From contig OZ026515.1 in NCBI GenBank assembly GCA_964019695.1, positions 40,068,994 through 40,132,993 on the forward strand: 64,000 bases of DNA. Reading direction: 5' to 3'. Below are positions 1 to 64,000 of this stretch, one piece after another. The position numbers and the translations under genes were made by a program. Positions within the stretch are counted from its first letter, which is position 1. Every line of letters begins with the position of its first letter. The DNA comes from Loripinus fragilis. Lineage: Eukaryota > Mollusca > Bivalvia > Lucinida > Lucinidae. The notes beneath the pieces were generated by a model. The model saw only the letters and a program-made list of their open reading frames with translations. It was not told the origin of the DNA and ran no database searches.

Positions 1-14
1 ATACCTTATGGGAA
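1..14 (+). CDS. MEGF8: Probable exon 1 tail (Kelch region)
   Basis: The first 14 bases run straight into a perfect donor, GTAAGT at 15-20. Read so that one base is left over, they encode YLMG plus the first base of a codon, which is the phase exon 2 needs. The piece is too short to prove on its own sequence; the donor and the phase match are the support. Confidence 0.5.
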
Positions 15-279
15 GTAAGTATAGTTTATTCTTGCACACCGAGATCATTGAGATTTTACCCTGGGATAGATAATCTTATCTTACCCATGCTATCTTAATG
101 GGGCTGTCACGCGAAGGCTGTTCATTGGTTGTTATGGAACTCATGCATATGGTCGTCAAGTGACGTCATTGTTATGTTAAAGTGACCTCATCATAACATG
201 TCGCATCTCAGCGTATTCAGGAACTTTTAAACATAAAATGCGGTATTTAATAGTGAGCAAGAAAAAGAATCCATTATTT

Positions 280-396
280 GTGTGAGGATGGGATAGAAAA
301 ATCCGTCCCTCGTTATCACCGTTTGTCATCACTCAGGAAGCCTCGTGATGCCAAACGCTGATCTTCGGGACGGATTTTTCTATCCTACCCTCACAC
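280..396. repeat. Fold-back element, 30-bp arms
   Basis: Arms 280-309 and 367-396 are inverted copies (28 of 30 match) reading GTGTGAGG...ATCCGTCCC. The loop is 57 bases. The unit can fold into one hairpin in the intron 1 transcript. The rest of 21-279 shows nothing I recognise. Confidence 0.8.
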
Positions 397-414
397 TTAT
401 GATAGATTCTTATA

Positions 415-830
415 TTCCATAAAGTTCCACCTATAATTTGCAGCAGACAGCATTTTCATATTTTGTTGCTTTTTCAAAAATAACAGATAAGGCATGATAT
501 TTCACATGAATCGTCTGCGAGCAAAAGTATCTAAAACTAAATTGATCTGTCAAAAAAACATGGCAGTCACAAGTTATGGCTTATTCACCTACAGAAACTT
601 TTAAAAAATCTTCTCTGGAACCACTGATCAGAAATCAAAATAATTTGCCAGAAATGGTCACTGGATGAACGAACTAATTTGATACTTAAAAAAAAACATG
701 GCTGCTAGGGGGTGCAATTTTGAAAATTATTTTTTCTTATTTCTCAAGCAATAGTTAGGTACATAAAAGAACCATCTCATTGAAACTGATGGGTTAGAAA
801 ATATTCACAATTGTATGCTGAATTTTTTTG
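415..830. repeat. Fragments of FB-7 and FB-5 in intron 1
   Basis: 415-525 matches one arm of FB-7 (CACCTATAATTTGCAGCAGAC to ATCGTCTGC). 740-815 keeps half of an FB-5 hairpin (AAAGAACCATCTCATTGA). Between them, 600-720 resembles the repeat at 57040-57550 (AACATGGCTGC motif). Confidence 0.6.
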
Positions 831-894
831 TTGTTTTTACAAGATAACAATATAGTATTAGTGCTGAATAAGAAACCAACTCTTCAATTTTCAG

Positions 895-1055
895 AATATG
901 CCGAGGAGCTTGATATCAAGAGACCGTATGGTCGTTTTAGTCATGTTGCCGTGGCTGCATATGGAAATCTTCTGGTGGTTGCTGGTGGTTTCTCGGGATA
1001 TGTCAGAGGTGATCTCATTGCTTTCAAGTTCCCTTCCTTTGTCGCTCCCCCTCAG
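895..1055 (+). CDS. MEGF8: Exon 2: last Kelch blade of propeller 1
   Basis: The exon follows TTTTCAG (ends 894) and stops at CTCAG|GTATGA. It enters with one base carried over and leaves in phase 0. The product reads YAEELDIKRPYGRFSHVAVA, then a GNLLVVAGGFSG strand pair, then DLIAFKFPSF. The R-x-x-H segment, the hydrophobic strand ending in a double glycine, and the following aromatic strand are the Kelch blade pattern. The exon ends in APPQ, where the propeller passes into the Cys-rich region. Confidence 0.9.
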
Positions 1056-1369
1056 GTATGAATCTTTTTCATGAAGTTAATAATCAGTATAGTGTTTCAT
1101 AACTTTTGGTAACACTTGTCATGCTGTATATTCGTATGCATTACACTCCTTGTCAATTTTTATACTGTTAACCTGCGGCATTCCAGTTGCAAGCATGCAT
1201 TTTGGAACATTGCAGAAAACAGAAAGCCAGCTGATCTGGATCTACAGTATTACAAGAACAGGATAAATCCAGGTTCGGCAGGACAAGAAATAAGATTTAT
1301 TGATTCTTTCTCTGCTATTGGAGAGTTGTGTCATCTGCTAAGGGGTTGAGGACTAGAGACCAACCCTGG

Positions 1370-1535
1370 AGAGCAGTGGCTCGGTAGAGCCTTAGACTTG
1401 GGATAGAAGGGTTGCGAGTTTGAGACTCACTGGAGGCACTGTGTTGTATGCTTGAACAAGACAGTCACACTGTGCCCCCCTGTGTGGACAGGAAAACGCT
1501 CGAATAAACAAGCAATAGACGTGGAGATTTCGCAA
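1370..1535 (+). mobile_element. SINE-A, old diverged copy
   Basis: It keeps the tRNA-like head (GAGCAGTGGCTCGGTAGAG as A box, GTTGCGAGTTTGAGACTC as B box) and the GGCACTGTGTTG link of SINE-A, with many changes and a shortened tail. Confidence 0.6.
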
Positions 1536-1818
1536 AGCAGCTTTTCATTGACACTGATCAATGACTGGTACTGCTTTTTTAAACATAATAATATCGGCTC
1601 TGAAGATTCTTGAACAGTCCAAATATTCTGAAATGGTCCGCATGTGGGAAACAGACAAAATCGGCGGGAGATGAGATTTTTTTTCTCTCATTCAGAGAAT
1701 TTTCATGCAATTTTGAGCAGGAATGTGCAAAAATTTTGTGGAATCGCGCCAGAAAATGACCCCTAGAGTTGTCTTAGTCTAATTAAAATTTCTTAATGTA
1801 ACATTTTCCCTGTTGCAG

Positions 1819-1956
1819 GCTGAAGCCAGTCTTGACCTAGATTTTTGTGCCAACTACACTCGTATAGATCAATGTGGATATAATCCAGAGTGTTTCTATT
1901 GTAACAACATCTCTACGACTAACACTGAGGGCTGCATACACAGGACACAAGAATAT
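1819..1956 (+). CDS. MEGF8: Exon 3: start of first PSI-like Cys-rich module
   Basis: The borders are TGTTGCAG before 1819 and GTAAGT at 1957; both ends are phase 0 and the length is 46 codons. The product begins AEASLDLDFCANYTRIDQC and contains GYNPECFYCNNIS, so five cysteines sit in PSI-like spacing, with NYT and NIS glycosylation sequons. It continues in exon 4 across a 4.9 kb intron. Confidence 0.9.
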
Positions 1957-1993
1957 GTAAGTGGAGTATTTGTTGTATTTTGCTGTACATGTT

Positions 1994-2240
1994 TTAACCC
2001 TTAAAACGCCAAGAAAAAATGTATCTGAAAATGTCATCTGCTGAAGTCGTCTGCTGCAAATAATTGCCTTACATTATCGGCGAATTAAGTACAGAAGCAA
2101 ACAGTGTGGACCCAGAACAGACTGCTCCTATAGGAGCAGTCTGATCTGGGTCCACACTGTTTGCCATAGAGGCATCTTAAACATTTCAGCAGACGAGAAA
2201 AGCAGACGACTTTTGTTGAGATTGGCGCATTTAGGGTTAA
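1994..2240 (+). mobile_element. FB-1 element, full length
   Basis: It starts TTAACCCTTAAA and ends TTTAGGGTTAA, with TTAA at both ends as expected for piggyBac-type target sites. The centre is a near-perfect hairpin around CAGACTGCTCC/GGAGCAGTCTG. It is almost the same as 31737-31975. Confidence 0.8.
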
Positions 2241-2275
2241 ACATTTTCCAGCCATGTGTTGCTGTCACCTGGCTC

Positions 2276-2500
2276 ATCTTCTTATGTACTTTGATGCAGC
2301 CTTTATTGCAAACAATATGAACCCAGATCAGACTGTTCCTAACTGCTCCCTCAGGAGCAGTCTGATTAGGGTTCATAGTGTTTGCTTCCATGGTGAAAGT
2401 ATTCTGTAGTGCATTTGAATATATGCAGCAGGCATAGTAAGCAGACAGCATTTTCAGGACAAAAATATTGGTAGGATAAAGGTTGATAAGTATCAGGCCT
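2276..2500 (+). repeat. FB-2 element
   Basis: Centre hairpin with arms GCAAACAATATGAACCC and GGGTTCATAGTGTTTGC around AGATCAGACTG. Flanks match the other FB-2 copies (GCAGGCATAGTAAGCAGAC). Confidence 0.7.
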
Positions 2501-2519
2501 AAATAGTTAATTATGTGTT

Positions 2520-2640
2520 CTAAAATAATTTTCTTATTTTGCAACCAAAATATAGGTTGTCGGTACTCAAAAGAACTTTCTCAATGGGAGGGTTCTTTTG
2601 AGCACCCAAAACATAGGTTGTATTCAGAATAGCAAAAATG
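2520..2640 (+). repeat. FB-5 hairpin element
   Basis: Inverted arms CTCAAAAGAAC...GTTCTTTTGAG flanked by AACATAGGTTGT, as in the other FB-5 copies. Confidence 0.7.
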
Positions 2641-2738
2641 AAAGAGTTTGGGGTAAGGAAGATGAAGGTTTGGCTAAAAAAAAATAAATCCTGGTGGATT
2701 GCTCATTGTTAAAGTTGAAGCTTTTCTTCCAATGCAAC

Positions 2739-3069
2739 TGGGCCCCGTAGCACAGTAGGAAACGAGATCCTGGGGTCGCAAGTTGGATCCCGGCCTGGTA
2801 CCATACTTTTGTGGAGATTGATCATGAAATAATTTCTACGGTCATTCTCTTTCTCTCCAGATACTGTTGCCTGGTCCTGTAACCACTATGGAAGAATCTG
2901 ATTTTTTACATGTTATGACACATTTTTTCCCCTGTAAGTGTGTTTGATATATTGGGGAATCCTTATTTGGAGATCTTTGTATTTTATACTTGTATTATTT
3001 TTTGGTGGTAGTTCATAGAGGGCCTCATGGAAGATTAGCTTTTTTTTTGCTAAATGTGTTGCCCTCTGA

Positions 3070-3100
<31 letters not shown>

Positions 3101-3290
3101 TATTATTTCCGCTTATTCAGTATAGTAAGGGTGGCTGTTAGTTACAAGTGAAAGTATGTGCACAAAGAACTGGTTAACCGCTTAGTCAAATTTGCCCACG
3201 AAAAAAGTGTGGTAAGGTGAACTGACAGTCTCAGCATGACTATAGCTGTTGACTGGGACGTAAAACCTCAAACAAAGCAAAAAACTAAAA
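2739..3290 (+). mobile_element. SINE-B split by a retroelement tail
   Basis: The SINE-B head is at 2739-2880 (CCCCGTAGCACAGTAGG, then TGGAGATTGATCATGAAAT) and its tail at 3110-3290 (GTTACAAGTGAAAGTATGTG to GGGACGTAAAACC). About 230 bases lie between them, ending AATAAAGACTATTATT with a long (ATT)n run (3087-3108). That is the form of a non-LTR retrotransposon 3' end inserted inside the SINE. Confidence 0.65.
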
Positions 3291-3344
3291 TCAATTTTCA
3301 GTCATATCAAGACGCTTTACTCTGTTGAGTATTGAAAATGAATT

Positions 3345-3570
3345 GTTTTGTTTAGAACACATCACGCTGCAGGTGGGACTCAAACCCACCACCTACAAAT
3401 TGCTTAATAAAATGCCTCAACCTGAGTTGAGTTCCATTTTCAGAGGGCTGGCCCAGTTTTAGATAGGATTGATTGAATGTTGCACTTGACATTTTAGTAT
3501 ATATTTCAGTTTGGCATACTTGCTTTTTTATAAAAGCCCAGGCCCCTGGATGAGACGGCATAATGAAAAT
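3345..3570. repeat. Possible old tRNA-derived repeat
   Basis: On the - strand 3360-3400 reads GTGGGTTTGAGTCCCACC, a B-box-like tRNA T-arm. The rest is not recognisable. Weak. Confidence 0.3.
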
Positions 3571-3580
3571 TTAATTTTCT

Positions 3581-3700
3581 TATTTCTTAACCTAAACATA
3601 GGTTGTGGGTACTCAAAAGAACCATCTCAATGAGACAGTTCTTTTGAGCATCCATAACTTATGAGAAAACTGATGGATAAGAAAATATTCACACTTTTAC
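3581..3700 (+). repeat. FB-5 hairpin element
   Basis: Arms CTCAAAAGAACCATCTCA and TGAGACAGTTCTTTTGAG face each other, with AACATAGGTTGTGGG on the left. Confidence 0.75.
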
Positions 3701-3884
3701 TCTATCTCATCCTATATAAGTCTCAGTGGTTAACATAGGGGTAATCTCGTAATATGTCTGACCCAAGAGACATTTCCCTCGGCTTGAAATGTTAGACATA
3801 ATGATAAATTTCCTTGATTTTTATCCTCAATATTTGTAGGTAGACACTATATGATTCTAGTCATGGGAAAACCTGTTTTATGCG

Positions 3885-4205
3885 TTTGTGAAAAACAATG
3901 GCACCGATCAGACTGCACATTTGTGCAGTCTGATTGGTGCCATTGTTTTTATGTGCAGTTTGATTGGTGCCATTGTTTTTATGTGCAGTCTGATTGGTGC
4001 CATTGTTTTTATGTACAGTCTGATTGGTGCCATTGTTTTTATGTGCAGTCTGATTGGTGCCATTGTTTTTATGTGCAGTCTGATTGGTGCCATTGTTTTT
4101 ATGTGCAGTCTGATTGGTGCCATTGTTTTTATGTGCAGTTTGATTGGTGCCATTGTTTTTATGCGCAGTCTGATTGATGCCATTGTTTTTCACTGGCATA
4201 ATTGT
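3885..4205 (+). repeat. Fold-back element with 30-bp one-arm tandem array
   Basis: The left arm (AAAACAATGGCACCGATCAG, to 3920) pairs with a right arm that is repeated nine times at an exact 30-bp period (3923-4192, unit GTGCAGTCTGATTGGTGCC plus ATTGTTTTTAT). Because 30 is a multiple of three, several overlapping frames stay open here; none is a gene. There are no spacers, so it is not a CRISPR array. Confidence 0.9.
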
Positions 4206-4254
4206 ATAATATATATTCTTTCTAAAGCCAACTTTTTATAGGAAAATATGATTT

Positions 4255-4345
4255 TTCTGTATGTGAAAACAGTGGAACTGATCAGACTGCACTTATTTGC
4301 AGTCTGATCTCCGTGATCAGTGCCATTAATTTTCACTGATATATA
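4255..4345 (+). repeat. Fold-back element, single copy
   Basis: Arms ACTGATCAGACTGCA and TGCAGTCTGATCTCCGTGATCAGT around TTATT; the same family as the founder at 3885. Confidence 0.7.
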
Positions 4346-4532
4346 TTCTTGCTAAGCCAACATTTCAATATTCTAGACAGTCACGGTACCTCAACAAGTG
4401 GGCAGGTGCCTTATCTGGTCATAAACATGGAAGTCATGTTATCTCATGGCGAGACTCATATAGATTTTATACCAAAGTAGCTCCAGACTTCCTGAAAAAG
4501 AAGCATTAATAAATACAGTTTTGACATGTTTT

Positions 4533-6052
4533 TTGTCCCCCGCCTTTTCGAAGAAAAGCGGAGGGACATAGTTTTCCGCATTCTGTCCTTCCGTCCTTCC
4601 GTCCGTCCTTCCGTCCGTCCTTCCGTCCTTCCGTCCTTCCGTCCTTCCGTCCCCCTAATATAGTAGGTACCTTGTGTGGGCAACTCCTCCTACAGTTTTA
4701 TGCCGATTCTTTCGAAACTTTACAGATGTTTTAGTCATGGTCGGAAGATATGCATGTGGTTTGGATATTATCCTGAGATTATTTTTTGTCACTTTTTTCG
4801 CAATTTGAACTTAGTCATTTTTAGGCGTTTTTACTATCAAAGTGAAAAGATAGTGGGTACCTTGTGTGCGCAACTCCTCCTACAGTTTTATATCGATTCT
4901 TTTGAAACTTCACAGGTGTTTTGTACATGGTCTGAAGATATGCATGTGGTTTGGATATATTCCTCAGATTATTTTTTAACACTTTTTCCGCCAGTTGAAC
5001 TTAGCCATTTTTCTGACATTTTTACTATCAAAGTGAATGGATAGTGGGTACCTTGTGTGCGCATCTCCTCCTACAGTTTTATATTGATTCTTTTGAAACT
5101 TCACAGGTGTTTTGGACATGGTCTGAAGATATGCATGTGGTTTGGATATAATCCTCAAATTATTTTTTATCACTTTTTCTGCTATTTTAACTTAGGCATT
5201 TTTCTGGCGTTTTTACTGTCAAAGTTAATGGATACTGGGTACCTTGTTTACTATCAAAGTGAATGGATAGTGGGTACCTTGTGTGCGCATCTCCTCCTAC
5301 AGTTTTATATTGATTCTTTTGAAACTTCACAGGTGTTTTGGACATGGTCTGAAGATTTGCATGTGGTTTGGATATAATCCTCAAATTATTTTTTATCACT
5401 TTTTCTGCTATTTTAACTTAGGCATTTTTCTGGCGTTTTTACTGTCAAAGTTAATGGATACTGGGTACCTTGTGTGCGCAACTCCTCCTACAGTTTTATG
5501 CCGATTCTTTTGAAACTTTACAGATGTTTTTGTCATGATCTGAAGATCACTTTTTCTGCTATTTTAACTTAGGCATTTTTCTGGCGTTTTTACTGTCAAA
5601 GTTAATGGATACTGGGTACCTTGTGTGCGCAATTCCTCCTACAGTTTTATGCCGATTCTTTTGAAACTTTACAGATGTTTTTGTCATGATCTGAAGATAT
5701 GCATGTGGTTTTGATATTATCCTGAGATTATTTTTTGTCACTTTTTTTGCAATTTGAACTTAGTCATTTTTAAGTGTTTTTACTATCAAAGTGAAAAGAT
5801 AGTGGGTACCTTGTGTGCGCAACTTCACAGTTGTTTTGGACATGGTCTGAAGATATGCATGTGGTTTGGATATAATCCTCAGATTACTTTTTATCACTTT
5901 TTCCGCTAGTCGAACTTAGCCATTTTTCTGGCATTTTTACTGTCAAAGTGAATGGATAGTGGGTACCTTGTGTAATTTGAACTTAGTCATTTTTAAGTGT
6001 TTTTACTTTTTTCTCATTTAAATAATAAACAATAATGGCGGGGGACATAAAT
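4533..6052 (+). mobile_element. Pearl/Helentron-like element with 190-bp satellite core
   Basis: Short inverted ends TGTCCCCCGCC (4537) and GGCGGGGGACA (6038) enclose a hairpin (CGCCTTTTCGAAGAAAAGCG), a (TTCCGTCC)n microsatellite (4583-4652) and about seven tandem units of 190-191 bp. The unit boundary GGTACC falls at 4666, 4856, 5047, 5238, 5273, 5464, 5615, 5805 and 5962. A tandem core next to an ACGG-type microsatellite is the plan of bivalve pearl elements. A relative in the opposite orientation is at 27361-28352. Confidence 0.7.
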
Positions 6053-6149
6053 TCTCTGAATTTGCTTGTTGGAACTGGTCTATGACAGCATGTTTATATT
6101 TGGGTATCAAAAGAATATTCTGTCTAGAAAAGCGTGTTTACAGATGGTA

Positions 6150-6352
6150 ATCAATTAGACTTCGTCGTCTGCTGATAATCTTTGCAAACAGATTAGATCC
6201 AATTCAGGCTGGACAAAATGTCGGGTCTGATCTTGATCCAAACTGTTTGACACTTTTACAGTGTTCCTGAAAGAATTTTTCATTAAAGTTGATTTTGAAA
6301 AAAGTCAGCAGACGACAAAAAAGCATGCTAAAATTACCCAGTAGGCAAAGAA
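6150..6352 (+). mobile_element. FB-3 element
   Basis: Centre hairpin GCAAACAGATTAGATCC...GATCCAAACTGTTTG around GACAAAATGTCGGG; flanks GTCTGCTGATAA and AAAATTACCCAG are FB-3 arms. Confidence 0.7.
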
Positions 6353-6490
6353 TTAAGCTGCAAAACAACATCAAAATATTATCATGGAAACATTTTCGGT
6401 ACTCAATGCGAGGGGTCTTATACGAAACATAGAAACACTTTCATTTCAACACTCACAACATACGTTTCTTTGGGAAGTCAGAAAAATAGG

Positions 6491-6742
6491 TACAGTGCAG
6501 TCCCTTTATAACAAACCTCATTATAACACAGATTTGGATATAACGCTGTCATGTTGTAGCTGAGAAAGTTTTTTACGATGGAAATTTAATGGAAAATTTA
6601 CAAAAGAAATTACAGGAAAATGACCATTTTATGGTCATTTTCTTATAATTCCTTTAAAGAATTGTCCTTTTATAACATGGTTCACTTATACCACTGTCCA
6701 TTCCTATGAAACCAAGCATAGTGTTATAATGAACTGTACATG
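6491..6742 (+). mobile_element. FB-9 element
   Basis: It begins ACAGTGCAGTCCCTTTATAA and ends TTATAATGAACTGTAC, with a central palindrome GAAAATGACCATTTTATGG followed by its inverse. It shares ends and centre with 19185-19412. Confidence 0.75.
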
Positions 6743-6816
6743 TATATGGATGGGGAATATTCCTCTTACCTGAAGAAGCTAGGCATTTAGGTTCCAACTT
6801 TTTGTTGTAATTTCAG

Positions 6817-7006
6817 CTTTGCCATAAAACCACTACCTATTACCCGAAGACGGAGTGTCCTGGTATCTGCGCTAGTCTGAAGACTTGTCAGGAGTGTTTG
6901 AGCCAGGGACAGGGAGCCAATCTAGATGAGTTTTCCCCAGAGAAGTGGACCTATATCCAACCATGTAACTGGTGTGTGAAGAATGGAGAATGTCAAAAGA
7001 GATCAG
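6817..7006 (+). CDS. MEGF8: Exon 4: PSI-like module, second half
   Basis: The acceptor is TAATTTCAG and the donor is TCAG|GTCAGT. It enters in phase 0 and leaves in phase 1. The product holds CHKTTTYYPKTECPGIC, CQECLSQGQG and CNWCVKNGECQKRS. Nine cysteines, with the CxxC and CNWC pattern, fit a plexin-semaphorin-integrin type module. The next intron (7007-14375) is the largest in the window. Confidence 0.9.
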
Positions 7007-7179
7007 GTCAGTACTTTCACTTGCTCAAAATAAATCACAAATTGTATCAAAGTGGTGATTCATGCAATTAAACTGAGTCAGCTGTTTTATAATATTGTAG
7101 GTTCTCTCTATTTCTGTAGGATCTGTTTTTCCAGATTATTCTAAGGTGTAACAACCATTGTTGTAGACAGTATTTAACT

Positions 7180-7395
7180 GAACACTTTGCCCCCTGGGAA
7201 ATTTTTCATGTATTTTGTTGTCATCTGCTGATTTTTTCAAAATCAACTTTTTCGAGAAATTATTTCAGGAACACCATCAGAGTGTCAAACAGTTTGGATC
7301 CAGATCAGGCCCAAGGTTTTGTCAGACCTGATCTGGGTCTAAACAGTTTGCATAAGTTATCAGCAGGTGACTAGGGGCAATGAGTTAAACACACA
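7180..7395 (-). mobile_element. FB-3 element (inverse)
   Basis: Hairpin CAAACAGTTTGGATCC...GGTCTAAACAGTTTGC with FB-3 flanks (GGAACACCATCAGAGTGT; TTATCAGCAGGTGAC). Confidence 0.7.
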
Positions 7396-7439
7396 TTACT
7401 CTAAAAATTGAATTACTGTAGTCAGTTTGAGTACCTGCT

Positions 7440-7625
7440 GGTGTGGCATTTAATCCTTATCTTGCCAATATTTTTTATCCTGAAAATAGTGTCTGCTTTT
7501 TATGTTCGCTGTATATATTCAAGTGCTCTTCAAACTAGATAGATAGGAGGAAACACTATGAGCCCTGATTAGACTGCAATTGGGTTAACTTTTAAAGCAC
7601 CAATCACAACAAAAGTCTGCTTTTA
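7440..7625 (+). repeat. FB-2/FB-1 half element
   Basis: It carries GTCTGCTTTTTATG, GGAAACACTATGAGCCCTGA and AAGTCTGCTTTTATTGTCTG, which are FB-2 and FB-1 arm sequences, without a full centre hairpin. Confidence 0.5.
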
Positions 7626-7908
7626 TTGTCTGCTGAAACAGGCCTTCAGATTTATGGTGGGCCCGGGTCATTGTCCAATGATTTCAAAATATGGCCCATC
7701 ACTTTCCAAGGCAGTGGGCCCAGTGGTCTCATCCTTTTGAGTTGTGTGAAAAAATCTCACTTTAATAAAAATATTCATCTTACAGGGAGTCTAGGAACTC
7801 AACAAAAAACGGAAAGTACATGTAATGTTGTCAATATAGTAAAACATGTCCCAAGCATCCTCTCAAAAAAAAAGAAAAAACAAAGATCTTAAAGACAAAT
7901 GGTAGCTA

Positions 7909-8073
7909 GGAGCCGCAGTGGTGTAGTGGATAAACGGCTTGCCTTGTAAACCAGGGGTCGCAGGTTCGATTCCCGGCTCCACCAGTCTGTCGGATGAGAC
8001 TTTAAGCCGTGGCCCCGTCTCCATATGACCTTAGTTGTTGGTGGGACGTTAAACACAAACACAAACAAACAAA
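7909..8073 (+). mobile_element. SINE-C, tRNA-Thr-derived head
   Basis: 7909-7980 is a near-complete tRNA shape: GGAGCCG pairs with CGGCTCC, the B box is GGTTCGATTCC, and the anticodon loop CTTGTAA holds TGT (Thr) next to AACCAGGGGTCGC as in tRNA-Thr. The anticodon stem is mismatched. A tRNA-unrelated part follows (GCCGTGGCCCCGTCTCC to GTTGGTGGGACGTTAAAC), then a CAAACA tail. That makes it a SINE and not a working tRNA gene. Confidence 0.8.
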
Positions 8074-8079
8074 TGGTAG

Positions 8080-8205
8080 CTTAATGAAGGTCGAAAGGAT
8101 TGCAGAATGCTCCCCTAGGAGCATTCTGCAATACTTTTGACCCTCATTAATCGATAATTGGTCTTTATTGAGCGGCCGCTTAAGACAGGTGTTACTGTAT
8201 AATCA
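8080..8205 (+). repeat. FB-8 element, right part
   Basis: Hairpin GCAGAATGCTCC...GGAGCATTCTGC, then GGTCTTTATTGAG and an AGACAGGTGTTACTGTA end, as in other FB-8 copies. Confidence 0.7.
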
Positions 8206-8274
8206 GCAGTCAATATACATTGGCCCACCATTCTTAAAAAAAGTCTGAAGCCCTGCTGAAATAATCCAGTTGCT

Positions 8275-8480
8275 TTTTGACAAACAGTGTGGACCTAAAT
8301 CAGAGCAGCAGTGTGATCTGGGTCCACACTGTTTGCAGACTTGGGGTCAATTACTTTGAAAAAGTAATTAATTACATACAATTACATTGGAAATTGTTCA
8401 ATTAAATTACAATTACATGGCTTTTGAGCAAAGTAATTAATTACATACAATTACTTTGCCATATGTAATTAATTACATTA
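8275..8480. repeat. FB-1 core hairpin and AT-rich repeat
   Basis: 8280-8335 is a hairpin around CAGTGTGGACC/GGTCCACACTG. 8345-8480 is built from repeats of TAATTAATTACATACAATTA. Confidence 0.65.
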
Positions 8481-9055
8481 CAATTACATTTCACTGCCAC
8501 TTAGAGAACTTCGTCAGATTTTAATTTCAGAGATATTTGAAATCTCCTAAAAAGTTATTATTGTCAAGTGATGCAACTTAAACGAAATGAAATGTACAAA
8601 ATCAATTGTAATGCATAAACTATTATTATTTTTTGTTTGGGGTGGGCGGGAGGGGGGATAAATTGCCAAAGTTCTCAAACAAGCTGTTAACCGCAGAACA
8701 AAGTTCAGGAATATACATTGGCTTGAGAAAAGTCTTACAAGTGTGGACGATAAACCATGGAAATTATTTTGTAAAACTAGCTTAAATGCCAGAGAATAAC
8801 CATTTTCAAAAAGTGTTGATAAAAAATCTGTATGGCCCTATGAGTTCTGAAAGTTGGCAAAAATGTACAAAAACGAATATCAAATAGTGACAAACTAAAT
8901 ATTACTAGCCTGTTGAAATGGTGGCTTGACAAGCAAGAGGTCGCTAGTTTGCTCACCACTGGAACAACTATTTTATTTTTTTGTTTTTTATTAACAATGA
9001 TGGGCCCCAGGTTCACTGAATGAGTAAAATTCAATTTAATTTTCAGAATCACATT

Positions 9056-9665
9056 TTATAATTATTTATTTTATGATTATTATTATTATAATTATTATTA
9101 TTATTATTATTATTATTAAAATGGCAAATGAGCAGTTTAAGGGCTTTAAATGAGTCAATGTAATAAGGTTGCAAAGATCAGGAATCGATACAATCAAGTA
9201 CCACACCTGACCCAGGATACCAATGGGAAAGTGACAAACTCACAGAAGACACCACAAACGAGAGCCAAGAGGTCAGCCCTTTCCCAGCAGGTGACCACAA
9301 AGCACATATAAACAGACGCGCACAAAACATAGCAAACACAAGACAGAACAAAAACATAAAAGATCCACAAAAGAAGTACCGCCTTGGAACGGTCAGTAAA
9401 ATATTTAACTGGAGGGCTTAAACCGGTTTAACGGCGCCAACCTCACCCTTAATTCAGATGTGGATCAAGACACATAAATATTTGGTTTGCATGAAAGACC
9501 CCTAACTTATCAATGCATCATCTCCTAAAACATATAAATCAAGATATAACAAGGAGATAAAGCAAGGATAAGGACTCAACAGTAAATTAAACTGAATACC
9601 GGAGCAAAAGAAATCCAACAGGTAAACCCCGGTGGGCCCGACAAACAGCCAAAGCATCAGGCCCC
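9056..9665 (-). mobile_element. Probable non-LTR retrotransposon 3' end
   Basis: Read on the - strand, about 550 bases of sequence without clear coding content run into a (TAA)n tail (9058-9118 as ATT on the + strand). This is the form of a LINE 3' untranslated end. No reverse transcriptase is seen. 8490-9055 shows only a short G-rich tract (8639-8660). Confidence 0.45.
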
Positions 9666-9964
9666 TACCATCAAAATGTCAAAATTCGTCAAAATTCTTG
9701 TCCGTTTCATATCTTATGAAAACCGCTGATGTGATCATGAATTTTTTTTCTTCACACAATACTACTGATCATACTTAATAACACTTGATAAATTGCAAAA
9801 ATAATACTGGATCCCTAATGGTGCTGAATCTGGTTTTCTGTCATACTAATTTGACGATTTCTGTTTACTAAGAATACATGTGTTTTGTAAAGCATCTACA
9901 GAACTGGCAAAAGAAAATACTGTTTTGGTGTGTGAAATTTTTATAGTATATTTTTTTTGTGTCA

Positions 9965-10415
9965 AATGACCGTAACACAAAAATGGACAATGGAATTTGA
10001 TAAAAAAATTCTGGTTTTAACATCTTGACCAAATAAAATTTCTCAACAAAAAATCACTCTTGTTGTGATGTTTTAGGGAGTAATCATTATTTTAGGTAAA
10101 AAAATATGTAGAATATATCAATACCGTAACAGTCAATACCGTAACGATGAAAATGTTGCGGTATTGACACATCTTGTTATGGTTTTGACATATGCTGTCA
10201 AAAAAGTACAGTTTTGAATGCAAAGATATTAGTTTTTAGTCAAGTTTATTAAGTGAATTTATGATAAGAATGCTTTATCAAATTTAAACAAGCATAAAAC
10301 ACAAATTGAATGATGAATTTGAGTATAAACAGTTTGTTACGGTATTGACATATTGTTTTGTTTTCAGGCAGGGTTTGTCAATACTGTTACGGTTTTGTCA
10401 AACCCGTAACAATAT
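9965..10415. repeat. Cluster of GTTACGGTATTGACA motifs, both strands
   Basis: The motif or its inverse occurs at 10118, 10132, 10155, 10176, 10336, 10380 and 10402 with few changes. Copies point both ways, so the block is rich in small inverted repeats. Confidence 0.65.
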
Positions 10416-10419
10416 TTTG

Positions 10420-11540
10420 AAATAAATGCAATCTACCATATATTCCAAAATTCTTTCTGTGCACATGTGTCAAGAGTATTAACATTGCAATCTGGTCAAC
10501 AGTGCTCTACACCAAATCTTAAACAGAAGAATTACGCTAGCATATATTCTTCTTAGCCTAAATACAGGCTGAATGTCTGATCAGTATTTTCAATTAAACT
10601 AACATTCTTAATAGCATGGTGAAAGATTGAAAATAAACAACCAAACATAAAAGTCCGGATTGCCGTTTCAACCGACTCACATGCAATGTGCGATATACCT
10701 GGCGATATCACCCGGTTACAGGCCAACTTTACAAAGGCCTGCTTTACGGAAGAGATGTCACGTCGGACTTGTTCTATGACGATTGTCTTGATTGGAATCA
10801 TACTCGGACCCACTGGGTCTGAGGAATCATAACAAAAATACAACTTCTGTTCACTACCGACGGCTAGCTCTACAATGTAACAGAGCAATGTATATCGCAG
10901 CTTTCGTTTTTGGTCATGATGTAGATTCTTATTTTCTTAGAACCCTCGAAAATGCAGCAGACAAGACAATACATGTACGTACATTCAGTCTTACAGGTTA
11001 GACGTACGCGTACACTCATTGATTTGGAATGAAAACTGAAAATGAAAATGGCGACTTCTAAATATGAAATATGAACAACTGGTCCGCAGAACTCTCATGA
11101 ATCAGAGTAGTACATTTCTCTGCCTTCATATTGTAAAAAGACCCACAACTTACGTTTTTGCGAATGCTTACTCCATTTAAAGGCTTTGTATGAACACCTA
11201 TATTTCTGCATAGGTTGGTTGATTCGAGTCTTCATCATACGTCGTATTCCGTGTGGCGACATAACATGCTCAGCTTGTTCGCACACCCCCTTACGTGTTA
11301 GCTCGGACCCAATGTAGCTCGGTGTAGGGCTGTTAGGTTTCTAAGATTATGAAAATGGCAATCAATGCGTACTTTGTCATCTTCGGTCGCTTGACCATGG
11401 AAAAGCCATTACATGAGAAAATCTGTCTTTCGTGATTTGAGGCTGACTGACTCTTTTACAGCCAGAAACAGGGTTGGATGCACATGGTTGTCTTTGCACT
11501 GCTATTTGAACACCATGCTATCCCGTGTACACCTTGCTTT
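10420..11540. other. Intron 4 segment, nothing recognised
   Basis: None of the fold-back or SINE families is visible. The sequence is richer in CpG than its surroundings (for example GTTAGACGTACGCGTACAC at 10998). A 111-codon frame on the - strand (10553-10888) has no features I recognise and is not called. Confidence 0.4.
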
Positions 11541-11542
11541 CC

Positions 11543-12152
11543 ATGCGCGGATCCAGGATTTTCGTCAGGGGGTGGGGGGCGGGTCAATCTGACAAAAAAA
11601 AGCCCTGACAACGTTGTTATTTTTTCAGTCCTCGGCTTATTTTACTGAAGTCAAATGGTTAATTTCGAAGAAAGCTATCACTTTCAAGGTTTCAGAGGGG
11701 GTCCAACATTTTCCAGGGGGGGGGGGGGGGGGGGTCCAACTTTTCCAGGGGGGTCCAATTGCTAGAAACCCATATAACTTGTGATTTTCCAGGGGGTCCG
11801 GACCCCCTGACCCCCCTCTGGATTCGCACTTGCTATCTCGACCAGCAGGAGATACTTTTTTCCATTTAGTCCTCTTTGGGTGGTATTTTTCATTTTTATT
11901 TAAATTTTGATAGACCATGATTCTGTAAGCAAACTGTGGCGTCAGGCGACCCCACGTGCGGATCCAGAGGGGGGTTAGGGGGTCCGGACCCCCCCTCCCC
12001 TGGAAAATCACAAGTTATATCAGTTTCTTTGGACACCCCCACCTCCTGGAAGAAGTTGGACCCCCTCCTCCCCTCTGTAATAAAACCATTGGATCCCATC
12101 TGTAAACTGTAAAATAACATTGTCCAGACTGTTTTCTGGCCGTCGGGCCTCG

Positions 12153-12191
<39 letters not shown>

Positions 12192-12225
12192 CGCCTGACA
12201 AAAAATCCTGGATCCGCGCATGAAC
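11543..12225. mobile_element. G/C-run element with inverted ends
   Basis: Ends GCGCGGATCCAGGATTTT (11546) and AAAATCCTGGATCCGCGC (12202) are inverted copies. Inside, 11770-11833 and 11952-12019 are inverted copies around GGGGGTCCGGACCCCC. It holds a 19-G run (11716-11734) and a 35-C run (12154-12188). Confidence 0.65.
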
Positions 12226-12389
12226 CCTGTTCGACTTGTTCATAACGCCTGGGCCACTGTTTAATGTGTGATGTACATTTTCTTGCGTCAAGGCCATCAT
12301 CATGTGGGACCCCAAACTTTAAAACAACACGTGGCCGGAATTTGATGTGCGCGGTCTCTTTGATCTTAAATAGATCATGCTGTCTTTGT

Positions 12390-12670
12390 CCGTGGCGTCA
12401 GCTGATATAATTAGCAGACGTTTTGTGAATTGACCAGGCCCAGCAAAAAAAATAAATAAAATGCGAATTCAAACTGTTTGAAACTCTGATATGGGCGGAG
12501 ACAGAGGAGGCAGGGGGTCCGGACCTCCCCATGAAAATCATAAGTTGCCATTTGTTTCCTAGAATAAAAACTGGTACGAGCCTCCCTCTAGAAGCAATTC
12601 GACCCCGCCCCCCCCCCCTCCCCCCCCCCCCCCCCCCCCTCCGTTGGAATTGTCTGGATCCGCGCACGCA
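12390..12670. repeat. Second G/C-run element
   Basis: It shares GGGGTCCGGACC, AAAATCATAAGTT and the end CTGGATCCGCGCA with the element at 11543. C runs lie at 12608-12618 and 12620-12639. Confidence 0.55.
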
Positions 12671-14050
12671 TGTCTGACAGGAATTTTATTTTTTATTTTT
12701 TGCATGTAGCAGGTTTAGCTATCATACTTTCTAGAGATAATTGGTAGAACTGCGTCGGTGCGCTGGCTGATCTGTGCCTTTGTTGTTTGCATACAAAAAA
12801 GTTTCTCGCGGAATTGGGTAAAAAAGCTTAGATACTTGGACGGTAAACGAGAGGCTTTTTCAACCATTTTTTTCTTATCTGAAAGCAAGCAATTGTTGCG
12901 GTAAGCATAACTTTAGACATGCACCTTCATCTACATTCCTTGTATGTGAGTATTTATGCCCCTGGCAAGACTGTGCGGATATGCAGGCTCGTCTGAGCCT
13001 TCGCTGGTTGCATGTGCAAGAGGTACCATAATCTCATGAACTGGCTCGTTTCATAGACAGCCCAATGTAAAGCATGATGCAGAAGCATGCTTAAATCACT
13101 TTTCATCTTGGTTTGTGCGTCTGTGCGTACGTCTGATGATCCACAGGAATCATTTAATGTGTAAGACCCATAATACAATTTCATTAGGACGCCGCGCTAG
13201 GCTCATCAGTGTCGTCTTTGTTTGATAAAAAGTTCCATCGGATATACAATGTATATAGTTATTTTATTGCGCTTCTTGCGTGCGAGTTTTGGTGAAACTT
13301 AGAAATGAAATTAATGCACGCACATTTAAAGCACAGCTAATTAGTGGGAGTACGTAGGTGTCTAGATTCTTCATCAACTCAAAAACTTTGAGTTAACTTT
13401 GATAACATTTGTGATAAACACCAGCCGATATGGTTTCATCATGCTCGGATCCAGTGATTCAAAAAAAAAAGAAAAAAAAAAAAAAGAAAAAAAAAAAAAA
13501 AAGAAAAAAAAAGACGCTTGGGCATATTTATGACACAGAAAGACCAGAAAGGCTCAATGATCACAGACACGTAGGACACTGTGTGCACGCGCGCGTGGTT
13601 GTGTAAATGTATTTGATTTTTGTCATGACTGGACAAAATATCTCCACGATTTGCATCAGTCCGACGTTCATTGAACCTAGCATTTATCATTGAATAAAAG
13701 TTTGGCATGCATCAATGCTGGATGCACGCGCACAAGCCGCACTGACGATCGCACTGACAGGCGAAACGCTCCTGTTCCGCTGATATGTTTGTTAACTGAC
13801 GTGCTCGACGAAAAACGAAAGCATCGTAGACAGACACACTGATTGACCAAATGAACGGAAAAACGTTGTGTACGAACTATTAAAAATTACAAATATGAAA
13901 AATGACCACTGTATGAACTAATACATGACATTTTGAGCTGACCGGTCATGAATAATTTATGGTGTACGAACTATTCGAGTGTACGAACTAATACAAGATT
14001 TACCGTAATAAACCAAGACGCTGGTCATGTGCTAAAGTTCGTTTAAACGT
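12671..14050. other. Intron 4 segment; poly-A tract only
   Basis: No known family is seen. 13461-13512 is almost pure A with four G, which makes a false phenylalanine-rich frame on the - strand. GTGTACGAACTA-type words repeat at 13870-13990. Confidence 0.45.
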
Positions 14051-14114
14051 TATGCCATTTTTGTAAACTTTTATTGCAAAAACACGAAACATTTTCATTT
14101 ATATGTGTAAACAT

Positions 14115-14296
14115 GGAAGCCCTACCTGCTGATAACCTTTGCAAACAGTTTGAACACTGATCAGGACCGACTCTGGATCCAAACCATTTTACACTCTGAT
14201 AGTCTTCCTGAAAGAATTTTTGTGAAAAATAATTTTGAACAAAATCAGCAGACAACAACAAAAACAAGAAAAATTACCCAGCATGCAGAGTTAAAT
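14115..14296 (+). mobile_element. FB-3 element, diverged
   Basis: Arms GCAAACAGTTTGAACAC and GGATCCAAACC, with FB-3 flanks CTGCTGATAACC and AAAATTACCCAGCATGC, ending GAGTTAAA. Confidence 0.65.
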
Positions 14297-14375
14297 AGGT
14301 ACCCATGAGATATTTATCATTTTAATGTGAGTTGACTGGAAAGAATTTTAATTTGAATTTGGAACATTTTTTCAG

Positions 14376-14548
14376 AACCTGCAGGATCATGTAAAGAGGC
14401 TAACTTAACAGCGTCTGGAATGGTTGGTTGGTGGGGAGGTAAAAGTGCCAGCCTGAGTCAGCTCAATCAGTGTTCCTCTGACAACTTCCCTGCTGGTCTC
14501 CAGTCTATCATTTACAGACCTCCTTTCAACTTGAATCAACCAGACGAG
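14376..14548 (+). CDS. MEGF8: Exon 5: MEGF8-specific linker, WWGG motif
   Basis: The acceptor is TTTTTTCAG and the donor GACGAG|GTAAGT. It enters in phase 1 and leaves in phase 0. The product contains GMVGWWGGKSASLSQLNQC, then GLQSIIYRPPFNLNQPDE. This tryptophan- and proline-rich stretch lies between the first PSI-like region and the later PSI block, where MEGF8 has its own linker. The 3' part of the exon and its donor are copied four more times downstream (14549-15068). Only this copy has an acceptor, and the extra donors would break the frame, so this donor is the one expected in mRNA. Confidence 0.88.
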
Positions 14549-15068
14549 GTAAGTTATGCTGGTGGCCATGGGATTGATGGAGGTAAAAGTGCCAGCCTGA
14601 GACAGCTCAATGTTCCTCTGACAACTTCCCTGCTGGTCTCCAGTCTATCATTTACAGACCTCCTTTCAACTTGAATCAACCAGATGAGGTAAGTCATTCT
14701 GATGGCCATGGGTTTGTTGGGAGGAGCCGGAGTTAGCTCAATCAATGTTCCTCTGATAACTTCTCTGCTGGTCTATCCTTTACAGACGAGGTAAGCTATG
14801 CTGGTAGCCATGGGTTTCTGGGGAGGCGAAAGTGCCAGCCGGAGTCAGCTCATAAGAGTACCTCTGACATTTTCCCTGCTGGTCTCCCGTCTGTTATATA
14901 CAGACCTCATTTCAACAGAGATAAGTTATGCTGGTAGCCATGGGGTTGTGGGAGGTAAAAGTGCCAGCCTGAGTTGGCTCAGTGTTCCTCTGACAACTTC
15001 CCCGCTGGTCTCCAGTCTATTATTTACAGACCTCCGTTCAACTTAAATCAACCAGATGAGGTAAGTGC
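14549..15068 (+). repeat. Tandem partial copies of exon 5 with donors
   Basis: Four more copies of the exon 5 3' region (GGAGGTAAAAGTGCCAGCCT to CCAGATGAG|GTAAGT). Donors are at 14689, 14791 and 15061; in one copy (14921) GT has become AT. No copy has an acceptor. Spacings of 140, 102 and 270 bases and 4-base indels put the copies out of frame. Confidence 0.9.
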
Positions 15069-15194
15069 TTGATGTTTCCAGGGAATAATTTCAGGCCTTA
15101 TTTCTGCCAAAAATCAAGAAAAATATTGCAAATTTTGTCTTCACGATTTACTTTTAAAGGGTTGATTAAGTAAGAATGTATTGATATAATATAG

Positions 15195-15300
15195 AGGATC
15201 TTACACGAGTGATCATTTCATATGAAATTTATTAAATGAGCCTTCAGGAAGTTTAATAGATTTAATATGAAATGATCACGAGTGTAAGATTCTGTTATCA
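15195..15300. repeat. Inverted repeat, about 35-bp arms
   Basis: GATCTTACACGAGTGATCAT (15199) faces ATGATCAC-type sequence ending GTGTAAGATTC (15290). Confidence 0.75.
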
Positions 15301-15524
15301 TATGATCTTTTAAATGTAATTTATTGCCTTCAAAGTTTGTTTATTTCAATGAAAATTTGCAATATTTTGTTATGGACTTTGTCATGACGTAACTTGTTCC
15401 CGCCGAAAGTGTTATGTAAACTGTGGTCATAACATTATTTATGAAATGACGTTATCCACTGAATAACAGTAATGTCACACGATAAAGTGCATTATTAGAA
15501 ATTGATTTTTTTATTTCTGAAACA

Positions 15525-15605
15525 AAACATGTAATGTGGTCACGCCAAAGAACCATCACAGTGAGACAGTTCTTTTGAGCACCTAGAAACAAGTTAAAAA
15601 AATAT
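15525..15605 (+). repeat. FB-5 hairpin remnant
   Basis: AAAGAACCATCACAGTGAG followed by ACAGTTCTTTTGAGCACC is the FB-5 core. Confidence 0.65.
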
Positions 15606-15677
15606 ATATAGATAGAAATTGTAAGCAATTTTACGCTTGTAAAATGTTTATCTTGAGTCAAGACCTATGTTTATTTA

Positions 15678-15925
15678 ACCCTTTACCTCATAGAGACCCC
15701 TTTTGCAGACAGAGCAGACCCAGATCAGGCAGCTCTTGTAAGAGCTGCCTGATCAGGGTTTACTCTCTTTGCTTATGGAAATATGATTAGATATGGTCCT
15801 ACCCTAGTGGATCTGACATATAACATCTCTGTTCTGTGTACCAACATGAAAGTTTATTTATATAAATATTCATAGTGGGTGGAGCCCAGCATGAATATTC
15901 ATGAAAGAAAGGATTAAAAATGTAA
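15678..15925 (+). mobile_element. FB-13 element, uninterrupted
   Basis: It starts TTAACCCTTTACCTCATAG; centre hairpin CAGATCAGGCAGCTCTT...AAGAGCTGCCTGATCAGG; right part has TTTATTTATATAAATATTC and ends in GGATTAAAAATG. It is the unfilled counterpart of 48056-49360. Confidence 0.75.
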
Positions 15926-15935
15926 TTTTTGATAG

Positions 15936-16154
15936 GTGAAGATAATCAGAGAAACATACGATACAGAGAACTTTCGTTACATCCTCACAAAACCCACTAG
16001 CAATATGAAGGTTCGCTGGACTGGTTTTGTTCATCCACTGAATGCTACGATAAAGTACCTCAACAATGGTTCAGTGATCTACAAGTTCAAGCTGTCGGTA
16101 GAGAATATTTCTGTCACTGTGAGAATCAACAGAGATGACAACACGGAGACAACT
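15936..16154 (+). CDS. MEGF8: Exon 6: MEGF8 linker, beta-rich
   Basis: The acceptor is ATTTTTGATAG and the donor ACAACT|GTAAGT; both ends are phase 0 and the length is 73 codons. The product reads VKIIRETYDTENFRYILTKP, then KVRWTGFVHPLNATIKYL, then VYKF-like strands and VTVRINRDDNTETT. The alternating hydrophobic pattern suggests beta strands. NAT, NGS and NIS sequons fit an extracellular protein. No named domain beyond the MEGF8 linker can be assigned. Confidence 0.9.
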
Positions 16155-16181
16155 GTAAGTACATGTACCGTAAATTTTGAG

Positions 16182-16414
16182 GGCGACGAGATTTCCACTA
16201 ATGTGGTATGTGTGACCAGCAAAGGCTCAGATCAGCCTGCGCATATGCGCAGTCTGATCAGAACCTTTGCTAGTCGCTTGAATATTCTATTACTTTTAGG
16301 CTCCTGACCCAACATCATTTGGCGTTTCTAAGCTTAAAAGGAGGCTGCACAGGCTCGTCTGAGACAACACTCGTCAAAATGCCACATTGTTGGAAATCAC
16401 ATTGTCATGGCTCA
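16182..16414 (+). mobile_element. FB-10 element
   Basis: Left end GAGATTTCCACTAATGTGG and right end CCACATTGTTGGAAATCAC plus GGCTCA are inverted copies; centre TCAGCCTGCGCATATGCGCA. It begins 28 bases after exon 6. Confidence 0.75.
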
Positions 16415-16964
16415 AATGTTCTAAATTTACGAACACATTTAGAGCTCAGAGTTAGCAAATACATGATATATACAGCTGAAAGGTTCATTGTAAACAGCAT
16501 CATTCCATATTCCATAACTTAAACAAAAAAAAATGGATGCTAGTACATCTTGATTGCAAGTTTACTAGAGGAATAATTACAACTGTCATAATATCTATTG
16601 TTATCCGATGAGCCCCAGTTCCTATTCATGAGGGTCGGGGTCATTCACGGCAGACCTTCTTTTGTGATACTGTGCAATGCTTCTACGAAGAGAAATGGAC
16701 AGTCGGAAACTACTTACGCTTTACTTTACACTAAAACAGATATTTTCAGGTGGAATAGCAAATATTAACTCACATCCGACGCTTAAATTAACAGTATTCA
16801 TGCTGATCAGCTGTCTAATGTGACCTCACCGCCATCTTGTTTTTTAACGTCGTGACGTATACATACGCGTCATAGTGCACGTCATAATCTAAATGCGCGA
16901 AACGTTATTAACTGGAAACGTCATAAAATACTGAGGAGAAAGAATAACGAAAGAAGTTGTAATT

Positions 16965-17300
16965 ATAAGAATTGAAATTAATTTTTCTGCGTTTCACTGA
17001 GGTATGAAATCCCTTCCGCTGATTCATTCAAGAAGGGTTGTTGTCAGTTACAAGCGAAAGTATGTGCACGAATTACTGGTTAACCGCTTGTTCAAGCCTG
17101 CCCAGGAAAAAGTGTGGTTAGGTGAACTGACCGTCCCGCAATGACCATAGCTGTTGATTTGGGACGTAAAGCAACAAAACAAACAAACAAACATCTAATT
17201 TTAGCATGAAAACCTTTGGTTTTCATGCAAATTAGATGTAATTTTCCAGACATTCCATACCTCAGTGAAACGCAGAAAAATAACTTTCAATTCTTAAGTA
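16965..17300. repeat. Inverted repeat interrupted by a SINE-B tail
   Basis: Arms TTTTTCTGCGTTTCACTGAG (16990) and CTCAGTGAAACGCAGAAAAA (17262) match. Between them is a SINE-B 3' part (17005-17192) ending in ACAAACAAACAAAC. 16500-16960 has CpG-rich sequence and no recognised element. Confidence 0.7.
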
Positions 17301-17699
17301 AATCCTGCAATCTCTATCCCAAGTGTATTGCACAGCAATTATAGAAATGGGGTACTGAAAAGGTAATTTCAAATCAAAGAAATCTGAGTCAACTTAGTTA
17401 TTTTTACAAGATATTAGAGCATTAAGTTTGACATTATTTACCAACAATGAAAATATCTAGTTTTACTATTTGTACGCCCATAGCAAATTTCAACATGATG
17501 TAACCGTTGTGCAAAATTAAAAAAACAACAACAGAAAAACTATGTCTCACTTCAAGGCCTATAGTGCAGTAGTTTTCAGTAGTATATCAGTTTTGTGTGA
17601 GCAGTGGAGACTTTGGGGAGTCTGCAAAGATACACATGCTTGCCTGAGCCTTTCCTGGTCACTTCTATGATAATCCTTCGCCTGCTATTAAAAAATGCA

Positions 17700-17835
17700 T
17701 CTGATAATGATGTCTGCTGAAGTCATCTGCTGCATGTAAATGCTGACATCAATGGCTAATTTTGGCATACATGCAAACAGTGTGGACCCAAATCAGACTG
17801 CTCCTGTTTGCTACAGAGACATTTTAAATCTACTA
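17700..17835 (+). repeat. FB-1 fragment
   Basis: TGTCTGCTGAAGTCATCTGC, then AACAGTGTGGACCCAAATCA, as in the left half of FB-1. Confidence 0.6.
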
Positions 17836-17847
17836 CATTTATAGGGT

Positions 17848-18330
17848 TTGCACAGGCTTGACAAGTACTTGAATATACAGGACTGTCTTGAAAAATGAAA
17901 AGTCCTTGAAAATTAAATTTGTCCTGAAAAGTACTTGAGTTTTACCATTTACAGGAGGATTCAACACTGTCTTTGGAGACCTAAATCAGTATAAAATTGA
18001 GGTGCCTTTATTTTGTGCCTTTAAATTGAGGTGCCTTTATTTATTTTAATATCTTAGTTTTGTTTGTTTGATTTGATTCTTTATGTCCCATCAACAATCT
18101 TTCAGTTATAAAGGGACAGGTCTTCCTGGGTTGAACCAGTACTAAGCTAGGATTAATTTGTCTAATATCTTTAGTAATGCACACTAGCATTCCGAAGTAG
18201 AATTTTAAACATGTAAATCAGTATTTTTCATAAGTTTTCAGTCCTTGAAAAGAGTAGGAAACTTTTTAAGAAGTCCTTGAAAAGTCCTTAAATTTTACTC
18301 AAACTTGCCTGTATGAACCTTGATTTAGCT
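17848..18330 (+). mobile_element. FB-12 element
   Basis: It begins TAGGGTTTGCACAGGCTTG and runs through CTTGAAAAGTCCTTGAAAA blocks to a right end of CTTGCCTGTATGAACCTTG. The middle carries extra sequence, part of which (18060-18170) matches a SINE-A tail in inverse. Confidence 0.65.
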
Positions 18331-18419
18331 GGATAAGCAACCAAAGAGATAAGTAGCAAGATCTCATATATTAGCTGAAATGATGCGTCATTGTTCAGAC
18401 CTTTAGTTAAGAGTGTATA

Positions 18420-18525
18420 AAAGAAAAATAATTTTCTTATATCTCAACCAAAACATATGTTGTGAGCACCCAAAAAATATGCTAAAAATTATGGGTAAGA
18501 AAATATGTATAATTTTTCACTGAAA
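18420..18525 (+). repeat. FB-5 fragment
   Basis: TTTTCTTATATCTCAACCAA and AACATATGTTGTGAGCACCC are FB-5 arm sequences without the core. Confidence 0.5.
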
Positions 18526-18559
18526 ATTTTTGTTTATCTAAACCTGTCATTATTGTAGT

Positions 18560-18800
18560 TCAGTTTACAGTATGACTACAGATAAGGACTTTTTAGGTGT
18601 ACTGTAAAAGTAAAACAAAATGTGAGAAGTTTTATTTATCTTTTGCGAATAGCATTTAAAGACATATTTGTGACATTAAAAATTTGCGACTTGAGCGTGA
18701 TTTATCTGTATCAGTACCTGCAGAACGATTTTGCAAGGGTTATTTTTTCGCGATACTTTGCATCTGTGATGTCCTTCACGAAAATTTCTTACTTGATTCT
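18560..18800 (+). repeat. Half copy of the TACTGTAAA MITE
   Basis: GTACTGTAAAAGTAAAAC and TTTGCGACTTGAG...TTATCTGTATCAGTA parallel 38613-38830; the right end is missing. Confidence 0.55.
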
Positions 18801-18814
18801 TTAATTATGCATGC

Positions 18815-19020
18815 GGGAGCGCAGTGGCTCAGTGATAGAGTGCTTGACTCGAGACCGAAGGGTAGCGGGTTCGAGCCTCACCGGCTTCACTGCGTTGTGG
18901 TCCTTGAGCAAGACACATTTATCCTAGCTTAGTACTGGTTAAACCCAGGAAGAACCGTCCCGCATAACTGAAAGATTGTTGAGTGGACGTAAAGAATCAA
19001 ATCAAACAAAACAAAAAAAA
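18815..19020 (+). mobile_element. SINE-A, full length with target duplication
   Basis: Head GGGAGCGCAGTGGCTCAGTG (A box) and GGGTTCGAGCCTCACC (B box), body CCCAGGAAGAACCGTCC, tail CAAATCAAACAAAAC. The 11-bp direct repeat ATTATGCATGC flanks it at 18804-18814 and 19021-19031. Confidence 0.9.
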
Positions 19021-19059
19021 ATTATGCATGCACAATTTTCTAGTGGGGTTACATGTCTT

Positions 19060-19175
19060 AAGTTTTGCCCGAGCCTAGAGCAATTTCCCCTTCCTTGCCG
19101 TGCATTTAGCAAAGGTTCTTGTAAGACTTCACATTTGCACAAGCTCGTCTGAGACTTCGCTGCTTGGATATATGA
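19060..19175 (+). repeat. FB-10-like fragment
   Basis: AGCAAAGGTTCTTGTAAGAC and AAGCTCGTCTGAGACTTCGC resemble the inner part of FB-10; ends absent. Confidence 0.4.
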
Positions 19176-19184
19176 TGAATACAG

Positions 19185-19412
19185 GACAGTCCTTTTATGA
19201 TGCTATGTTTTGGGGTCCATAAGAATGGACAGTGTAATAACTGAATTGTGTTTTAAAGCGACACTTGTACAAAGAAATACTAGGAAAATGACCATTTTAT
19301 GGTCATTTTCCTATATTCCTTTGTAAAGTTCAATGGTAAATAAATTTGGGAGCCACAACATGAACGTGTAGTGTTATATCCAAATCCATGTTATAATGAG
19401 ATGTGTTGCAGT
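19185..19412 (+). mobile_element. FB-9 element
   Basis: AGTCCTTTTATGATGCTATG at the left, central GAAAATGACCATTTTATGG with its inverse, and ATGTGTTGCAGTGTACC at the right. Confidence 0.7.
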
Positions 19413-19449
19413 GTACCAAAATCTTAGGAGCTATTTCTCTAATTAACAT

Positions 19450-19680
19450 TAGTTTTGGTACGGTAAATGCTCTAAGATATCTATCACTAATTCCCTGCCG
19501 AAAAGACCAAGACAAACAGTGCAGACCAAGATCAGACTGCTTCTGAAGAAGCAGTCTGATGAGGGTTTTCTCTGTCTGCTATCTGATAAGCATATTGTGA
19601 ACACCAGCCTTGATGACCAACATTTTATTTGAGGACAGAGTGAGAAAAATGTTCAAATATATTCACCATATCATATCTTT
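19450..19680 (+). mobile_element. FB-4 element next to exon 7
   Basis: Ends GGTAAATGCTCTAAG and TGTTCAAATATATTCACC; centre GATCAGACTGCTTCTGAAG with its inverse. It ends about 9 bases before exon 7. Confidence 0.65.
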
Positions 19681-19688
19681 ATTTTCAG

Positions 19689-19914
19689 GAATCTGTTGTT
19701 ACCGCACTATATTCGGAAACCAAGACCTACATGTCGATTGACAAAGAGTTTGACCATAGATTAGATAAATCCCCCATATTCCCGAACCGCAGCCGAGGCA
19801 GTTGTTATTACCTTGATGTAATTGGGGAATACTCGTATCCTGATGCAAAAGACTGGTCAATTGGAGAATCAATGTACTTTCTGAAGCTTGACTGGAATGG
19901 AATCCCATCAACCC
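19689..19914 (+). CDS. MEGF8: Exon 7: MEGF8 linker, second part
   Basis: The acceptor is TTTATTTTCAG and the donor ACCC|GTAAGT; phase 0 in, phase 1 out. The product includes SVVTALYSETKTYMSIDKEF, FPNRSRGSCYYLDVIGEY and SMYFLKLDWNGIPST. It reads as a folded extracellular segment with one cysteine. An FB-4 fold-back element ends only a few bases upstream of the acceptor tract. Confidence 0.9.
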
Positions 19915-19999
19915 GTAAGTTCATACCCGCACATAAGAGGGTTATTGAGTTTACTTTTTTTCTTATTGTCACATCTGAGAGCAATATAATGCCATTTAT

Positions 20000-20595
20000 C
20001 ACATGAGGTCGCATCTGGGGGTGAAATAACGCCATGCATTAAACTGGATAAACCACTAGTGGTTGATTTTGGGAAACGTTATGACCTCCATAACAACGTT
20101 TGGTACATAATGACAAAATTTTAAGGCTTTTACGCCAGAAATGATATTTCAAAGTAATCTTAATGTCATATGATAAATAGAATCTAACATTCATGCTCTG
20201 GTATTATTGAATAATTATACTAGTTCCAAAAAGAGATAAAGTGCTCGGCAAGCCTCACATTTTATCTCTTTTCCCCTACGTGTTTAATAAATTCAATAAA
20301 AAAATGAGCACTCATCTAAGATCCTCTGTGTATTGAAACTGATTAACCACTAGTGGTTTACATATTTATTAACATGTAATAATGTGTATGAAAACTTTGC
20401 AAACATAATAAAAAAAATCTAAACGTTTCCATTTCAAAGATACGCAATTGCAAAATAACTTTTGTGTCATATGATAAATAGAATCTAACATTTGTGCTTC
20501 TGTTTTTTGTGGATAAATGACAAAATACTTGGCAGGCCTCGCAATTTTTCACCTTATGTCAGCTCGTTTTATAATTCAATAAAACTCAAGCTTCA
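20000..20595 (+). repeat. Dispersed 320-bp repeat, two tandem copies
   Basis: Two copies (about 20000-20340 and 20340-20595, the second shortened) share AACCACTAGTGGTT, CATATGATAAATAGAATCTA and GCTCGGCAAGCCTC. A third copy is at 22225-22600. Confidence 0.7.
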
Positions 20596-20995
20596 TCTTT
20601 TTACATCTCTCATGATATTGGATGGTACTGATAGCACCTGGTTGTGGAAATGCGAAGTATGTGGGGGTATTCTATTATTCCATTCACATGTATATATTCT
20701 TTTATTTGTTTGTTTGTTCGTCTTTCCATCCTTATCAGGATCATAGCTTTTGCATTAAAGTTTAGTTAGAATTTATATTATGAGGACCTTTTGATAAATT
20801 TCTTTCATATTAGTTTTATGGTAGATATGGGTATAAAGTTTAAAACAACACCGTCCCCATCCTGGGTGAGTTCTAAAGGTCACAGACCATGGGCGTAGAT
20901 AGAACACTGACATAGTTACACAAATTAAAGGGAGACTACCGAAATGAACAGTAATTGTAATCAACTGCATCCCTTTTCATAAATGTGTCAATGGT

Positions 20996-21197
20996 TTTGT
21001 TTGTTTGATTTGATTCTTTACGTCCCATCAACAATCTTTCAGTTAATCAGGGACGGGTCTTCCTGGGTTGAACCAGAACTAAGCTAGGATAAATTTGTCT
21101 TGCACTAGGACCACAGTGCAGTGACGCCGGTGAGGCTCGAACCTGCTGCCCCTCGGTCTCAAGTCAAGCACTCTACCACTGAGCCACTGCGCTCCCA
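20996..21197 (-). mobile_element. SINE-A, - strand
   Basis: Reads in inverse as GGGAGCGCAGTGGCTCAGTG to GACGTAAAGAATCAAATC. Near-copies of TGTCARTGGT lie on both sides (20987 and 21198). 20596-20985 shows nothing recognised. Confidence 0.85.
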
Positions 21198-21224
21198 GTG
21201 TCAGTGGTACCCCAACCATCCACC

Positions 21225-21370
21225 CACCTCTATCTGAACCCACACTTATTTTTGTTTTGTTTTGGCTTTGGTTTTTACTCTGTCAGTGGTACCCCAACCG
21301 TCCATCCACCTCTGCAATAAAAACCAAAGTCAAAACAAAACAAAATAAGGGTGGGTTCAGATAAGCAAAC
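21225..21370. repeat. Inverted repeat, 48-bp arms
   Basis: ATCTGAACCCACACTTATTT (21231) faces AAATAAGGGTGGGTTCAGAT (21344), with TTTTGTTTTGTTTTGGC and its inverse inside. GTCAGTGGTACCCCAACC is also repeated directly (21199 and 21283). Confidence 0.8.
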
Positions 21371-21409
21371 TTTATGAGAATGTAATTAAGATTGTCTTCT
21401 TATGAAACA

Positions 21410-21500
21410 GTTAAAGCATGTATTATGGCTGCACAAAAGAACCATCTCATTGAAATGGTTCCTTAAGGTACCCATAACTTATGTTTTGGCTTGGGAAATA
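21410..21500 (+). repeat. FB-5 element, diverged
   Basis: AAAAGAACCATCTCATTGAA and GGTACCCATAACTTATG match the FB-5 core and flank. Confidence 0.6.
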
Positions 21501-21524
21501 GGACAACTAGTAAACACTTTTAAC

Positions 21525-21975
21525 CCATAAAGTGACACCTATAATTTGCAGCAGACGACAATTTCAAATTTTGCCCCTTTTCCAAAAATAACAAATAAGG
21601 CATGATATTTAATGAGAATCCTCTGCCGGCAGACGATTCTCATGAAATATCATATCTTATTTTAGGCCTTAATGAAATATATGTGTGGTTCCTGTTGCAT
21701 ACCAACAAAATTTAGGGTAGGTAGGTAGGGAAATTATTAAATTTTGTTATAACATTTAACAAAGAAAATAGTGACAAAATCTAAAAAAGTGCCCATTTTA
21801 GGTATTATTTCTCCAAAGACCATTTTAATGTTTAGGGTAGGGTTAAAAAAATTAGGGTAGGTAGGCCAATAGGAACCACACATACATTTCATCTAAGCCT
21901 TATTGGAAAATTGGGAAAGATGTCGCAAAATTTGTCGTCTGCTGCAGTCATGATTGGCACTTTAAGGGTTAACAG
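21525..21975 (+). mobile_element. FB-7 element with a nested MITE
   Basis: Outer ends TTTAACCCATAAAGTGACACC and TTTAAGGGTTAA; arms GGCATGATATTTAATGAG and inverse. A second element sits inside at 21664-21900 with inverted ends AGGCCTTAATGAAATATATG and CATACATTTCATCTAAGCCT. The unbroken site is seen in the FB-7 copy at 46592-46800. Confidence 0.8.
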
Positions 21976-22019
21976 CAGGCATGGGCGAGGTCTAAATGAA
22001 GTTCTGCTGTTTGTAACAT

Positions 22020-22217
22020 ACAGTAAAACGGCCACTCTCAAAAAGACCAAAAATTGGTTTTCAAGCCCAATTACCGCTTAATGCAGAGCAAAAGTATTGC
22101 AGAATGCTCCAAGGGGAGCATTATGCAATACCTTTGACCTTCATTAAGCTACCATTTGTCTTTAATATCTTTGTTTTGTCTATTTTTGAGTGGCCATTTA
22201 AAACAGGTTTTACTGTA
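22020..22217 (+). mobile_element. FB-8 element, full length
   Basis: ACAGTAAAACGGCCACTCTC at the left, hairpin GCAGAATGCTCC/GGAGCATTATGC in the centre, GTGGCCATTTAAAACAGG then TTTTACTGTA at the right. Confidence 0.8.
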
Positions 22218-22224
22218 TGATATT

Positions 22225-22600
22225 TTATCATATGACTTCGCGTCTGGGAGTGAAATAATGCCATGCAATAAAATAGATAAACCACTAGTAATTTATAGAT
22301 TTTCGGGAAACGTTATGACATCCATAACAACATTGCGTACATTATGACAAAAGTATAACCTTTTAACGGCAGAAATGAGATTTCAAAGTAATCTTAATGT
22401 CATATGACAAATAGAATCTAACAATCATGCTCTTGTATTATTGAATTTATTAAACTCGTTGGAAAAAGAGATAAAATGCTCGGCAAGCCTCGCATTTTAT
22501 CTCTTCTTCCCAACTCGTTTAATAAATGTAATAAAACATGAGCACTCATGAAAGATCCTCTATATCTGCATCAAGGGGAGCACTCATGAAAGATTCTCTA
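22225..22600 (+). repeat. Third copy of the 320-bp repeat
   Basis: AAACCACTAGTAATT, CATATGACAAATAGAATCTA and GCTCGGCAAGCCTCGC match 20000-20340. GAGCACTCATGAAAGAT is then repeated (22539 and 22579), just upstream of exon 8. Confidence 0.7.
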
Positions 22601-22614
22601 TATCTTTCTTTCAG

Positions 22615-22883
22615 GCAACAGTTTGAGGAAAATATTCCACACATTCTCACCAGAATTCCTGGAACCCTTCAGTGAAGGGACCTGCGGTAAACACACCAAC
22701 TGTCTAGCCTGTATGTTAGACACCCTGTGTGCCTGGTGTGATCTTGACAAGACCTGTGTCATCAGAAATGTGACAAAGGGGGAGTCCTCGTGTGTGGACC
22801 AGAACAGTAGCAAGATGTTAATAACAGATGGAAGTGTATGCCCAGTATGCTCGGATCATGTGGAGTGTTTGACCTGTGCTCAG
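22615..22883 (+). CDS. MEGF8: Exon 8: PSI module and start of next
   Basis: The acceptor is CTTTCTTTCAG and the donor GCTCAG|GTATTT; phase 1 in, phase 0 out. After a 20-residue lead (HTFSPEFLEPFSEGTC) comes CGKHTNCLACMLDTLCAWC, then DLDKTCVIR. The order C-x-x-x-x-x-C-x-x-C, CxWC and a final C is a clear PSI core. It ends CPVCSDHVECLTCAQ, the opening of a second PSI that exon 9 completes. Confidence 0.93.
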
Positions 22884-22924
22884 GTATTTGACTGGTCTTT
22901 CACAGTGCCATTCAGCCTAATGAT

Positions 22925-23340
22925 TACAGGGTTCACACAGACTTGAAAAGTACTTGAATTTACAGGACTGTCTTGAAAGTCCTTGAAAATTAAACTTGCT
23001 TGAAAAGTACTTGAAAAACACTCAAAGGCTTTGAAAAGTCCTTGAATTTTACCATTTACAGGAGGATTCAACAGTGTCTTTGGAGACCTAAATCAGTATA
23101 AAATTGTGGTGCCTTTATTTGGTGCAGCATATGCTGCACCAAATAAAGGCACCACAATTTTATACTAATTTTCTAAGACTTATATCTATAGTAATGCAGT
23201 CTAGCATTTCAAAAAAGAATTTTAACATGTTAATCAGTATTTTTCATAATATTCAGTCCTTGAAAACAGAAGGAAAGTCTTGAGAAGTCCTTGAAAAGTC
23301 CTTGAATTTTACACAAACTTGCCGGTATGAACCTTGGATT
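22925..23340 (+). mobile_element. FB-12 element, full length
   Basis: Outer ends AGGGTTCACACAGACTTG and GCCGGTATGAACCTTGG are inverted. The centre is a perfect palindrome around GGTGCAGCATATGCTGCACC (23117-23136), extended by CCTTTATTT on both sides. Confidence 0.85.
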
Positions 23341-23349
23341 ACACTGTGT

Positions 23350-23445
23350 GCATGAGGAGCGCTGTGGCTCAGTGGTAGAGTACTTGACTCGAGATCGAGG
23401 GGTTGCGGGTTCAAGCCTCACCGGAGGCACTGCATTATATGGATC
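23350..23445 (+). mobile_element. SINE-A, 5' part only
   Basis: GCTGTGGCTCAGTGGTAGAG and GGGTTCAAGCCTCACCGG are present; the copy stops after GGCACTGCATT. Confidence 0.75.
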
Positions 23446-23506
23446 CACAACTGTCAATCAAAGTAATTAATTAGCCCTTGAGATTTCTGCTGCAGCCAGT
23501 TATAAT

Positions 23507-24280
23507 CAGGGTTTCAGCTGGACTGAAATTCGCTTCGGACATTTTGTCCGAGCAGCCCCAATATTGTTCGGACATTTGGAAATTTTTTAGGACATTTTTT
23601 CAGACACTCATTTTACCACCATAAACCGAAAATGCTATCTGCCCTTCTCATAATGAAAACAGGGGTAGTTTTGCTACCATTCCGGATGGTAGGTGCGGCC
23701 TGATTGATTGGCTGCCTTTTTTTTGAGGAGACTGGAGCTTTCTTGCTGATCGGTGGAAGTGGGTGGGGTACTGCTTTTTTGCTGCTATTTTCGGCCGCTG
23801 CACGACTCGTTAGTCACGGAAAGTGGCTGTTCAGGTAATGATGGAGCGGGCAAACTGCTTTGGGGCATAAAAAACCTTGAGTTCCCGTTGTTTCTTGGTG
23901 GCAATTAAGTTTTTTCGTCATTTTATCGGCGAATGCCGATGCAAATATGCTGTCCGCTTCGAGATGAAATCGAGGTAAGAAGTTTACAGGATGCAATAGA
24001 CCAATCAGGCGTCGCGGAACAAAACTTTATGACTGGTTTGCTTTAGTGAATAAGTATTTTAGGGCTAAAATTATGCGAACCAGCCTACTGCTTACAGAAA
24101 TTTGGCCAGTCAGCGATCGTTTTATAAAACAAAAATACTATTGCATCACTGTGCATTACCGTACAGTATGCACTTCTGAAAATCGTCTCGGACAAACTGT
24201 CCAAACTGGACAGCAAACTCTTAGACATCTGGAACTATTTTTGGACTATGTCCGATGGCCGACGCCAAACTGAATCCCTG
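23507..24280. mobile_element. hAT-like non-autonomous element
   Basis: The ends CAGGGTTTCAGCTGG and CAAACTGAATCCCTG are inverted and begin CAGGG, as in many hAT elements. The inside has TCGGACATTTTGTCCGA and no intact transposase frame. A clean 8-bp target duplication is not evident. Confidence 0.55.
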
Positions 24281-24569
24281 ATAATGTTACTTTTGCTGAC
24301 TACATGGGCAATAACAGCTGGAGATAAGATAAGGAACTGTCAGTTTGTCAAAGTATCTGACACCTAGGTTGAAAATGATTAAAATATATAGTAAATTGAA
24401 AATTGAAGAATAACTTAAGAACTAATAATCACATCTTCCTTAAATTTTCAGAACTTTTTCATCTAGCCATAAACAAGCAATAACTAAAAGTTAGTGTCAT
24501 TATTTGCAATAACAAAAAAGTTCATATGCTAATGAAGAGGGTGGAGCTAATCTCATTTTGTGGATTAAT

Positions 24570-24690
24570 GAATTGTGTCCTTGAGGAAGACACTATATCC
24601 TCTGCTTAGTACTGGTTAAACCCAGGTAGACCCATCCTGACAAGTGAAAAATTGTTGACAGGGATGTAAAGAATCAAAACAAACAAAAAC
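24570..24690 (+). mobile_element. SINE-A tail fragment
   Basis: TGTCCTTGAGGAAGACAC, AGTACTGGTTAAACCCAGG and AAAGAATCAAAACAAAC match the SINE-A 3' half. Confidence 0.7.
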
Positions 24691-24815
24691 TGTGTGCATA
24701 ACTTTTCTTTATCCTTGTGTGAAAAAAGTGTAGATCCAGATTAGCTAGCTTCTGATGAAACCAGCTGATCGGGATCAACACTGTTCTTCATCCATAGGAT
24801 GTATCTAATTGCATA

Positions 24816-25062
24816 TTAACCCTTTTTGTGTACGGAAACCCCTAAATGGGTACTTTTACAAACAGTGAAGACCCAGATGAAATGCCACATAATACGGCAT
24901 TTCATCAGGGTCTTCACTGTTAACTTAAAAGGTAAAAAGATCTGCAAAATACAATCCTTTTTGAAAATTATAACCTGACACCCCTAGATATGTGCAATGG
25001 ACTATTCTAAGTATATTGTATCAAATCTGAAGGAAGAATCCATTAGTATACAAAGGGTTAAA
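24816..25062 (+). mobile_element. FB-6 element, full length
   Basis: Ends TTAACCCTTTTTGTGTAC and GTATACAAAGGGTTAA; centre CAGATGAAATGCC...GGCATTTCATCAGGG. It is the uninterrupted model for 35418-36543. A half copy follows at 25065-25190. Confidence 0.8.
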
Positions 25063-25289
25063 AATTGATAATTGATGGCACCACTTGGTTGTCTGGAAAT
25101 CCGATGTTAATATAGTGTAAGCATAAAGTATTTCATCTGGGTCTTCACTGTTTGTTAATGTACCCATTTAGGAGTTTTCTGGTAAATTAGCGATAAATGG
25201 TTTCCGTGTGTTATTTATTGTGGCCCTGGGCAGCTTTGTCACATTTACACATTGTTCAGAAAATGCTTGATTCTTATTTTGTCTGCTGT

Positions 25290-25470
25290 TTAATTATTAA
25301 TTCAATACAGAGTATTTATATCATGAAAGCAAAAACTATGAACCCTGATCAGACTGCTCCTATAAAGGGAGCAGTCTGATTTGGGTTCATTTTTTTTGCA
25401 ATGTAAGCTACCAAAGAACATAAGCAGATGAGAGAGCAGATGAAAATTGTCGTGAATGGCGATAAATGGT
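25290..25470 (+). mobile_element. FB-2 element
   Basis: Hairpin AACTATGAACCCTGATCAG to TGATTTGGGTTCAT around ACTGCTCC...GGAGCAGT, flanked by GTCTGCTGTTTAATTATT and AACATAAGCAGATGAG. Confidence 0.7.
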
Positions 25471-25479
25471 TAGCCCATA

Positions 25480-25695
25480 TAAGCCTAACATCCTTTTTGT
25501 GGGACATATAGAGAAACAGCCCGACCCAGATCAGACGCCGCACAATGCTGACGATCTGGGTCTCCACTGTTAGCTTAGTGAATGTTCTATTAAGATTTGA
25601 ACAGAAACGAAAAATACCACTCAACACCCCTAAAATTGGAAATGGGCTCATCCTTCTGATAAGGATAGGAAAGTCCATTTGGCTTTAAAGGGTTT
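25480..25695 (+). repeat. FB-6-like variant
   Basis: It has CGACCCAGATCAGACGCC and GACGATCTGGGTCTCCACTG around a short loop, and ends ATTTGGCTTTAAAGGGTT. The arms differ from FB-6 but the plan is the same. Confidence 0.5.
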
Positions 25696-25772
25696 ATTAC
25701 TTTACCACCTCGTTAATAAATCAAAATTATGTGCTATTCTGTAAGAAGCTATATATTATATTTCCTTTTGTC

Positions 25773-25993
25773 TCTAACTCTTTGCCTGCTAGGGGTGACT
25801 TTTGTTGTCTGATCACCTTTTGCAAAAAATTGGACCCAGATCAGGCCTGACAAAATGTAGAGCCTGATCTGGATCCAAAATGTTTGACACCCTGAGGGTA
25901 TTCCTGAAAGATTTTTTTTGGAAAAGTTGATTTTGACATCAAATCAACAGACAACAAAAGCATAATGAAAAATTACCCAGCATGCAGAGTTAA
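25773..25993 (+). mobile_element. FB-3 element, full length
   Basis: Ends CTAACTCTTTGCCTGCTAGG and AGCATGCAGAGTTAAAG; centre AGATCAGGCCTGACAAAATG with inverse GAGCCTGATCTGGATCC. Confidence 0.8.
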
Positions 25994-26090
25994 AGAAGCC
26001 ACTGAATTTGAAAATGCCATTTGCTGCAGATATTTGGTGGTCTTATCAAATTCCTCTGAAATGGACATGATGAGGATTTTATTGTTTCAG

Positions 26091-26200
26091 GATCCATTTT
26101 GTGAATGGGTGACAGATGCTGTTGTATGTGTACGTCGCGGAAGAATGAACGGCACCAAAGCAGTTACAAATCCCAACAATTGTCCAGCAGCCTGTCATGG
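26091..26200 (+). CDS. MEGF8: Exon 9: PSI module, second half
   Basis: The acceptor is TTGTTTCAG and the donor CATGG|GTAGGT; phase 0 in, phase 2 out. The product is DPFCEWVTDAVVCVRRGR then NGTKAVTNPNNCPAACHG. It follows the cysteines of exon 8 (CSDHVECLTCAQ) to finish a PSI module. The 3' part of the exon and its donor are tandemly duplicated at 26288-26420. Confidence 0.9.
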
Positions 26201-26420
26201 GTAGGTGAACATTATGATATCTATCTTGATTGTTAGGGAAATATGGCTTGAAATTTCGTGTGAATCCTCTGCCAGCATCTGAATTTAGTCGCGTAAGAAT
26301 GAACGGCACCAAAGCAGTTACAAATCCCAACAATTGTCCAGCAGCCTGTCATTGGTAGGTGAACATTTTGATATCTATCTTGATTGTTAGGGAAATATGG
26401 CTTGAAATTTCATTGAATCG
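26134..26420 (+). repeat. 154-bp tandem duplication across exon 9 donor
   Basis: 26134-26287 and 26288-26420 are direct copies, both with GAATGAACGGCACCAAAGC and GGTAGGTGAACATT. The second copy holds a donor at 26355 but no acceptor. Further on, 26425-26480 is an FB-7 fragment. Confidence 0.9.
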
Positions 26421-26548
26421 TCTGCCTGCAGATGATTCACATGAAATATCAAGCCTTACTGGTTTTACAACCTTATTTGTTTTACAAAATTAAAAAAGTC
26501 TTCTGCTGTAAATGTTTGGCACCAAAAGATTAGTATTCGAGCTGGATC

Positions 26549-26793
26549 ATATGGGCCTCGTTGCGAGAAAACCTGTCATTGGGGCTTTGCGAACAACACA
26601 GGCACAGATCAGCCTGCGCAACCGCGTAGTCTAATCAGTGCCTTTGTTATTCGCTTTTTGGAAAGTTGCATATGTAAACTAGCTACAGGTGAAATTTAAA
26701 TTATCTAGCTAGTCTCTGTAGCTGAGGAGACTGGTTTGAAACTCGCTTAATCGGAAACCCCGAAGACAGGTTTTCTCACGATGAGGCCCATAT
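26549..26793 (+). mobile_element. FB-11 element
   Basis: Inverted ends ATATGGGCCTCGTTGCGAG and ACGATGAGGCCCATAT; AAAACCTGTC and GACAGGTTTT continue them. Centre AGATCAGCCTGCGCAACCGC. Confidence 0.85.
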
Positions 26794-26829
26794 AATTAAA
26801 AAAAACAAAAAAACACACACACAACAAAA

Positions 26830-28675
26830 CTGTTTAAACAATACAGTGAAGTCCCCATTGGAATGGATGGTGTTATAAGTGAATCCTGTTATAAAGAGAC
26901 ATTTTTACATAGGAATTATAGAAAAGTGACCAGTACATTCACATTGTATATTTTTGAAAAGCTTGTTTAACCAGTTTTTATTCTATGTAAGATTTGAGCC
27001 ACGACATGAGATTTCCAACAATGTGGTATATGCGACCAGCAAAGCCTCAGATCAGCCTGCGCATATGCGCAGTCTGATCAGAGCCTTTGCTAGTCACTTG
27101 AATATTCTATGACTGTTAAGCTACTGACTGAACATATTTTAGAGTTTCTTAGCTTTAAAGGAGGCTGCACAGGCTTGTCTGAGTCTACACATGCCAAATG
27201 CCACATTGTTGGAAATCACATGTCACGGCTCAAATTTGAAAAAAAACAAACACACGCAACAAAACTGTTTAAACAATACAGTGAAGTCTCCATTGGAATG
27301 GACAATGTTATAAGTGAATCCTGTTATAAAGGGACATTTTTGCATAGGAATTATTATAGGACTAGAAAAAGTGTCCATGGGACACGGATGCCCCCGCCTA
27401 TTGTTTTTATTTCACCTGCAATTAAACATTGGGTATACAATAAGTACATAGTGTCTATAAGCTTCTGTAGTAGTCGAGCCTAAAAACGACTAAGTTCAAA
27501 CTGCGAAAAAATTATAAAAACTGCGAAAAAATTATAAAAAATTAATCTGAAGATTATATGCAAATGTAAAGCATATATTTCGTTCTTGACAAAACAACTG
27601 TAAAGTTTAAAAAGGATTTAGTAAAATTGTAGGAGGATTTGTGCTCACAAGGTATCTAATGTCCATAAGCTTCTGTAGTAATTAAACCCAAAAATGACTA
27701 AGTTCAAACTGTGAAAAAAGTGACAAAAAATGATCTGAGGGTTATATCCAAATGTCATGCACATCTTCAGTCCTTGACAAAAACACCAGTAAAGTTTCAA
27801 AAGGATTGGGATAAAATTGTAGGAGGAGTTGCGCTCACAAGGTACCTAATGTCCATAAGCTTCTGTAGTAATTTAGCCCAAAAATGACTAAGTTCAAACT
27901 GTGAAAAAAGTGACAAAAATTGATCTGAGGGTTATATCCAAATGTCATGCACATCTTCAGTCCTTGACAAAAACAACAGTAAAGTTTCAAAAGGATTGGG
28001 ATAAAATTGTAGGAGGAGTTGCGCTCACAAGGTACCTAATGGCCATAAGCTTCAGTAGAAGTTGAGCCCAAAATTGACTAAGTTCAAACTGTGAAAAAAG
28101 TGACAAAAATTAATCTGAGGGTTATATCCAAATGTCATGCACATCTTCAGTCCTTGACAAAAACACCTGTAAAGTTTCAAAAGGATTGGGAAAAAATTGT
28201 AGGAGGAGTTGCGCTCACAAAGTACCTACCTAAATGATGGACGAACGGAAGGACACATGGATGCACGGACAGACGGACGGACGGACGGACGGACGGACGG
28301 ACATGGGCAACGCTTAATGCCCTTCCGCATTCTACAAATAGCGGGGGCATAAAAATGACCAATACAATCACATTGTATATTTTTGAAAAGCTTGTTTAAC
28401 CAGTTTTTATTCTATGTAAGATTTGAGCCACGACATGAGATTTCCAACAATGTGGTATGTTCGACCAGCAAAGCCTCAGATCAGCCTGCGCATACGCGCA
28501 GTCTGATCAGAGCCTTTGCTAGTCGCTTGAATATTCTATGACTGATATGCTACTGACTGAACATCATTTGGAGTTTCTAAGCTCAAAAGGAGGCTGCACA
28601 GGCTTGTCTGAGTCTATACTTGTCAAAATGCCACATTGCTGGAAATCACATTCAGTGGCTCATTTTAAACATGCA
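26830..28675 (+). repeat. Tandem segmental duplication holding a later insertion
   Basis: About 410 bases (ACAAAACTGTTTAAACAAT, FB-9 remnant, then FB-10) occur at 26830-27235 and again at 27250-28662. The second copy is split at its FB-9 part by the element at 27361-28352, so the first copy shows the empty site. FB-10 copies are 26995-27232 and 28424-28662. Confidence 0.85.
27361..28352 (-). mobile_element. Pearl/Helentron-like element, inverse orientation
   Basis: It contains a hairpin GTGTCCATGGGACAC, inverted ends ATGCCCCCGCCTATT and AATAGCGGGGGCAT, tandem units of exactly 190 bp (GGTAYC at 27651, 27841, 28031, 28221) and an (ACGG)n run (28267-28301). In inverse the unit aligns with that of 4533-6052 (ACTCCTCCTACA, GAACTTAGTCATTTTT). 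Confidence 0.75.
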
Positions 28676-28726
28676 GCAAATGCATCAATCATACTACATG
28701 TACTTGATTGTGTATACAGTGCAGTT

Positions 28727-29050
28727 GCCGGGCCGCGTAGCGCAGTAGGTAACGTGTCTGGCTACAGATGCGTGTCTGACTGCAGATCCAGGGGTCACGA
28801 GTTCGATCCTGGTCCGGTCCCATACTTTCGTGGAGATTGATCATGAAATGATTTCTACGGTCATTCTCCTCCCTTCCGCTGATTCATTCAAGAAGGGTTG
28901 TTGTCAGTTAAAAGCGAAAGTATGTGCACAAATTACTGGTTAACCGCTTGTTCAAGCCTGCCCAGGAAAAAGTGTGGTTAGGTGAACTGACTGTCCCGCA
29001 ATGACCATAGCTGTTGACTTGGGACGTAAAGCAACAAAACAAACAAAAAA
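28727..29050 (+). mobile_element. SINE-B, full length, tRNA-Cys-like head
   Basis: Head GGGCCGCGTAGCGCAGTAGG; CTGACTGCAGATCCAGGGG holds a GCA anticodon as in tRNA-Cys; B box GAGTTCGATCC. A partial repeat of the anticodon arm (GGCTACAGATGCG) precedes it. The 13-bp repeat TATACAGTGCAGT flanks it (28713 and 29051); the target was an FB-9 end, which continues to 29160. Confidence 0.88.
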
Positions 29051-29162
29051 TATACAGTGCAGTCCCTTTATAACACTATGTTTCGGTTCAATAGGAATTA
29101 ACTGTTTTATAAGTGAATTGTATTATAAAGGGACAATTCTACAAACAAATTATAGGAAACAA

Positions 29163-29368
29163 GGGTGGATCAAGGATTTCTGGAAATGGGGTTCATATGT
29201 ATAAAGGTTTAGGGGGTTCCCTTTGCTGAATTTATCTCAGTTTTCTTAAATATCCCATGAAAATGGAATAATTTGGTCTCACTGAGACTGAGACCAAATT
29301 ATTTCTTTTTCATAGGTAATTTAGAAATGGGGGCTGGGAAGGGGGCTTCAAACATACCCCCTGGATCC
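29163..29368. repeat. G-rich inverted-end element
   Basis: GGTGGATCAAGGATTTC at the left faces CCCCCTGGATCCACC at the right; the centre is AATTTGGTCTCACTGAGACT with its inverse. A (GATA)n-like run follows at 29385-29425. Confidence 0.6.
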
Positions 29369-29491
29369 ACCACTGGGAAAGATAAACAGATAGATGGATA
29401 GATAAATAGATAAATAGACTGGTCCAATCTATAAGAAATTGAGCTTCAGTTTAGTACAAATGGGTTCATATGGCTTTCTTATTTGTTTCAG

Positions 29492-29766
29492 GCGTAATGC
29501 ATGCAGTGTTTGTCTTCTAAAAAGAGAATGTGTATGGTGTGAGAATCCTCCCACTTGTCTTCCATTCTCTGATTACATCTCCCGATATCGTCATGGTCAG
29601 TGTACGGAATGGATCGACAGGGAGGAGGCCAACAGTAACCCTTATACATGTCGCAACTGCTCCTCCAAGTCGAAATGTGAAGACTGTCTGTCAAATTTTT
29701 CCTGTGGTTGGTGTGGTAATACTGTCAATCCAACCATTGGTGTCTGTACGGATGGGGATTTTTCAG
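29492..29766 (+). CDS. MEGF8: Exon 10: two PSI modules
   Basis: The acceptor is TTTGTTTCAG and the donor TTCAG|GTATGT; phase 2 in, phase 1 out. The product contains two PSI cores: RNACSVCLLKRECVWC, then PPTCLPFSDY; and CRNCSSKSKCEDCLSNFSC, then GWCGNTVNPTIGVC. CxWC/GWC motifs follow the CxxC pair in each. Together with exons 8 and 9 this makes four PSI modules in a row ahead of the EGF block. Confidence 0.93.
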
Positions 29767-29869
29767 GTATGTTACCATAAATGTATACTTTTGAGCACTT
29801 TTCTCTTTCTGTTCTCAAATAAAATCACAGGTTTAGATAAACAAAATTTTTGAGCATAAAATTGTTGAT

Positions 29870-29990
29870 ATTTTCTTACCAATCAGTTTTAACATATGTT
29901 TTGGGTGCTCAAAAGAACCGTCTCATTCAGACGGTTCTTTTGAGTACCCACAACATATTTTTGGTTGAGAAATAAGAAAATTAGTTTTTC
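29870..29990 (+). mobile_element. FB-5 element
   Basis: AACATATGTTTTGGGTGCTC, AAAAGAACCGTCTCATT and its inverse, then ACCCACAACATATTTTTGG. Confidence 0.8.
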
Positions 29991-29994
29991 GTTA

Positions 29995-30185
29995 CACTCT
30001 CTTAACCAAAGTCCTGTAAAATGTTGGTTTTCAGGACTGTAATTCACCAAATGCTTGTCCGAAAAGCAAACAGGGAAGACTCCTGATCAGACTGCTTCTT
30101 TAGAAGCAGTCTGATCTGGGTCTGCCTTGTTTGTCTGGGCGTTACTGGCAGACAACCACTGTTCAAAATATTAGAACATTTACCG
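29995..30185 (+). mobile_element. FB-4 element
   Basis: Centre GATCAGACTGCTTCTTTAG with inverse; GCAAACAGGGAAGACTCC on the left and TTGTTTGTCTGGGCG on the right; TTAGAACATTTACCG at the end. 30190-30640 holds only FB-5-like scraps. Confidence 0.7.
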
Positions 30186-30639
30186 TATGCCGATTATTGT
30201 ATTACCCTAATGGCCCATTCACACCATATGGTTTAACACATCATGCCATATTTTTCTAGCTGCATCTTTTAAATGGAAAAAGTAGAACCCTATATGTTTT
30301 AATGTAACATTCACAGAAACGTGAGAGATGATTGCCTTTCCTGTCTTTTGCAGTATGCACGCAAGGGCAGTTATCACTTTTGACCCAAAACAAATGTTAA
30401 AACTGATGGATAAGAAAATATTTATAAAATAAGTTTTGTTTATCTGGGCCAATTAAGCTAATAACCTTGAGCTTAGCATGGGCAGGTGGGACTTTTTTGT
30501 TTTTATTTATTTGAAAAAGTGGGCTGCATTATTTTGTTAGTGATGTAGAACATTGTAAATTGGAAATTTTGAAACCGAGTACTTAAGCAATCATTGAAGA
30601 CCAAGATGAACTGCTGCAAATTGTGTCATTTCATCAGTG

Positions 30640-30964
30640 CCTGCGCTATTTGCTAAAGAGGAAAACATACTTCAAGGATAGAAATATGTTATTTGGAAGT
30701 AATAACATGTGACCCCTCAGTATATGTATTGAACCATCTTGACTTGATTGTATCACAATTCATAGTAAATTCCATTTATCTGAAAGGGGTGGTCAAGGAT
30801 CAAAGTAACATAAGTACATGATAAACTGATACAAGTTTCTGACAACTGACAAATACTTTAACCCTTGGTTTAAACATATTTTATTTGTATACTTTCTACA
30901 TAGTACAACATATAAAGACACACAATAATATACAGTATACAAATGGGATTCAGAAGAAACACTT
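30640..30964. repeat. FB-6-like remnant
   Basis: GTGACCCCTCAGTATATG and CTTGACTTGATTGTATCA match the right half of FB-6 near 31130; the remainder to 30964 is not recognised. Confidence 0.45.
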
Positions 30965-31212
30965 AAAGGACGTAAAACCTCTAAATGGGTACAATGATGA
31001 ACAGTGATACCCTGATGAAATGCCACATTATGCTGCATTTCATCTGGGTCTGCACTGTTTGCCTTTGCAAAATCAATCTTCAGAGTGAGAAAAAACTATA
31101 TATTGTTTTAAAAATTATAACCTCTAACCCCTCAGTATATACCACGGACCAAGATGACTTAACTGTATCAAACTTAATGGAAAATTTCATTGGTCTTAAA
31201 AGGGTGAATCCT
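30965..31212 (+). mobile_element. FB-6 element next to exon 11
   Basis: Centre GATGAAATGCCACATTATG and CTGCATTTCATCTGGG; right part AACCCCTCAGTATATACC to TTAAAAGGGTGAATCC. It stops about 15 bases before exon 11. Confidence 0.7.
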
Positions 31213-31224
31213 TAACTATTACAG

Positions 31225-31453
31225 GTCCCTATGGTAACATGAGTTGTTCCGCCAGGGTTAACAGAGCTCATCCATATGTATCTATGAACAAGAGTGCAGA
31301 CTGGTCGTATCAGATGTGCCCCGACATTGATGAGTGTACGCTGGGACTGAGCAGGTGTCATAAGAATGCTGTCTGTGTTAACACACCTACAAACTATACC
31401 TGTACCTGTGAACGAGGATACGAGGGTGATGGAATCAAGAGCTGCCAGAGAAC
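31225..31453 (+). CDS. MEGF8: Exon 11: calcium-binding EGF domain
   Basis: The acceptor is TAACTATTACAG and the donor GAGAAC|GTGAGT; phase 1 in, phase 2 out. After [18 protein letters not shown] comes [14 protein letters not shown], then [17 protein letters not shown] and [13 protein letters not shown]-x-D-E-C with the N-x-x-x-x-Y/F segment ([10 protein letters not shown]) is the calcium-binding EGF signature with six cysteines. A decayed copy of part of this exon lies in the next intron (32495-32583). Confidence 0.95.
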
Positions 31454-31477
31454 GTGAGTTGGACACATTGTGTTATA

Positions 31478-31710
31478 TGAGCCTGAGATTTCATACAATG
31501 TGGTGTGTGTGACCAGCAAAGCCTCAGACCAGCCTGCGCATAGGCCCAGTCTGATCAGAGCCTTTGCTAGTCGCTTGAGTATTCTATGATTGTTAGGCTA
31601 CTGACTGAACACCATTTTGAGTTTCTAAGTTTAAAAGGAGGCTGCTCAGGCTCGTCTGAGTCTACACTTGTCAAAATGCCACATTGTTGGAAATCTCATG
31701 TCACGGCTCA
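31478..31710 (+). mobile_element. FB-10 element
   Basis: TGAGCCTGAGATTTC at the left and CCACATTGTTGGAAATCTC plus GGCTCA at the right; it begins 25 bases after exon 11. Confidence 0.8.
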
Positions 31711-31736
31711 TATCATATCTCTTAATCAGATTTTTT

Positions 31737-31975
31737 ATTAACCCTTAAAGCCCCAAGAAAAAAATGCATCTGAAAATGTCGTCTGCTGCAAATAATTGCC
31801 TAACATTACTGACAAATTAAGTATAGAAGCAAACAGTGTGGACCCAGAACAGACTGCTCCTATAGGAGCAGTCTGATCTGGGTCTACACTGTTTTCCATA
31901 GAGGCTTCTTAAACATTTCTGCAGACGAGAAAAGCAGACGACTTTTGTTGCCATTGGTGCATTAAGGGTTAACGT
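31737..31975 (+). mobile_element. FB-1 element, full length
   Basis: TTAACCCTTAAAGCCCCAAG to GCATTAAGGGTTAA with centre CAGACTGCTCCTATAGGAGC. Near-identical to 1994-2240. 31976-32490 shows nothing recognised. Confidence 0.85.
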
Positions 31976-32494
31976 GTAGGTGTAGGGGCATAATCCACAT
32001 TAGTGAGCCCCTATGACAGGTAGCCAGGTATTGAGCTAGCTGCATGCATAGCATATCTCACACTAGAAGATATATTTATAATCTTCAAACTTAGATTAAT
32101 CCTAGTCTGTGGACGTCTTTTTTATTTAAACCCCCCCAAAAAACCAAATGTTTTCTTTGAAGTATTTTACTTACAAAAACTATAGAATAAAACTTTTTGG
32201 TTGAAAAACCAAGGGAAGTTACATCATTCCTCCTTTTTGGAGAGCTCTATGTCACTGGGCAGAGACTTTACACCGGAGCAGAATGAAGCCGTTTACAAGT
32301 GTTATATTTAGTATTCGATGAAAAATCATGAAATTTTGCTTCTGGAAAGAAGCAAGTAGAAACTTTGATTTAGAAAGTTGCAAAAAGCACTTGCTTAAAT
32401 AAGCAATTTCTAAAATGGTTAAATTTGAACCCTGATCCTGATCAATACTTTGTGTATGCTATCTTCAAAGGGTCTGGCCAGTCTGCACATTTTG

Positions 32495-32583
32495 CACCGG
32501 CTTGTCATATCATGTGTGCCCTGACATTGACCAGTTTACGCTGGGATTGAGCAGGTGCGGCAAGAATGCTTTCCATTCTTGAA
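32495..32583 (+). pseudogene. Decayed copy of exon 11 in intron 11
   Basis: 32501-32570 aligns without gaps to 31301-31370 of exon 11, exactly 1200 bases upstream, with 57 of 70 bases the same. The frame reads CPDIDQFTLGLSRCGKNAF, so the calcium-binding EGF motif DIDEC has become DIDQF, and a TGA stop follows at 32581. No donor is kept. This is a dead partial exon duplicate. Confidence 0.85.
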
Positions 32584-32634
32584 ATGATAAGTTCCAGAAT
32601 CTCATACTAGCTCAATTATGTTGATTACTGTAAA

Positions 32635-32880
32635 TGTTCTAAAATTTTGAACAATAGTTGTCTGTCAAAAAAGGCCTAGACAAATAGTGCAAACCCAGAT
32701 CAGACTGTTTCTTTAGAAGCAGTCTGATCAAGGTCTTATAAGCAGTCTGATCAGGGTCTTAGAAGCAGTCTGATCAGGGTCTACCCTGTTTGCTATTCTG
32801 ACAAGCATTTTGTCAATTCCAGCTCTGGAAACTAAGATTTTATTTGAGAACAGAAAGAGAAGTGTACACAATTTTAGAAC
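32635..32880 (+). mobile_element. FB-4 element with tripled arm
   Basis: AAATGTTCTAAAATTTTGAAC to TTTTAGAACATTTACC ends. The right arm GCAGTCTGATCA occurs three times at 23-base steps (32719, 32742, 32765). Confidence 0.8.
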
Positions 32881-32898
32881 ATTTACCATACTTCCTTA

Positions 32899-33089
32899 GG
32901 GAGTGCAGTGGCTCAGTGGTAGAGTGCTTGAATGAGACCGAGGGGCTGCAGGTTCAAGCCTCACCTGCGTCACTACGTTGTGGTCTTTGAGCAAGACACA
33001 TTTATCCTAGCTTAGTACTGGTTCAACCCAGGAAGACCCGTCCCTACATAACTGAAAGATTGTTGATGGGACGTAAAGAATCAAACAAA
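32899..33089 (+). mobile_element. SINE-A just upstream of exon 12
   Basis: GGGAGTGCAGTGGCTCAGTG to GACGTAAAGAATCAAACAAA. The 10-bp repeat ACCATACTTC flanks it (32885 and 33090). The second copy of that repeat forms part of the pyrimidine tract of the exon 12 acceptor. Confidence 0.88.
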
Positions 33090-33111
33090 ACCATACTTCT
33101 TTTTTGTTTAG

Positions 33112-33341
33112 GTGCTACCACAAGTGTGACAAAGGAATCTGTATGGAAGAAGATGATGAGTTCTTTTGTGACTGCGACCTTGGTTGGACCGGAGATGATT
33201 GCTCCGAGGATTGCTTGTGTAATGAACACAGTATGTGTGAAAATGGAATAGGTCAGTGTGACTTTTGTCTCAACAACACAACCGGAGCCAACTGTGACCA
33301 GTGCAAGGGTGGACATTTTGGTGACCCCTCTACACGTAATG
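33112..33341 (+). CDS. MEGF8: Exon 12: EGF and laminin-EGF domains
   Basis: The acceptor is CTTTTTTGTTTAG and the donor GTAATG|GTAAGT; phase 2 in, phase 1 out. The product has CYHKCDKGICMEEDDEFFC, CDLGWTGDDC (EGF), then CLCNEHSMCENGIGQC, CLNNTTGANCDQCKGGHFG and DPSTRN, a laminin-type EGF with the GxxC-xxC-xxGxFGDP ending. A SINE-A copy sits about 22 bases upstream of the exon, so little native sequence is left before this acceptor. Confidence 0.95.
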
Positions 33342-33389
33342 GTAAGTATTACTGCTAACTTGGACTTGTAATGGATATAAGTTACCAGG

Positions 33390-35170
33390 GCCTACCCTGG
33401 CTCAAAATTTGTTATAGCCAACACTTTAGCCAAATGGAAAAAGTTGGAGCCATATGAAATTGACTTTAGCCAAGGGTTAAGCTAGAAAGTAGTATCTAGA
33501 AGTTGTTCTGTATTTAACTTTTTGTCCACTAGCAGCGACTTTTGTCATCTACTGATAACCTTTGCAAACAGTTTGGATCCAGATCAGGCCCGACATAATG
33601 TCGGGCCTGATCTGGATCCAAACTGTTTGACACCCTTAAGGTATTGAAAAATCCAGCAGTCAAAGTGTTAAATATGGCACAATAATAAAGTGTGAAGGAA
33701 TAATATAAGCAAAATTGGAAAATCAAAAGCTGATAAAAATACACTTTTTCGCAGATATGTAATTTTTGAACCACCTAGAGTGTACTTTTAGACAATGACT
33801 TATATTTGTAGCCTCTCTAAATTTTTAGTAGCAAATGGCTACAATGGCTAATGGCAGGGAGAGCCCGTAGTTACTGTGTTGTAGGGTCTTCTTTAGGACA
33901 ATGTGTCTCGTGTGAACTATAGAGGCCTTAGTCCTCCTGTCTGATACGGTATTCTGGCCAGGGCCTATGCTATGTAAAGTTTATTAATGTTCTCTTGTCC
34001 AATGAAAACGCACCACTCTTTAAGTCTAAAGTCTACAATTTTTCTCCAAATATATTTTTTGCCCAAACATATCAAGCATGATGAAACTTGTTTGCATTAG
34101 TCACAACATGAGCAATTTGAGTAATAAAATATGCATAATGTAATCACAAAAGATGAAAAGTAACTGGTTTAACAAAAAAGGTTGAAAAGGAAAAGACGCT
34201 ATTTGAATTCAACACAGCTTGGCACCTATGCATACAATATAAACCCTGATCAGACTGCTCCCAATGTTAATGACAATATCAACTGCAATTGAGATTGTCA
34301 CTGTATTTGTCTTGAAAATGTTGTCTGCTTTTTACATCTGCTGCATATAATAATTGTCAAATGAGCTTCAGACCAGATTTTTTTCATGAAAGCAAACAAA
34401 ACTAGAACGCGCAGTCGATGGGGCGCCATCGCAAATCCCCACGCTTACCCTGGCTCAGAATTTGGAAAAAGTTGGAGTCAAAAAGAAATTGACTTTAGCC
34501 AAGGTTTTAGCCAGAAAGTAGTGCTAGAAGTTGTTCTGTATTTAACTCTTTGCCCGCTAGCAGCGACTTTTGTCATCTACTGATAACCTTTGCTAACAGT
34601 TTGGATCCAGATCAGGCCCAACATTATGTCGGGCCTGATCTGGATCCAAACTGTTTGACACCCATAAGGTATTGAAAAAATCCAGCAGTCAATGAGTTAA
34701 ATATGGCACAATAATAAAGCGTGAAGGAATAATGATTTAAGCAATGTTGGAAAATCCAAAAGCTGATCAAAATACACTTTTTGGCAGATATGTAATTTTT
34801 GAACCACCTAGAGTGTACTTTTAGCCAATGACTATATTTGTAGCCTCTCTACATTTTTAGTAGCAAATGGCTACAATGGCTAATGGCAGGGTGAGCCCTG
34901 AATTGTTACTGTGTTGTAGGGTCTTCTTTAGGACAATGTGTGTCGTGTGAACTATAGAGGCCCTAGTCCTCCTGTCTGATACGGTATTCTGGCTAGGGCC
35001 TATGCTAAGTAAAGTTTATTAATGTTCTCTTGTCCAATGAAAACGCACCACTCTATAAGTCTAAAGGCTACAATTTTTCTCCAAATATATTTTTTCGCCA
35101 ACATATCCCCATGATGAAACTTGTTTGTATTAGTCACAACATGAGCATTTTGAGTAATAAACTATGCCTA
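33390..35170 (+). repeat. Direct duplication, about 0.75 kb per copy
   Basis: 33390-34180 and 34440-35170 are parallel copies offset by about 1033 bases (GTGTTGTAGGGTCTTC at 33878 and 34911). Each holds an FB-3 hairpin (GGATCCAGATCAGGCC; 33565 and 34605) and GAAAACGCACCACTCT. Copy 2 alone carries the SINE at 35185. 34180-34440 between them has FB-2 remnants. Confidence 0.88.
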
Positions 35171-35184
35171 ACATAATCACAATA

Positions 35185-35386
35185 CAGGGAGCGCAGTGGC
35201 TCAGTGGTAGAGTGCTTGGCTCGAGACCGAGAGGCCGCGGGTTCGAACCTCACCGGCGTCACTGCGTTGTCGTCCTTGAGCAAGGCACATTCATCCTAGC
35301 TTAGTACTGGTTCAACCCAGGAAGACCCGTCCCTGTTTAACTGAAAAATTGTTGATGGGACGTAAAGAATCAAATCAAATAAACAA
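35185..35386 (+). mobile_element. SINE-A, full length with 14-bp target duplication
   Basis: GGGAGCGCAGTGGCTCAGTG head, GGGTTCGAACCTCACC B box, CAAATCAAATAAACAA tail. ACATAATCACAATA lies on both sides (35171-35184 and 35387-35400). The matching place in the first duplicate (near 34138) has no SINE. Confidence 0.92.
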
Positions 35387-35417
35387 ACATAATCACAATA
35401 GATGAAAAGTTACTGGT

Positions 35418-36543
35418 TTAACCCTTTGTATTCAGGAAACCCCTAAACGAGTACTTTTGCAAACAGTGAAGATCCAGATGAAATGCAGCATGATGCTGCA
35501 TTTCACCAGGGTCTACACTGTAAAGGTAAAAAAGAGCATCAGACAAAGGAATACAATATTTTTTGAAAATTAAAATTTTGATAATTATATACTACATGTC
35601 GAACTCGCTATGTCAAACTTGCTTATCTGGAATACACAGCATATGTCGAAGTGATCATCCATTCCCGAGCATTTCCCCTATATTGCTTTGTATTTCAAAC
35701 ATGTTTATGTCAAACTTGGTTATCACAAAATCTAGGCTATATCGAAGTTGTTTTTCATTCCCGAAATTAGTTTCTGCTTCTTAACCACTACTTGTGTCAA
35801 AGTAAATTTTGTGTTGGTCAAAAAATTAAACAATATGAATGTCAAACAAAGTAATTAAACTTCAGACATCGAAGAATAGCCTATAATTCAGTCCAGTATA
35901 ATCCGTTGTTGCGGGTAATCGCAAATTAGTTATAGCGTGGAGGCGGCCATTGTTCATTGATCAGCTGTTTGTGTATAAATAATTGCATCGATTGACCTTG
36001 ACAAGGCGTGCTTGATTTGACCATCAGAAAATTAGGGGTAATGTATATTTGTGTCCTTTGATGAGATATTTTCGACAGTGTTTATGGTTTGTTTTTTATG
36101 TATGTTTATTCTCTTGAAAAAAAAATCGGAAATTTCAATAATTAAAGTTGTTTTCACAATTTCCCTATTTAAAAAATCACCATTTCCGCAATATTATTTA
36201 TCCCGCGTTATAGCGGTCCACAACGTTATTAAAGTGGAATTAAAGCAAACTAAAATGAATTTCTTTTGTCTTCATTTCAATCTGGTTTTCAGTAGGAACA
36301 GTTTGACTACACATGTACTGCAAAAGTATGCCTTGGAGAAATTGAACATGTACATCATATTGGGTTGACGTCACATTTTGCTTATGTCGAACTTCGGTTA
36401 ACTCGAAGTAGTTTCGCCATTCCCTTGGACTTTGAGATAGCCAGGTTGACCTGTATATGACATCCCTTGATATGTGCTATGGACTATCCCAAGTTTATTG
36501 TATCAAACCATAAGGAAGAATCCATTAGAATACAAAGGGTTAA
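35418..36543 (+). mobile_element. FB-6 element with large insertion
   Basis: Outer ends TTAACCCTTTGTATTC and GAATACAAAGGGTTAA are perfect inverted repeats. The centre GATGAAATGCAGCATGATGC is at 35478. The arm is split by about 860 bases at 35592-36450; the copy at 24816-25062 is unbroken. Confidence 0.85.
35592..36450. mobile_element. pogo/Tigger-like MITE nested in FB-6
   Basis: Both ends carry TATGTCGAACTT-type words: CATGTCGAACTCGCTATGTC on the left; on the right, in inverse, CAGGTCAACCTGGCTATCTC. TA lies outside both. This is the look of pogo-class ends. No intact transposase frame is seen. Confidence 0.6.
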
Positions 36544-36554
36544 CACAAAAGGTT

Positions 36555-36930
36555 TCACAGAAGTCACTAACCTTCCACTAATCTTGCATGTCCACCATTT
36601 GAATGTAACACAGCTTGGCACTGACACAAACAATATGAACCCTGATCAGACTGCTCCCAATGTTAATGACAGTATCAACTCTAATTGATCTTGCCACTAT
36701 TTTTTTCTCTTGAAAAAGTTGTCTGCTTTTTATGTCTGCTGCATATAATTATTATCAAGTGTGGTTCAGGCTAGATTTTTTTGACAGAAGCAAACAATAT
36801 GAACCCTGATCAGACTGCTCCCAAGGGAGCAGTCTGATCTGGGTCCATATTGTTTGCAATAAAAGCTACCTAAAAACATAAGCAGATGAGAGGAGCAGAC
36901 AAGGAAAGTCCTGACTGGCGCACTAAGGGT
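36555..36930 (+). mobile_element. FB-2 element plus half copy
   Basis: AATATGAACCCTGATCAG at 36633 lacks its partner arm; a full hairpin follows at 36795-36852 (GACTGCTCCCAAGGGAGCAG). It ends CACTAAGGGTTAA. Confidence 0.75.
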
Positions 36931-36949
36931 TAATTATGATACTAGTGTT

Positions 36950-37082
36950 AATGATCACTACGTTGTGTCTTTGAGCAAGACACATCAATTCTTACTTAGT
37001 ACTAGCTCAACCAAGGAAGACCGGTCCTGACATAACTGAAAAGTTGTTGACTGGGATGTAAAGAATCAAATCAAACAAACAA
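36950..37082 (+). mobile_element. SINE-A tail next to exon 13
   Basis: CACTACGTTGTGTCTTTGAG to AATCAAATCAAACAAAC; the head is missing. It ends about 33 bases before exon 13. Confidence 0.75.
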
Positions 37083-37114
37083 AGTGTAATGAGAGTTATT
37101 GATATCTTGTTCAG

Positions 37115-37256
37115 GTTGTTATGAGTGTCGCTGCAATGGTCATGGAGATACAGAACTCGGCCTCTGCCACAACCAGACAGGAGAATGTTTCTGCATGGAC
37201 AACACATTTGGCTTTTATTGTTCAGAATGTTTGGATGGTTACTATGGTGATCCACA
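37115..37256 (+). CDS. MEGF8: Exon 13: laminin-EGF domain
   Basis: The acceptor is ATCTTGTTCAG and the donor CCACA|GTAAGT; phase 1 in, phase 2 out. The product reads CYECRCNGHGDTELGLC, HNQTGECFCMDNTFGFYC and SECLDGYYGDPQ/H. The C-x-C-x-G-H-G start and the YYGDP end are textbook laminin-EGF features. A SINE-A tail ends about 30 bases upstream. Confidence 0.95.
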
Positions 37257-37344
37257 GTAAGTTACAACATTTCAATAAGGTTCTTTTGCAATAAAAAAAT
37301 ATTGTCTTTTGATTATTTTTGTTTATTATATTCTAACAAGCCAT

Positions 37345-37530
37345 ATTTAAATGTATGGTAAATGTTCTAAATTTCAAACAATTTTCTCTTTCTTTTCTCA
37401 AATGAAACAATGGATATCAGGGCTAGAACTCAGAAGAAGCAGCCTTGTCTGGATCTGTCCTGTTTTTCTAGGCTTTTGTGGCAGTCACAGGCAGGCAACT
37501 ACTGTTCAAAATTTTAGAACATTTACTGTA
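37345..37530 (+). mobile_element. FB-4 element, reduced centre
   Basis: Ends TATGGTAAATGTTCTAAA and TTTTAGAACATTTACTG; the central hairpin is shortened to CAGAAGAAGCAGCC. Confidence 0.7.
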
Positions 37531-37584
37531 AATTTTGTACTAGATTTTTCTGAGATTGTTATGATATCTGGGATGTATGGATAG

Positions 37585-37815
37585 ATGATAATATCCGAGA
37601 CCGCCCTGAGTAACTGAATCATAATGGGTCACACATGGGTCACCGAGGATTATAGGCTGCCTAAACACATTTTCAAGCATATGTGTCACTTTTCCGTAGT
37701 TTCTCAATTTTAATGGAAGGCGAATTCACTCCTCCCTAACTATGAGGGCTAGCATGAGCCCTGATTTGGAGAGGGGGAAGGGGATGGGGCGGTCTTGGAT
37801 ATCATCATTAATCAA
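37585..37815. mobile_element. MITE with ATATCCRAGACCGCCC ends
   Basis: ATGATAATATCCGAGACCGC at 37585 and GCGGTCTTGGATATCATCAT near 37810 are inverted. Seen once in the window. Confidence 0.7.
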
Positions 37816-37919
37816 TGATATACAGTTATTGATAAAATGTATAAAAACAATTAGAAGCCCTTGATACTCAGCACATAATTCAATGCAGAGTATATTCATT
37901 AGTATTTATGTTTGCAATA

Positions 37920-38220
37920 TATAGTAAAACCTGTCTGAAAGTAAAACGGCCACTCTCAAAAAGATCACATATTGGTTTTCAAGACCAATTATCGCTTAAT
38001 GCAGGTCAAAAGTATTGCAGAATGCTCCAAAGGGAGCATTCTGCAATACTTTCGACCCTCGTTAAGCTATGCTCCAAGGGGAGCATTCTGCAATACTTTC
38101 GACCCTCGTTAAGCTATGCTCCAAGGGGAGCATTCTGCAATACTTTCGACCCTCATTGGCTACCATTTTTCATTAAGATCTTTATTTTATCTATTTTTGA
38201 GTGGCCTTTTACTGTATGTT
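37920..38220 (+). mobile_element. FB-8 element with tripled arm
   Basis: AGTAAAACCTGTCTGAAAG at the left and GAGTGGCCTTTTACTGTA at the right. The right arm of the hairpin, starting GCTCCAA, recurs at 38024, 38071 and 38118 (47-bp period). Confidence 0.85.
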
Positions 38221-38312
38221 ACATGTACCTTGGAACATATAAGCAGACGAGACGAATAGACAACAGAAGTTGTGACCGACACTTTAAGAGTTAACTCCCT
38301 TTATTTTTGAAG

Positions 38313-38532
38313 TGATGGTGGTAAGTGCTATCTAAGCTGTGACCATGGTCTAATTGTTGAGAATGTTACCAAAGGATCTCTGGGCTCGCACCGTGGACCG
38401 GGTGTCAACACATGGAAGGCTTACTGTCTCTGGATCATGACCATGGCTCAGGACCTAGAGCATACCTCTAGTCTTGTTGACCCTCCAACCATAACAGTTG
38501 GCATTGAGGACTTGGCAGTGGAATGTGAAAAG
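38313..38532 (+). CDS. MEGF8: Exon 14: CUB domain, first half
   Basis: The acceptor is weak (TTATTTTTGAAG) and the donor is AAAAG|GTAAAT; phase 2 in, phase 0 out. The product reads DGGKCYLSCDHGLIVENVTK, GPGVNTWKAYCLWIMT, then TITVGIEDLAVECEK. C-x-W-x-I (CLWIMT) and the VECEK strand ahead of D-x-x-x-x-Y-D-G in exon 15 are CUB markers. This is the second CUB of MEGF8. Confidence 0.92.
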
Positions 38533-38612
38533 GTAAATAGGCCAGCCCACAAGGGTTAGCCCAGTCTTTACAGTATGCTATGCCACAAAGTTTAGCCTAT
38601 TTCATTGTAATT

Positions 38613-38830
38613 ACTGTAAATTTGGAAATTTTTGCAATAATTTTATTTTCGTGAAAAGCGTTAAAAGACTTATTTGCGACGTCAAAAATTCGTGACTAAG
38701 GCATTATTTACCTATATCAGTAAACGACAGAGTGATTTTGCCACTTCACGAGGTTTTCATTTTCACGAAACATTGCATATGCGAAGTTTCGCGAAAATAA
38801 AATCCTCGTGAATATTTCCGATTTTACAGT
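38613..38830. mobile_element. MITE with TACTGTAAA ends
   Basis: TACTGTAAATTTGGAAAT and ATTTCCGATTTTACAGTA are inverted ends; TTTTATTTTCGTG and its inverse continue them. A TA target is likely. Confidence 0.8.
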
Positions 38831-38984
38831 ATCTGACATGACTTATTGTTGAGATGGACTGGTCCCTGCTTGGCCAGCTTATGAAACACAGGTGTAAAAA
38901 TAAGCCAGCTGAGCAGGATCCACATTTATTTATCCACACAGTGAATCCATACAGTCAGGCCTTAAGATTAGAGAGCATAATAAA

Positions 38985-39070
38985 AATTTCATTCTGTTAT
39001 TTCACAACCAAATCATATGTTGTGGACACCCAAAACACATCCATTAAAAAATTTTATAACAGGTTCTTAT
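38985..39070 (+). repeat. FB-5 fragment
   Basis: TTATTTCACAACCAAATCAT, ATGTTGTGGACACCCAAAAC; the core is missing. Confidence 0.5.
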
Positions 39071-39190
39071 GATAAACTAACACTTGTTGTCATTTGATAA
39101 AGCCAAATCTTGTTTCATTAAAATGAAATTAAAGGATCACTTGTGTAAGATCAGCTATATCTAGGGCTGTTGGCCCCTATTTTTTTTCAG

Positions 39191-39353
39191 GACCATGTAT
39201 ATATCTATGATGGTATTCCAAAGTTTATAGACAACTCCGGGAATGGTGTACTACTGGGAGCATTCTGTGGTTTCTATGTGAGACAGTTTCGCTCCGTTAT
39301 GGCAAAGTCAGGGATTGTAACCATCTATTTTAATGCGGACATCAGTGGCAACT
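39191..39353 (+). CDS. MEGF8: Exon 15: CUB domain, second half
   Basis: The acceptor is a strong TTTTTTTTCAG and the donor CAACT|GTAAGT; phase 0 in, phase 1 out. The product reads DHVYIYDGIPKFIDNSGN, VLLGAFCGFY and SGIVTIYFNADISGN. D-x-V-x-I-Y-D-G, L-x-x-x-C-G and the final V-x-I-x-F strand complete the CUB fold. Confidence 0.94.
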
Positions 39354-39374
39354 GTAAGTAGTGTATCTTAACCC

Positions 39375-39740
39375 TTAGCCCGCCATTCACGACTTTTGTC
39401 ATCTGCTCCTTGTCTGCTTATTTTCTTAGATAGCCTATATTGTAAATAATATGGACCCAGATCAGACTGCTCTCTCGGGAGTGGTCTGATCAAGGTTCAC
39501 ATTGTTTGCTTCCATGTAAAAATCTAGTCTGACAATCTGACATGGACATTTTTGTCCTATAAATGTGGTCTGTTTATTATGTCTGCTGCATAATTCAAAT
39601 GCACTGCAGAATACTTTTACCATGGAGCAATCACTATGAGCCCTGATCAGACTGCTTCTAATGGAACAGTCTTATCCGGGTCCATATTGTATTGGCTTCC
39701 AAATTATATTTTGAGATAAGTGAGCAGACGTCAATTGTTA
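39375..39740 (+). mobile_element. Two FB-2 elements in a row
   Basis: Hairpins at 39440-39510 (ATATGGACCCAGATCAGACT) and 39630-39700 (CTATGAGCCCTGATCAGACT). GTCTGCTTATTTTCTTAG and AAGTGAGCAGACGTC are FB-2 flanks. 39745-40170 is not recognised. Confidence 0.7.
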
Positions 39741-40189
39741 TGTGTAGTAAAGCAAAGAATATAATTTATGACATTTAACACCCTGCTGCATTGGGCCAAT
39801 ATATCTGACATTCGGACTGAATCGAATTCAAAATGGAAAGTATGTGACATTGAACATGAAATTACCAGCTATATCTGCAGTATATTAATACATCATAGCT
39901 GTGCAAGTATAGAATAACCATCAGGTTCATCTTGGGTATGGGGATACATACTGGTCCAAAATATGGTTCAGTACCATCCCTATTCCCCTAGTAGGTGATC
40001 CATACTGAAGTTTTGACTAAGTTTGCAAGACCTCATTAGTAAACTGACCTGGATTTACACTGCATTCAAAAGAGGGTATAGAGTTTTGATAAAGTTATTG
40101 ATACAGTTCACTTAATAGATTGATTAAGGTACTGTGAAAGAGCAGTCAAACACCTTAGCAAAGGACAAACACTCAACATGATCCTCATA

Positions 40190-40420
40190 CTGGGCATACA
40201 CGCCGCATGTGTTTTCCAACAATGTGGCATTTTGACAAGTGTAGACTCAGCCTCCTTTTAAGCTTTGAAACTCCAAATGATGTTCCGTCAGTAGCTTAAC
40301 ACTCGTAGAATATTCAAGCGACGAGCAAAGGCTCTGATCAGAATGTGCGTATGCACAGGCTGATCTGAACCTTTACTGGTCGCACATACCACATTGTTGG
40401 AAATCTCATGCACTGGCTCA
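40190..40420 (-). mobile_element. FB-10 element, inverse
   Basis: AACAATGTGGCATTTTGACA at the left; ACCACATTGTTGGAAATCTC and GGCTCA at the right; the interior reads as the inverse of other copies. Confidence 0.8.
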
Positions 40421-40474
40421 TATGTCTATTTAAGTGTTATTTTTAAGCTAAAAATTGTGAATATTTCTTATCTA

Positions 40475-40590
40475 TTATAACCAACATTTGTTTTGGGTGC
40501 TCAAAAGAACCGTCTCTTTGAATCATTCTTTTGAGTGCCCACAACATATGTTTTACTTCAAAAAAAAAAGAAAATTAGGTTTTAATTACG
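40475..40590 (+). mobile_element. FB-5 element
   Basis: TTTTGGGTGCTCAAAAGAAC, then GAATCATTCTTTTGAG and CCCACAACATATGTTTT. Confidence 0.75.
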
Positions 40591-40761
40591 CACTCATATC
40601 TAGAGGCCTGATAATGGTCTTCCACCCAAATCATGTTTAATTTGAAACCCTCTGGTGCTAATGACCTACAACGCAATCACTGACTCTTGGCTTACTAGAT
40701 CCAATATGGTATCACCTATCATGCAAAGTGTGATTTTGCAACATTTGCTTTCTGATTGTAG

Positions 40762-40931
40762 ATTCAACAACCCGAGGTTTCAATGCTAGTTACTATGTGA
40801 ATGAGTGTGAGGAGAGCTGTTCCCCCCGGGACAACAAGGAATGCATTGCTGGCCAATGTGTGTGTATGACAGGATACTCGGGTCCTAATTGTAATGTCAG
40901 GACTTGTCAGCCAGGCTGTACCTATGATGAG
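40762..40931 (+). CDS. MEGF8: Exon 16: EGF domain after CUB
   Basis: The acceptor is TGATTGTAG and the donor GATGAG|GTAATA; phase 1 in, phase 0 out. The product reads STTRGFNASYYVNECEESC, then KECIAGQCVCMTGYSGPNC and CQPGCTYDE. The GQCVCMTGYSGPNC end is a standard EGF half. GFNASY is the last strand of CUB, as in other CUB domains (F-x-A-x-Y). Confidence 0.94.
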
Positions 40932-40939
40932 GTAATAAT

Positions 40940-41310
40940 CCTAACCCGTAAAGCACCAATCACGACAATAGTTGTCTGTTTTTGTCGTCTCCTGAAATGT
41001 TTTAGGAGCCTCTTAGTCAAACAGTGTAGACCCACTTCAGACTGCTCTTTAGCAACCTGAGTTGAGTCTACACTGTTTCTCTTGGTTAAACAGAATTGAC
41101 CTAGTTCAGACGGCTCCTTAGCAACCAATATTTAAAGTTTCCTTTGATCAAACAGTGTAGGCCCAGTTGTAGGAGCAGTCTGATCTGGGTTGACACTGTT
41201 TGCCTCTACACTTTCATTCGTCAATAATGTTAGAAAATGTGTGCATCAGATGTCTTAAGCATATGACATTTTCAGATGCATTTTTTGCTGGCGGTTTAAG
41301 TGTTAAGAAA
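40940..41310 (-). mobile_element. FB-1 element, inverse, with repeated arm
   Basis: CTAACCCGTAAAGCACCAAT to GGCGGTTTAAGTGTTAAG. The CAAACAGTGTAGACCC/AAACAGAATTGACC arm occurs three times (41018, 41088, 41150) before a single partner arm. Confidence 0.7.
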
Positions 41311-41369
41311 TCATGAAAAACTGTTAGCTATACTATAGCATCTACAAGCTGGTCTCGATAAACAAAATT

Positions 41370-41700
41370 CTTCAGCATAAAATTGTGAATATTGTCTTTT
41401 CCATCAGTTATAACATTGTTTTGGGTTCCCAAAAGAATCATCTCATTGAGATGGTTCTTTTGGGTACCCACAACATGCAGAGCACAGTGGCTCAGTTGGT
41501 AGCATGTTCGACTGGGGATGAAGGGTTGCTTGTTTAGGATGCACCATGTTGTGTCCTTGAGCAAGACACATTATCAGCTTCTTAGTACTGGTTCAACCCT
41601 GAAGACAGGAAATAGTACCGACATGACTGAAAATTGTTGACTTGGATGTAAAGCATTAAAACAAACAAAACCTTCAGTTTTAACATATGTTTTGAATTTT
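41370..41700 (+). mobile_element. FB-5 element split by a SINE-A
   Basis: FB-5 core CCCAAAAGAATCATCTCATT and inverse at 41428-41465. A diverged SINE-A (41477-41672, GAGCACAGTGGCTCAGTTGG to GTAAAGCATTAAAACAAAC) follows, then FB-5-like TTTTAACATATGTTTTG resumes. Confidence 0.7.
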
Positions 41701-41985
41701 TTTTGCTCTCAGCTAAAAAGTTGCATATTTGATCTTTGGAGGATTCATAAAAGGCTTGTGAGAATAGCAGACAAAACTACAGAGCTTTCGGGTAGTCTGA
41801 TCAGGGTCTGTAGTTCTTCCACAGATCTTTTTGAGATATGGAATACTTTTTATCACATGAGCAGTTATCCAACAGAGAAGATTCAAACCATTCTACACAT
41901 CCACAAAGTCTGATCAGAGTCTTAATTATCTGCCTGAAGAAGCATTGGATCATTGGTTACTCATAGAGCCCCCATCGAAGACTCA
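41700..41985 (+). repeat. FB-4-like remnants
   Basis: AGAATAGCAGACAAAACTAC, AGTCTGATCAGGGTCTG and AAGTCTGATCAGAGTC are FB-4 arm words; ends not clear. Confidence 0.45.
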
Positions 41986-42046
41986 GATCAGACTGCAAAT
42001 GCACAAGCTGATCTGTGTCTTCCATGGGCGCAAATGCCAACTTGTA

Positions 42047-42255
42047 CAGTAAAACCTGTGTAAAGCAGCCACTCTCAAAAAGACTGAAAATTGGTTTTCA
42101 AGACCAATTATCACTTAATGCAGGTCAAAAGTATTGCAGAATGCTCCAATGGGAGCATTCTGCAATACTTTTGACCTTTATTAGGCTACCATTTGTCATT
42201 AAGATCTTTGTTTGGTCTATTTTTGAGTGGCCGTTTTGCACAGGTTTTACTGTAG
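42047..42255 (+). mobile_element. FB-8 element before exon 17
   Basis: TACAGTAAAACCTGTGTAAA and GCACAGGTTTTACTGTA ends; centre GCAGAATGCTCCAATGGGAG. It ends 38 bases before exon 17. Confidence 0.85.
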
Positions 42256-42292
42256 CTTGTGCTTGACACTAACTAAATTATATTTTCTTCAG

Positions 42293-42579
42293 ATGACGTT
42301 TTCCTGCCACTGTGAAGCCAACTTTGGTAGTGCTAGCTATGAAATCAGTGTTAAACCCTGGGACTATTTCTCTGTCCCCATGGCAACAAAGACTGGTTCT
42401 GATGCACCTGTGAGTCGCTATGGACACACGATCATACACTGTGATAATGATGTGATGTACATATTTGGAGGTAGATCGCTGGAACATGGTCTTCTTAATG
42501 ATATCTGGTTGTACAGTTTTATCACACGCACATGGACGGAGATCAGACCTATTGTCAACAGTGATAAACCAGCGGGAAG
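42293..42579 (+). CDS. MEGF8: Exon 17: EGF-like end and Kelch blade 1 of propeller 2
   Basis: The acceptor is TTTTCTTCAG and the donor GGAAG|GTAGGT; phase 0 in, phase 2 out. After CHCEANFGSASYEI comes the blade: SRYGHTIIHCDNDVMYIFGG, then NDIWLYSFITRTWTEI. R-Y-G-H, IFGG, D-x-W-x-Y and R-T-W are the Kelch landmarks. It ends KPAGR, leading to the next blade. Confidence 0.95.
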
Positions 42580-42730
42580 GTAGGTTGTTTACGTCGTTAA
42601 TTTCTATAGCTTTTGGGAAGATGATATTTTTCCATGAATATCAGTGTAATTTCAGAACCACATCCAGAATGTCATTCGAAAGTCGCTTGATAGTGTATAG
42701 CTGACCAATGCAACTATGACTTAGCACATG

Positions 42731-42856
42731 ACATAGCCCCACAAACAAAATTGCACATGTTTAATCTCTCACAAATGATCTGAGGTTTAGAACATAGCAT
42801 TGGCTCACAGACAAAATTACACATGTTTAATCTCCCACAAATAATCTGAGGTTTAC
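42731..42856 (+). repeat. Two-copy tandem repeat, about 62 bp
   Basis: ACACATGTTTAATCTC-type segments (42755 and 42817) with CACAAATGATCTGAGGTTTA and CACAAATAATCTGAGGTTTA. Confidence 0.8.
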
Positions 42857-42872
42857 CTTACAGTTAGTGGAT

Positions 42873-43073
42873 TTAACTCTTTGCATGCTGGGTAATTTAT
42901 AATGGGTTATGTAGTCTTTTGATTTTTTTTCAAAATCATCTTTTCCTGAATACTATTATCTCTCAGGAAGCTGTTTGAATCTAGATCAGGCCCGGCAAAA
43001 TTTTGGGCCTGATCTTGGTCCAAACTGTTTGCAAAGGTTATCAGCAGATGACACTAGTGGACAAAAGAGTTAA
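42873..43073 (-). mobile_element. FB-3 element, full length
   Basis: TTAACTCTTTGCATGCTGGG to GACAAAAGAGTTAA; centre GATCAGGCCCGGCAAAATTT with inverse. 43090-43320 shows nothing recognised. Confidence 0.85.
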
Positions 43074-43324
43074 AGGTGTGGTTTTCGGAATGGTGAATTG
43101 TTTATCGATTTCCTTTCAATAAACGGTTTAAGATTCTGAGTTGGAAAATTATTATAAGAATATTTTTATTGAACCTTCCTATTAAGATAATTGGGGTTCG
43201 ATGTTTTCACATCAACAATTTTCAAAACATTAAAACATATTTAAATCAGACTCATAAACTGCTCCAAAAGCTTAAATAAAAAAAGATTTTGAAATAATCT
43301 TTCTTCACTTAGATATCTTACAAC

Positions 43325-43800
43325 CAGGCAACCACCAATTTAGCATTTCATTCCAATGAAATATCTAAAGATAAACCGTCAGTAATATAAAATTGGCTAT
43401 GCATTATTGTCATCCAGGTGCATGCCAAACTACACAAAAACTTGTTCATTTCTGCATGCTCATTACACTGAAATTCCATTAAAAAGTAGTTGAGAAGTTT
43501 TTGAAAAAAAAGTTTATGGTAAAAGACACTCATTTATTGAATGGACATATGTTTTAGCTGCACATTTGAATTGCCTCTATGAGGCAATTCCAATGTGTAT
43601 CAACAAAATATGTTACTCAAAATAAGGAAACCTATTTTGAAATATACACCAATCAAGAATCATGTACATTAGCTTTGCCTCTTTTAAACATCTCAATCTG
43701 CCTCTTTTAAACATCTCAATCTGCCTATCAGTATTAAAATATCTGTCACTATATGCCAAATTGTTTATATTTACATGACAGCTATATCACTGAATTTGAC
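43325..43800 (-). repeat. Long dispersed repeat, inverse of 57945-58390
   Basis: AACCAGGCAACCACCAATTT, ATTGTCATCCAGGTGCATGC, GAATTGCCTCTATGAGGCAA and CTCAATCTGCCTATCAGTA appear in inverse order and strand at 57945-58390. CCTCTTTTAAACATCTCAAT is doubled here. Confidence 0.85.
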
Positions 43801-43845
43801 TTAATGAACTATGTTTTTGCTAAGCTGGTAGTTGCATGGTGGTAC

Positions 43846-44049
43846 TTGGAGTGCAGTGGCTCAGTGGTAGAGTGCTTGACTCGAGACCAAGAGGCCGCGG
43901 GTTCGAGCCTCACCGGCGTCACTGCGTTGTGGTCCTTGAGCAAGACACAATTATCCTAGCTTAGTACTGGTTCAACCCAGGAAGACCCTGTTTAACTGAA
44001 AGATTGTTGATGGGATGTAAAGAATCAAATAAAACAAAAACAAACAAAA
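43846..44049 (+). mobile_element. SINE-A with target duplication
   Basis: GGAGTGCAGTGGCTCAGTGG to CAAATAAAACAAAAAC; GCATGGTGGTACT before and GCATGGTTGTACT after. Confidence 0.88.
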
Positions 44050-44119
44050 GCATGGTTGTACTGTGAATTTTATGCTTTATCTATGTTTTAGGCTATGTAA
44101 TTCTTTCTCAACATTTCAG

Positions 44120-44270
44120 GTATTTTCACGCTGGAGCGTGTGTGCCAGTTCGTAAAAACCTCTATATATTTGGTGGTCTGGTGAAGGGGAGGGGTGGCAG
44201 TCCGGAGTACGAGGTGAGCAAGGAGATGTGGAGATTTGCCATAGATGCCAGAAAATGGACAGGACCAATT
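44120..44270 (+). CDS. MEGF8: Exon 18: Kelch blade 2 of propeller 2
   Basis: The acceptor is CAACATTTCAG and the donor CCAATT|GTAAGT; phase 2 in, phase 0 out. The product reads RYFHAGACVPVRKNLYIFGG, then VSKEMWRFAIDARKWTGPI. R-Y-x-H, YIFGG and M-W-x-F ... R-K-W mark a Kelch blade. A SINE-B begins about 20 bases into the next intron. Confidence 0.94.
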
Positions 44271-44290
44271 GTAAGTATCTCAGACACTGT

Positions 44291-44618
44291 TACTGGGCCT
44301 CCTAGCGCAGTCGGTAACGTGTCTGGCTACAGATGTGAAGCTGACTGCAGATCCAGGGGGTGCAAGTTGGATCCCAGCATGGTCCCATACTTTCGTGGAG
44401 ATTGATCATGAAACAATTTCTACGGTCGTTCTCCTCCCTTCCGCTGAATCATTCATGAAGGGTTGTTGTCAGTTACAAGTGAAATTGTGTTCACAAATTA
44501 CTGGTTGACCGCTTGTTCAAGCTTGCCCAGGAAAAAGTGTTGTTAGAAAAACTGGCCGTCCTGCCATGACCATAGCTGTTGACTTGGGACGTAAAGCAAC
44601 AAAGCAAACAAGCAAAAA
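44291..44618 (+). mobile_element. SINE-B
   Basis: GGGCCTCCTAGCGCAGTCGG, CTGACTGCAGATCCAGGGG (GCA anticodon position), TGGAGATTGATCATGAAAC, GGGACGTAAAGCAAC tail. It begins about 25 bases after exon 18. Confidence 0.85.
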
Positions 44619-44639
44619 AAATCTAGTTTGAAGTGCACT

Positions 44640-44995
44640 TGAATATATGTAGAGTCTTGTTGTCTGCTCCTCTAGTCTGCTTATGTTCTTGCAAGCAATA
44701 GGGACCCAGATCAGACTGCTCTGATCAGGATTCATATTGTTTGCTTCCATGAAAAAATCTGGTCTGAAGTTCACTTGTATATATGTAGCAACTTGTCTGC
44801 TCCTCTAGTCTGCTTATGTTCTTCTTAAAGGTAGTTTATATTGCAAACAATATGGACCCAGATCAGGCTGCTCCATTGGGAGCAGTCTGATCAGGGTTCA
44901 TATTGTTTGCAGAGCAGTCTTGTCAGGTTTCAATTTGTTTGCTTCCTTTAAAAAATCTAGTCTGAAATGCACTTATATGTGCAGCAGATGTTAAA
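44640..44995 (+). mobile_element. FB-2 cluster (three partial units)
   Basis: Hairpin arms at 44695-44750, 44845-44910 and 44915-44950 around CAGATCAGACTGCTC and GAGCAGTCTGATCAGG. TCTAGTCTGAAGTGCACTT-like flanks repeat three times. Confidence 0.7.
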
Positions 44996-45002
44996 AGGAA
45001 TA

Positions 45003-45208
45003 TTTCAGGGAGAGCAGTGGCTCAGTGGTAGAGTGCTTGACTCAAGACCGAAGGGCCGCGGGTTCGAGCCTCACCAGCATCACTGCGTTGTGGTCCTTGA
45101 GCAAGACACATTTATCCTAACTTAGTACTGGTTCAACCCAGGAAGACCCATCCCCATATAACTGAAAGATTGTTGATGGGACGTAAAGAATCAAATCAAA
45201 CAAACAAT
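45003..45208 (+). mobile_element. SINE-A with target duplication
   Basis: GGGAGAGCAGTGGCTCAGTG to CAAATCAAACAAACAAT; AATATTTCAG before and AATATTTTCAG after. Confidence 0.85.
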
Positions 45209-45425
45209 AAAAAATATTTTCAGGCCAATAAAATAGTGGCTGGATAAGGATTAAACATGTTTTGGCTGAGAAATGAAGAGAATTGTAAATCCCCCCTTTT
45301 TTCTGAAGCATACCTGAGCCGACATTTTGTTTTGGCGCTGATCCCATCGGTGTTGGTGTGGCACTTTCTTGTGTGCAAGATATCTTGTGAACTAGTGGGG
45401 GAATTAGAAGCAAATTTGCATGGAT

Positions 45426-45656
45426 ATATGGGCCTCGTCACAAGAAAACCTGTCCTTGGGTTTTCCGACAAAGTGAGACTCAAGCCAGTCTCCTCAGCTA
45501 CAGGGACTAGCTAGAAAAATTGAAGCAAGTTTAAATATGATACTTTTCAAAAAGCGAATAATAAAGGCGCTGATCAGTCTGCGCATGCGCAGGCTGGTCT
45601 GCGGCTTTGTTGTTCGCAAACACCGAAGACAGATTTATTCACGTTGAGGCCCATAT
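45426..45656 (+). mobile_element. FB-11 element
   Basis: ATATGGGCCTCGTCACAAG and ACGTTGAGGCCCATAT ends; centre TCAGTCTGCGCATGCGCAGG. 45660-45960 shows nothing recognised. Confidence 0.85.
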
Positions 45657-45962
45657 TATAACCTTGGGACATGATGAAAACTTGCTTAGGCTTTGCTTAG
45701 GCTTTCATGACCTTACCTTGATTTTCAAGGACACTGCAGGGCTAAATAGGTCAAACTTAAGCATGTGTCGTGGTGGGAGGCTGGGGAGGGGACATATGCT
45801 TTTATTTTAAATCATTACTAGTTTTTAGATAGTTTAACTGTTTATCTTGACATTAGGGGGGCATATTTATAAATTGAGATAATGGTACTCAGGCCTCCGG
45901 ATAAGAGCAAGTAATTAGAAATCTCTCAACTAAAACTATTGTTTCTCCTTTTGATCTTGTAG

Positions 45963-46158
45963 CAACCAGCCTGGGTGATGGGTGTAGCAGGGCACACTAT
46001 GACACTTGTTGAGGAGACGAAGCTCATCATCATAGGCGGCTTCTCCACAACTAAATATTTCAGTGACACGGTCTACGAGTTTGATGCCAACAGTTATCTG
46101 ACACCTTCACCTTGGCAGGTGCATAAGTGGGACAATGTTACTGGTGCCAAGCCTACAG
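45963..46158 (+). CDS. MEGF8: Exon 19: Kelch blade 3 of propeller 2
   Basis: The acceptor is GATCTTGTAG and the donor CTACAG|GTGAGT; phase 0 in, phase 1 out. The product reads GVAGHTMTLVEETKLIIIGG, then SDTVYEFDANSYLTP and WQVHKWDNVTGAKPT. G-H, LIIIGG and V-Y-E-F fit a blade. The donor region is the founder of a 26-bp tandem repeat that runs into the intron; the copies have GGGGAG in place of GGTGAG and so have lost the donor. Confidence 0.94.
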
Positions 46159-46245
46159 GTGAGTTTATTTCCTCAAACCTACTGGGGAGTTAATTTCCTC
46201 AAACCTACTGGGGAGTTGATTTCCTCAAACCTACTGGGGAGTTTA
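46152..46245 (+). repeat. 26-bp minisatellite founded on the exon 19 donor
   Basis: Four units at 26-base steps: CCTACAGGTGAGTT (the real donor), then three of CCTACTGGGGAGTT. All share TTTCCTCAAACC. The three intron units have lost the GT. Confidence 0.88.
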
Positions 46246-46800
46246 TTAAACTGAGTTCCACAGCCAACGCAACTCTCAGTTCAAACTTTAACCCTTAATG
46301 CGCCAATTGCAACAAAAGTTGTCTGCTTTTCTCGTCTGCTGAAGTATTTAAGTAGCCTCTATGGCAAACAGTATGGACCCAGATCAGACTGTTCTAGGCC
46401 CACGCCGTTTCATTCTATACTCAATTCGTCAGTAATGTTAGGCAATTTTTTGCAGCAGACAACTTCATCAGACGACATTTTCAGATGCATTTTTTTCTTG
46501 GCGCTTTAAGGGTTAATTTTCTCAAACCTACCTGGTGAGTTTATTATCATGAGTTCCACAGCCATCGCAACTCTCAGTTCAAACTTTAACCCTTAAAGCG
46601 CCACCTATAATTTGCAGCAGGTGACAATATCAAATTTTGCCCATTTTTCAAAAATAACCAATAAGGCATGATTTTTTCATGAGAATCGTCTGCTGGCAGA
46701 CGATTCTCATGTAATATCATACCTTATTTTTGTTGAAAATTGGGAAAGATGCTGCAAAATTTGTGGTCTGCTGCAGTTGTGATTGGCGCTTTAAGGGTTA
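46219..46800 (+). repeat. Duplicated flank followed by two different elements
   Basis: GAGTTCCACAGCC to CAGTTCAAACTTTAACCC occurs at 46219-46292 and 46517-46594. The first is followed by an inverse FB-1 (46289-46516) and the second by an FB-7 (46592-46800), both starting TTTAACCCTTAA at the same point. Confidence 0.8.
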
Positions 46801-47054
46801 ATATATTTTTTTTTTGTTTCAGACGATTCATTGGCAATTCGGCATAGATATAGCCTAGCCATTTTTGGAGTTAACCTGTGAAAATGACAAGTGGGCCTTA
46901 TCTCGTTTGCCTAAAATTGCTCCATGACTGGCGCAGGGGTCATTTCATATAGTGAAAGAAATCAGCATTTCTTGCAAAACTGTATACATTTCAACAAGCA
47001 GCTCTATCAATGAACAGCAAAACTCTTTGAAAAATGAAGTGCTCGCTGTCCCAA

Positions 47055-47475
47055 TACATCAGGGTTCGCACAGGCTTGAAAAGTACTTGAATTTAGAGGG
47101 TTTTCTTGAAAAGTCTTTGAAAATTAAATCTGCCTTGAAAAGTACTGGAAAATTACTCAAAAGCCTTGAAAAGTCCTTGAATTATACTATTTTCTGTAGG
47201 ACTTAGCACTGTTGATAGAGGCCTTAATCAGTATAAAATAGTTGTGCCTTTATTTGGTGCAGCATATGCTGCACCAAATCTAGGCACAACAATTTTATAC
47301 TAATTTTCCAGTACGAATGTCTCTATTATCTCAGTCTAGCATTTCTGAAGTAGAATTTTAACACTTAGATCGGTATGTTTTATCAACTTTAAGTCCTAGA
47401 AAACTGTTGGAGAGGCCTTTATAAGTCCTATAAAAGTCCTTGTATTTTACTCATACTTGCCTGTATGAACCATGT
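47055..47475 (+). mobile_element. FB-12 element
   Basis: AGGGTTCGCACAGGCTTG and CTTGCCTGTATGAACC ends; centre GGTGCAGCATATGCTGCACC. 47500-47590 has an FB-2 right end (GCAGCAGGCGGCATAAGC). Confidence 0.85.
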
Positions 47476-47629
47476 ACATTTTCTTCAGCCTGTGCACCTA
47501 TAGTAGTCGTAATGTTAGCAAATATATGCAGCAGGCGGCATAAGCAGAATTATTTTGGTACATTTTTACGTTTAAGGGTTAATTGATCAATGCTCTAAGG
47601 GTTGATATATAATAAATGCTATACTTCAG

Positions 47630-47811
47630 GTATCTATGGTCACAGTGCGATATACAATGAGCCGTCCAAGACTATATATATCTACGGCGGTCATACCTAC
47701 CACCAAGACAGACTCCGTGTGTCTAACCACCTGTTCACATATGATGTTACCACTAAATCTTGGAACATTCTCCAACCAGAGAAACATAGGTTGATGGATG
47801 CAGATTTACAG
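47630..47811 (+). CDS. MEGF8: Exon 20: Kelch blade 4 of propeller 2
   Basis: The acceptor is ATACTTCAG and the donor TTACAG|GTATAT; phase 1 in, phase 0 out. The product reads GIYGHSAIYNEPSKTIYIYG, then a second glycine and HTYHQDRLRVSN, then LFTYDVTTKSWNIL. Y-G-H, YIYGG, L-F-x-Y-D and K-S-W are Kelch landmarks. Confidence 0.94.
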
Positions 47812-47879
47812 GTATATAGAGCAATAATGCTCTCAGTACTAGATTAGATATCAGGGGTGAGGTAATGGCAAAAGTTTTC

Positions 47880-48025
47880 ACTGCATAGGCGGATCCAGAA
47901 AATTATGTCTGGGGGTGTATTTTTTAGTCATCAACATATTTCACAGAGGGAAGTACAAGCTCTCATGAGGAGCAATTGAACCCAAAGGGGCCAATTGCTT
48001 CTTGAGGGGATTCTGTATCCCATTA
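47880..48025 (+). repeat. G-rich element fragment
   Basis: GGCGGATCCAGAAAATTATG then TCTGGGGGTGT resembles the ends of the G/C-run elements at 11543. Confidence 0.5.
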
Positions 48026-48055
48026 GCCAATGATCAGATTTTATTCATTCTTGGT

Positions 48056-49360
48056 TTAACCCTTGACCTCATTGAGAAGCCTTTTAATACTTTTGCAAAC
48101 AGAGCAGACCCAGATCAGGCAACTCTTGTAGGGTCAGGCAGGGTCTACTCTGTTTGCTTATAGAAAAACTTGAATAGATATGATCCTACCCTTGTTCTAT
48201 GTACAAACCTAAAGTTTATTTATATAAGGACCTCTGACGGTGGTAATGGGAATCACAGTGTATCGCTGCCTATAATTTTGCTAAAAAATAAAGGTGATCA
48301 AATGCTTCCATCTTCATATATAAGCTTGCTTTTGGTCTCTATTTTATGATTTTGCATTTGATTTCCTATTTCGGTGAATGTACGGCTTTATTTTGGGGCT
48401 AAAATGGTCACTTTTTGTATTATACATATAGGAAATAGAAAAATATTTTTAAAACATCATTCCCCCCCGAGTTCCAACTAATCCTTTTGCACGTAAGTGT
48501 GTTCTCATATTTTACATAATATATTTGAAAAGCTAGTTGGAACTCAGGGGGGAATGATATCCCACAGCCCAAAATGTGACGTCTGGGCGAGCCCGAACAT
48601 TAGCATTTGGAATTTTGGTGTGCTCTCTTGAAAATCTTTATTTCCAGTATGACGAAATAATTAGTACAAGTAAGCTTCCTTTTCATAACCCATTAGTCAT
48701 GAATATTACAACGTTTTTAGCATATTTTTCTTTGGATTATGAAAATTGTCCTTTTACAAAATTCAGTTGGTAGATTATTTTGCACATATACTGTATCTAC
48801 CCAATACACATAAACTACATGGCCATTGACTAGGTGTACTTTACGCACGGGTGAATGGTTAAGGTGCATCGCTGCATAATATTGCACCAGGTAAATACAT
48901 TGTCATCAAGGTTGAATATGGACTACAGTTGCACTTCAAAATATTTCTTAACAAATCAGATAGAAAACAACAACAACAAAAACAATCATTAAAATGCTCA
49001 TGATTTTGGACTTTAAAATACTTTCCACTGTGATTTGTAATCGAGTATTGATGATATAATGCCCTTACACGTGAAAATAATTGATTTCTTAATGTTTTGG
49101 TGAAGTCAAATTGTGCAACCCTTTCCCCCTTCGGTAGCGTCTCCTGTTTTGTTCTAGAGGTCTGCCTGTCGAATTATAACCTGAATTCGTTCCTAATACA
49201 TCAAGCGTCCTTTTCAAAAGGATACCAGAGATGTCTTATGCATAGGGAAGTTTTGGGAAGCATCTGAAAAATAGGCAGATACCCTATCAAAGTGTCAGAG
49301 GTCCTTATTCATAGTGAGAGGAGCTTAGCATGAATATTCATGAAGAAAAGTGTTAAATGA
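48056..49360 (+). mobile_element. FB-13 element with 1.1 kb insertion
   Basis: TTAACCCTTGACCTCATTG and hairpin CAGATCAGGCAACTCTTG match 15678-15925. The TTTATTTATATA...TATTCATAG stretch is split by the element at 48226-49308. Confidence 0.82.
48226..49308. mobile_element. 1.08 kb TIR element nested in FB-13
   Basis: Ends AAGGACCTCTGAC and GTCAGAGGTCCTT are perfect inverted repeats. An inner inverted repeat, CATTCCCCCCCGAGTTCCAA and TTGGAACTCAGGGGGGAATG, is at 48458-48556. No intact transposase frame. Confidence 0.8.
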
Positions 49361-49619
49361 TAATTCAGGTCTGCAACTCTTTACTTTTGTCAACAATTTA
49401 ATTTTCCATGTGCAGTCTTATTAAAAATGCTGATCTACCAAAAATTCATAGCTAGAATGTTGGGAGCCTCCGACCTTATAAACAGCCATTCTCAGGTGAG
49501 TGACCCAGGGCCCAAGGGCACTCTTGTATGTTTTTGTGGAGACCTTGATAATGAGCACCAAAACAAAAGTTTGTGTTGAGAAATAGCAAAATATTGCAAC
49601 TGTTGTAAAATGGACATGT

Positions 49620-49870
49620 ACCATATAAATAGCTCAGTTGTTAGAGTGTCCACTTTGGGAGTGGGAGGTAGTGTGTTCGAATCCGGGCCACACCATACCA
49701 AAGCTGTAAAAATGATACTAGCAGCTCCCTTGCTGATAGCACCCATAAAAAGGGGTTGTGCTAGGAAGATAGAGTGAGGTAGGTAAGTATTTGTTATAGA
49801 TATTGTTATGTTGCAAATAATAGCTCCACAAAGCTAATGTTGTCCATTTCAAATAAAGCGTCTTCATCTT
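49620..49870 (+). mobile_element. SINE-D, tRNA-Pro-like head
   Basis: ATAGCTCAGTTGTTAGAGTG (A box), CCACTTTGGGAGTGG with a TGG anticodon position as in tRNA-Pro, GTGTTCGAATCC (B box). It ends AATAAAGCGTCTTCATC. 49365-49620 is not recognised. Confidence 0.65.
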
Positions 49871-49923
49871 TATCTTTAAATTTTAGGATTAATTTGAAGA
49901 GAAGTCTGATTTCCAAATAGGCT

Positions 49924-50110
49924 ATACAGTGCAGTCTCTTTATAGCATGCCTCATTATAACACTAATTGGGATACAATATCGTCACATTGTGGCTCCCAA
50001 ATTTTTTAACATGAAGTTTTACAAATGAGTTTTGTAAAAAAAAGTCCCTTTCTTATAACACAGTCCATTCCTATGGACTCCAAAAATAGCAGTATAAAGG
50101 GACTGCACTC
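49924..50110. mobile_element. FB-9 element, short form
   Basis: TACAGTGCAGTCTCTTTATA and TATAAAGGGACTGCAC are inverted ends. Confidence 0.82.
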
Positions 50111-50111
50111 T

Positions 50112-50348
50112 TTATGGGCCTCTTCTTTGGTTGTTGACAAAACCTGTCTTTGGGGTTTCTGACAAAGCAAGACTCAAAACAGTCTCCTTAGCTACAAAGA
50201 TTAGCTAGAAATTTGAAATTTCGCCTGTAGCAAGTTACGTTATGATACTTTCCTAAAATTGAATAATAAAGGTGCTGATCAGTCTGCTGGTTTGGGCCTT
50301 TGTTGTTCGCCAACCCAAAGACATGTTTTCTCGCGTCTAGGCCCATAT
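50112..50348 (+). mobile_element. FB-11 element
   Basis: TATGGGCCTCTTCTTTGG and GCGTCTAGGCCCATAT; inner AAAACCTGTCTTTGGGG. Confidence 0.75.
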
Positions 50349-50425
50349 GGTAGGAGATGTGAAAGGATGTTTGAATATATCGGCTAATTTAAATATGGTC
50401 CTTACAATATTTGTTTTCCCTGCAG

Positions 50426-50570
50426 GTTGAGCACCGCTACTTTCACTCTGCCGTGGGCCTGCCAGATTATATGGCCATCATTGGTGGCTACACTCACCAT
50501 AGAAACACATCAACAACTATTCTGATCTATAAGTTCAAGTGTAACTATTGGTACAAGTTAGACTTAGCAG
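50426..50570 (+). CDS. MEGF8: Exon 21: Kelch blade 5 of propeller 2
   Basis: The acceptor is TTTTCCCTGCAG and the donor TTAGCAG|GTAAGT; phase 0 in, phase 1 out. The product reads HRYFHSAVGLPDYMAIIGGY, THHRNTSTTILIYKFKCN and YWYKLDLA: a Kelch blade with R-Y-x-H, IIGGY, I-Y-K-F and Y-W. Five partial copies with intact donors follow (50571-51197). None has a pyrimidine tract and acceptor, so this is the only complete exon. The first two extra copies are in frame with it. Confidence 0.92.
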
Positions 50571-51200
50571 GTAAGTTTAGCTACACTCACCATAGAAACA
50601 CGTCAACAACTATTCTGATCTATAAGTTCAAGTGTAACTATTGGTACAGACTAGACTTAGCAGGTAAGTTTAGATACACTCACCATAGAAACACGTCAAC
50701 AACTATTCTGATCTATAAGTTCAAGTGTAACTATTGGTACAAACTAGACTTAGTAGGTAAGTTAAGTATCGCTACTCTGCCGTGGGCCTGCCAGATTATA
50801 TGGCCGTCATTGGTGGCTACACTCACCATAGAAACACGTCAACAACTATTCTGATCTATAAGTTCAAGTGTAACTATTGGTACAAACTAGACTTAGTAGG
50901 TAAGTTAAGTATCGCTACTTTCACTTTGCTGTGGGCATGCAAGATTATATGGCTATCATTGGTGGCTACACTCACCATAGAAACACGTCAACAACTATTC
51001 TCATCTATAAGTTCAAGTGTAACTATTGGTACAAACTAGACTTAGTAGGTAAGTTTAGTATCGCTACTTTCACTCTGCTGTGGGCCTGTCAGATTATATG
51101 GCCGTCATTGGTGGCTACACTCACCATAGAAACACATCAACAGCTATTCTGATCTATAAGTTCAAGTGTAACTATTGGTACAAACTAGACTTGGCAGGTA
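50571..51200 (+). repeat. Five partial tandem copies of exon 21 with donors
   Basis: Copies end at 50663, 50756, 50899, 51048 and 51197, each at AG|GTAAGT. Steps are 93, 93, 143, 149 and 149 bases. The first two 93-bp copies keep the frame (31 codons); later ones shift it. Copies 4-6 reach further 5' (ATCGCTACTTTCACTCTGC) than copies 2-3. No copy has an acceptor. Confidence 0.92.
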
Positions 51201-51700
51201 AGTTTATATGAAAAAGCAAAACAAAAACACTTTGACCTGTCTGTAGCACCACTAGCATACATCTGAGTCATTTGGAACTGCCTCGGCCAATTCTGTTGAA
51301 TCAGACCTTGGTTGTACATCGAGGGTCTACTTTGATAATGTGACGCTGACATCACATAACATGACGCTTGCGTTACAGAAACCATGCCAAATACAAAAAA
51401 AAAACAAGTTCAATTGCAGTGAAACAAATGTTTTCAACGTTCTATGAAGTTTAGGTTATTTCAATAAAATATCGCTGTAGCGACATTTTATAAAAAAAAC
51501 TTTAACTTCATTTATATTGTTGACAGAATAATGTATTTTAGTAGAGCTGAACCCACATACTATAGTACAAATTTTCCTTACACCAATTCTGGCTAATAAA
51601 ATGCAGCTTTTTCATACATAGTACTACACCTTACATACATCCGAGGCTTGATTCTTGAATTGAGCCTAAGTTTTCTGATTGGCATCTTTATGTGTCCAAG
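51201..51700. other. Intron 21 segment, nothing recognised
   Basis: No family from this window is visible in these 500 bases. Confidence 0.4.
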
Positions 51701-51935
51701 TAAAATAATCCAACGATAAATGTTCTAAGATTTCGAACAATTTTATCTTTCTGTTCTCAAATAAAATGTTGGTTATTAGGGCTGGGATTCACAAATGCTT
51801 GTCAGAATAGCAAACAGGGAATACCCTGATCAGGATGCTTCTTCAGAAGCAGTCTGATCTGGGTCTGCACTGTTTGTCTTTTCCTTTTTGACAGGCAACT
51901 GGTGTTCAAAATATTAGAACATTTACCTTAGTTTT
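51700..51935 (+). mobile_element. FB-4 element
   Basis: AAATGTTCTAAGATTTCGAAC and ATATTAGAACATTTACC ends; centre CTTCTTCAGAAGCAGTCTG. Confidence 0.75.
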
Positions 51936-51965
51936 TTTCTTGAAGTTTGAGAACATTTACCATAT

Positions 51966-52167
51966 GGGAGCGCAGTGGCTCAGTGGTAGAGTGCTTAACT
52001 CGAGACCGAGGGGCCCTGGGTTTGAGCCTAACCAGCGTCACTGCGTTGTGTCCTTGAGCAAGACACATTAATCCTAGCTAAGTACCGGTTCAACCCAGGA
52101 AGACCCGTCCCTACATAACTGAAAGATTGTTGATGGGATGTAAAGAATCAAATCGAAGAAACAAACT
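51966..52167 (+). mobile_element. SINE-A with 10-bp target duplication
   Basis: GGGAGCGCAGTGGCTCAGTG to AATCGAAGAAACAAAC; TTTACCATAT at 51956-51965 and 52168-52177. Confidence 0.9.
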
Positions 52168-52411
52168 TTTACCATATTGTAATTCTTTTTGAAATATATA
52201 TTGAAACAGATTTTAAATGTCACCTAATAATATCACATTTTCAAAGCAAGCCTTTGATGAATCTTTAGATTTCGGCAAATGTTCAAAACCTTATGAACAA
52301 CAGCAATATGATTGAGAGCTGCCAAGCTCACTTGCAAGTAAAATGCACTTGAAAATAGCAAATTAATTTGCCATAGGTTAGAATGTAGTTGTGACTGATG
52401 GTGAGCTTCAC

Positions 52412-52656
52412 CTGGCCCCAAGGTTATAAAGCTTTTTTCATGCTCAACTCAACTGAGAATGAAATTTCATCTGTTCATAAAATTTGAAATGCTGAAAATT
52501 ACGACTTCTTGCTTTCAAGTCCTCAGATGTTATATTTACCATGCTAATAAATGTTAAAATGCCAACAATTGTTGGCATTTTAACATTTATGAGCATGATA
52601 AATGTCATGCTCAGTTGAGTTGAGCACGAACAAAGTTTTATAACCTGGGGGCCTGG
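52412..52656. mobile_element. Long fold-back element
   Basis: GCTCAACTCAACTGAG near the left and CTCAGTTGAGTTGAGC at the right; GGTTATAAAGCTTT and AAAGTTTTATAACC outside; perfect palindrome AAAATGCCAACAATTG... at 52555-52583. Nearly the whole 245 bases can fold on itself. Confidence 0.85.
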
Positions 52657-52859
52657 TTTGCGTATACAAAACCAGCCTTTTGTTTGCCTCATTGGCTGTT
52701 GGCTTTCACATTGGCTATTATGCTGTTCCATGTTTGACTCCAACTATAAACCGTTTTTATTTCTTCATTGGGCAAATCTAGAAGGACCGACATATTGTGG
52801 AGTTTGACACTCTTGAGTACATTATGGTTGAAGAAAAGGTAGACTTTCTATTGGTATTT

Positions 52860-53060
52860 GGAAATAATGGTAGAGCATTAGGCTGGGGATCAAAGGGTTG
52901 CTAACTTGGGACTCACCAGAGCTACTGCATTGTGTCCTTGACCAAGGCACTTTATTCACTGTTTCATACTGGTTTGACCCAGGAAGACAGGAAATTGTCC
53001 TGACATGACTAAAAAATTGTTGACAGGGGCATAACTCATCAACACAAACAAAAGAAGCAG
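52860..53060 (+). mobile_element. SINE-A, diverged
   Basis: AATGGTAGAGCATTAGGCTG, TGTCCTTGACCAAGGCAC and TTTGACCCAGGAAGACAGG; ends AACACAAACAAAAG. Confidence 0.65.
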
Positions 53061-53092
53061 AATTTTGACTGAAGCAGCGCTGACATAAAATA

Positions 53093-53331
53093 TGAGCCGT
53101 GACATGGGAATTTCAACAATGTGGTATGTGCGACCAGCAAAGCCTCAGATCAGCCTGCGCATATGCGCAGTCTGATCAGAGTCTTTGCTTGTCGCTTGAA
53201 TATTCTATGAATGTTAAGCTACTGACCAAACATCATTTGGAGTTCCTAAGCTTCAAAGGAGGCTGCGCAGGCTAGTCTGAGTCTACACTTGTCAAAATGC
53301 CACATTGTTGGAAATCACAGGTGAAGGCTCA
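53093..53331 (+). mobile_element. FB-10 element before exon 22
   Basis: TGAGCCGTGACATGGG and AGGTGAAGGCTCA ends; CAACAATGTGG and CCACATTGTTG inside. It ends 22 bases before exon 22. Confidence 0.85.
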
Positions 53332-53353
53332 ATTATGTTATAATTCTTAACAG

Positions 53354-53615
53354 GTACCCCTGTGGGTAAAGTGCTATCATCACTGGTGGCGGCCAAGGCT
53401 ATCTTGTATGGTAACAGTATGATTATTACCGGGGGCTATAACAACACAGCTCACATGGAGGTGTATAACCTCACCATGCCCCGGGATCTCTGTACGCTCA
53501 ACGGTGATGTTAACTCCTGTGTTTCTGTCTACGGCTGTAAAGCAAGGATTGTTCACCATTCAAATGGAGAAAACATTACGCTGTGTGACAGTAATGATGG
53601 CATAGTTCCTCCCAG
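53354..53615 (+). CDS. MEGF8: Exon 22: Kelch blade 6 and start of PSI
   Basis: The acceptor is ATTCTTAACAG and the donor CCCAG|GTAAGG; phase 1 in, phase 2 out. The product reads GKVLSSLVAAKAILYGNSMI, ITGGYNNTAHMEVYNLTMP and then CTLNGDVNSCVSVYGCKA. The ITGGY strand closes the propeller and the following cysteines open a PSI module. NNT, NLT and NIT sequons are present. An FB-10 element ends 22 bases before the exon. Confidence 0.93.
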
Positions 53616-53634
53616 GTAAGGCCAAAGAAAAAAT

Positions 53635-53830
53635 ATGTGTGTTTCAGGTTACATGAAATTTTAAAATGGGGACGGTAGGTAGGAAAATATTTTTATTTTG
53701 TCAAAAGTTTTACATGGGGAATATTGGGAAATAAATTGGCTGAACTGGGAAATCCCTTGGAACTCCCCTTAATATCCTTAAAAATTTAAGTGACTCGCTG
53801 CTAAAAAAAATCAACGGAGGTAACTGGCTT
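53635..53830 (+). repeat. Fragment of the MITE nested at 21664
   Basis: GACGGTAGGTAGGAAAATAT and TTTTGTCAAAAG resemble the interior of 21664-21900. 53830-54150 is not recognised. Confidence 0.35.
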
Positions 53831-54286
53831 TGTAAATTTTCGGCCCTAATTAATTAACTGTAGTTAACTAAAGGATTCTTATTTGTATCTCAACTGCACA
53901 AGGTGCAAAATAGCTTTTGTAGTCACCACGGTCGTACGCATTCCAGTTCTGTTCCCGTCACACTGCCTTAAAGTTTTCTAGAAGTCCATATCTTGACAAC
54001 CACTTGTCAGAAAGCATTCATACTTGCACCATAGATACCTTGTAGGGTAATTTTTCATTCCACGATATCCGATTCCTATTTGTCATGTATGTTTGTTTAC
54101 CTATACATGTATATTTACCTATACATACATAATCTAAGGTTGTCACACTTCTCTCATTTAAAAGGTTGCAGTCAAGCTACGCTGTCATGCGACATCTCTT
54201 ATCAAAAAAATCTTTCAGGAACACTATCAGAGTGTCAAACGGTTTGGATCCAGATTATTTACCACAAAAATTGATATGTTTTGCTC

Positions 54287-55350
54287 TAATACCCCTATTC
54301 CACACAGGCCACGAATCGCCCGAATTGCCACGAATTGATTTTTTATTGATTCGGGGGGATTCGTGAGGTTTCATTAAAAAAAATTCTCCAATCGTGATGG
54401 TGTACGAGTCAGTCCCGATTCAGATAGGATTTCGTCACGAATATTCGGGAGAATCGGCTCAATTCGGCTGGAATCGCACAAGAATTCATTACGAATAGCA
54501 AAATAACATTATAGCATGCTGCACGAAAGTTAAGGAATCAATTACGAATCAGATAAGAAAATGCCGAATGCAGCACGAATTGGGCACGAATTAACAGAAA
54601 TCCGTGACGAATCGCCACGATTCGCGAGATTTTCTCTCACAATAGTTATAAAAAAGGCCCATCTATGCTTCGGGGGCATCAGTTCCAAAATGAATGTTCC
54701 TCGTAAAGCAGCAGTAGAATTGATCCTGCAACTTGAGTGTTGAAAACGGCTTCTTATATAGCTAGAAGAAAACAACTACGTTAAAGTCGAGAGGCCCCTC
54801 CCCAGACTCTTTGACTTGGAAAAATATGGCAGTTTGCCATTGGCAAAATCACCAGCCAGGAGCTACTGACTGATCCTGATTGTGCTCCAGAATCTGCCAA
54901 ATCTGTTTCAACTTCTAGGACTGCTTACATGCGCGAGACGGGGTAATTAACCTTAGGGAAAATCCTTCTACTATCTCTTCCTTGGTTTTATTGTTTGGCT
55001 TAATCTCCCGATTCCCCACGAATGAGCTAAGAGTAGCTACGAATGTCATAAACAATGCAAAAACGCCACCGAATCGATTACGATTCAGTTATGATATCCA
55101 AGAATGCCTTAGGAATTTGGTACGAATCACGCACGATTTTTCGAATCGGGGAATTCGTGGCCAAAGTTTTGAACAGTTCAAAACTTTTGAGCCGAATTCC
55201 CGATAGACCTACGAATTGCAAGAACTCACTACGGACTGTGCGAATCAGTTAAGACCTTCACGAACTGGGTACGATTCAGCCACGAATCCAGATATTTGTC
55301 AATTCGTGTCAATTCGTGGGATTCGGGGCCTGTGTGGAATAGGGGTATTA
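54287..55350. mobile_element. 1.06 kb element with perfect 24-bp inverted ends
   Basis: TAATACCCCTATTCCACACA and TGTGTGGAATAGGGGTATTA begin and end it. Both outer thirds are packed with ACGAATT-type words on opposite strands. The middle (54650-54960) is unrelated and has no long frame. TA lies at the ends. It sits in an FB-3 fragment (54210-54290). Confidence 0.85.
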
Positions 55351-55458
55351 GTTATATATTCTTCCATATTTAATTGGGTTTAGAACTTTAATATGTCACC
55401 TTTAAGTTAAAAGTTTTGCTTTTCTGGCTATGTTATATTTTGATTTGATTTGTTTCAG

Positions 55459-55594
55459 CACATTGGGACCTGTGTTAGAGACTAACGGCGGCAATGTGTG
55501 CAACACTAATTGGCACAAACAGAGAGACTGTGAGTCGATTACCAACTGCAGTGAGTGTATAGCAGTTTATCCACAGTTCAAGGGAGCTGAACTG
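55459..55594 (+). CDS. MEGF8: Exon 23: PSI module start
   Basis: The acceptor is TTTGTTTCAG and the donor GAACTG|GTAAGA; phase 2 in, phase 0 out. The product reads NVCNTNWHKQRDCESITNC, SECIAVYPQFKGAEL. C-x-x-x-x-x-C-S-E-C is a PSI opening; the CYWC that should follow is at the start of exon 24. Confidence 0.93.
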
Positions 55595-55624
55595 GTAAGA
55601 AGTGATGTTTTGTTGGATATATTG

Positions 55625-55855
55625 GGTTTATGGTAAATGGTCTAAAATTTCGAACATTAGTTACCTGCAGGAAAAGCCTAAGCAAACAGCGCAGACCCAG
55701 ATCAGACTGCTTCTGAAGAAGCAGTCCGATCAGGGTCTTCCCTGTTTGCTTTTCTGAGATGCATTTTGCGAATTGCAACCCTGATAACCAATATTTTATT
55801 TGAGAACAAAAAGAGAAAAGTGTTTGAGAGTTGAGAACATTTACCATAGTACTGA
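55625..55855 (+). mobile_element. FB-4 element
   Basis: TATGGTAAATGGTCTAAAAT and GAGAACATTTACCATAG ends; centre GATCAGACTGCTTCTGAAG. Confidence 0.8.
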
Positions 55856-55914
55856 ATGAGGGAGCTGAATGGGTGATGCTCTTTGGATTTTTCGGGCTTT
55901 GTCCTGAATATTGC

Positions 55915-56040
55915 TCAATAGTTTTGTTAGTCTGTTAGCCTCATAGTTACTACTTGTCTTTTGTTGTCTCTCTCATCTGCTTATGTTCTTAGGTTGCCTT
56001 TTTTGCAGACAATGTTATAGTGCAGGCTTTCTTCTTGGAA
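55915..56040 (+). repeat. FB-2 half element
   Basis: GTCTCTCTCATCTGCTTATG and TTGCAGACAATGTTATAG are FB-2 flank words. Confidence 0.45.
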
Positions 56041-56079
56041 GCATATTTTTAGTCCCCTATTGCTAATCGTCAAAGGCTG

Positions 56080-56590
56080 GTTTGGGAACTATAGGTTTGC
56101 ATGATTTCATCCATTCATCTGTCCATCCGTCACACTTACATGTCCAGACCATATCTTATATATGGTTAAGCCAAATTAAGATTATTACCCATAGCATGAA
56201 GGTATGTCACGTACAACACTTAGCCGCCAACTTCCAAGGTCAAGGTCACAACTTTGACTCAAAGTCTGTCAGTAACGCTGTAATCCTGAGTCTCATGATC
56301 GGCCATATCTCCTACAAAGATAGGTTAAATTCATTATAACTTCACACGATTATCACCTATAGCATAAAGGTGTGTAGTGCACAATACTTAGCCACCACCT
56401 TTTAGGTCAAGGTCACAACTTTGACTCAAATTTGGTCAGAAGCTGCTATACTCAGAATTTTGTGTCCGGGCCATATTTCCTACATGGGTTTGATCAATTC
56501 ATTAAAGCTTTACATGATTATTACCCATAGCATAGCAATTTGTTGTGCATAACACTTAACCACCAACTCCAAGGTCCCAACTTTTAACTC
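56080..56590 (+). repeat. Tandem repeat, about 190-bp unit, three copies
   Basis: AAGGTCAAGGTCACAACTTT and ATTAYYMCCCATAGCAT-type segments recur (around 56190, 56355, 56525). TTGTAAATTGAAAAACATTT is also doubled at 56608 and 56653. Confidence 0.75.
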
Positions 56591-56698
56591 TAATATCTGT
56601 CAATCTGTCATTTGTAAATTGAAAAACATTTAAGAAAAATTGTGTCCGCTTTGTAAATTGAAAAACATTTAAGATATTTTTACGAAACTTCCTACAAA

Positions 56699-56935
56699 TG
56701 AACCGCGACATGAGATTTCCAACAATGTGGTATGTGCAACCAGTAAACTCACACCAGCCTGCGCATACGCGCAGTCTGATCAGAGCCTTTGCTAGTCACT
56801 TAAATATTCAATGAGTGTTAAGCTACTGATCGAACATCATTTGGAGTTTCTACGCCTAAAAGGAGGCTGCACAGGCTCGTCTAAGTCTACACATGTCAAA
56901 ATGCCACATTGTTGGAAATCACATGTTACGGCTCA
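56699..56935 (+). mobile_element. FB-10 element
   Basis: TGAACCGCGACATGAG and CATGTTACGGCTCA ends; AACAATGTGGTATGTGC inside. Confidence 0.85.
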
Positions 56936-57039
56936 AATATTAAGCATTATGAGGCGACATGCAAAATGCAAGAACTGTAACTCTTGGTTACCTATTTTAG
57001 CTAACCTGAGACATAGGCTGAAAGTGAGCTATTGTGATC

Positions 57040-57550
57040 TTAGGATGTCCGTCATCAGTCAACAATTTGCTTCAAACAACATCACCTAAACTTCTGGGTG
57101 GAATGCCACCAAACTTCACAGAAATGATACTTTGGGGGTCCTTTTCAAAGTTGTTCAAAGAAGTCCATTTGAGAAGGAAAAACTTGACATTTTTTTGTAA
57201 ATATTGGTCAGATTTGAAAATAATTTGATACCCTTGGGTGACACCAAGGTTAGTCAAATTATGCTGATTTTTTGAAAAACATGGCTGTCAGGGGGATATA
57301 TAGGAAAAAACTTAAAAAGCTTCTTGTCGAAAATTACTGGGACGATTTGAAAATAATTTGGCACAAGTAGTCATTGGATGGCCTTCTACCAAGATGTTTC
57401 AAATTTATTTGATCGGTTGAAAAACATGGCCGCCAGGGGACAGGGCCAGTTTTTCATCTGTATCCATAGGGAAAACTTTAAAAATCATCTTGTCAAAAAT
57501 AACACCCAGGCGATTCGAAAACGATTCAGCACAAAATATCCTAGGTAGAC
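57040..57550 (+). repeat. Tandem-like repeat with AACATGGCYG motif
   Basis: ATTTGAAAATAATTTG (57212, 57347), AAAAACATGGCTGTCAGGGG and AAAAACATGGCCGCCAGGGG mark about three diverged units. A piece of the same repeat is at 600-720. Confidence 0.65.
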
Positions 57551-57559
57551 CCCTACAAT

Positions 57560-57845
57560 AATAAAGAAAGTTGATTTTGAATAAAATCAGGAGAGGGCAA
57601 AAAAGCATGTACATTTCCCAGTTTGCAAAGAGTTAATTCAAAGCCTACTAGTGTCGTCTGCCCATAACTTTTACAAACAGATTGGACCCAGATCAGGCCG
57701 GACAAAATGTTGGGCCTGATCTTGATCCAATCTGTTTGACACTTAGATGGTATTTTTGAAAGAATTTTTCGAAAAATTTGATTTCGAAATGAAATCAGCA
57801 GACGACATAAAAGTGTGAAAAATTTCCCAGTAGGCAAAGAGTTAA
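57560..57845 (+). mobile_element. FB-3 element plus half copy
   Basis: A right half ends at AAAGAGTTAA (57635), then a full copy with GATCAGGCCGGACAAAATGT and inverse ends GGCAAAGAGTTAA (57845). Confidence 0.75.
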
Positions 57846-57944
57846 GGGAATAAGTACTAGTTATTCAGGGTCTGTCCCATATATTTTACAACTGCGCAAG
57901 TAGCAGCTTAGCAAAACATAGTTCATGATATCAAATTTGGTGAT

Positions 57945-58390
57945 ATAGCTGTCATGTAAACATAAACAATTTGCTATATAGTGACAGGTATTTTAGTACT
58001 GATAGGCAGATTGAGATGTTTAAAAGAGGCAAAGCCAATGGACATGATACTTGTTTAGTGTATATTTCTGAACATGTTTCCTTAATTTCAGTAGCATATG
58101 TTGTTGGTTCAGATTGGAATTGCCTCAATGAGGCAATTCCAATGTGCACCTACAACATATGTCAATTCAATAAATGAATGTTTTTCACCATAATTTTTTT
58201 TTCACAAATTTGTCAACTACTTTTTAATGTTTCAGTGTAATGAGCATGTAGAAATGAACAAGTTATTGTGTAGTTTGGCTTGCACCTGGATGACAATAAT
58301 AGATAGCCAATTTTATATTATTGACAGTTTATCTTTAGATGTTTCATTGGAATGAAATGCTAACTTGGTGGTTGCCTGGTTTTATATCTT
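57945..58390 (+). repeat. Long dispersed repeat reaching exon 24
   Basis: Inverse partner of 43325-43800 (CATGTAAACATAAACAATTT to GGTTGCCTGGTTTTATAT). The centre GAATTGCCTCAATGAGGCAA is palindromic. The right end overlaps the pyrimidine tract of exon 24. Confidence 0.85.
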
Positions 58391-58395
58391 TACAG

Positions 58396-58636
58396 ACTTG
58401 CTACTGGTGTACGAAGTGTAAGTTTGACAAATGTTTACCAATTCACAAAGACTGTGAGCCATACGACGATGGGAACAAATGCAGGGTGTTTGAGCGGGAG
58501 AAGTCTTCCACCCGTGCCTTCCAGCCACCAGAGAGGTCTTGTCTAATCCAACCATGTACAGCCTCCACCTGTGACCGTTGCGCCCAGATGGGTTGTATCT
58601 GGACCCAGCATTTTGAGAGAATTCTCCATTCAGCAG
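58396..58636 (+). CDS. MEGF8: Exon 24: PSI modules
   Basis: The acceptor is ATATCTTTACAG and the donor TCAGCAG|GTAAAC; phase 0 in, phase 1 out. The product reads TCYWCTKCKFDKCLPIHKDC, then SCLIQPCTASTCDRC and AQMGCIWTQHFERI. CYWC completes the PSI begun in exon 23, and CTASTCDRC with CIW starts another. The donor and its flank recur twice downstream at a spacing of 197 bases. Confidence 0.92.
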
Positions 58637-59240
58637 GTAAACTGGTGCATTTCTGTATTTACAGGAAATTTTCTAAAATTTTGAACTTTTTTCTCTTTCT
58701 GTTCTAAAATAAAACGTTGGTTATCAGGGCTGGCATTCTCAAAATGCTTGTCAGAAAAGCAAACAGGGAATACCTTGATCAGACTGCTTCTTCAGAAGCA
58801 GTCTGATCTGGGTCTGCTCTGTTTGTCTAGCAGGTAAACTGTTGCATTTCTGTATTTACGGAAAATGTTCTAAAATTTTGAACACTTTTCTCTCACTGTT
58901 CTCAAATAAAACATTGGTTATCAGGGCAGGCATTCTCAAAATGCTTGTCAGAATAGCAAACAGGGAAGATCCTGATCAGACTGCTTCTTCAGAAGCAGTC
59001 TGATCTGGGTCTGCTCTGTTTGTCTTACAGGTAAACTGGTGTTTTTCTGTATTTAAGGAAAATGTTCTAAAATTTCGAAAACACTTTTCTCTTTATGTTC
59101 TCAGATTAAACGTTGGTTATCAGGGCTGGCATTCTCAAAATGCTTGATGCCGATCAGACTGCTTCTTCAGAAGCAGTTTGATCTGGGTTTGCACCTGTTT
59201 TACCCTTTTTGGCAGGCAACTTGTATTCAAAATTTTAGAA
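58637..59240 (+). repeat. 197-bp tandem array carrying exon 24 donor and FB-4
   Basis: CAG|GTAAACTG recurs at 58637, 58834 and 59031, exactly 197 bases apart, each followed by TTTCTGTATTTA and an FB-4 unit (CTTCTTCAGAAGCAGTCTG). So the last bases of exon 24, the donor and an FB-4 were copied together. At the third copy TTTGTCTTACAG could also act as an acceptor. Confidence 0.88.
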
Positions 59241-59610
59241 CCTTTACCTTACCCAAAAAATTTGAAGGATAGGCAGAAGTTGTGTGTTAAGGGTTTAGAC
59301 TTTTTATTACCCTTTTACTTTCTCATTATGACACCACCTTTGAAAAAAAATTACAGTGGGATATTGATCTCAGTTCATCATTCCTTCAGTCCATCACTGA
59401 TAGTAGTGGAAATATCATTGACAAGATGACATTTTGACAGACATCCAAAAATATTACCAATGGTATGACTTTGTTTAATTGTTTTTAGACCAATGGAATT
59501 TTTGATAGTTAAGTCGGGATGGTCCATTATATATATTGAGGGGTCACAGGTATATTTTCCAAAATATTTTCTTTCTTTATTAGAAGATCTATTTTGTCAT
59601 AGAAAACAGT
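59240..59610. other. Intron 24 segment with FB-6-like scraps
   Basis: 59480-59600 has GGTCCATTATATATATTGAG and AGGGGTCACAGGTATAT, weakly like FB-6. Otherwise nothing recognised. Confidence 0.35.
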
Positions 59611-59690
59611 GCAGACCCTGATGAAATGCCACATTTTGCTGCATTTCATTTGGGTCTTCACTGTTTGCTAATGTACTCGTTTAGGAGGTT
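59600..59690 (+). repeat. FB-6 core
   Basis: CAGTGCAGACCCTGATGAAA, TGCCACATTTTGCTGC and ATTTCATTTGGGTCTTCAC. Confidence 0.7.
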
Positions 59691-59844
59691 ATGGATGAGG
59701 GCACAGTGTAACACAAACATAATTTTTTGTTAGCTTGTACCATGGTCTCTTTTGATTTTTTTCGGAAAACAACAGTGATGAGACGGGTGTCTAAATATTA
59801 AGGCTATAAATGGTTCCAACCTTCTGAAGGATTAGTCTAATCAG

Positions 59845-59995
59845 GGTATACTGTAAAAGTTCTAAAATTCCAAACACATTTCTCTTACTGTTCTTAAATA
59901 AAATGATAGGTCCACAAATTGCTTGACAGAATAGCAATCAGGGAAGACCTGGTCAGACTGCCTCTTTTGTTTGTCGAGACCTGTTTGGCAACTCA
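59845..59995 (+). repeat. FB-4 remnant
   Basis: TACTGTAAAAGTTCTAAAAT and AATAGCAATCAGGGAAGACC; the core is lost. Confidence 0.55.
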
Positions 59996-59999
59996 TTTT

Positions 60000-60265
60000 A
60001 ACTACTAGCATGCTGGGTAATTTTTTAAGATTTTGTTGCTGTCTGCGAAGTTAACTTAAAAGTTAACTTTTACAAAAAAATAGATTCTTTCAGGAACACT
60101 ATCAGAGTGTCAAATGGTTTGAACCCAGATCAGGACCGATCAAACAGTTTGAATCCAGATCAGGACTGACATTCTGTCGGTCCTAGAATATTGGTTCTGA
60201 TCTGGGTTCAATCTGTTTGCAAAGGTTATCAGCAGCCTGTAAATGTCACAGCTAGCAAGTAAAGG
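60000..60265 (-). mobile_element. FB-3 element with doubled arm
   Basis: TAACTACTAGCATGCTGGG start; AAACAGTTTGAATCCAGATC/AAATGGTTTGAACCCAGATC occurs twice (60110, 60150) before a single partner arm. Confidence 0.7.
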
Positions 60266-60273
60266 GCTGATAC

Positions 60274-60487
60274 TTAACCTTTAAAGCGCCAACCATGACT
60301 GCAGCAGACGACAAATTTTGGGACATCTTTCCCAGTTTTCGACAAAAATAAGGTATGATATTACATGAGAATCATCTGCCAGCAGACGATTCTCATGAAA
60401 TATCATGCCTTATTTGTTATTTTGAAAAAGCGGCAAAATTTGAAATTGACGTCTGCTGCAAATTATAGGTGGCGCTTTAAGGGTTAA
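60274..60487 (-). mobile_element. FB-7 element before exon 25
   Basis: TTAACCTTTAAAGCGCCAAC and GCGCTTTAAGGGTTAA ends; centre GAGAATCATCTGCCAGCAGA. It ends 20 bases before exon 25. Confidence 0.85.
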
Positions 60488-60507
60488 GTCTGACCGTAAC
60501 GTTTTAG

Positions 60508-60728
60508 GGGAGAACAAGTGGTGGAGAACTGCATATATCCCTAAATACGACTGGAGCTGTGTGTCTAAGAGCCTTAAGAAGAACCTGGAAGGATATTCTA
60601 TGTTTATGGCCCCTCCTGCCGCTTGCCCTAAACCGTGTTACGTACACAACAAGTGTGAAGATTGTCTGGATGCCAGGGGTGGAGAAGGAGGATCACAGCA
60701 ATGTTACTGGAGTGAGGCCTTAAGTGAG
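60508..60728 (+). CDS. MEGF8: Exon 25: PSI module (first copy of a tandem array)
   Basis: The acceptor is AACGTTTTAG and the first donor GTGAG|GTATGT; phase 1 in, phase 0 out. The product reads GENKWWRTAYIPKYDWSC, then CPKPCYVHNKCEDCLDARGG and QQCYWSEALSE, a PSI core. The 3' part of the exon plus 22 bases of intron is the unit of an eight-copy, 150-bp array. Reading through stays open to 61832, and every copy offers the same donor in the same phase, so the true 3' end could be 60728, any later donor, or 61778. The shortest form matches the usual single PSI. Confidence 0.88.
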
Positions 60729-61784
60729 GTATGTATTTGTCATTATGCTATGTTTATGGCCCCTCCTGCCGCTTGCCCTAAACCGTGTTACGTACACAAC
60801 AAGTGTGAAGATTGTCTGGATGCCAGGGGTGGAGAAGGAGGATCACAGCAATGTTACTGGAGTGAGGCCTTAAGTGAGGTATGTATTTGTCATTATGCTA
60901 TGTTTATGGCCCCTCCTGCCGCTTGCCCTAAACCGTGTTACGTACACAACAAGTGTGAAGATTGTCTGGATGCCAGGGGTGGAGAAGGAGGATCACAGCA
61001 ATGTTACTGGAGTGAGGCCTTAAGTGAGGTATGTATTTGTCATTATGCTATGTTTATGGCCCCTCCTGCCGCTTGCCCTAAACCGTGTTACGTACACAAC
61101 AAGTGTGAAGATTGTCTGGATGCCAGGGGTGGAGAAGGAGGATCACAGCAATGTTACTGGAGTGAGGCCTTAAGTGAGGTATGTATTTGTCATTATGCTA
61201 TGTTTATGGCCCCTCCTGCCGCTTGCCCTAAACCGTGTTACGTACACAACAAGTGTGAAGATTGTCTGGATGCCAGGGGTGGAGAAGGAGGATCACAGCA
61301 ATGTTACTGGAGTGAGGCCTTAAGTGAGGTATGTATTTGTCATTATGCTATGTTTATGGCCCCTCCTGCCGCCTGCCCTAAACCTTGTTACATACACAAC
61401 AAGTGTGAAGATTGTCTGGATGCCAGGGGTGGAGAAGGAGGATCACAGCAATGTTACTGGAGTGAGGCCTTAAGTGAGGTATGTATTTGTCATTATGCTA
61501 TGTTTATGGCCCCTCCTGCCGCCTGCCCTAAACCTTGTTACATACACAACAAGTGTGAGGATTGTCTAGATGCCAGGGGTGGAGAAGGAGGATCACAGCA
61601 ATGTTACTGGAGTGAGGCCTTAAGAGAGGTATGTATTGGTCATTATGCTATGTTTATGGCCCCTCCTGCCCTCTGCTCTAAACCTTGTTACGTACACAAT
61701 AAATGTGAGGATTGTCTAGATGCCAGGGGCGGAGAGGGAGGATCACAGAAATGTTACTGGAGTGAGGCCTTAAGTGAGGTATGT
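60600..61784 (+). repeat. Eight-copy 150-bp tandem array on exon 25
   Basis: Units start at 60600, 60750, 60900, 61050, 61200, 61350, 61500 and 61650. Units 1-5 are the same base for base; 6 and 7 differ slightly; 8 differs most. Each unit has 129 bases of exon-like PSI sequence and GAG|GTATGT. The whole array is one open frame of 50-residue repeats with seven cysteines each (ACPKPCYVHNKCEDC, QQCYW, VCICHYA). No internal acceptor is seen. Confidence 0.95.
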
Positions 61785-61799
61785 TTACAACATGGCATA

Positions 61800-62235
61800 G
61801 GTCTAGATAAAGAACATTTTTTGAGCATATAATTTTTTTGAGCGTAAAAATGTAAATATTTTCTTTTCCATAGGTAGAAGCATATGTTTTGGATGCTCAA
61901 TATGTTTTGGATGCTCAAAAGAACCATCTCATTGAGACGGTTCTTTTGGGTACCCACAACATATGTTTTGGTTGAGAAATAAGAAAAAAGATTGAGATGG
62001 TTCTTTTGAGCACCCACATAATATGTTTTGGTTGAGAAATAAGAAAAAAGATTGAGACGGTTATTTTGAGTACCCAAAACATATGATTTGGTTGAGAAAT
62101 AAGAAAAAAAGATTGAGACAGTTATTTTGAGTACCCACAACATATGTTTTGGTTGAGAAATAAAAAAAAAGATTGAGATGGTTATTTTGAGTGCCCACAA
62201 CATATGTTTGGTTGAGAAATAAGAAAATTGATTTT
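61800..62235 (+). repeat. FB-5 element with five-fold arm array
   Basis: GCTCAAAAGAACCATCTCAT pairs with GAGACGGTTCTTTTGGG. The right arm with ACATATGTTTTGGTTGAGAA is then repeated at 60-62 base steps (61934, 61993, 62053, 62114, 62175). Confidence 0.88.
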
Positions 62236-62502
62236 TAATTACACTCTCCTATCAAAAGACGTTAGACAGTGGGTAACTTTTGAATGCAACTTCTTATACA
62301 GTTTTGCATCAATCTACCTGTATCCTTATAGATGCTTCTCTATGGCCTGTAGATGTGCATGTCATTTAATACCATGCAGCAAAAGTAATATTGACCACAG
62401 TTATTACTTGATCTTTGATCACCACTTTAAAAAGAAATATGTCAAAGCAGGAAAATAAAAGCTGTATGGCCAAAACCATGTTCGGCTAAAAAAGTGGTCC
62501 AC
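62235..62502. other. Intron 25 segment, nothing recognised
   Basis: No repeat family or exon is visible. Confidence 0.4.
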
Positions 62503-62795
62503 CAGGCCCCGTAGTGCAGTCGGTAGCAAGTACGACTGCAAATCCATGGGTTGCGAGTTCGATCCTGGCCGGGTACATATGTTCGTGGAGATTGATCATG
62601 AAATAATTTCTACTGCCATTCTCCTCCTTCCACTGATTCAAGGAGGGTTGTTGTCAGTTACAAGAGAAAGTATGTGCACAAAGTACTGATTAACTGCTAA
62701 GTCAAGCTTGCCCAGGAAAAAAAAAGTGGTTAGGTGAACTGACATGACCATAGCTGTTAACTGGGATGTAAAAACCTTAAACCAAACAAACAAAT
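62503..62795 (+). mobile_element. SINE-B
   Basis: GGCCCCGTAGTGCAGTCGG, CGACTGCAAATCCATGGG (GCA anticodon position, tRNA-Cys-like), GAGTTCGATCC, then TGGAGATTGATCATGAAAT and an AAACCAAACAAACAAAT tail. Confidence 0.85.
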
Positions 62796-62799
62796 AAAA

Positions 62800-62995
62800 G
62801 TCTGCTTATCTTCTTAGGTAGCCTGTATTGCAAACAATATGGACCCAGATTAGACTGCTGTTTTGGAAGCAGTCTGATCAGGGTTAATATTGTTTGCTTC
62901 CATGAAAAAATCTAGTCTGAAGTGCACTTTAATATATCATATGATTTTCAGGACAAAAAAGAATAGTGGCGAGATAAGGGTTAAGTTACATGAGT
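62800..62995 (+). mobile_element. FB-2 element
   Basis: GCAAACAATATGGACCCAGA and inverse around GACTGCTGTTTTGGAAGCAG; right flank TCTAGTCTGAAGTGCAC, ending AGATAAGGGTTAAG. Confidence 0.8.
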
Positions 62996-63046
62996 ATATG
63001 GTACTTGTATTTTTAGTGTATACCTCCTGCCTACCTGTCCCTGCAG

Positions 63047-63272
63047 TGCCTGGGTGGGGAGTGTGGCACTATATTAGAGGGTGGTGCTGAGAAATGTCCT
63101 CTGCCATGTAGTATTCACAAGAAATGTGGTGACTGTCGCAAGTCTCCGGGCTGTGGATGGTGTGCCTTTGGAGGACTTAATGGCCTTGGTGTGTGTATGG
63201 CTGGAACACGGAGTGGGCCACGTGGCCAATGTCAGCTGGGCAATGTGTCCTATGAAGATGGACCTCTTGCAG
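63047..63272 (+). CDS. MEGF8: Exon 26: PSI module
   Basis: The acceptor is CCTGTCCCTGCAG and the donor CTTGCAG|GTAAAA; phase 0 in, phase 1 out. The product reads CLGGECGTILEGGAEKC, then CSIHKKCGDCRKSPGCGWC and GGLNGLGVCMAG. C-x-x-C ... CGWC is a clear PSI core. The protein continues beyond the window. Confidence 0.94.
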
Positions 63273-63364
63273 GTAAAATGCTAAAATTTTTGACACTCTT
63301 CGGCGTGATCTCTCAAAAATTAAGAATTAAAAAATCATCTCCAGATAAGCGATTTTTTGTAGCG

Positions 63365-63490
63365 TTTAATTGTGATAATTTTCTTATCAATCAGTCTAAA
63401 CATGTGTTTTGGCTGCTCAAAAGAACAGTGTCATTGAAATGTAGACGGTTCTTTTGAGTACCCACAAAGTATATTTTGGTATTAATATTT
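63365..63490 (+). mobile_element. FB-5 element
   Basis: GCTCAAAAGAACAGTGTCAT and GACGGTTCTTTTGAGTACCC. Confidence 0.75.
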
Positions 63491-63589
63491 TAATTACACA
63501 CTTATCTGGAGGCCTGAAAGAAATGGAGGCAAGTATAGTAGTATGCTCTGTACTGATCTGATGTTTAAAGCTGAAAAAAAACTCAACAA

Positions 63590-63785
63590 CTTTTATCCTG
63601 CCAATATTTATTTCCTGAAAAATGTTGTCTGCATTTTGCTTCTGCTGCTTACGTACAAAATTACTTAAGACTTCTTTTGATCATGGAAGCAAACCCCCGC
63701 TCCTCAATTGTGTCCGGTGAGATTCTAAGCCATGGCCCCGTCTTTATATGACCTTAGCTGTTGGTGGGAAGTTAAAAACACAAAC
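63590..63785 (+). repeat. FB-2 half and SINE-C tail
   Basis: TTGTCTGCATTTTGCTTCTG is an FB-2 arm. 63712-63785 matches the SINE-C body (GCCATGGCCCCGTC, GACCTTAGCTGTTGGTGGGA). Confidence 0.6.
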
Positions 63786-63792
63786 TCATTAG

Positions 63793-64000
63793 TGAGCGCA
63801 GTAGCTCAGTGGTAGATAGCTTGACTGGAGACCCAAGGGCCGCGGGTTCGAGCCTCACCGGCATCACTGCGTTGTGGTCCTTGATCAAGACACATTTATC
63901 CTAGCTTAGTACTGGTTCAACCCAGGAAGACCTGTCCCTGTTTAGCTGAAAGATTGTTGATGGGATGTAAAGAATCAAATCAAACAAAACACAAGCTCAC
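63793..64000 (+). mobile_element. SINE-A at window end
   Basis: GTGAGCGCAGTAGCTCAGTG, GGGTTCGAGCCTCACCGG and AATCAAATCAAACAAAAC. CACAAACTCA before and CACAAGCTCA after look like the target duplication. Confidence 0.85.

Follow-up and report, generated by a model that had tools for sequence, protein, structure and literature searches.

Local tandem copies of exon ends span 6 of the 25 splice donors, and none of the 25 acceptors, of a MEGF8 gene of the bivalve Loripinus fragilis in a window of 64,000 nucleotides (assembly GCA_964019695.1, contig OZ026515.1, forward-strand positions 40,068,994–40,132,993). An earlier note, made from the sequence alone, had described such arrays at exons 5, 9, 19, 21, 24 and 25, and an alignment test of the window bears this out at all six. 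The extra copies probably stay silent, given that splicing probably relies on the first donor, and the explanation that we favour, with some reserve, is that they are nearly neutral local duplications that survive since the exon-proximal donor is used with long introns.

The MEGF8 gene and its donor arrays

The gene in the window is MEGF8, with its best match to Mya arenaria MEGF8 (49% identity, 99% of query covered). Among the proteins listed, 120 of 187 in one search, none is similar enough to come from the animal itself. Residues 502–2137 of the Mya protein (P0001) are collinear across the window by tblastn, and with the upstream and downstream sequence the collinearity extends to residues 64–2784 over 164 kb, i.e. 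over the whole gene of a related animal. The gene model combines tblastn of the Mya protein on the window with splice sites picked by inspection; it contains 25 exons, and the spliced first copies form an open reading throughout that is collinear with Mya MEGF8. Exon labels retain the numbering of the earlier note, which seemingly includes one exon too many, as no tblastn match to the Mya protein is present at its exon 4.

Table 1. Exons, donor arrays and a displaced copy in the window (window positions).
Feature	Coordinates	Strand	Evidence
MEGF8 exon 5, sole copy with acceptor; donor GAG|GTAAGT at 14549	14376..14548	+	tblastn to Mya residues 661–721, gene model
Exon 5 donor array, 5 uneven units	14435..15066	+	
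Exon 9; donor TGG|GTAGGT at 26201	26091..26200	+	tblastn, gene model
Exon 9 donor duplication, 2 copies at 154 bp, second donor 26355	26134..26430	+	
Exon 8 end, donor and 26 bp of intron, inverted displaced copy (source 22823–22909)	40128..40213	-	
Exon 19 end and 26-bp units x 3.8	46148..46247	+	
Exon 21 (kelch), copy with acceptor; donor CAG|GTAAGT at 50571	50426..50570	+	
Exon 21 donor array, six GT donors	50487..51206	+	
Exon 24 donor array, 197-bp units, three donors CAG|GTAAAC at 58637, 58834, 59031	58632..59200	+	
Exon 25 (PSI-like region), copy with acceptor	60508..60728	+	tblastn, gene model
Exon 25 donor array, 150-bp units x 7.9, eight donors GAG|GTATGT	60594..61784	+	

Counts of GT donors match the copy numbers given earlier for exons 9 (2), 21 (6), 24 (3) and 25 (8). 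Exon 5 does have the five units described, but only four GT donors (14549, 14689, 14791 and 15061); the unit near 14922 has lost its GT and reads AGA|TAAG. Likewise the 26-bp units of exon 19 are present, but they are not four donor units: GT occurs in the first only (46159) and the three extra units read GGGGAG. This array takes in only ~10 exon bases. The two exon 9 copies share 95% identity over 144 bp. At exon 21 the donors (50571, 50664, 50757, 50900, 51049 and 51198) are separated by two 93-bp steps and then by steps of 143–149 bp that contain much of the exon without its acceptor. The exon 24 unit takes in only the last five exon bases; the rest of it is intron, in part dispersed repeat. 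Units 2–5 of exon 25 are identical, their copy number being that of the assembly only, and are the same as unit 1 save its first bases. A PSI match (E 3e-4) falls below the cut-off and sits in a part of the query derived from exon 26.

Stop codons follow the later donors of exons 5, 9 and 24, and those of exon 21 from the fourth onwards. Judged by these stops and by the lost GT of exon 19, most later copies look dead, with exon 25 as the exception. Because unit identity differs between arrays (82–98% matches), the arrays appear to be of different ages.

Border tests and chance expectation

For each donor, the last 60 bases of the exon and the first 20 of the intron were aligned with at most 1.5 kb of the following intron, and the acceptors were treated as the mirror image. 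The spanned donors have z values of 68 (exon 9), 68 (exon 25), 54 (exon 5), 49 (exon 21), 12.7 (exon 24) and 12.0 (exon 19). The next highest of the 50 borders is acceptor 1 (z 3.8), whose intron side is a dispersed repeat.

Chance was assessed with 20 arrays of unit length at least 20 bp, compiled from the repeat and self-comparison results for the window after dropping microsatellites, periods below 20, and BLAST pairs that are non-adjacent, diverged or dispersed-repeat-like. The proposed excess over random tandem duplication is seen: six arrays span a donor where random placement gives 0.70 (nominal P>=6 = 3.4e-5), a stricter count with at least 15 bp on each side of the donor gives four where 0.48 are expected (P = 9e-4), and giving triple weight to the 14 intronic arrays leaves P = 3e-3, all three values being post hoc. 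The zero acceptor-spanning arrays (0.68 expected, P0 = 0.50) are uninformative alone; the 6:0 ratio of donors to acceptors gives a one-sided sign-test p of 0.016.

GC skew at the six arrayed donors is no different from that at other donors (p 0.17), AG|GT is not over-represented among them (5/6 versus 10/19, p 0.34), and their introns (1.4–3.3 kb; the other introns have a median of 1.8 kb) do not look unusual in length. Words common to the array edges are 4–8 bp only.

Copies beyond the window and in other genes

Outside the window, where the first coding exon is not delimited, seven MEGF8 donors and nine acceptors were aligned, and one further donor was covered by self-BLAST only. Downstream, exon 31 bears the gene's seventh donor array; it comprises 13 donors, and all 12 later ones meet stops. 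Two of its units that include upstream intron lack ~29 bp corresponding to the polypyrimidine tract and original AG (by eye); the local alignment begins past this deletion and hence does not display it. The other six aligned donors and the nine acceptors have z values of 1.7 or less. The displaced copy of the exon 8 junction (Table 1) is 17 kb from its source, and remote arrays of exon 5 units are located 2.6 Mb away. Exon 5 is the only window exon matching the region at C2:42.67 Mb beyond dispersed repeats; a MEGF8 paralogue there was rejected, as tblastn of Mya MEGF8 gave nothing in 100 kb.

In a second gene of this genome 17 acceptors with pyrimidine tracts stand in tandem, and the last one belongs to a complete WAP exon. 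None of the 19 exons of this gene has a donor array; exon borders here were set either manually or with a simple rule. One exon of this gene, at 77932, has a donor z of 10.8 without a spanning copy, the donor lying 11 bp before a dispersed-repeat pair (by eye). The earlier statement that the donor is copied and the acceptor is not thus describes the window but not the WAP-array gene; a strict donors-only rule is rejected on this acceptor array, and donors are at most favoured, not exclusively copied.

Matches to CUB (150; 150 of 1,309 candidates scored), dynein (95; 103 of 125) and myosin (74; 65 of 266) were inspected visually for neighbours covering the same range at distances up to ~2 kb, an approach that would miss weaker copies. 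Two dynein matches on C14 that share profile positions 221–264 are 5.5 kb apart and were excluded as too distant. One myosin exon tail and donor is copied 654 bp downstream, not in tandem and without an acceptor.

In total, 8 donors and 1 acceptor have border-spanning copies (p 0.04), or 9 and 1 when exon 8 is counted (p 0.02); six of the 8 donors come from the discovery set. Minus the discovery set and exon 8 there are two donors (exon 31 and myosin) to one acceptor, with exon 8 kept three to one (p 0.63), and outside MEGF8 one to one. These tallies come from a sample of the genome. Copies visible by protein comparison occur at 3 of 33 exons in MEGF8, the gene chosen for its arrays (exons 21, 25 and 31, by Mya-protein tblastn), versus 1 of 169 matches to dynein and myosin (p 0.014) or, with CUB added, 1 of 319 (p 0.003), the other genes being represented by the by-eye scan.

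Origin and maintenance of the arrays

Under the favoured explanation, stretches straddling an exon end (tail, donor and intron start) would have undergone tandem duplication repeatedly, not all at one time, with later growth of some arrays, probably by unequal exchange. The first copy would retain the acceptor and remain the real exon. With introns this long, the spliceosome would pair the lone acceptor across the exon with whichever donor is closest; splicing would take place at the first donor, leaving the further copies unused in the intron; the duplications would thus be nearly neutral and persist. Duplications inside an exon, or those adding a working acceptor upstream, would more often be harmful. 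Acceptor arrays would also be possible, in which case the last unit would be the complete exon.

Three causes had been suggested, namely a replication or repair process favouring exon/donor junctions, R-loops at donors, and tolerance of donors without acceptors. Tolerance is the best supported, and neither GC skew nor AG|GT provides a signal for a donor-directed process. Tolerance draws on the stops after later donors, the tract loss at exon 31, and the exon 21 changes: over 135 nt in copies 1, 5 and 6, the real exon has three synonymous and no amino-acid-changing changes of its own, whereas copies 5 and 6 have 3/4 and 1/3 respectively. It also draws on exon-definition minigenes with two equal CAG/guaagu donors, in which, according to PMC9225289, the upstream (exon-proximal) donor is used exclusively; for competing acceptors the upstream preference is reduced under exon definition. 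The same source also counts against first-donor use, as the downstream site is preferred in about 60% of all alternative donors, the upstream one only at near equal strength, and large exons with weak donors are skipped.

Two further observations count against tolerance. The 17 WAP-exon acceptors have pyrimidine tracts, which the model predicts to be disfavoured, and neutral tolerance alone predicts no donor excess over introns per base, yet one is seen. Something may raise the duplication rate in MEGF8, given this excess and the apparently greater richness of MEGF8 relative to the other genes.

Donors could instead be mutational hot spots, with a copying process that favours the exon tail and donor (e.g. 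template switching, or repair at paused transcription). We regard this as unlikely, although it would account for the excess over uniform placement, the seventh array, the myosin copy, the 8:1 or 9:1 tally and the inverted exon 8 copy, to which the donor-tolerance argument is inapplicable. The tally leans on the discovery set, the ratio outside MEGF8 is even with the WAP array at an acceptor, the six donors lack distinctive skew or AG|GT preference, and selection against acceptor copies would yield the same bias. That exon tails with their donor are preferred DNA-copying substrates in this lineage, yielding tandem arrays, displaced copies (exon 8, myosin) and the remote exon 5 arrays, seems if anything slightly less likely.

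Use of some arrays, with exon 25 adding 0–7 extra 50-residue repeats and the first steps of exon 21 0–2 extra 31-residue repeats, much as UBC varies in its ubiquitin units, is improbable. None of the eight exon 25 donors breaks the frame, and the 1,050 bp contain no stop; at exon 21, donors 2 and 3 are likewise open and in frame, and exon 25 copies 1 and 8 differ with dS 0.27 and dN 0.05. However, a third of all periods would be divisible by three by chance alone, the identical units 2–5 are uninformative on selection, the private changes of unit 8 are four synonymous and four amino-acid-changing, and Mya MEGF8 contains one exon-25-type unit. The stops after later donors of exons 5, 9, 24 and 31, and of exon 21 from the fourth onwards, weigh against it too, and coding use of all arrays is rejected on frames and stops.

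Still less probable is that the extra donors help to remove the intron as a series of recursive or dual-specific splice sites. The last two exon 24 donors (58834 and 59031) are preceded by pyrimidine-rich tracts, and for the inner junctions CTGCTCTGTTTGTCTAGCAG|GTAAAC and CTGCTCTGTTTGTCTTACAG|GTAAAC the pyrimidine fraction is 0.72 and 0.78, compared to a mean of 0.71 for real acceptors. But the fraction is 0.28–0.44 in every exon 21 and exon 25 unit and in three GT units of exon 5, the lowest real acceptor being at 0.44; the fourth exon 5 GT unit reaches 0.61, as does exon 9 but without an AG, and the exon 19 copies lack GT. An assembly or haplotype-merging artefact, which the identical exon 25 units might suggest, is very improbable as the main cause because the copies carry private substitutions and indels; several unit lengths also occur within the one gene, and two other genes have arrays or copies.

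If border-spanning duplications are invisible to splicing, they would constitute an unseen stock of spare splice sites and partial exons that could give new introns, recursive sites or protein repeats, and the donor/acceptor array ratio of a genome would be a natural measure of tolerance for each kind of duplication. If instead exon tails with their donor are preferred copying substrates, there would be a steady supply of silent donors and, in frame, of new protein repeats. Automatic annotation may misplace exon ends in array-bearing genes.

Comparison with known systems

Among the matches listed for open-licence PMC articles (titles and abstract starts), there is no earlier report of exon-tail-plus-donor arrays. 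Tandem genomic duplication of AGGT is described in PMC3443670 as a route of intron gain, in which units begin with GT and end with AG and the coding sequence can stay unchanged. AG|GT is present on both unit sides at exons 5 (4/5 units), 21, 24, 25 and 31, and absent at exons 9 (GG|GT and TG|GT) and 19 (no GT in the copies). In MEGF8, however, the copied AG|GT is an existing donor, so that the intron grows and no exon is newly interrupted; no continuous exon split by a new intron is seen, the arrays being inside the following intron and the first copies collinear with Mya.

UBC and VCX3A carry tandem arrays of dual-specific splice sites, with units delimited by AG|GT and expansions that can be spliced out and may do little harm (PMC10809524). 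The MEGF8 arrays resemble UBC in their AG|GT-delimited units, and those of exon 25 are in frame as are the UBC units. Unlike the coding UBC repeats, most MEGF8 units are out of frame or contain stops (a unit that is a multiple of three and open occurs at exon 25 and exon 21 donors 2–3, but not at exons 5, 9, 24 or 31), and most lack an acceptor-like pyrimidine tract. Acceptor-like junctions are predicted at exon 24 only, and less so at one exon 5 unit.

In tandemly duplicated (mutually exclusive) exons, the exon copies adjoin the original in the intron. The window copies differ in lacking an acceptor and are unable to act as separate exons; no window acceptor is copied, and the pyrimidine tract is missing from both exon 31 units that include upstream intron. 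Minisatellites have a characteristic unit length and copy number and undergo local homogenisation. The MEGF8 arrays share all three properties and differ in that they span a splice site and that most of them contain coding sequence.

Gene organization

The window (C2:40068994-40132993; C2 is a large contig in an assembly of 1.99 Gb) contains most of one MEGF8 gene on its + strand. The concatenated exon peptides match Mya arenaria MEGF8 with 49% identity (99% covered); Mya residues 502–2137 correspond to 25 collinear window exons (tblastn), and nearly all remaining residues map to the 40 kb before the window and the 60 kb after it. The spliced reading is open, with GT at 25/25 donors and AG at every acceptor, using borders that we chose. 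Three tRNA-family matches are possibly tRNA-derived short interspersed elements.

Positions of MEGF8 copies and related features (C2, contig; L024, L031 and L035, extracted stretches outside the window)
Feature	Position	Description
Exon 31	C2:40143808-40143934	same gene, downstream of window; matches Mya residues 2381-2422
Exon 31 donor array (seventh in MEGF8)	L024 about 815-3020 (C2:40143808-40146013)	13 CCAG|GTAATATT donors, own included, over 2.1 kb
Remote exon 5 units	C2:42674999-42675393	three-unit array, 2.6 Mb away
Exon 8 copy	window 40128-40213 (-)	inverted; spans exon end and donor plus 26 intronic bp; source 17 kb away
Exon 11 copy	window 32501-32573	interior (31301-31373), 81% identity, neither border included
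Inner exon 24 array junctions	window 58814-59036	two, resembling recursive (AG|GT) splice sites made by duplication
Exon 25 units	window 60729-61784	in frame, would add seven cysteines apiece, two of them derived from intron sequence (translation, by eye)
tRNA-family matches	window 23359-23429, 35190-35261, 43850-43921	+ strand (Rfam)
Myosin P-loop exon copy	L035:175-315 and 829-973	3' part, donor and intron start, 654 bp downstream, 90% identity
WAP acceptor array	L031 about 1300-3456	17 copies of TTTACTGTTTCAG|TAAG, own included

Donor arrays in MEGF8

Arrays were identified by combining BLAST self-comparison, Tandem Repeats Finder and a test of all 50 window borders. Local copies span the donors of exons 5, 9, 19, 21, 24 and 25, and none spans an acceptor in the window; Tandem Repeats Finder did not detect the exon 9 array and self-comparison did not detect that of exon 19. 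The combined result agrees with the earlier note that at these six exons the donor side is copied and the acceptor side is not. Its counts also hold for exon 9 (two copies), exon 21 (six donors), exon 24 (three 197-bp units, nearly all intron and part dispersed repeat) and exon 25 (eight 150-bp units). The five copies claimed at exon 5 are five uneven units with a GT donor in four, and the four 26-bp donor units claimed at exon 19 are present with GT in the first only. Exon 21 has two step sizes (93 bp and 143–149 bp) and thus probably two duplication events. The exon 5 unit starts near GAGGTAAAA, which is donor-like.

Outside the window the exon 31 donor gives a border test z of 59, and six other donors and nine acceptors of MEGF8 have no spanning copies by the same test. 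Two exon 31 units extend back into the end of the preceding intron but are missing ~29 bp that hold the polypyrimidine tract and the AG of the original (GATTGATGAGG...TAGGTGTATG in the units vs GATTGGTGAGGTGTATG, read from sequence). The shared deletion may be a single event, copied once, and the missing tract and AG are the outcome expected under selection against a copied acceptor.

Extension of exons 5, 9 and 24, or of exon 21 past its third donor, meets stops, and in exon 31 a stop precedes all 12 later donors. Over 135 nt, private changes in the first exon 21 copy are three silent and none amino-acid-changing; silent/changing counts are 3/4 in copy 5 and 1/3 in copy 6. These stops and silent-only changes indicate that the real exon is the first copy and that most further copies belong to the intron. 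The frame is open through three donors of exon 21 and all eight of exon 25, and the later exon 25 units are less certainly intron.

Departure from chance and donor bias

Random placement of 20 window arrays (unit ≥20 bp; our own list from Tandem Repeats Finder and self-comparison) predicts 0.70 donor-spanning arrays vs six observed (P 3.4e-5; 0/20,000 simulations reached six), in line with the earlier note's claim that six donors exceed what random tandem duplication would give; the test covers the same window where the pattern had been noticed. Only 0.68 acceptor-spanning arrays are expected, so the observed zero carries little meaning.

A strict donors-only rule is rejected. The remote exon 5 units appear to sit between two exons of another gene, and the surrounding 150 kb contains exons with WAP, Kazal, Kunitz and thyroglobulin type-1 domains (Pfam), treated as one control gene. 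Donor arrays are present in 0/19 of its exons examined, and one of its exons, a WAP exon, has an acceptor array that is the mirror image of those in MEGF8: an exon start follows each of the 17 acceptor copies and the last unit is the complete exon.

Among the best genomic matches to CUB (150), dynein DHC_N2 (95) and myosin head (74) domains, one same-range pair lies within ~2 kb, a myosin exon whose downstream copy is without an acceptor. This copy starts near a donor-like CAGGTAAAA. Border-spanning copies total eight donors vs one acceptor (p 0.04), with six of the eight donors from the discovery set, and one vs one outside MEGF8; an 'out of sample' tally of 3:1 sets exon 31, the exon 8 copy and myosin against the WAP array. 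Arrays visible by protein comparison occur in 3/33 exons of MEGF8, a gene selected for its arrays, vs 1/169 dynein and myosin matches (p 0.014).

Proposed origin and known systems

When exon-definition minigenes carried two identical strong donors, only the exon-proximal one was used (PMC9225289). The same study describes preference for the downstream donor in ~60% when all alternative donors are pooled, and, for competing acceptors, an upstream preference that is weaker with long introns. Since the introns following the six array-bearing exons are 1.4–3.3 kb, splicing should select the first among equal donors and leave an extra one silent, while an added upstream acceptor would be riskier. 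Such first-donor use would explain array survival and donor bias with no special process. It would leave unexplained the abundance of arrays in MEGF8 and the inverted exon 8 copy, and the duplication rate may therefore be raised at this locus or at exon tails.

One report (PMC3443670) counts tandem duplication of AGGT-bearing segments among the genuine ways in which introns are gained. In another (PMC10809524), dual-specific AG|GT sites form tandem arrays in UBC and VCX3A, whose expansions are thought to do less harm since splicing can remove them. The MEGF8 arrays are related to these cases but lengthen introns with mostly dead exon tails.
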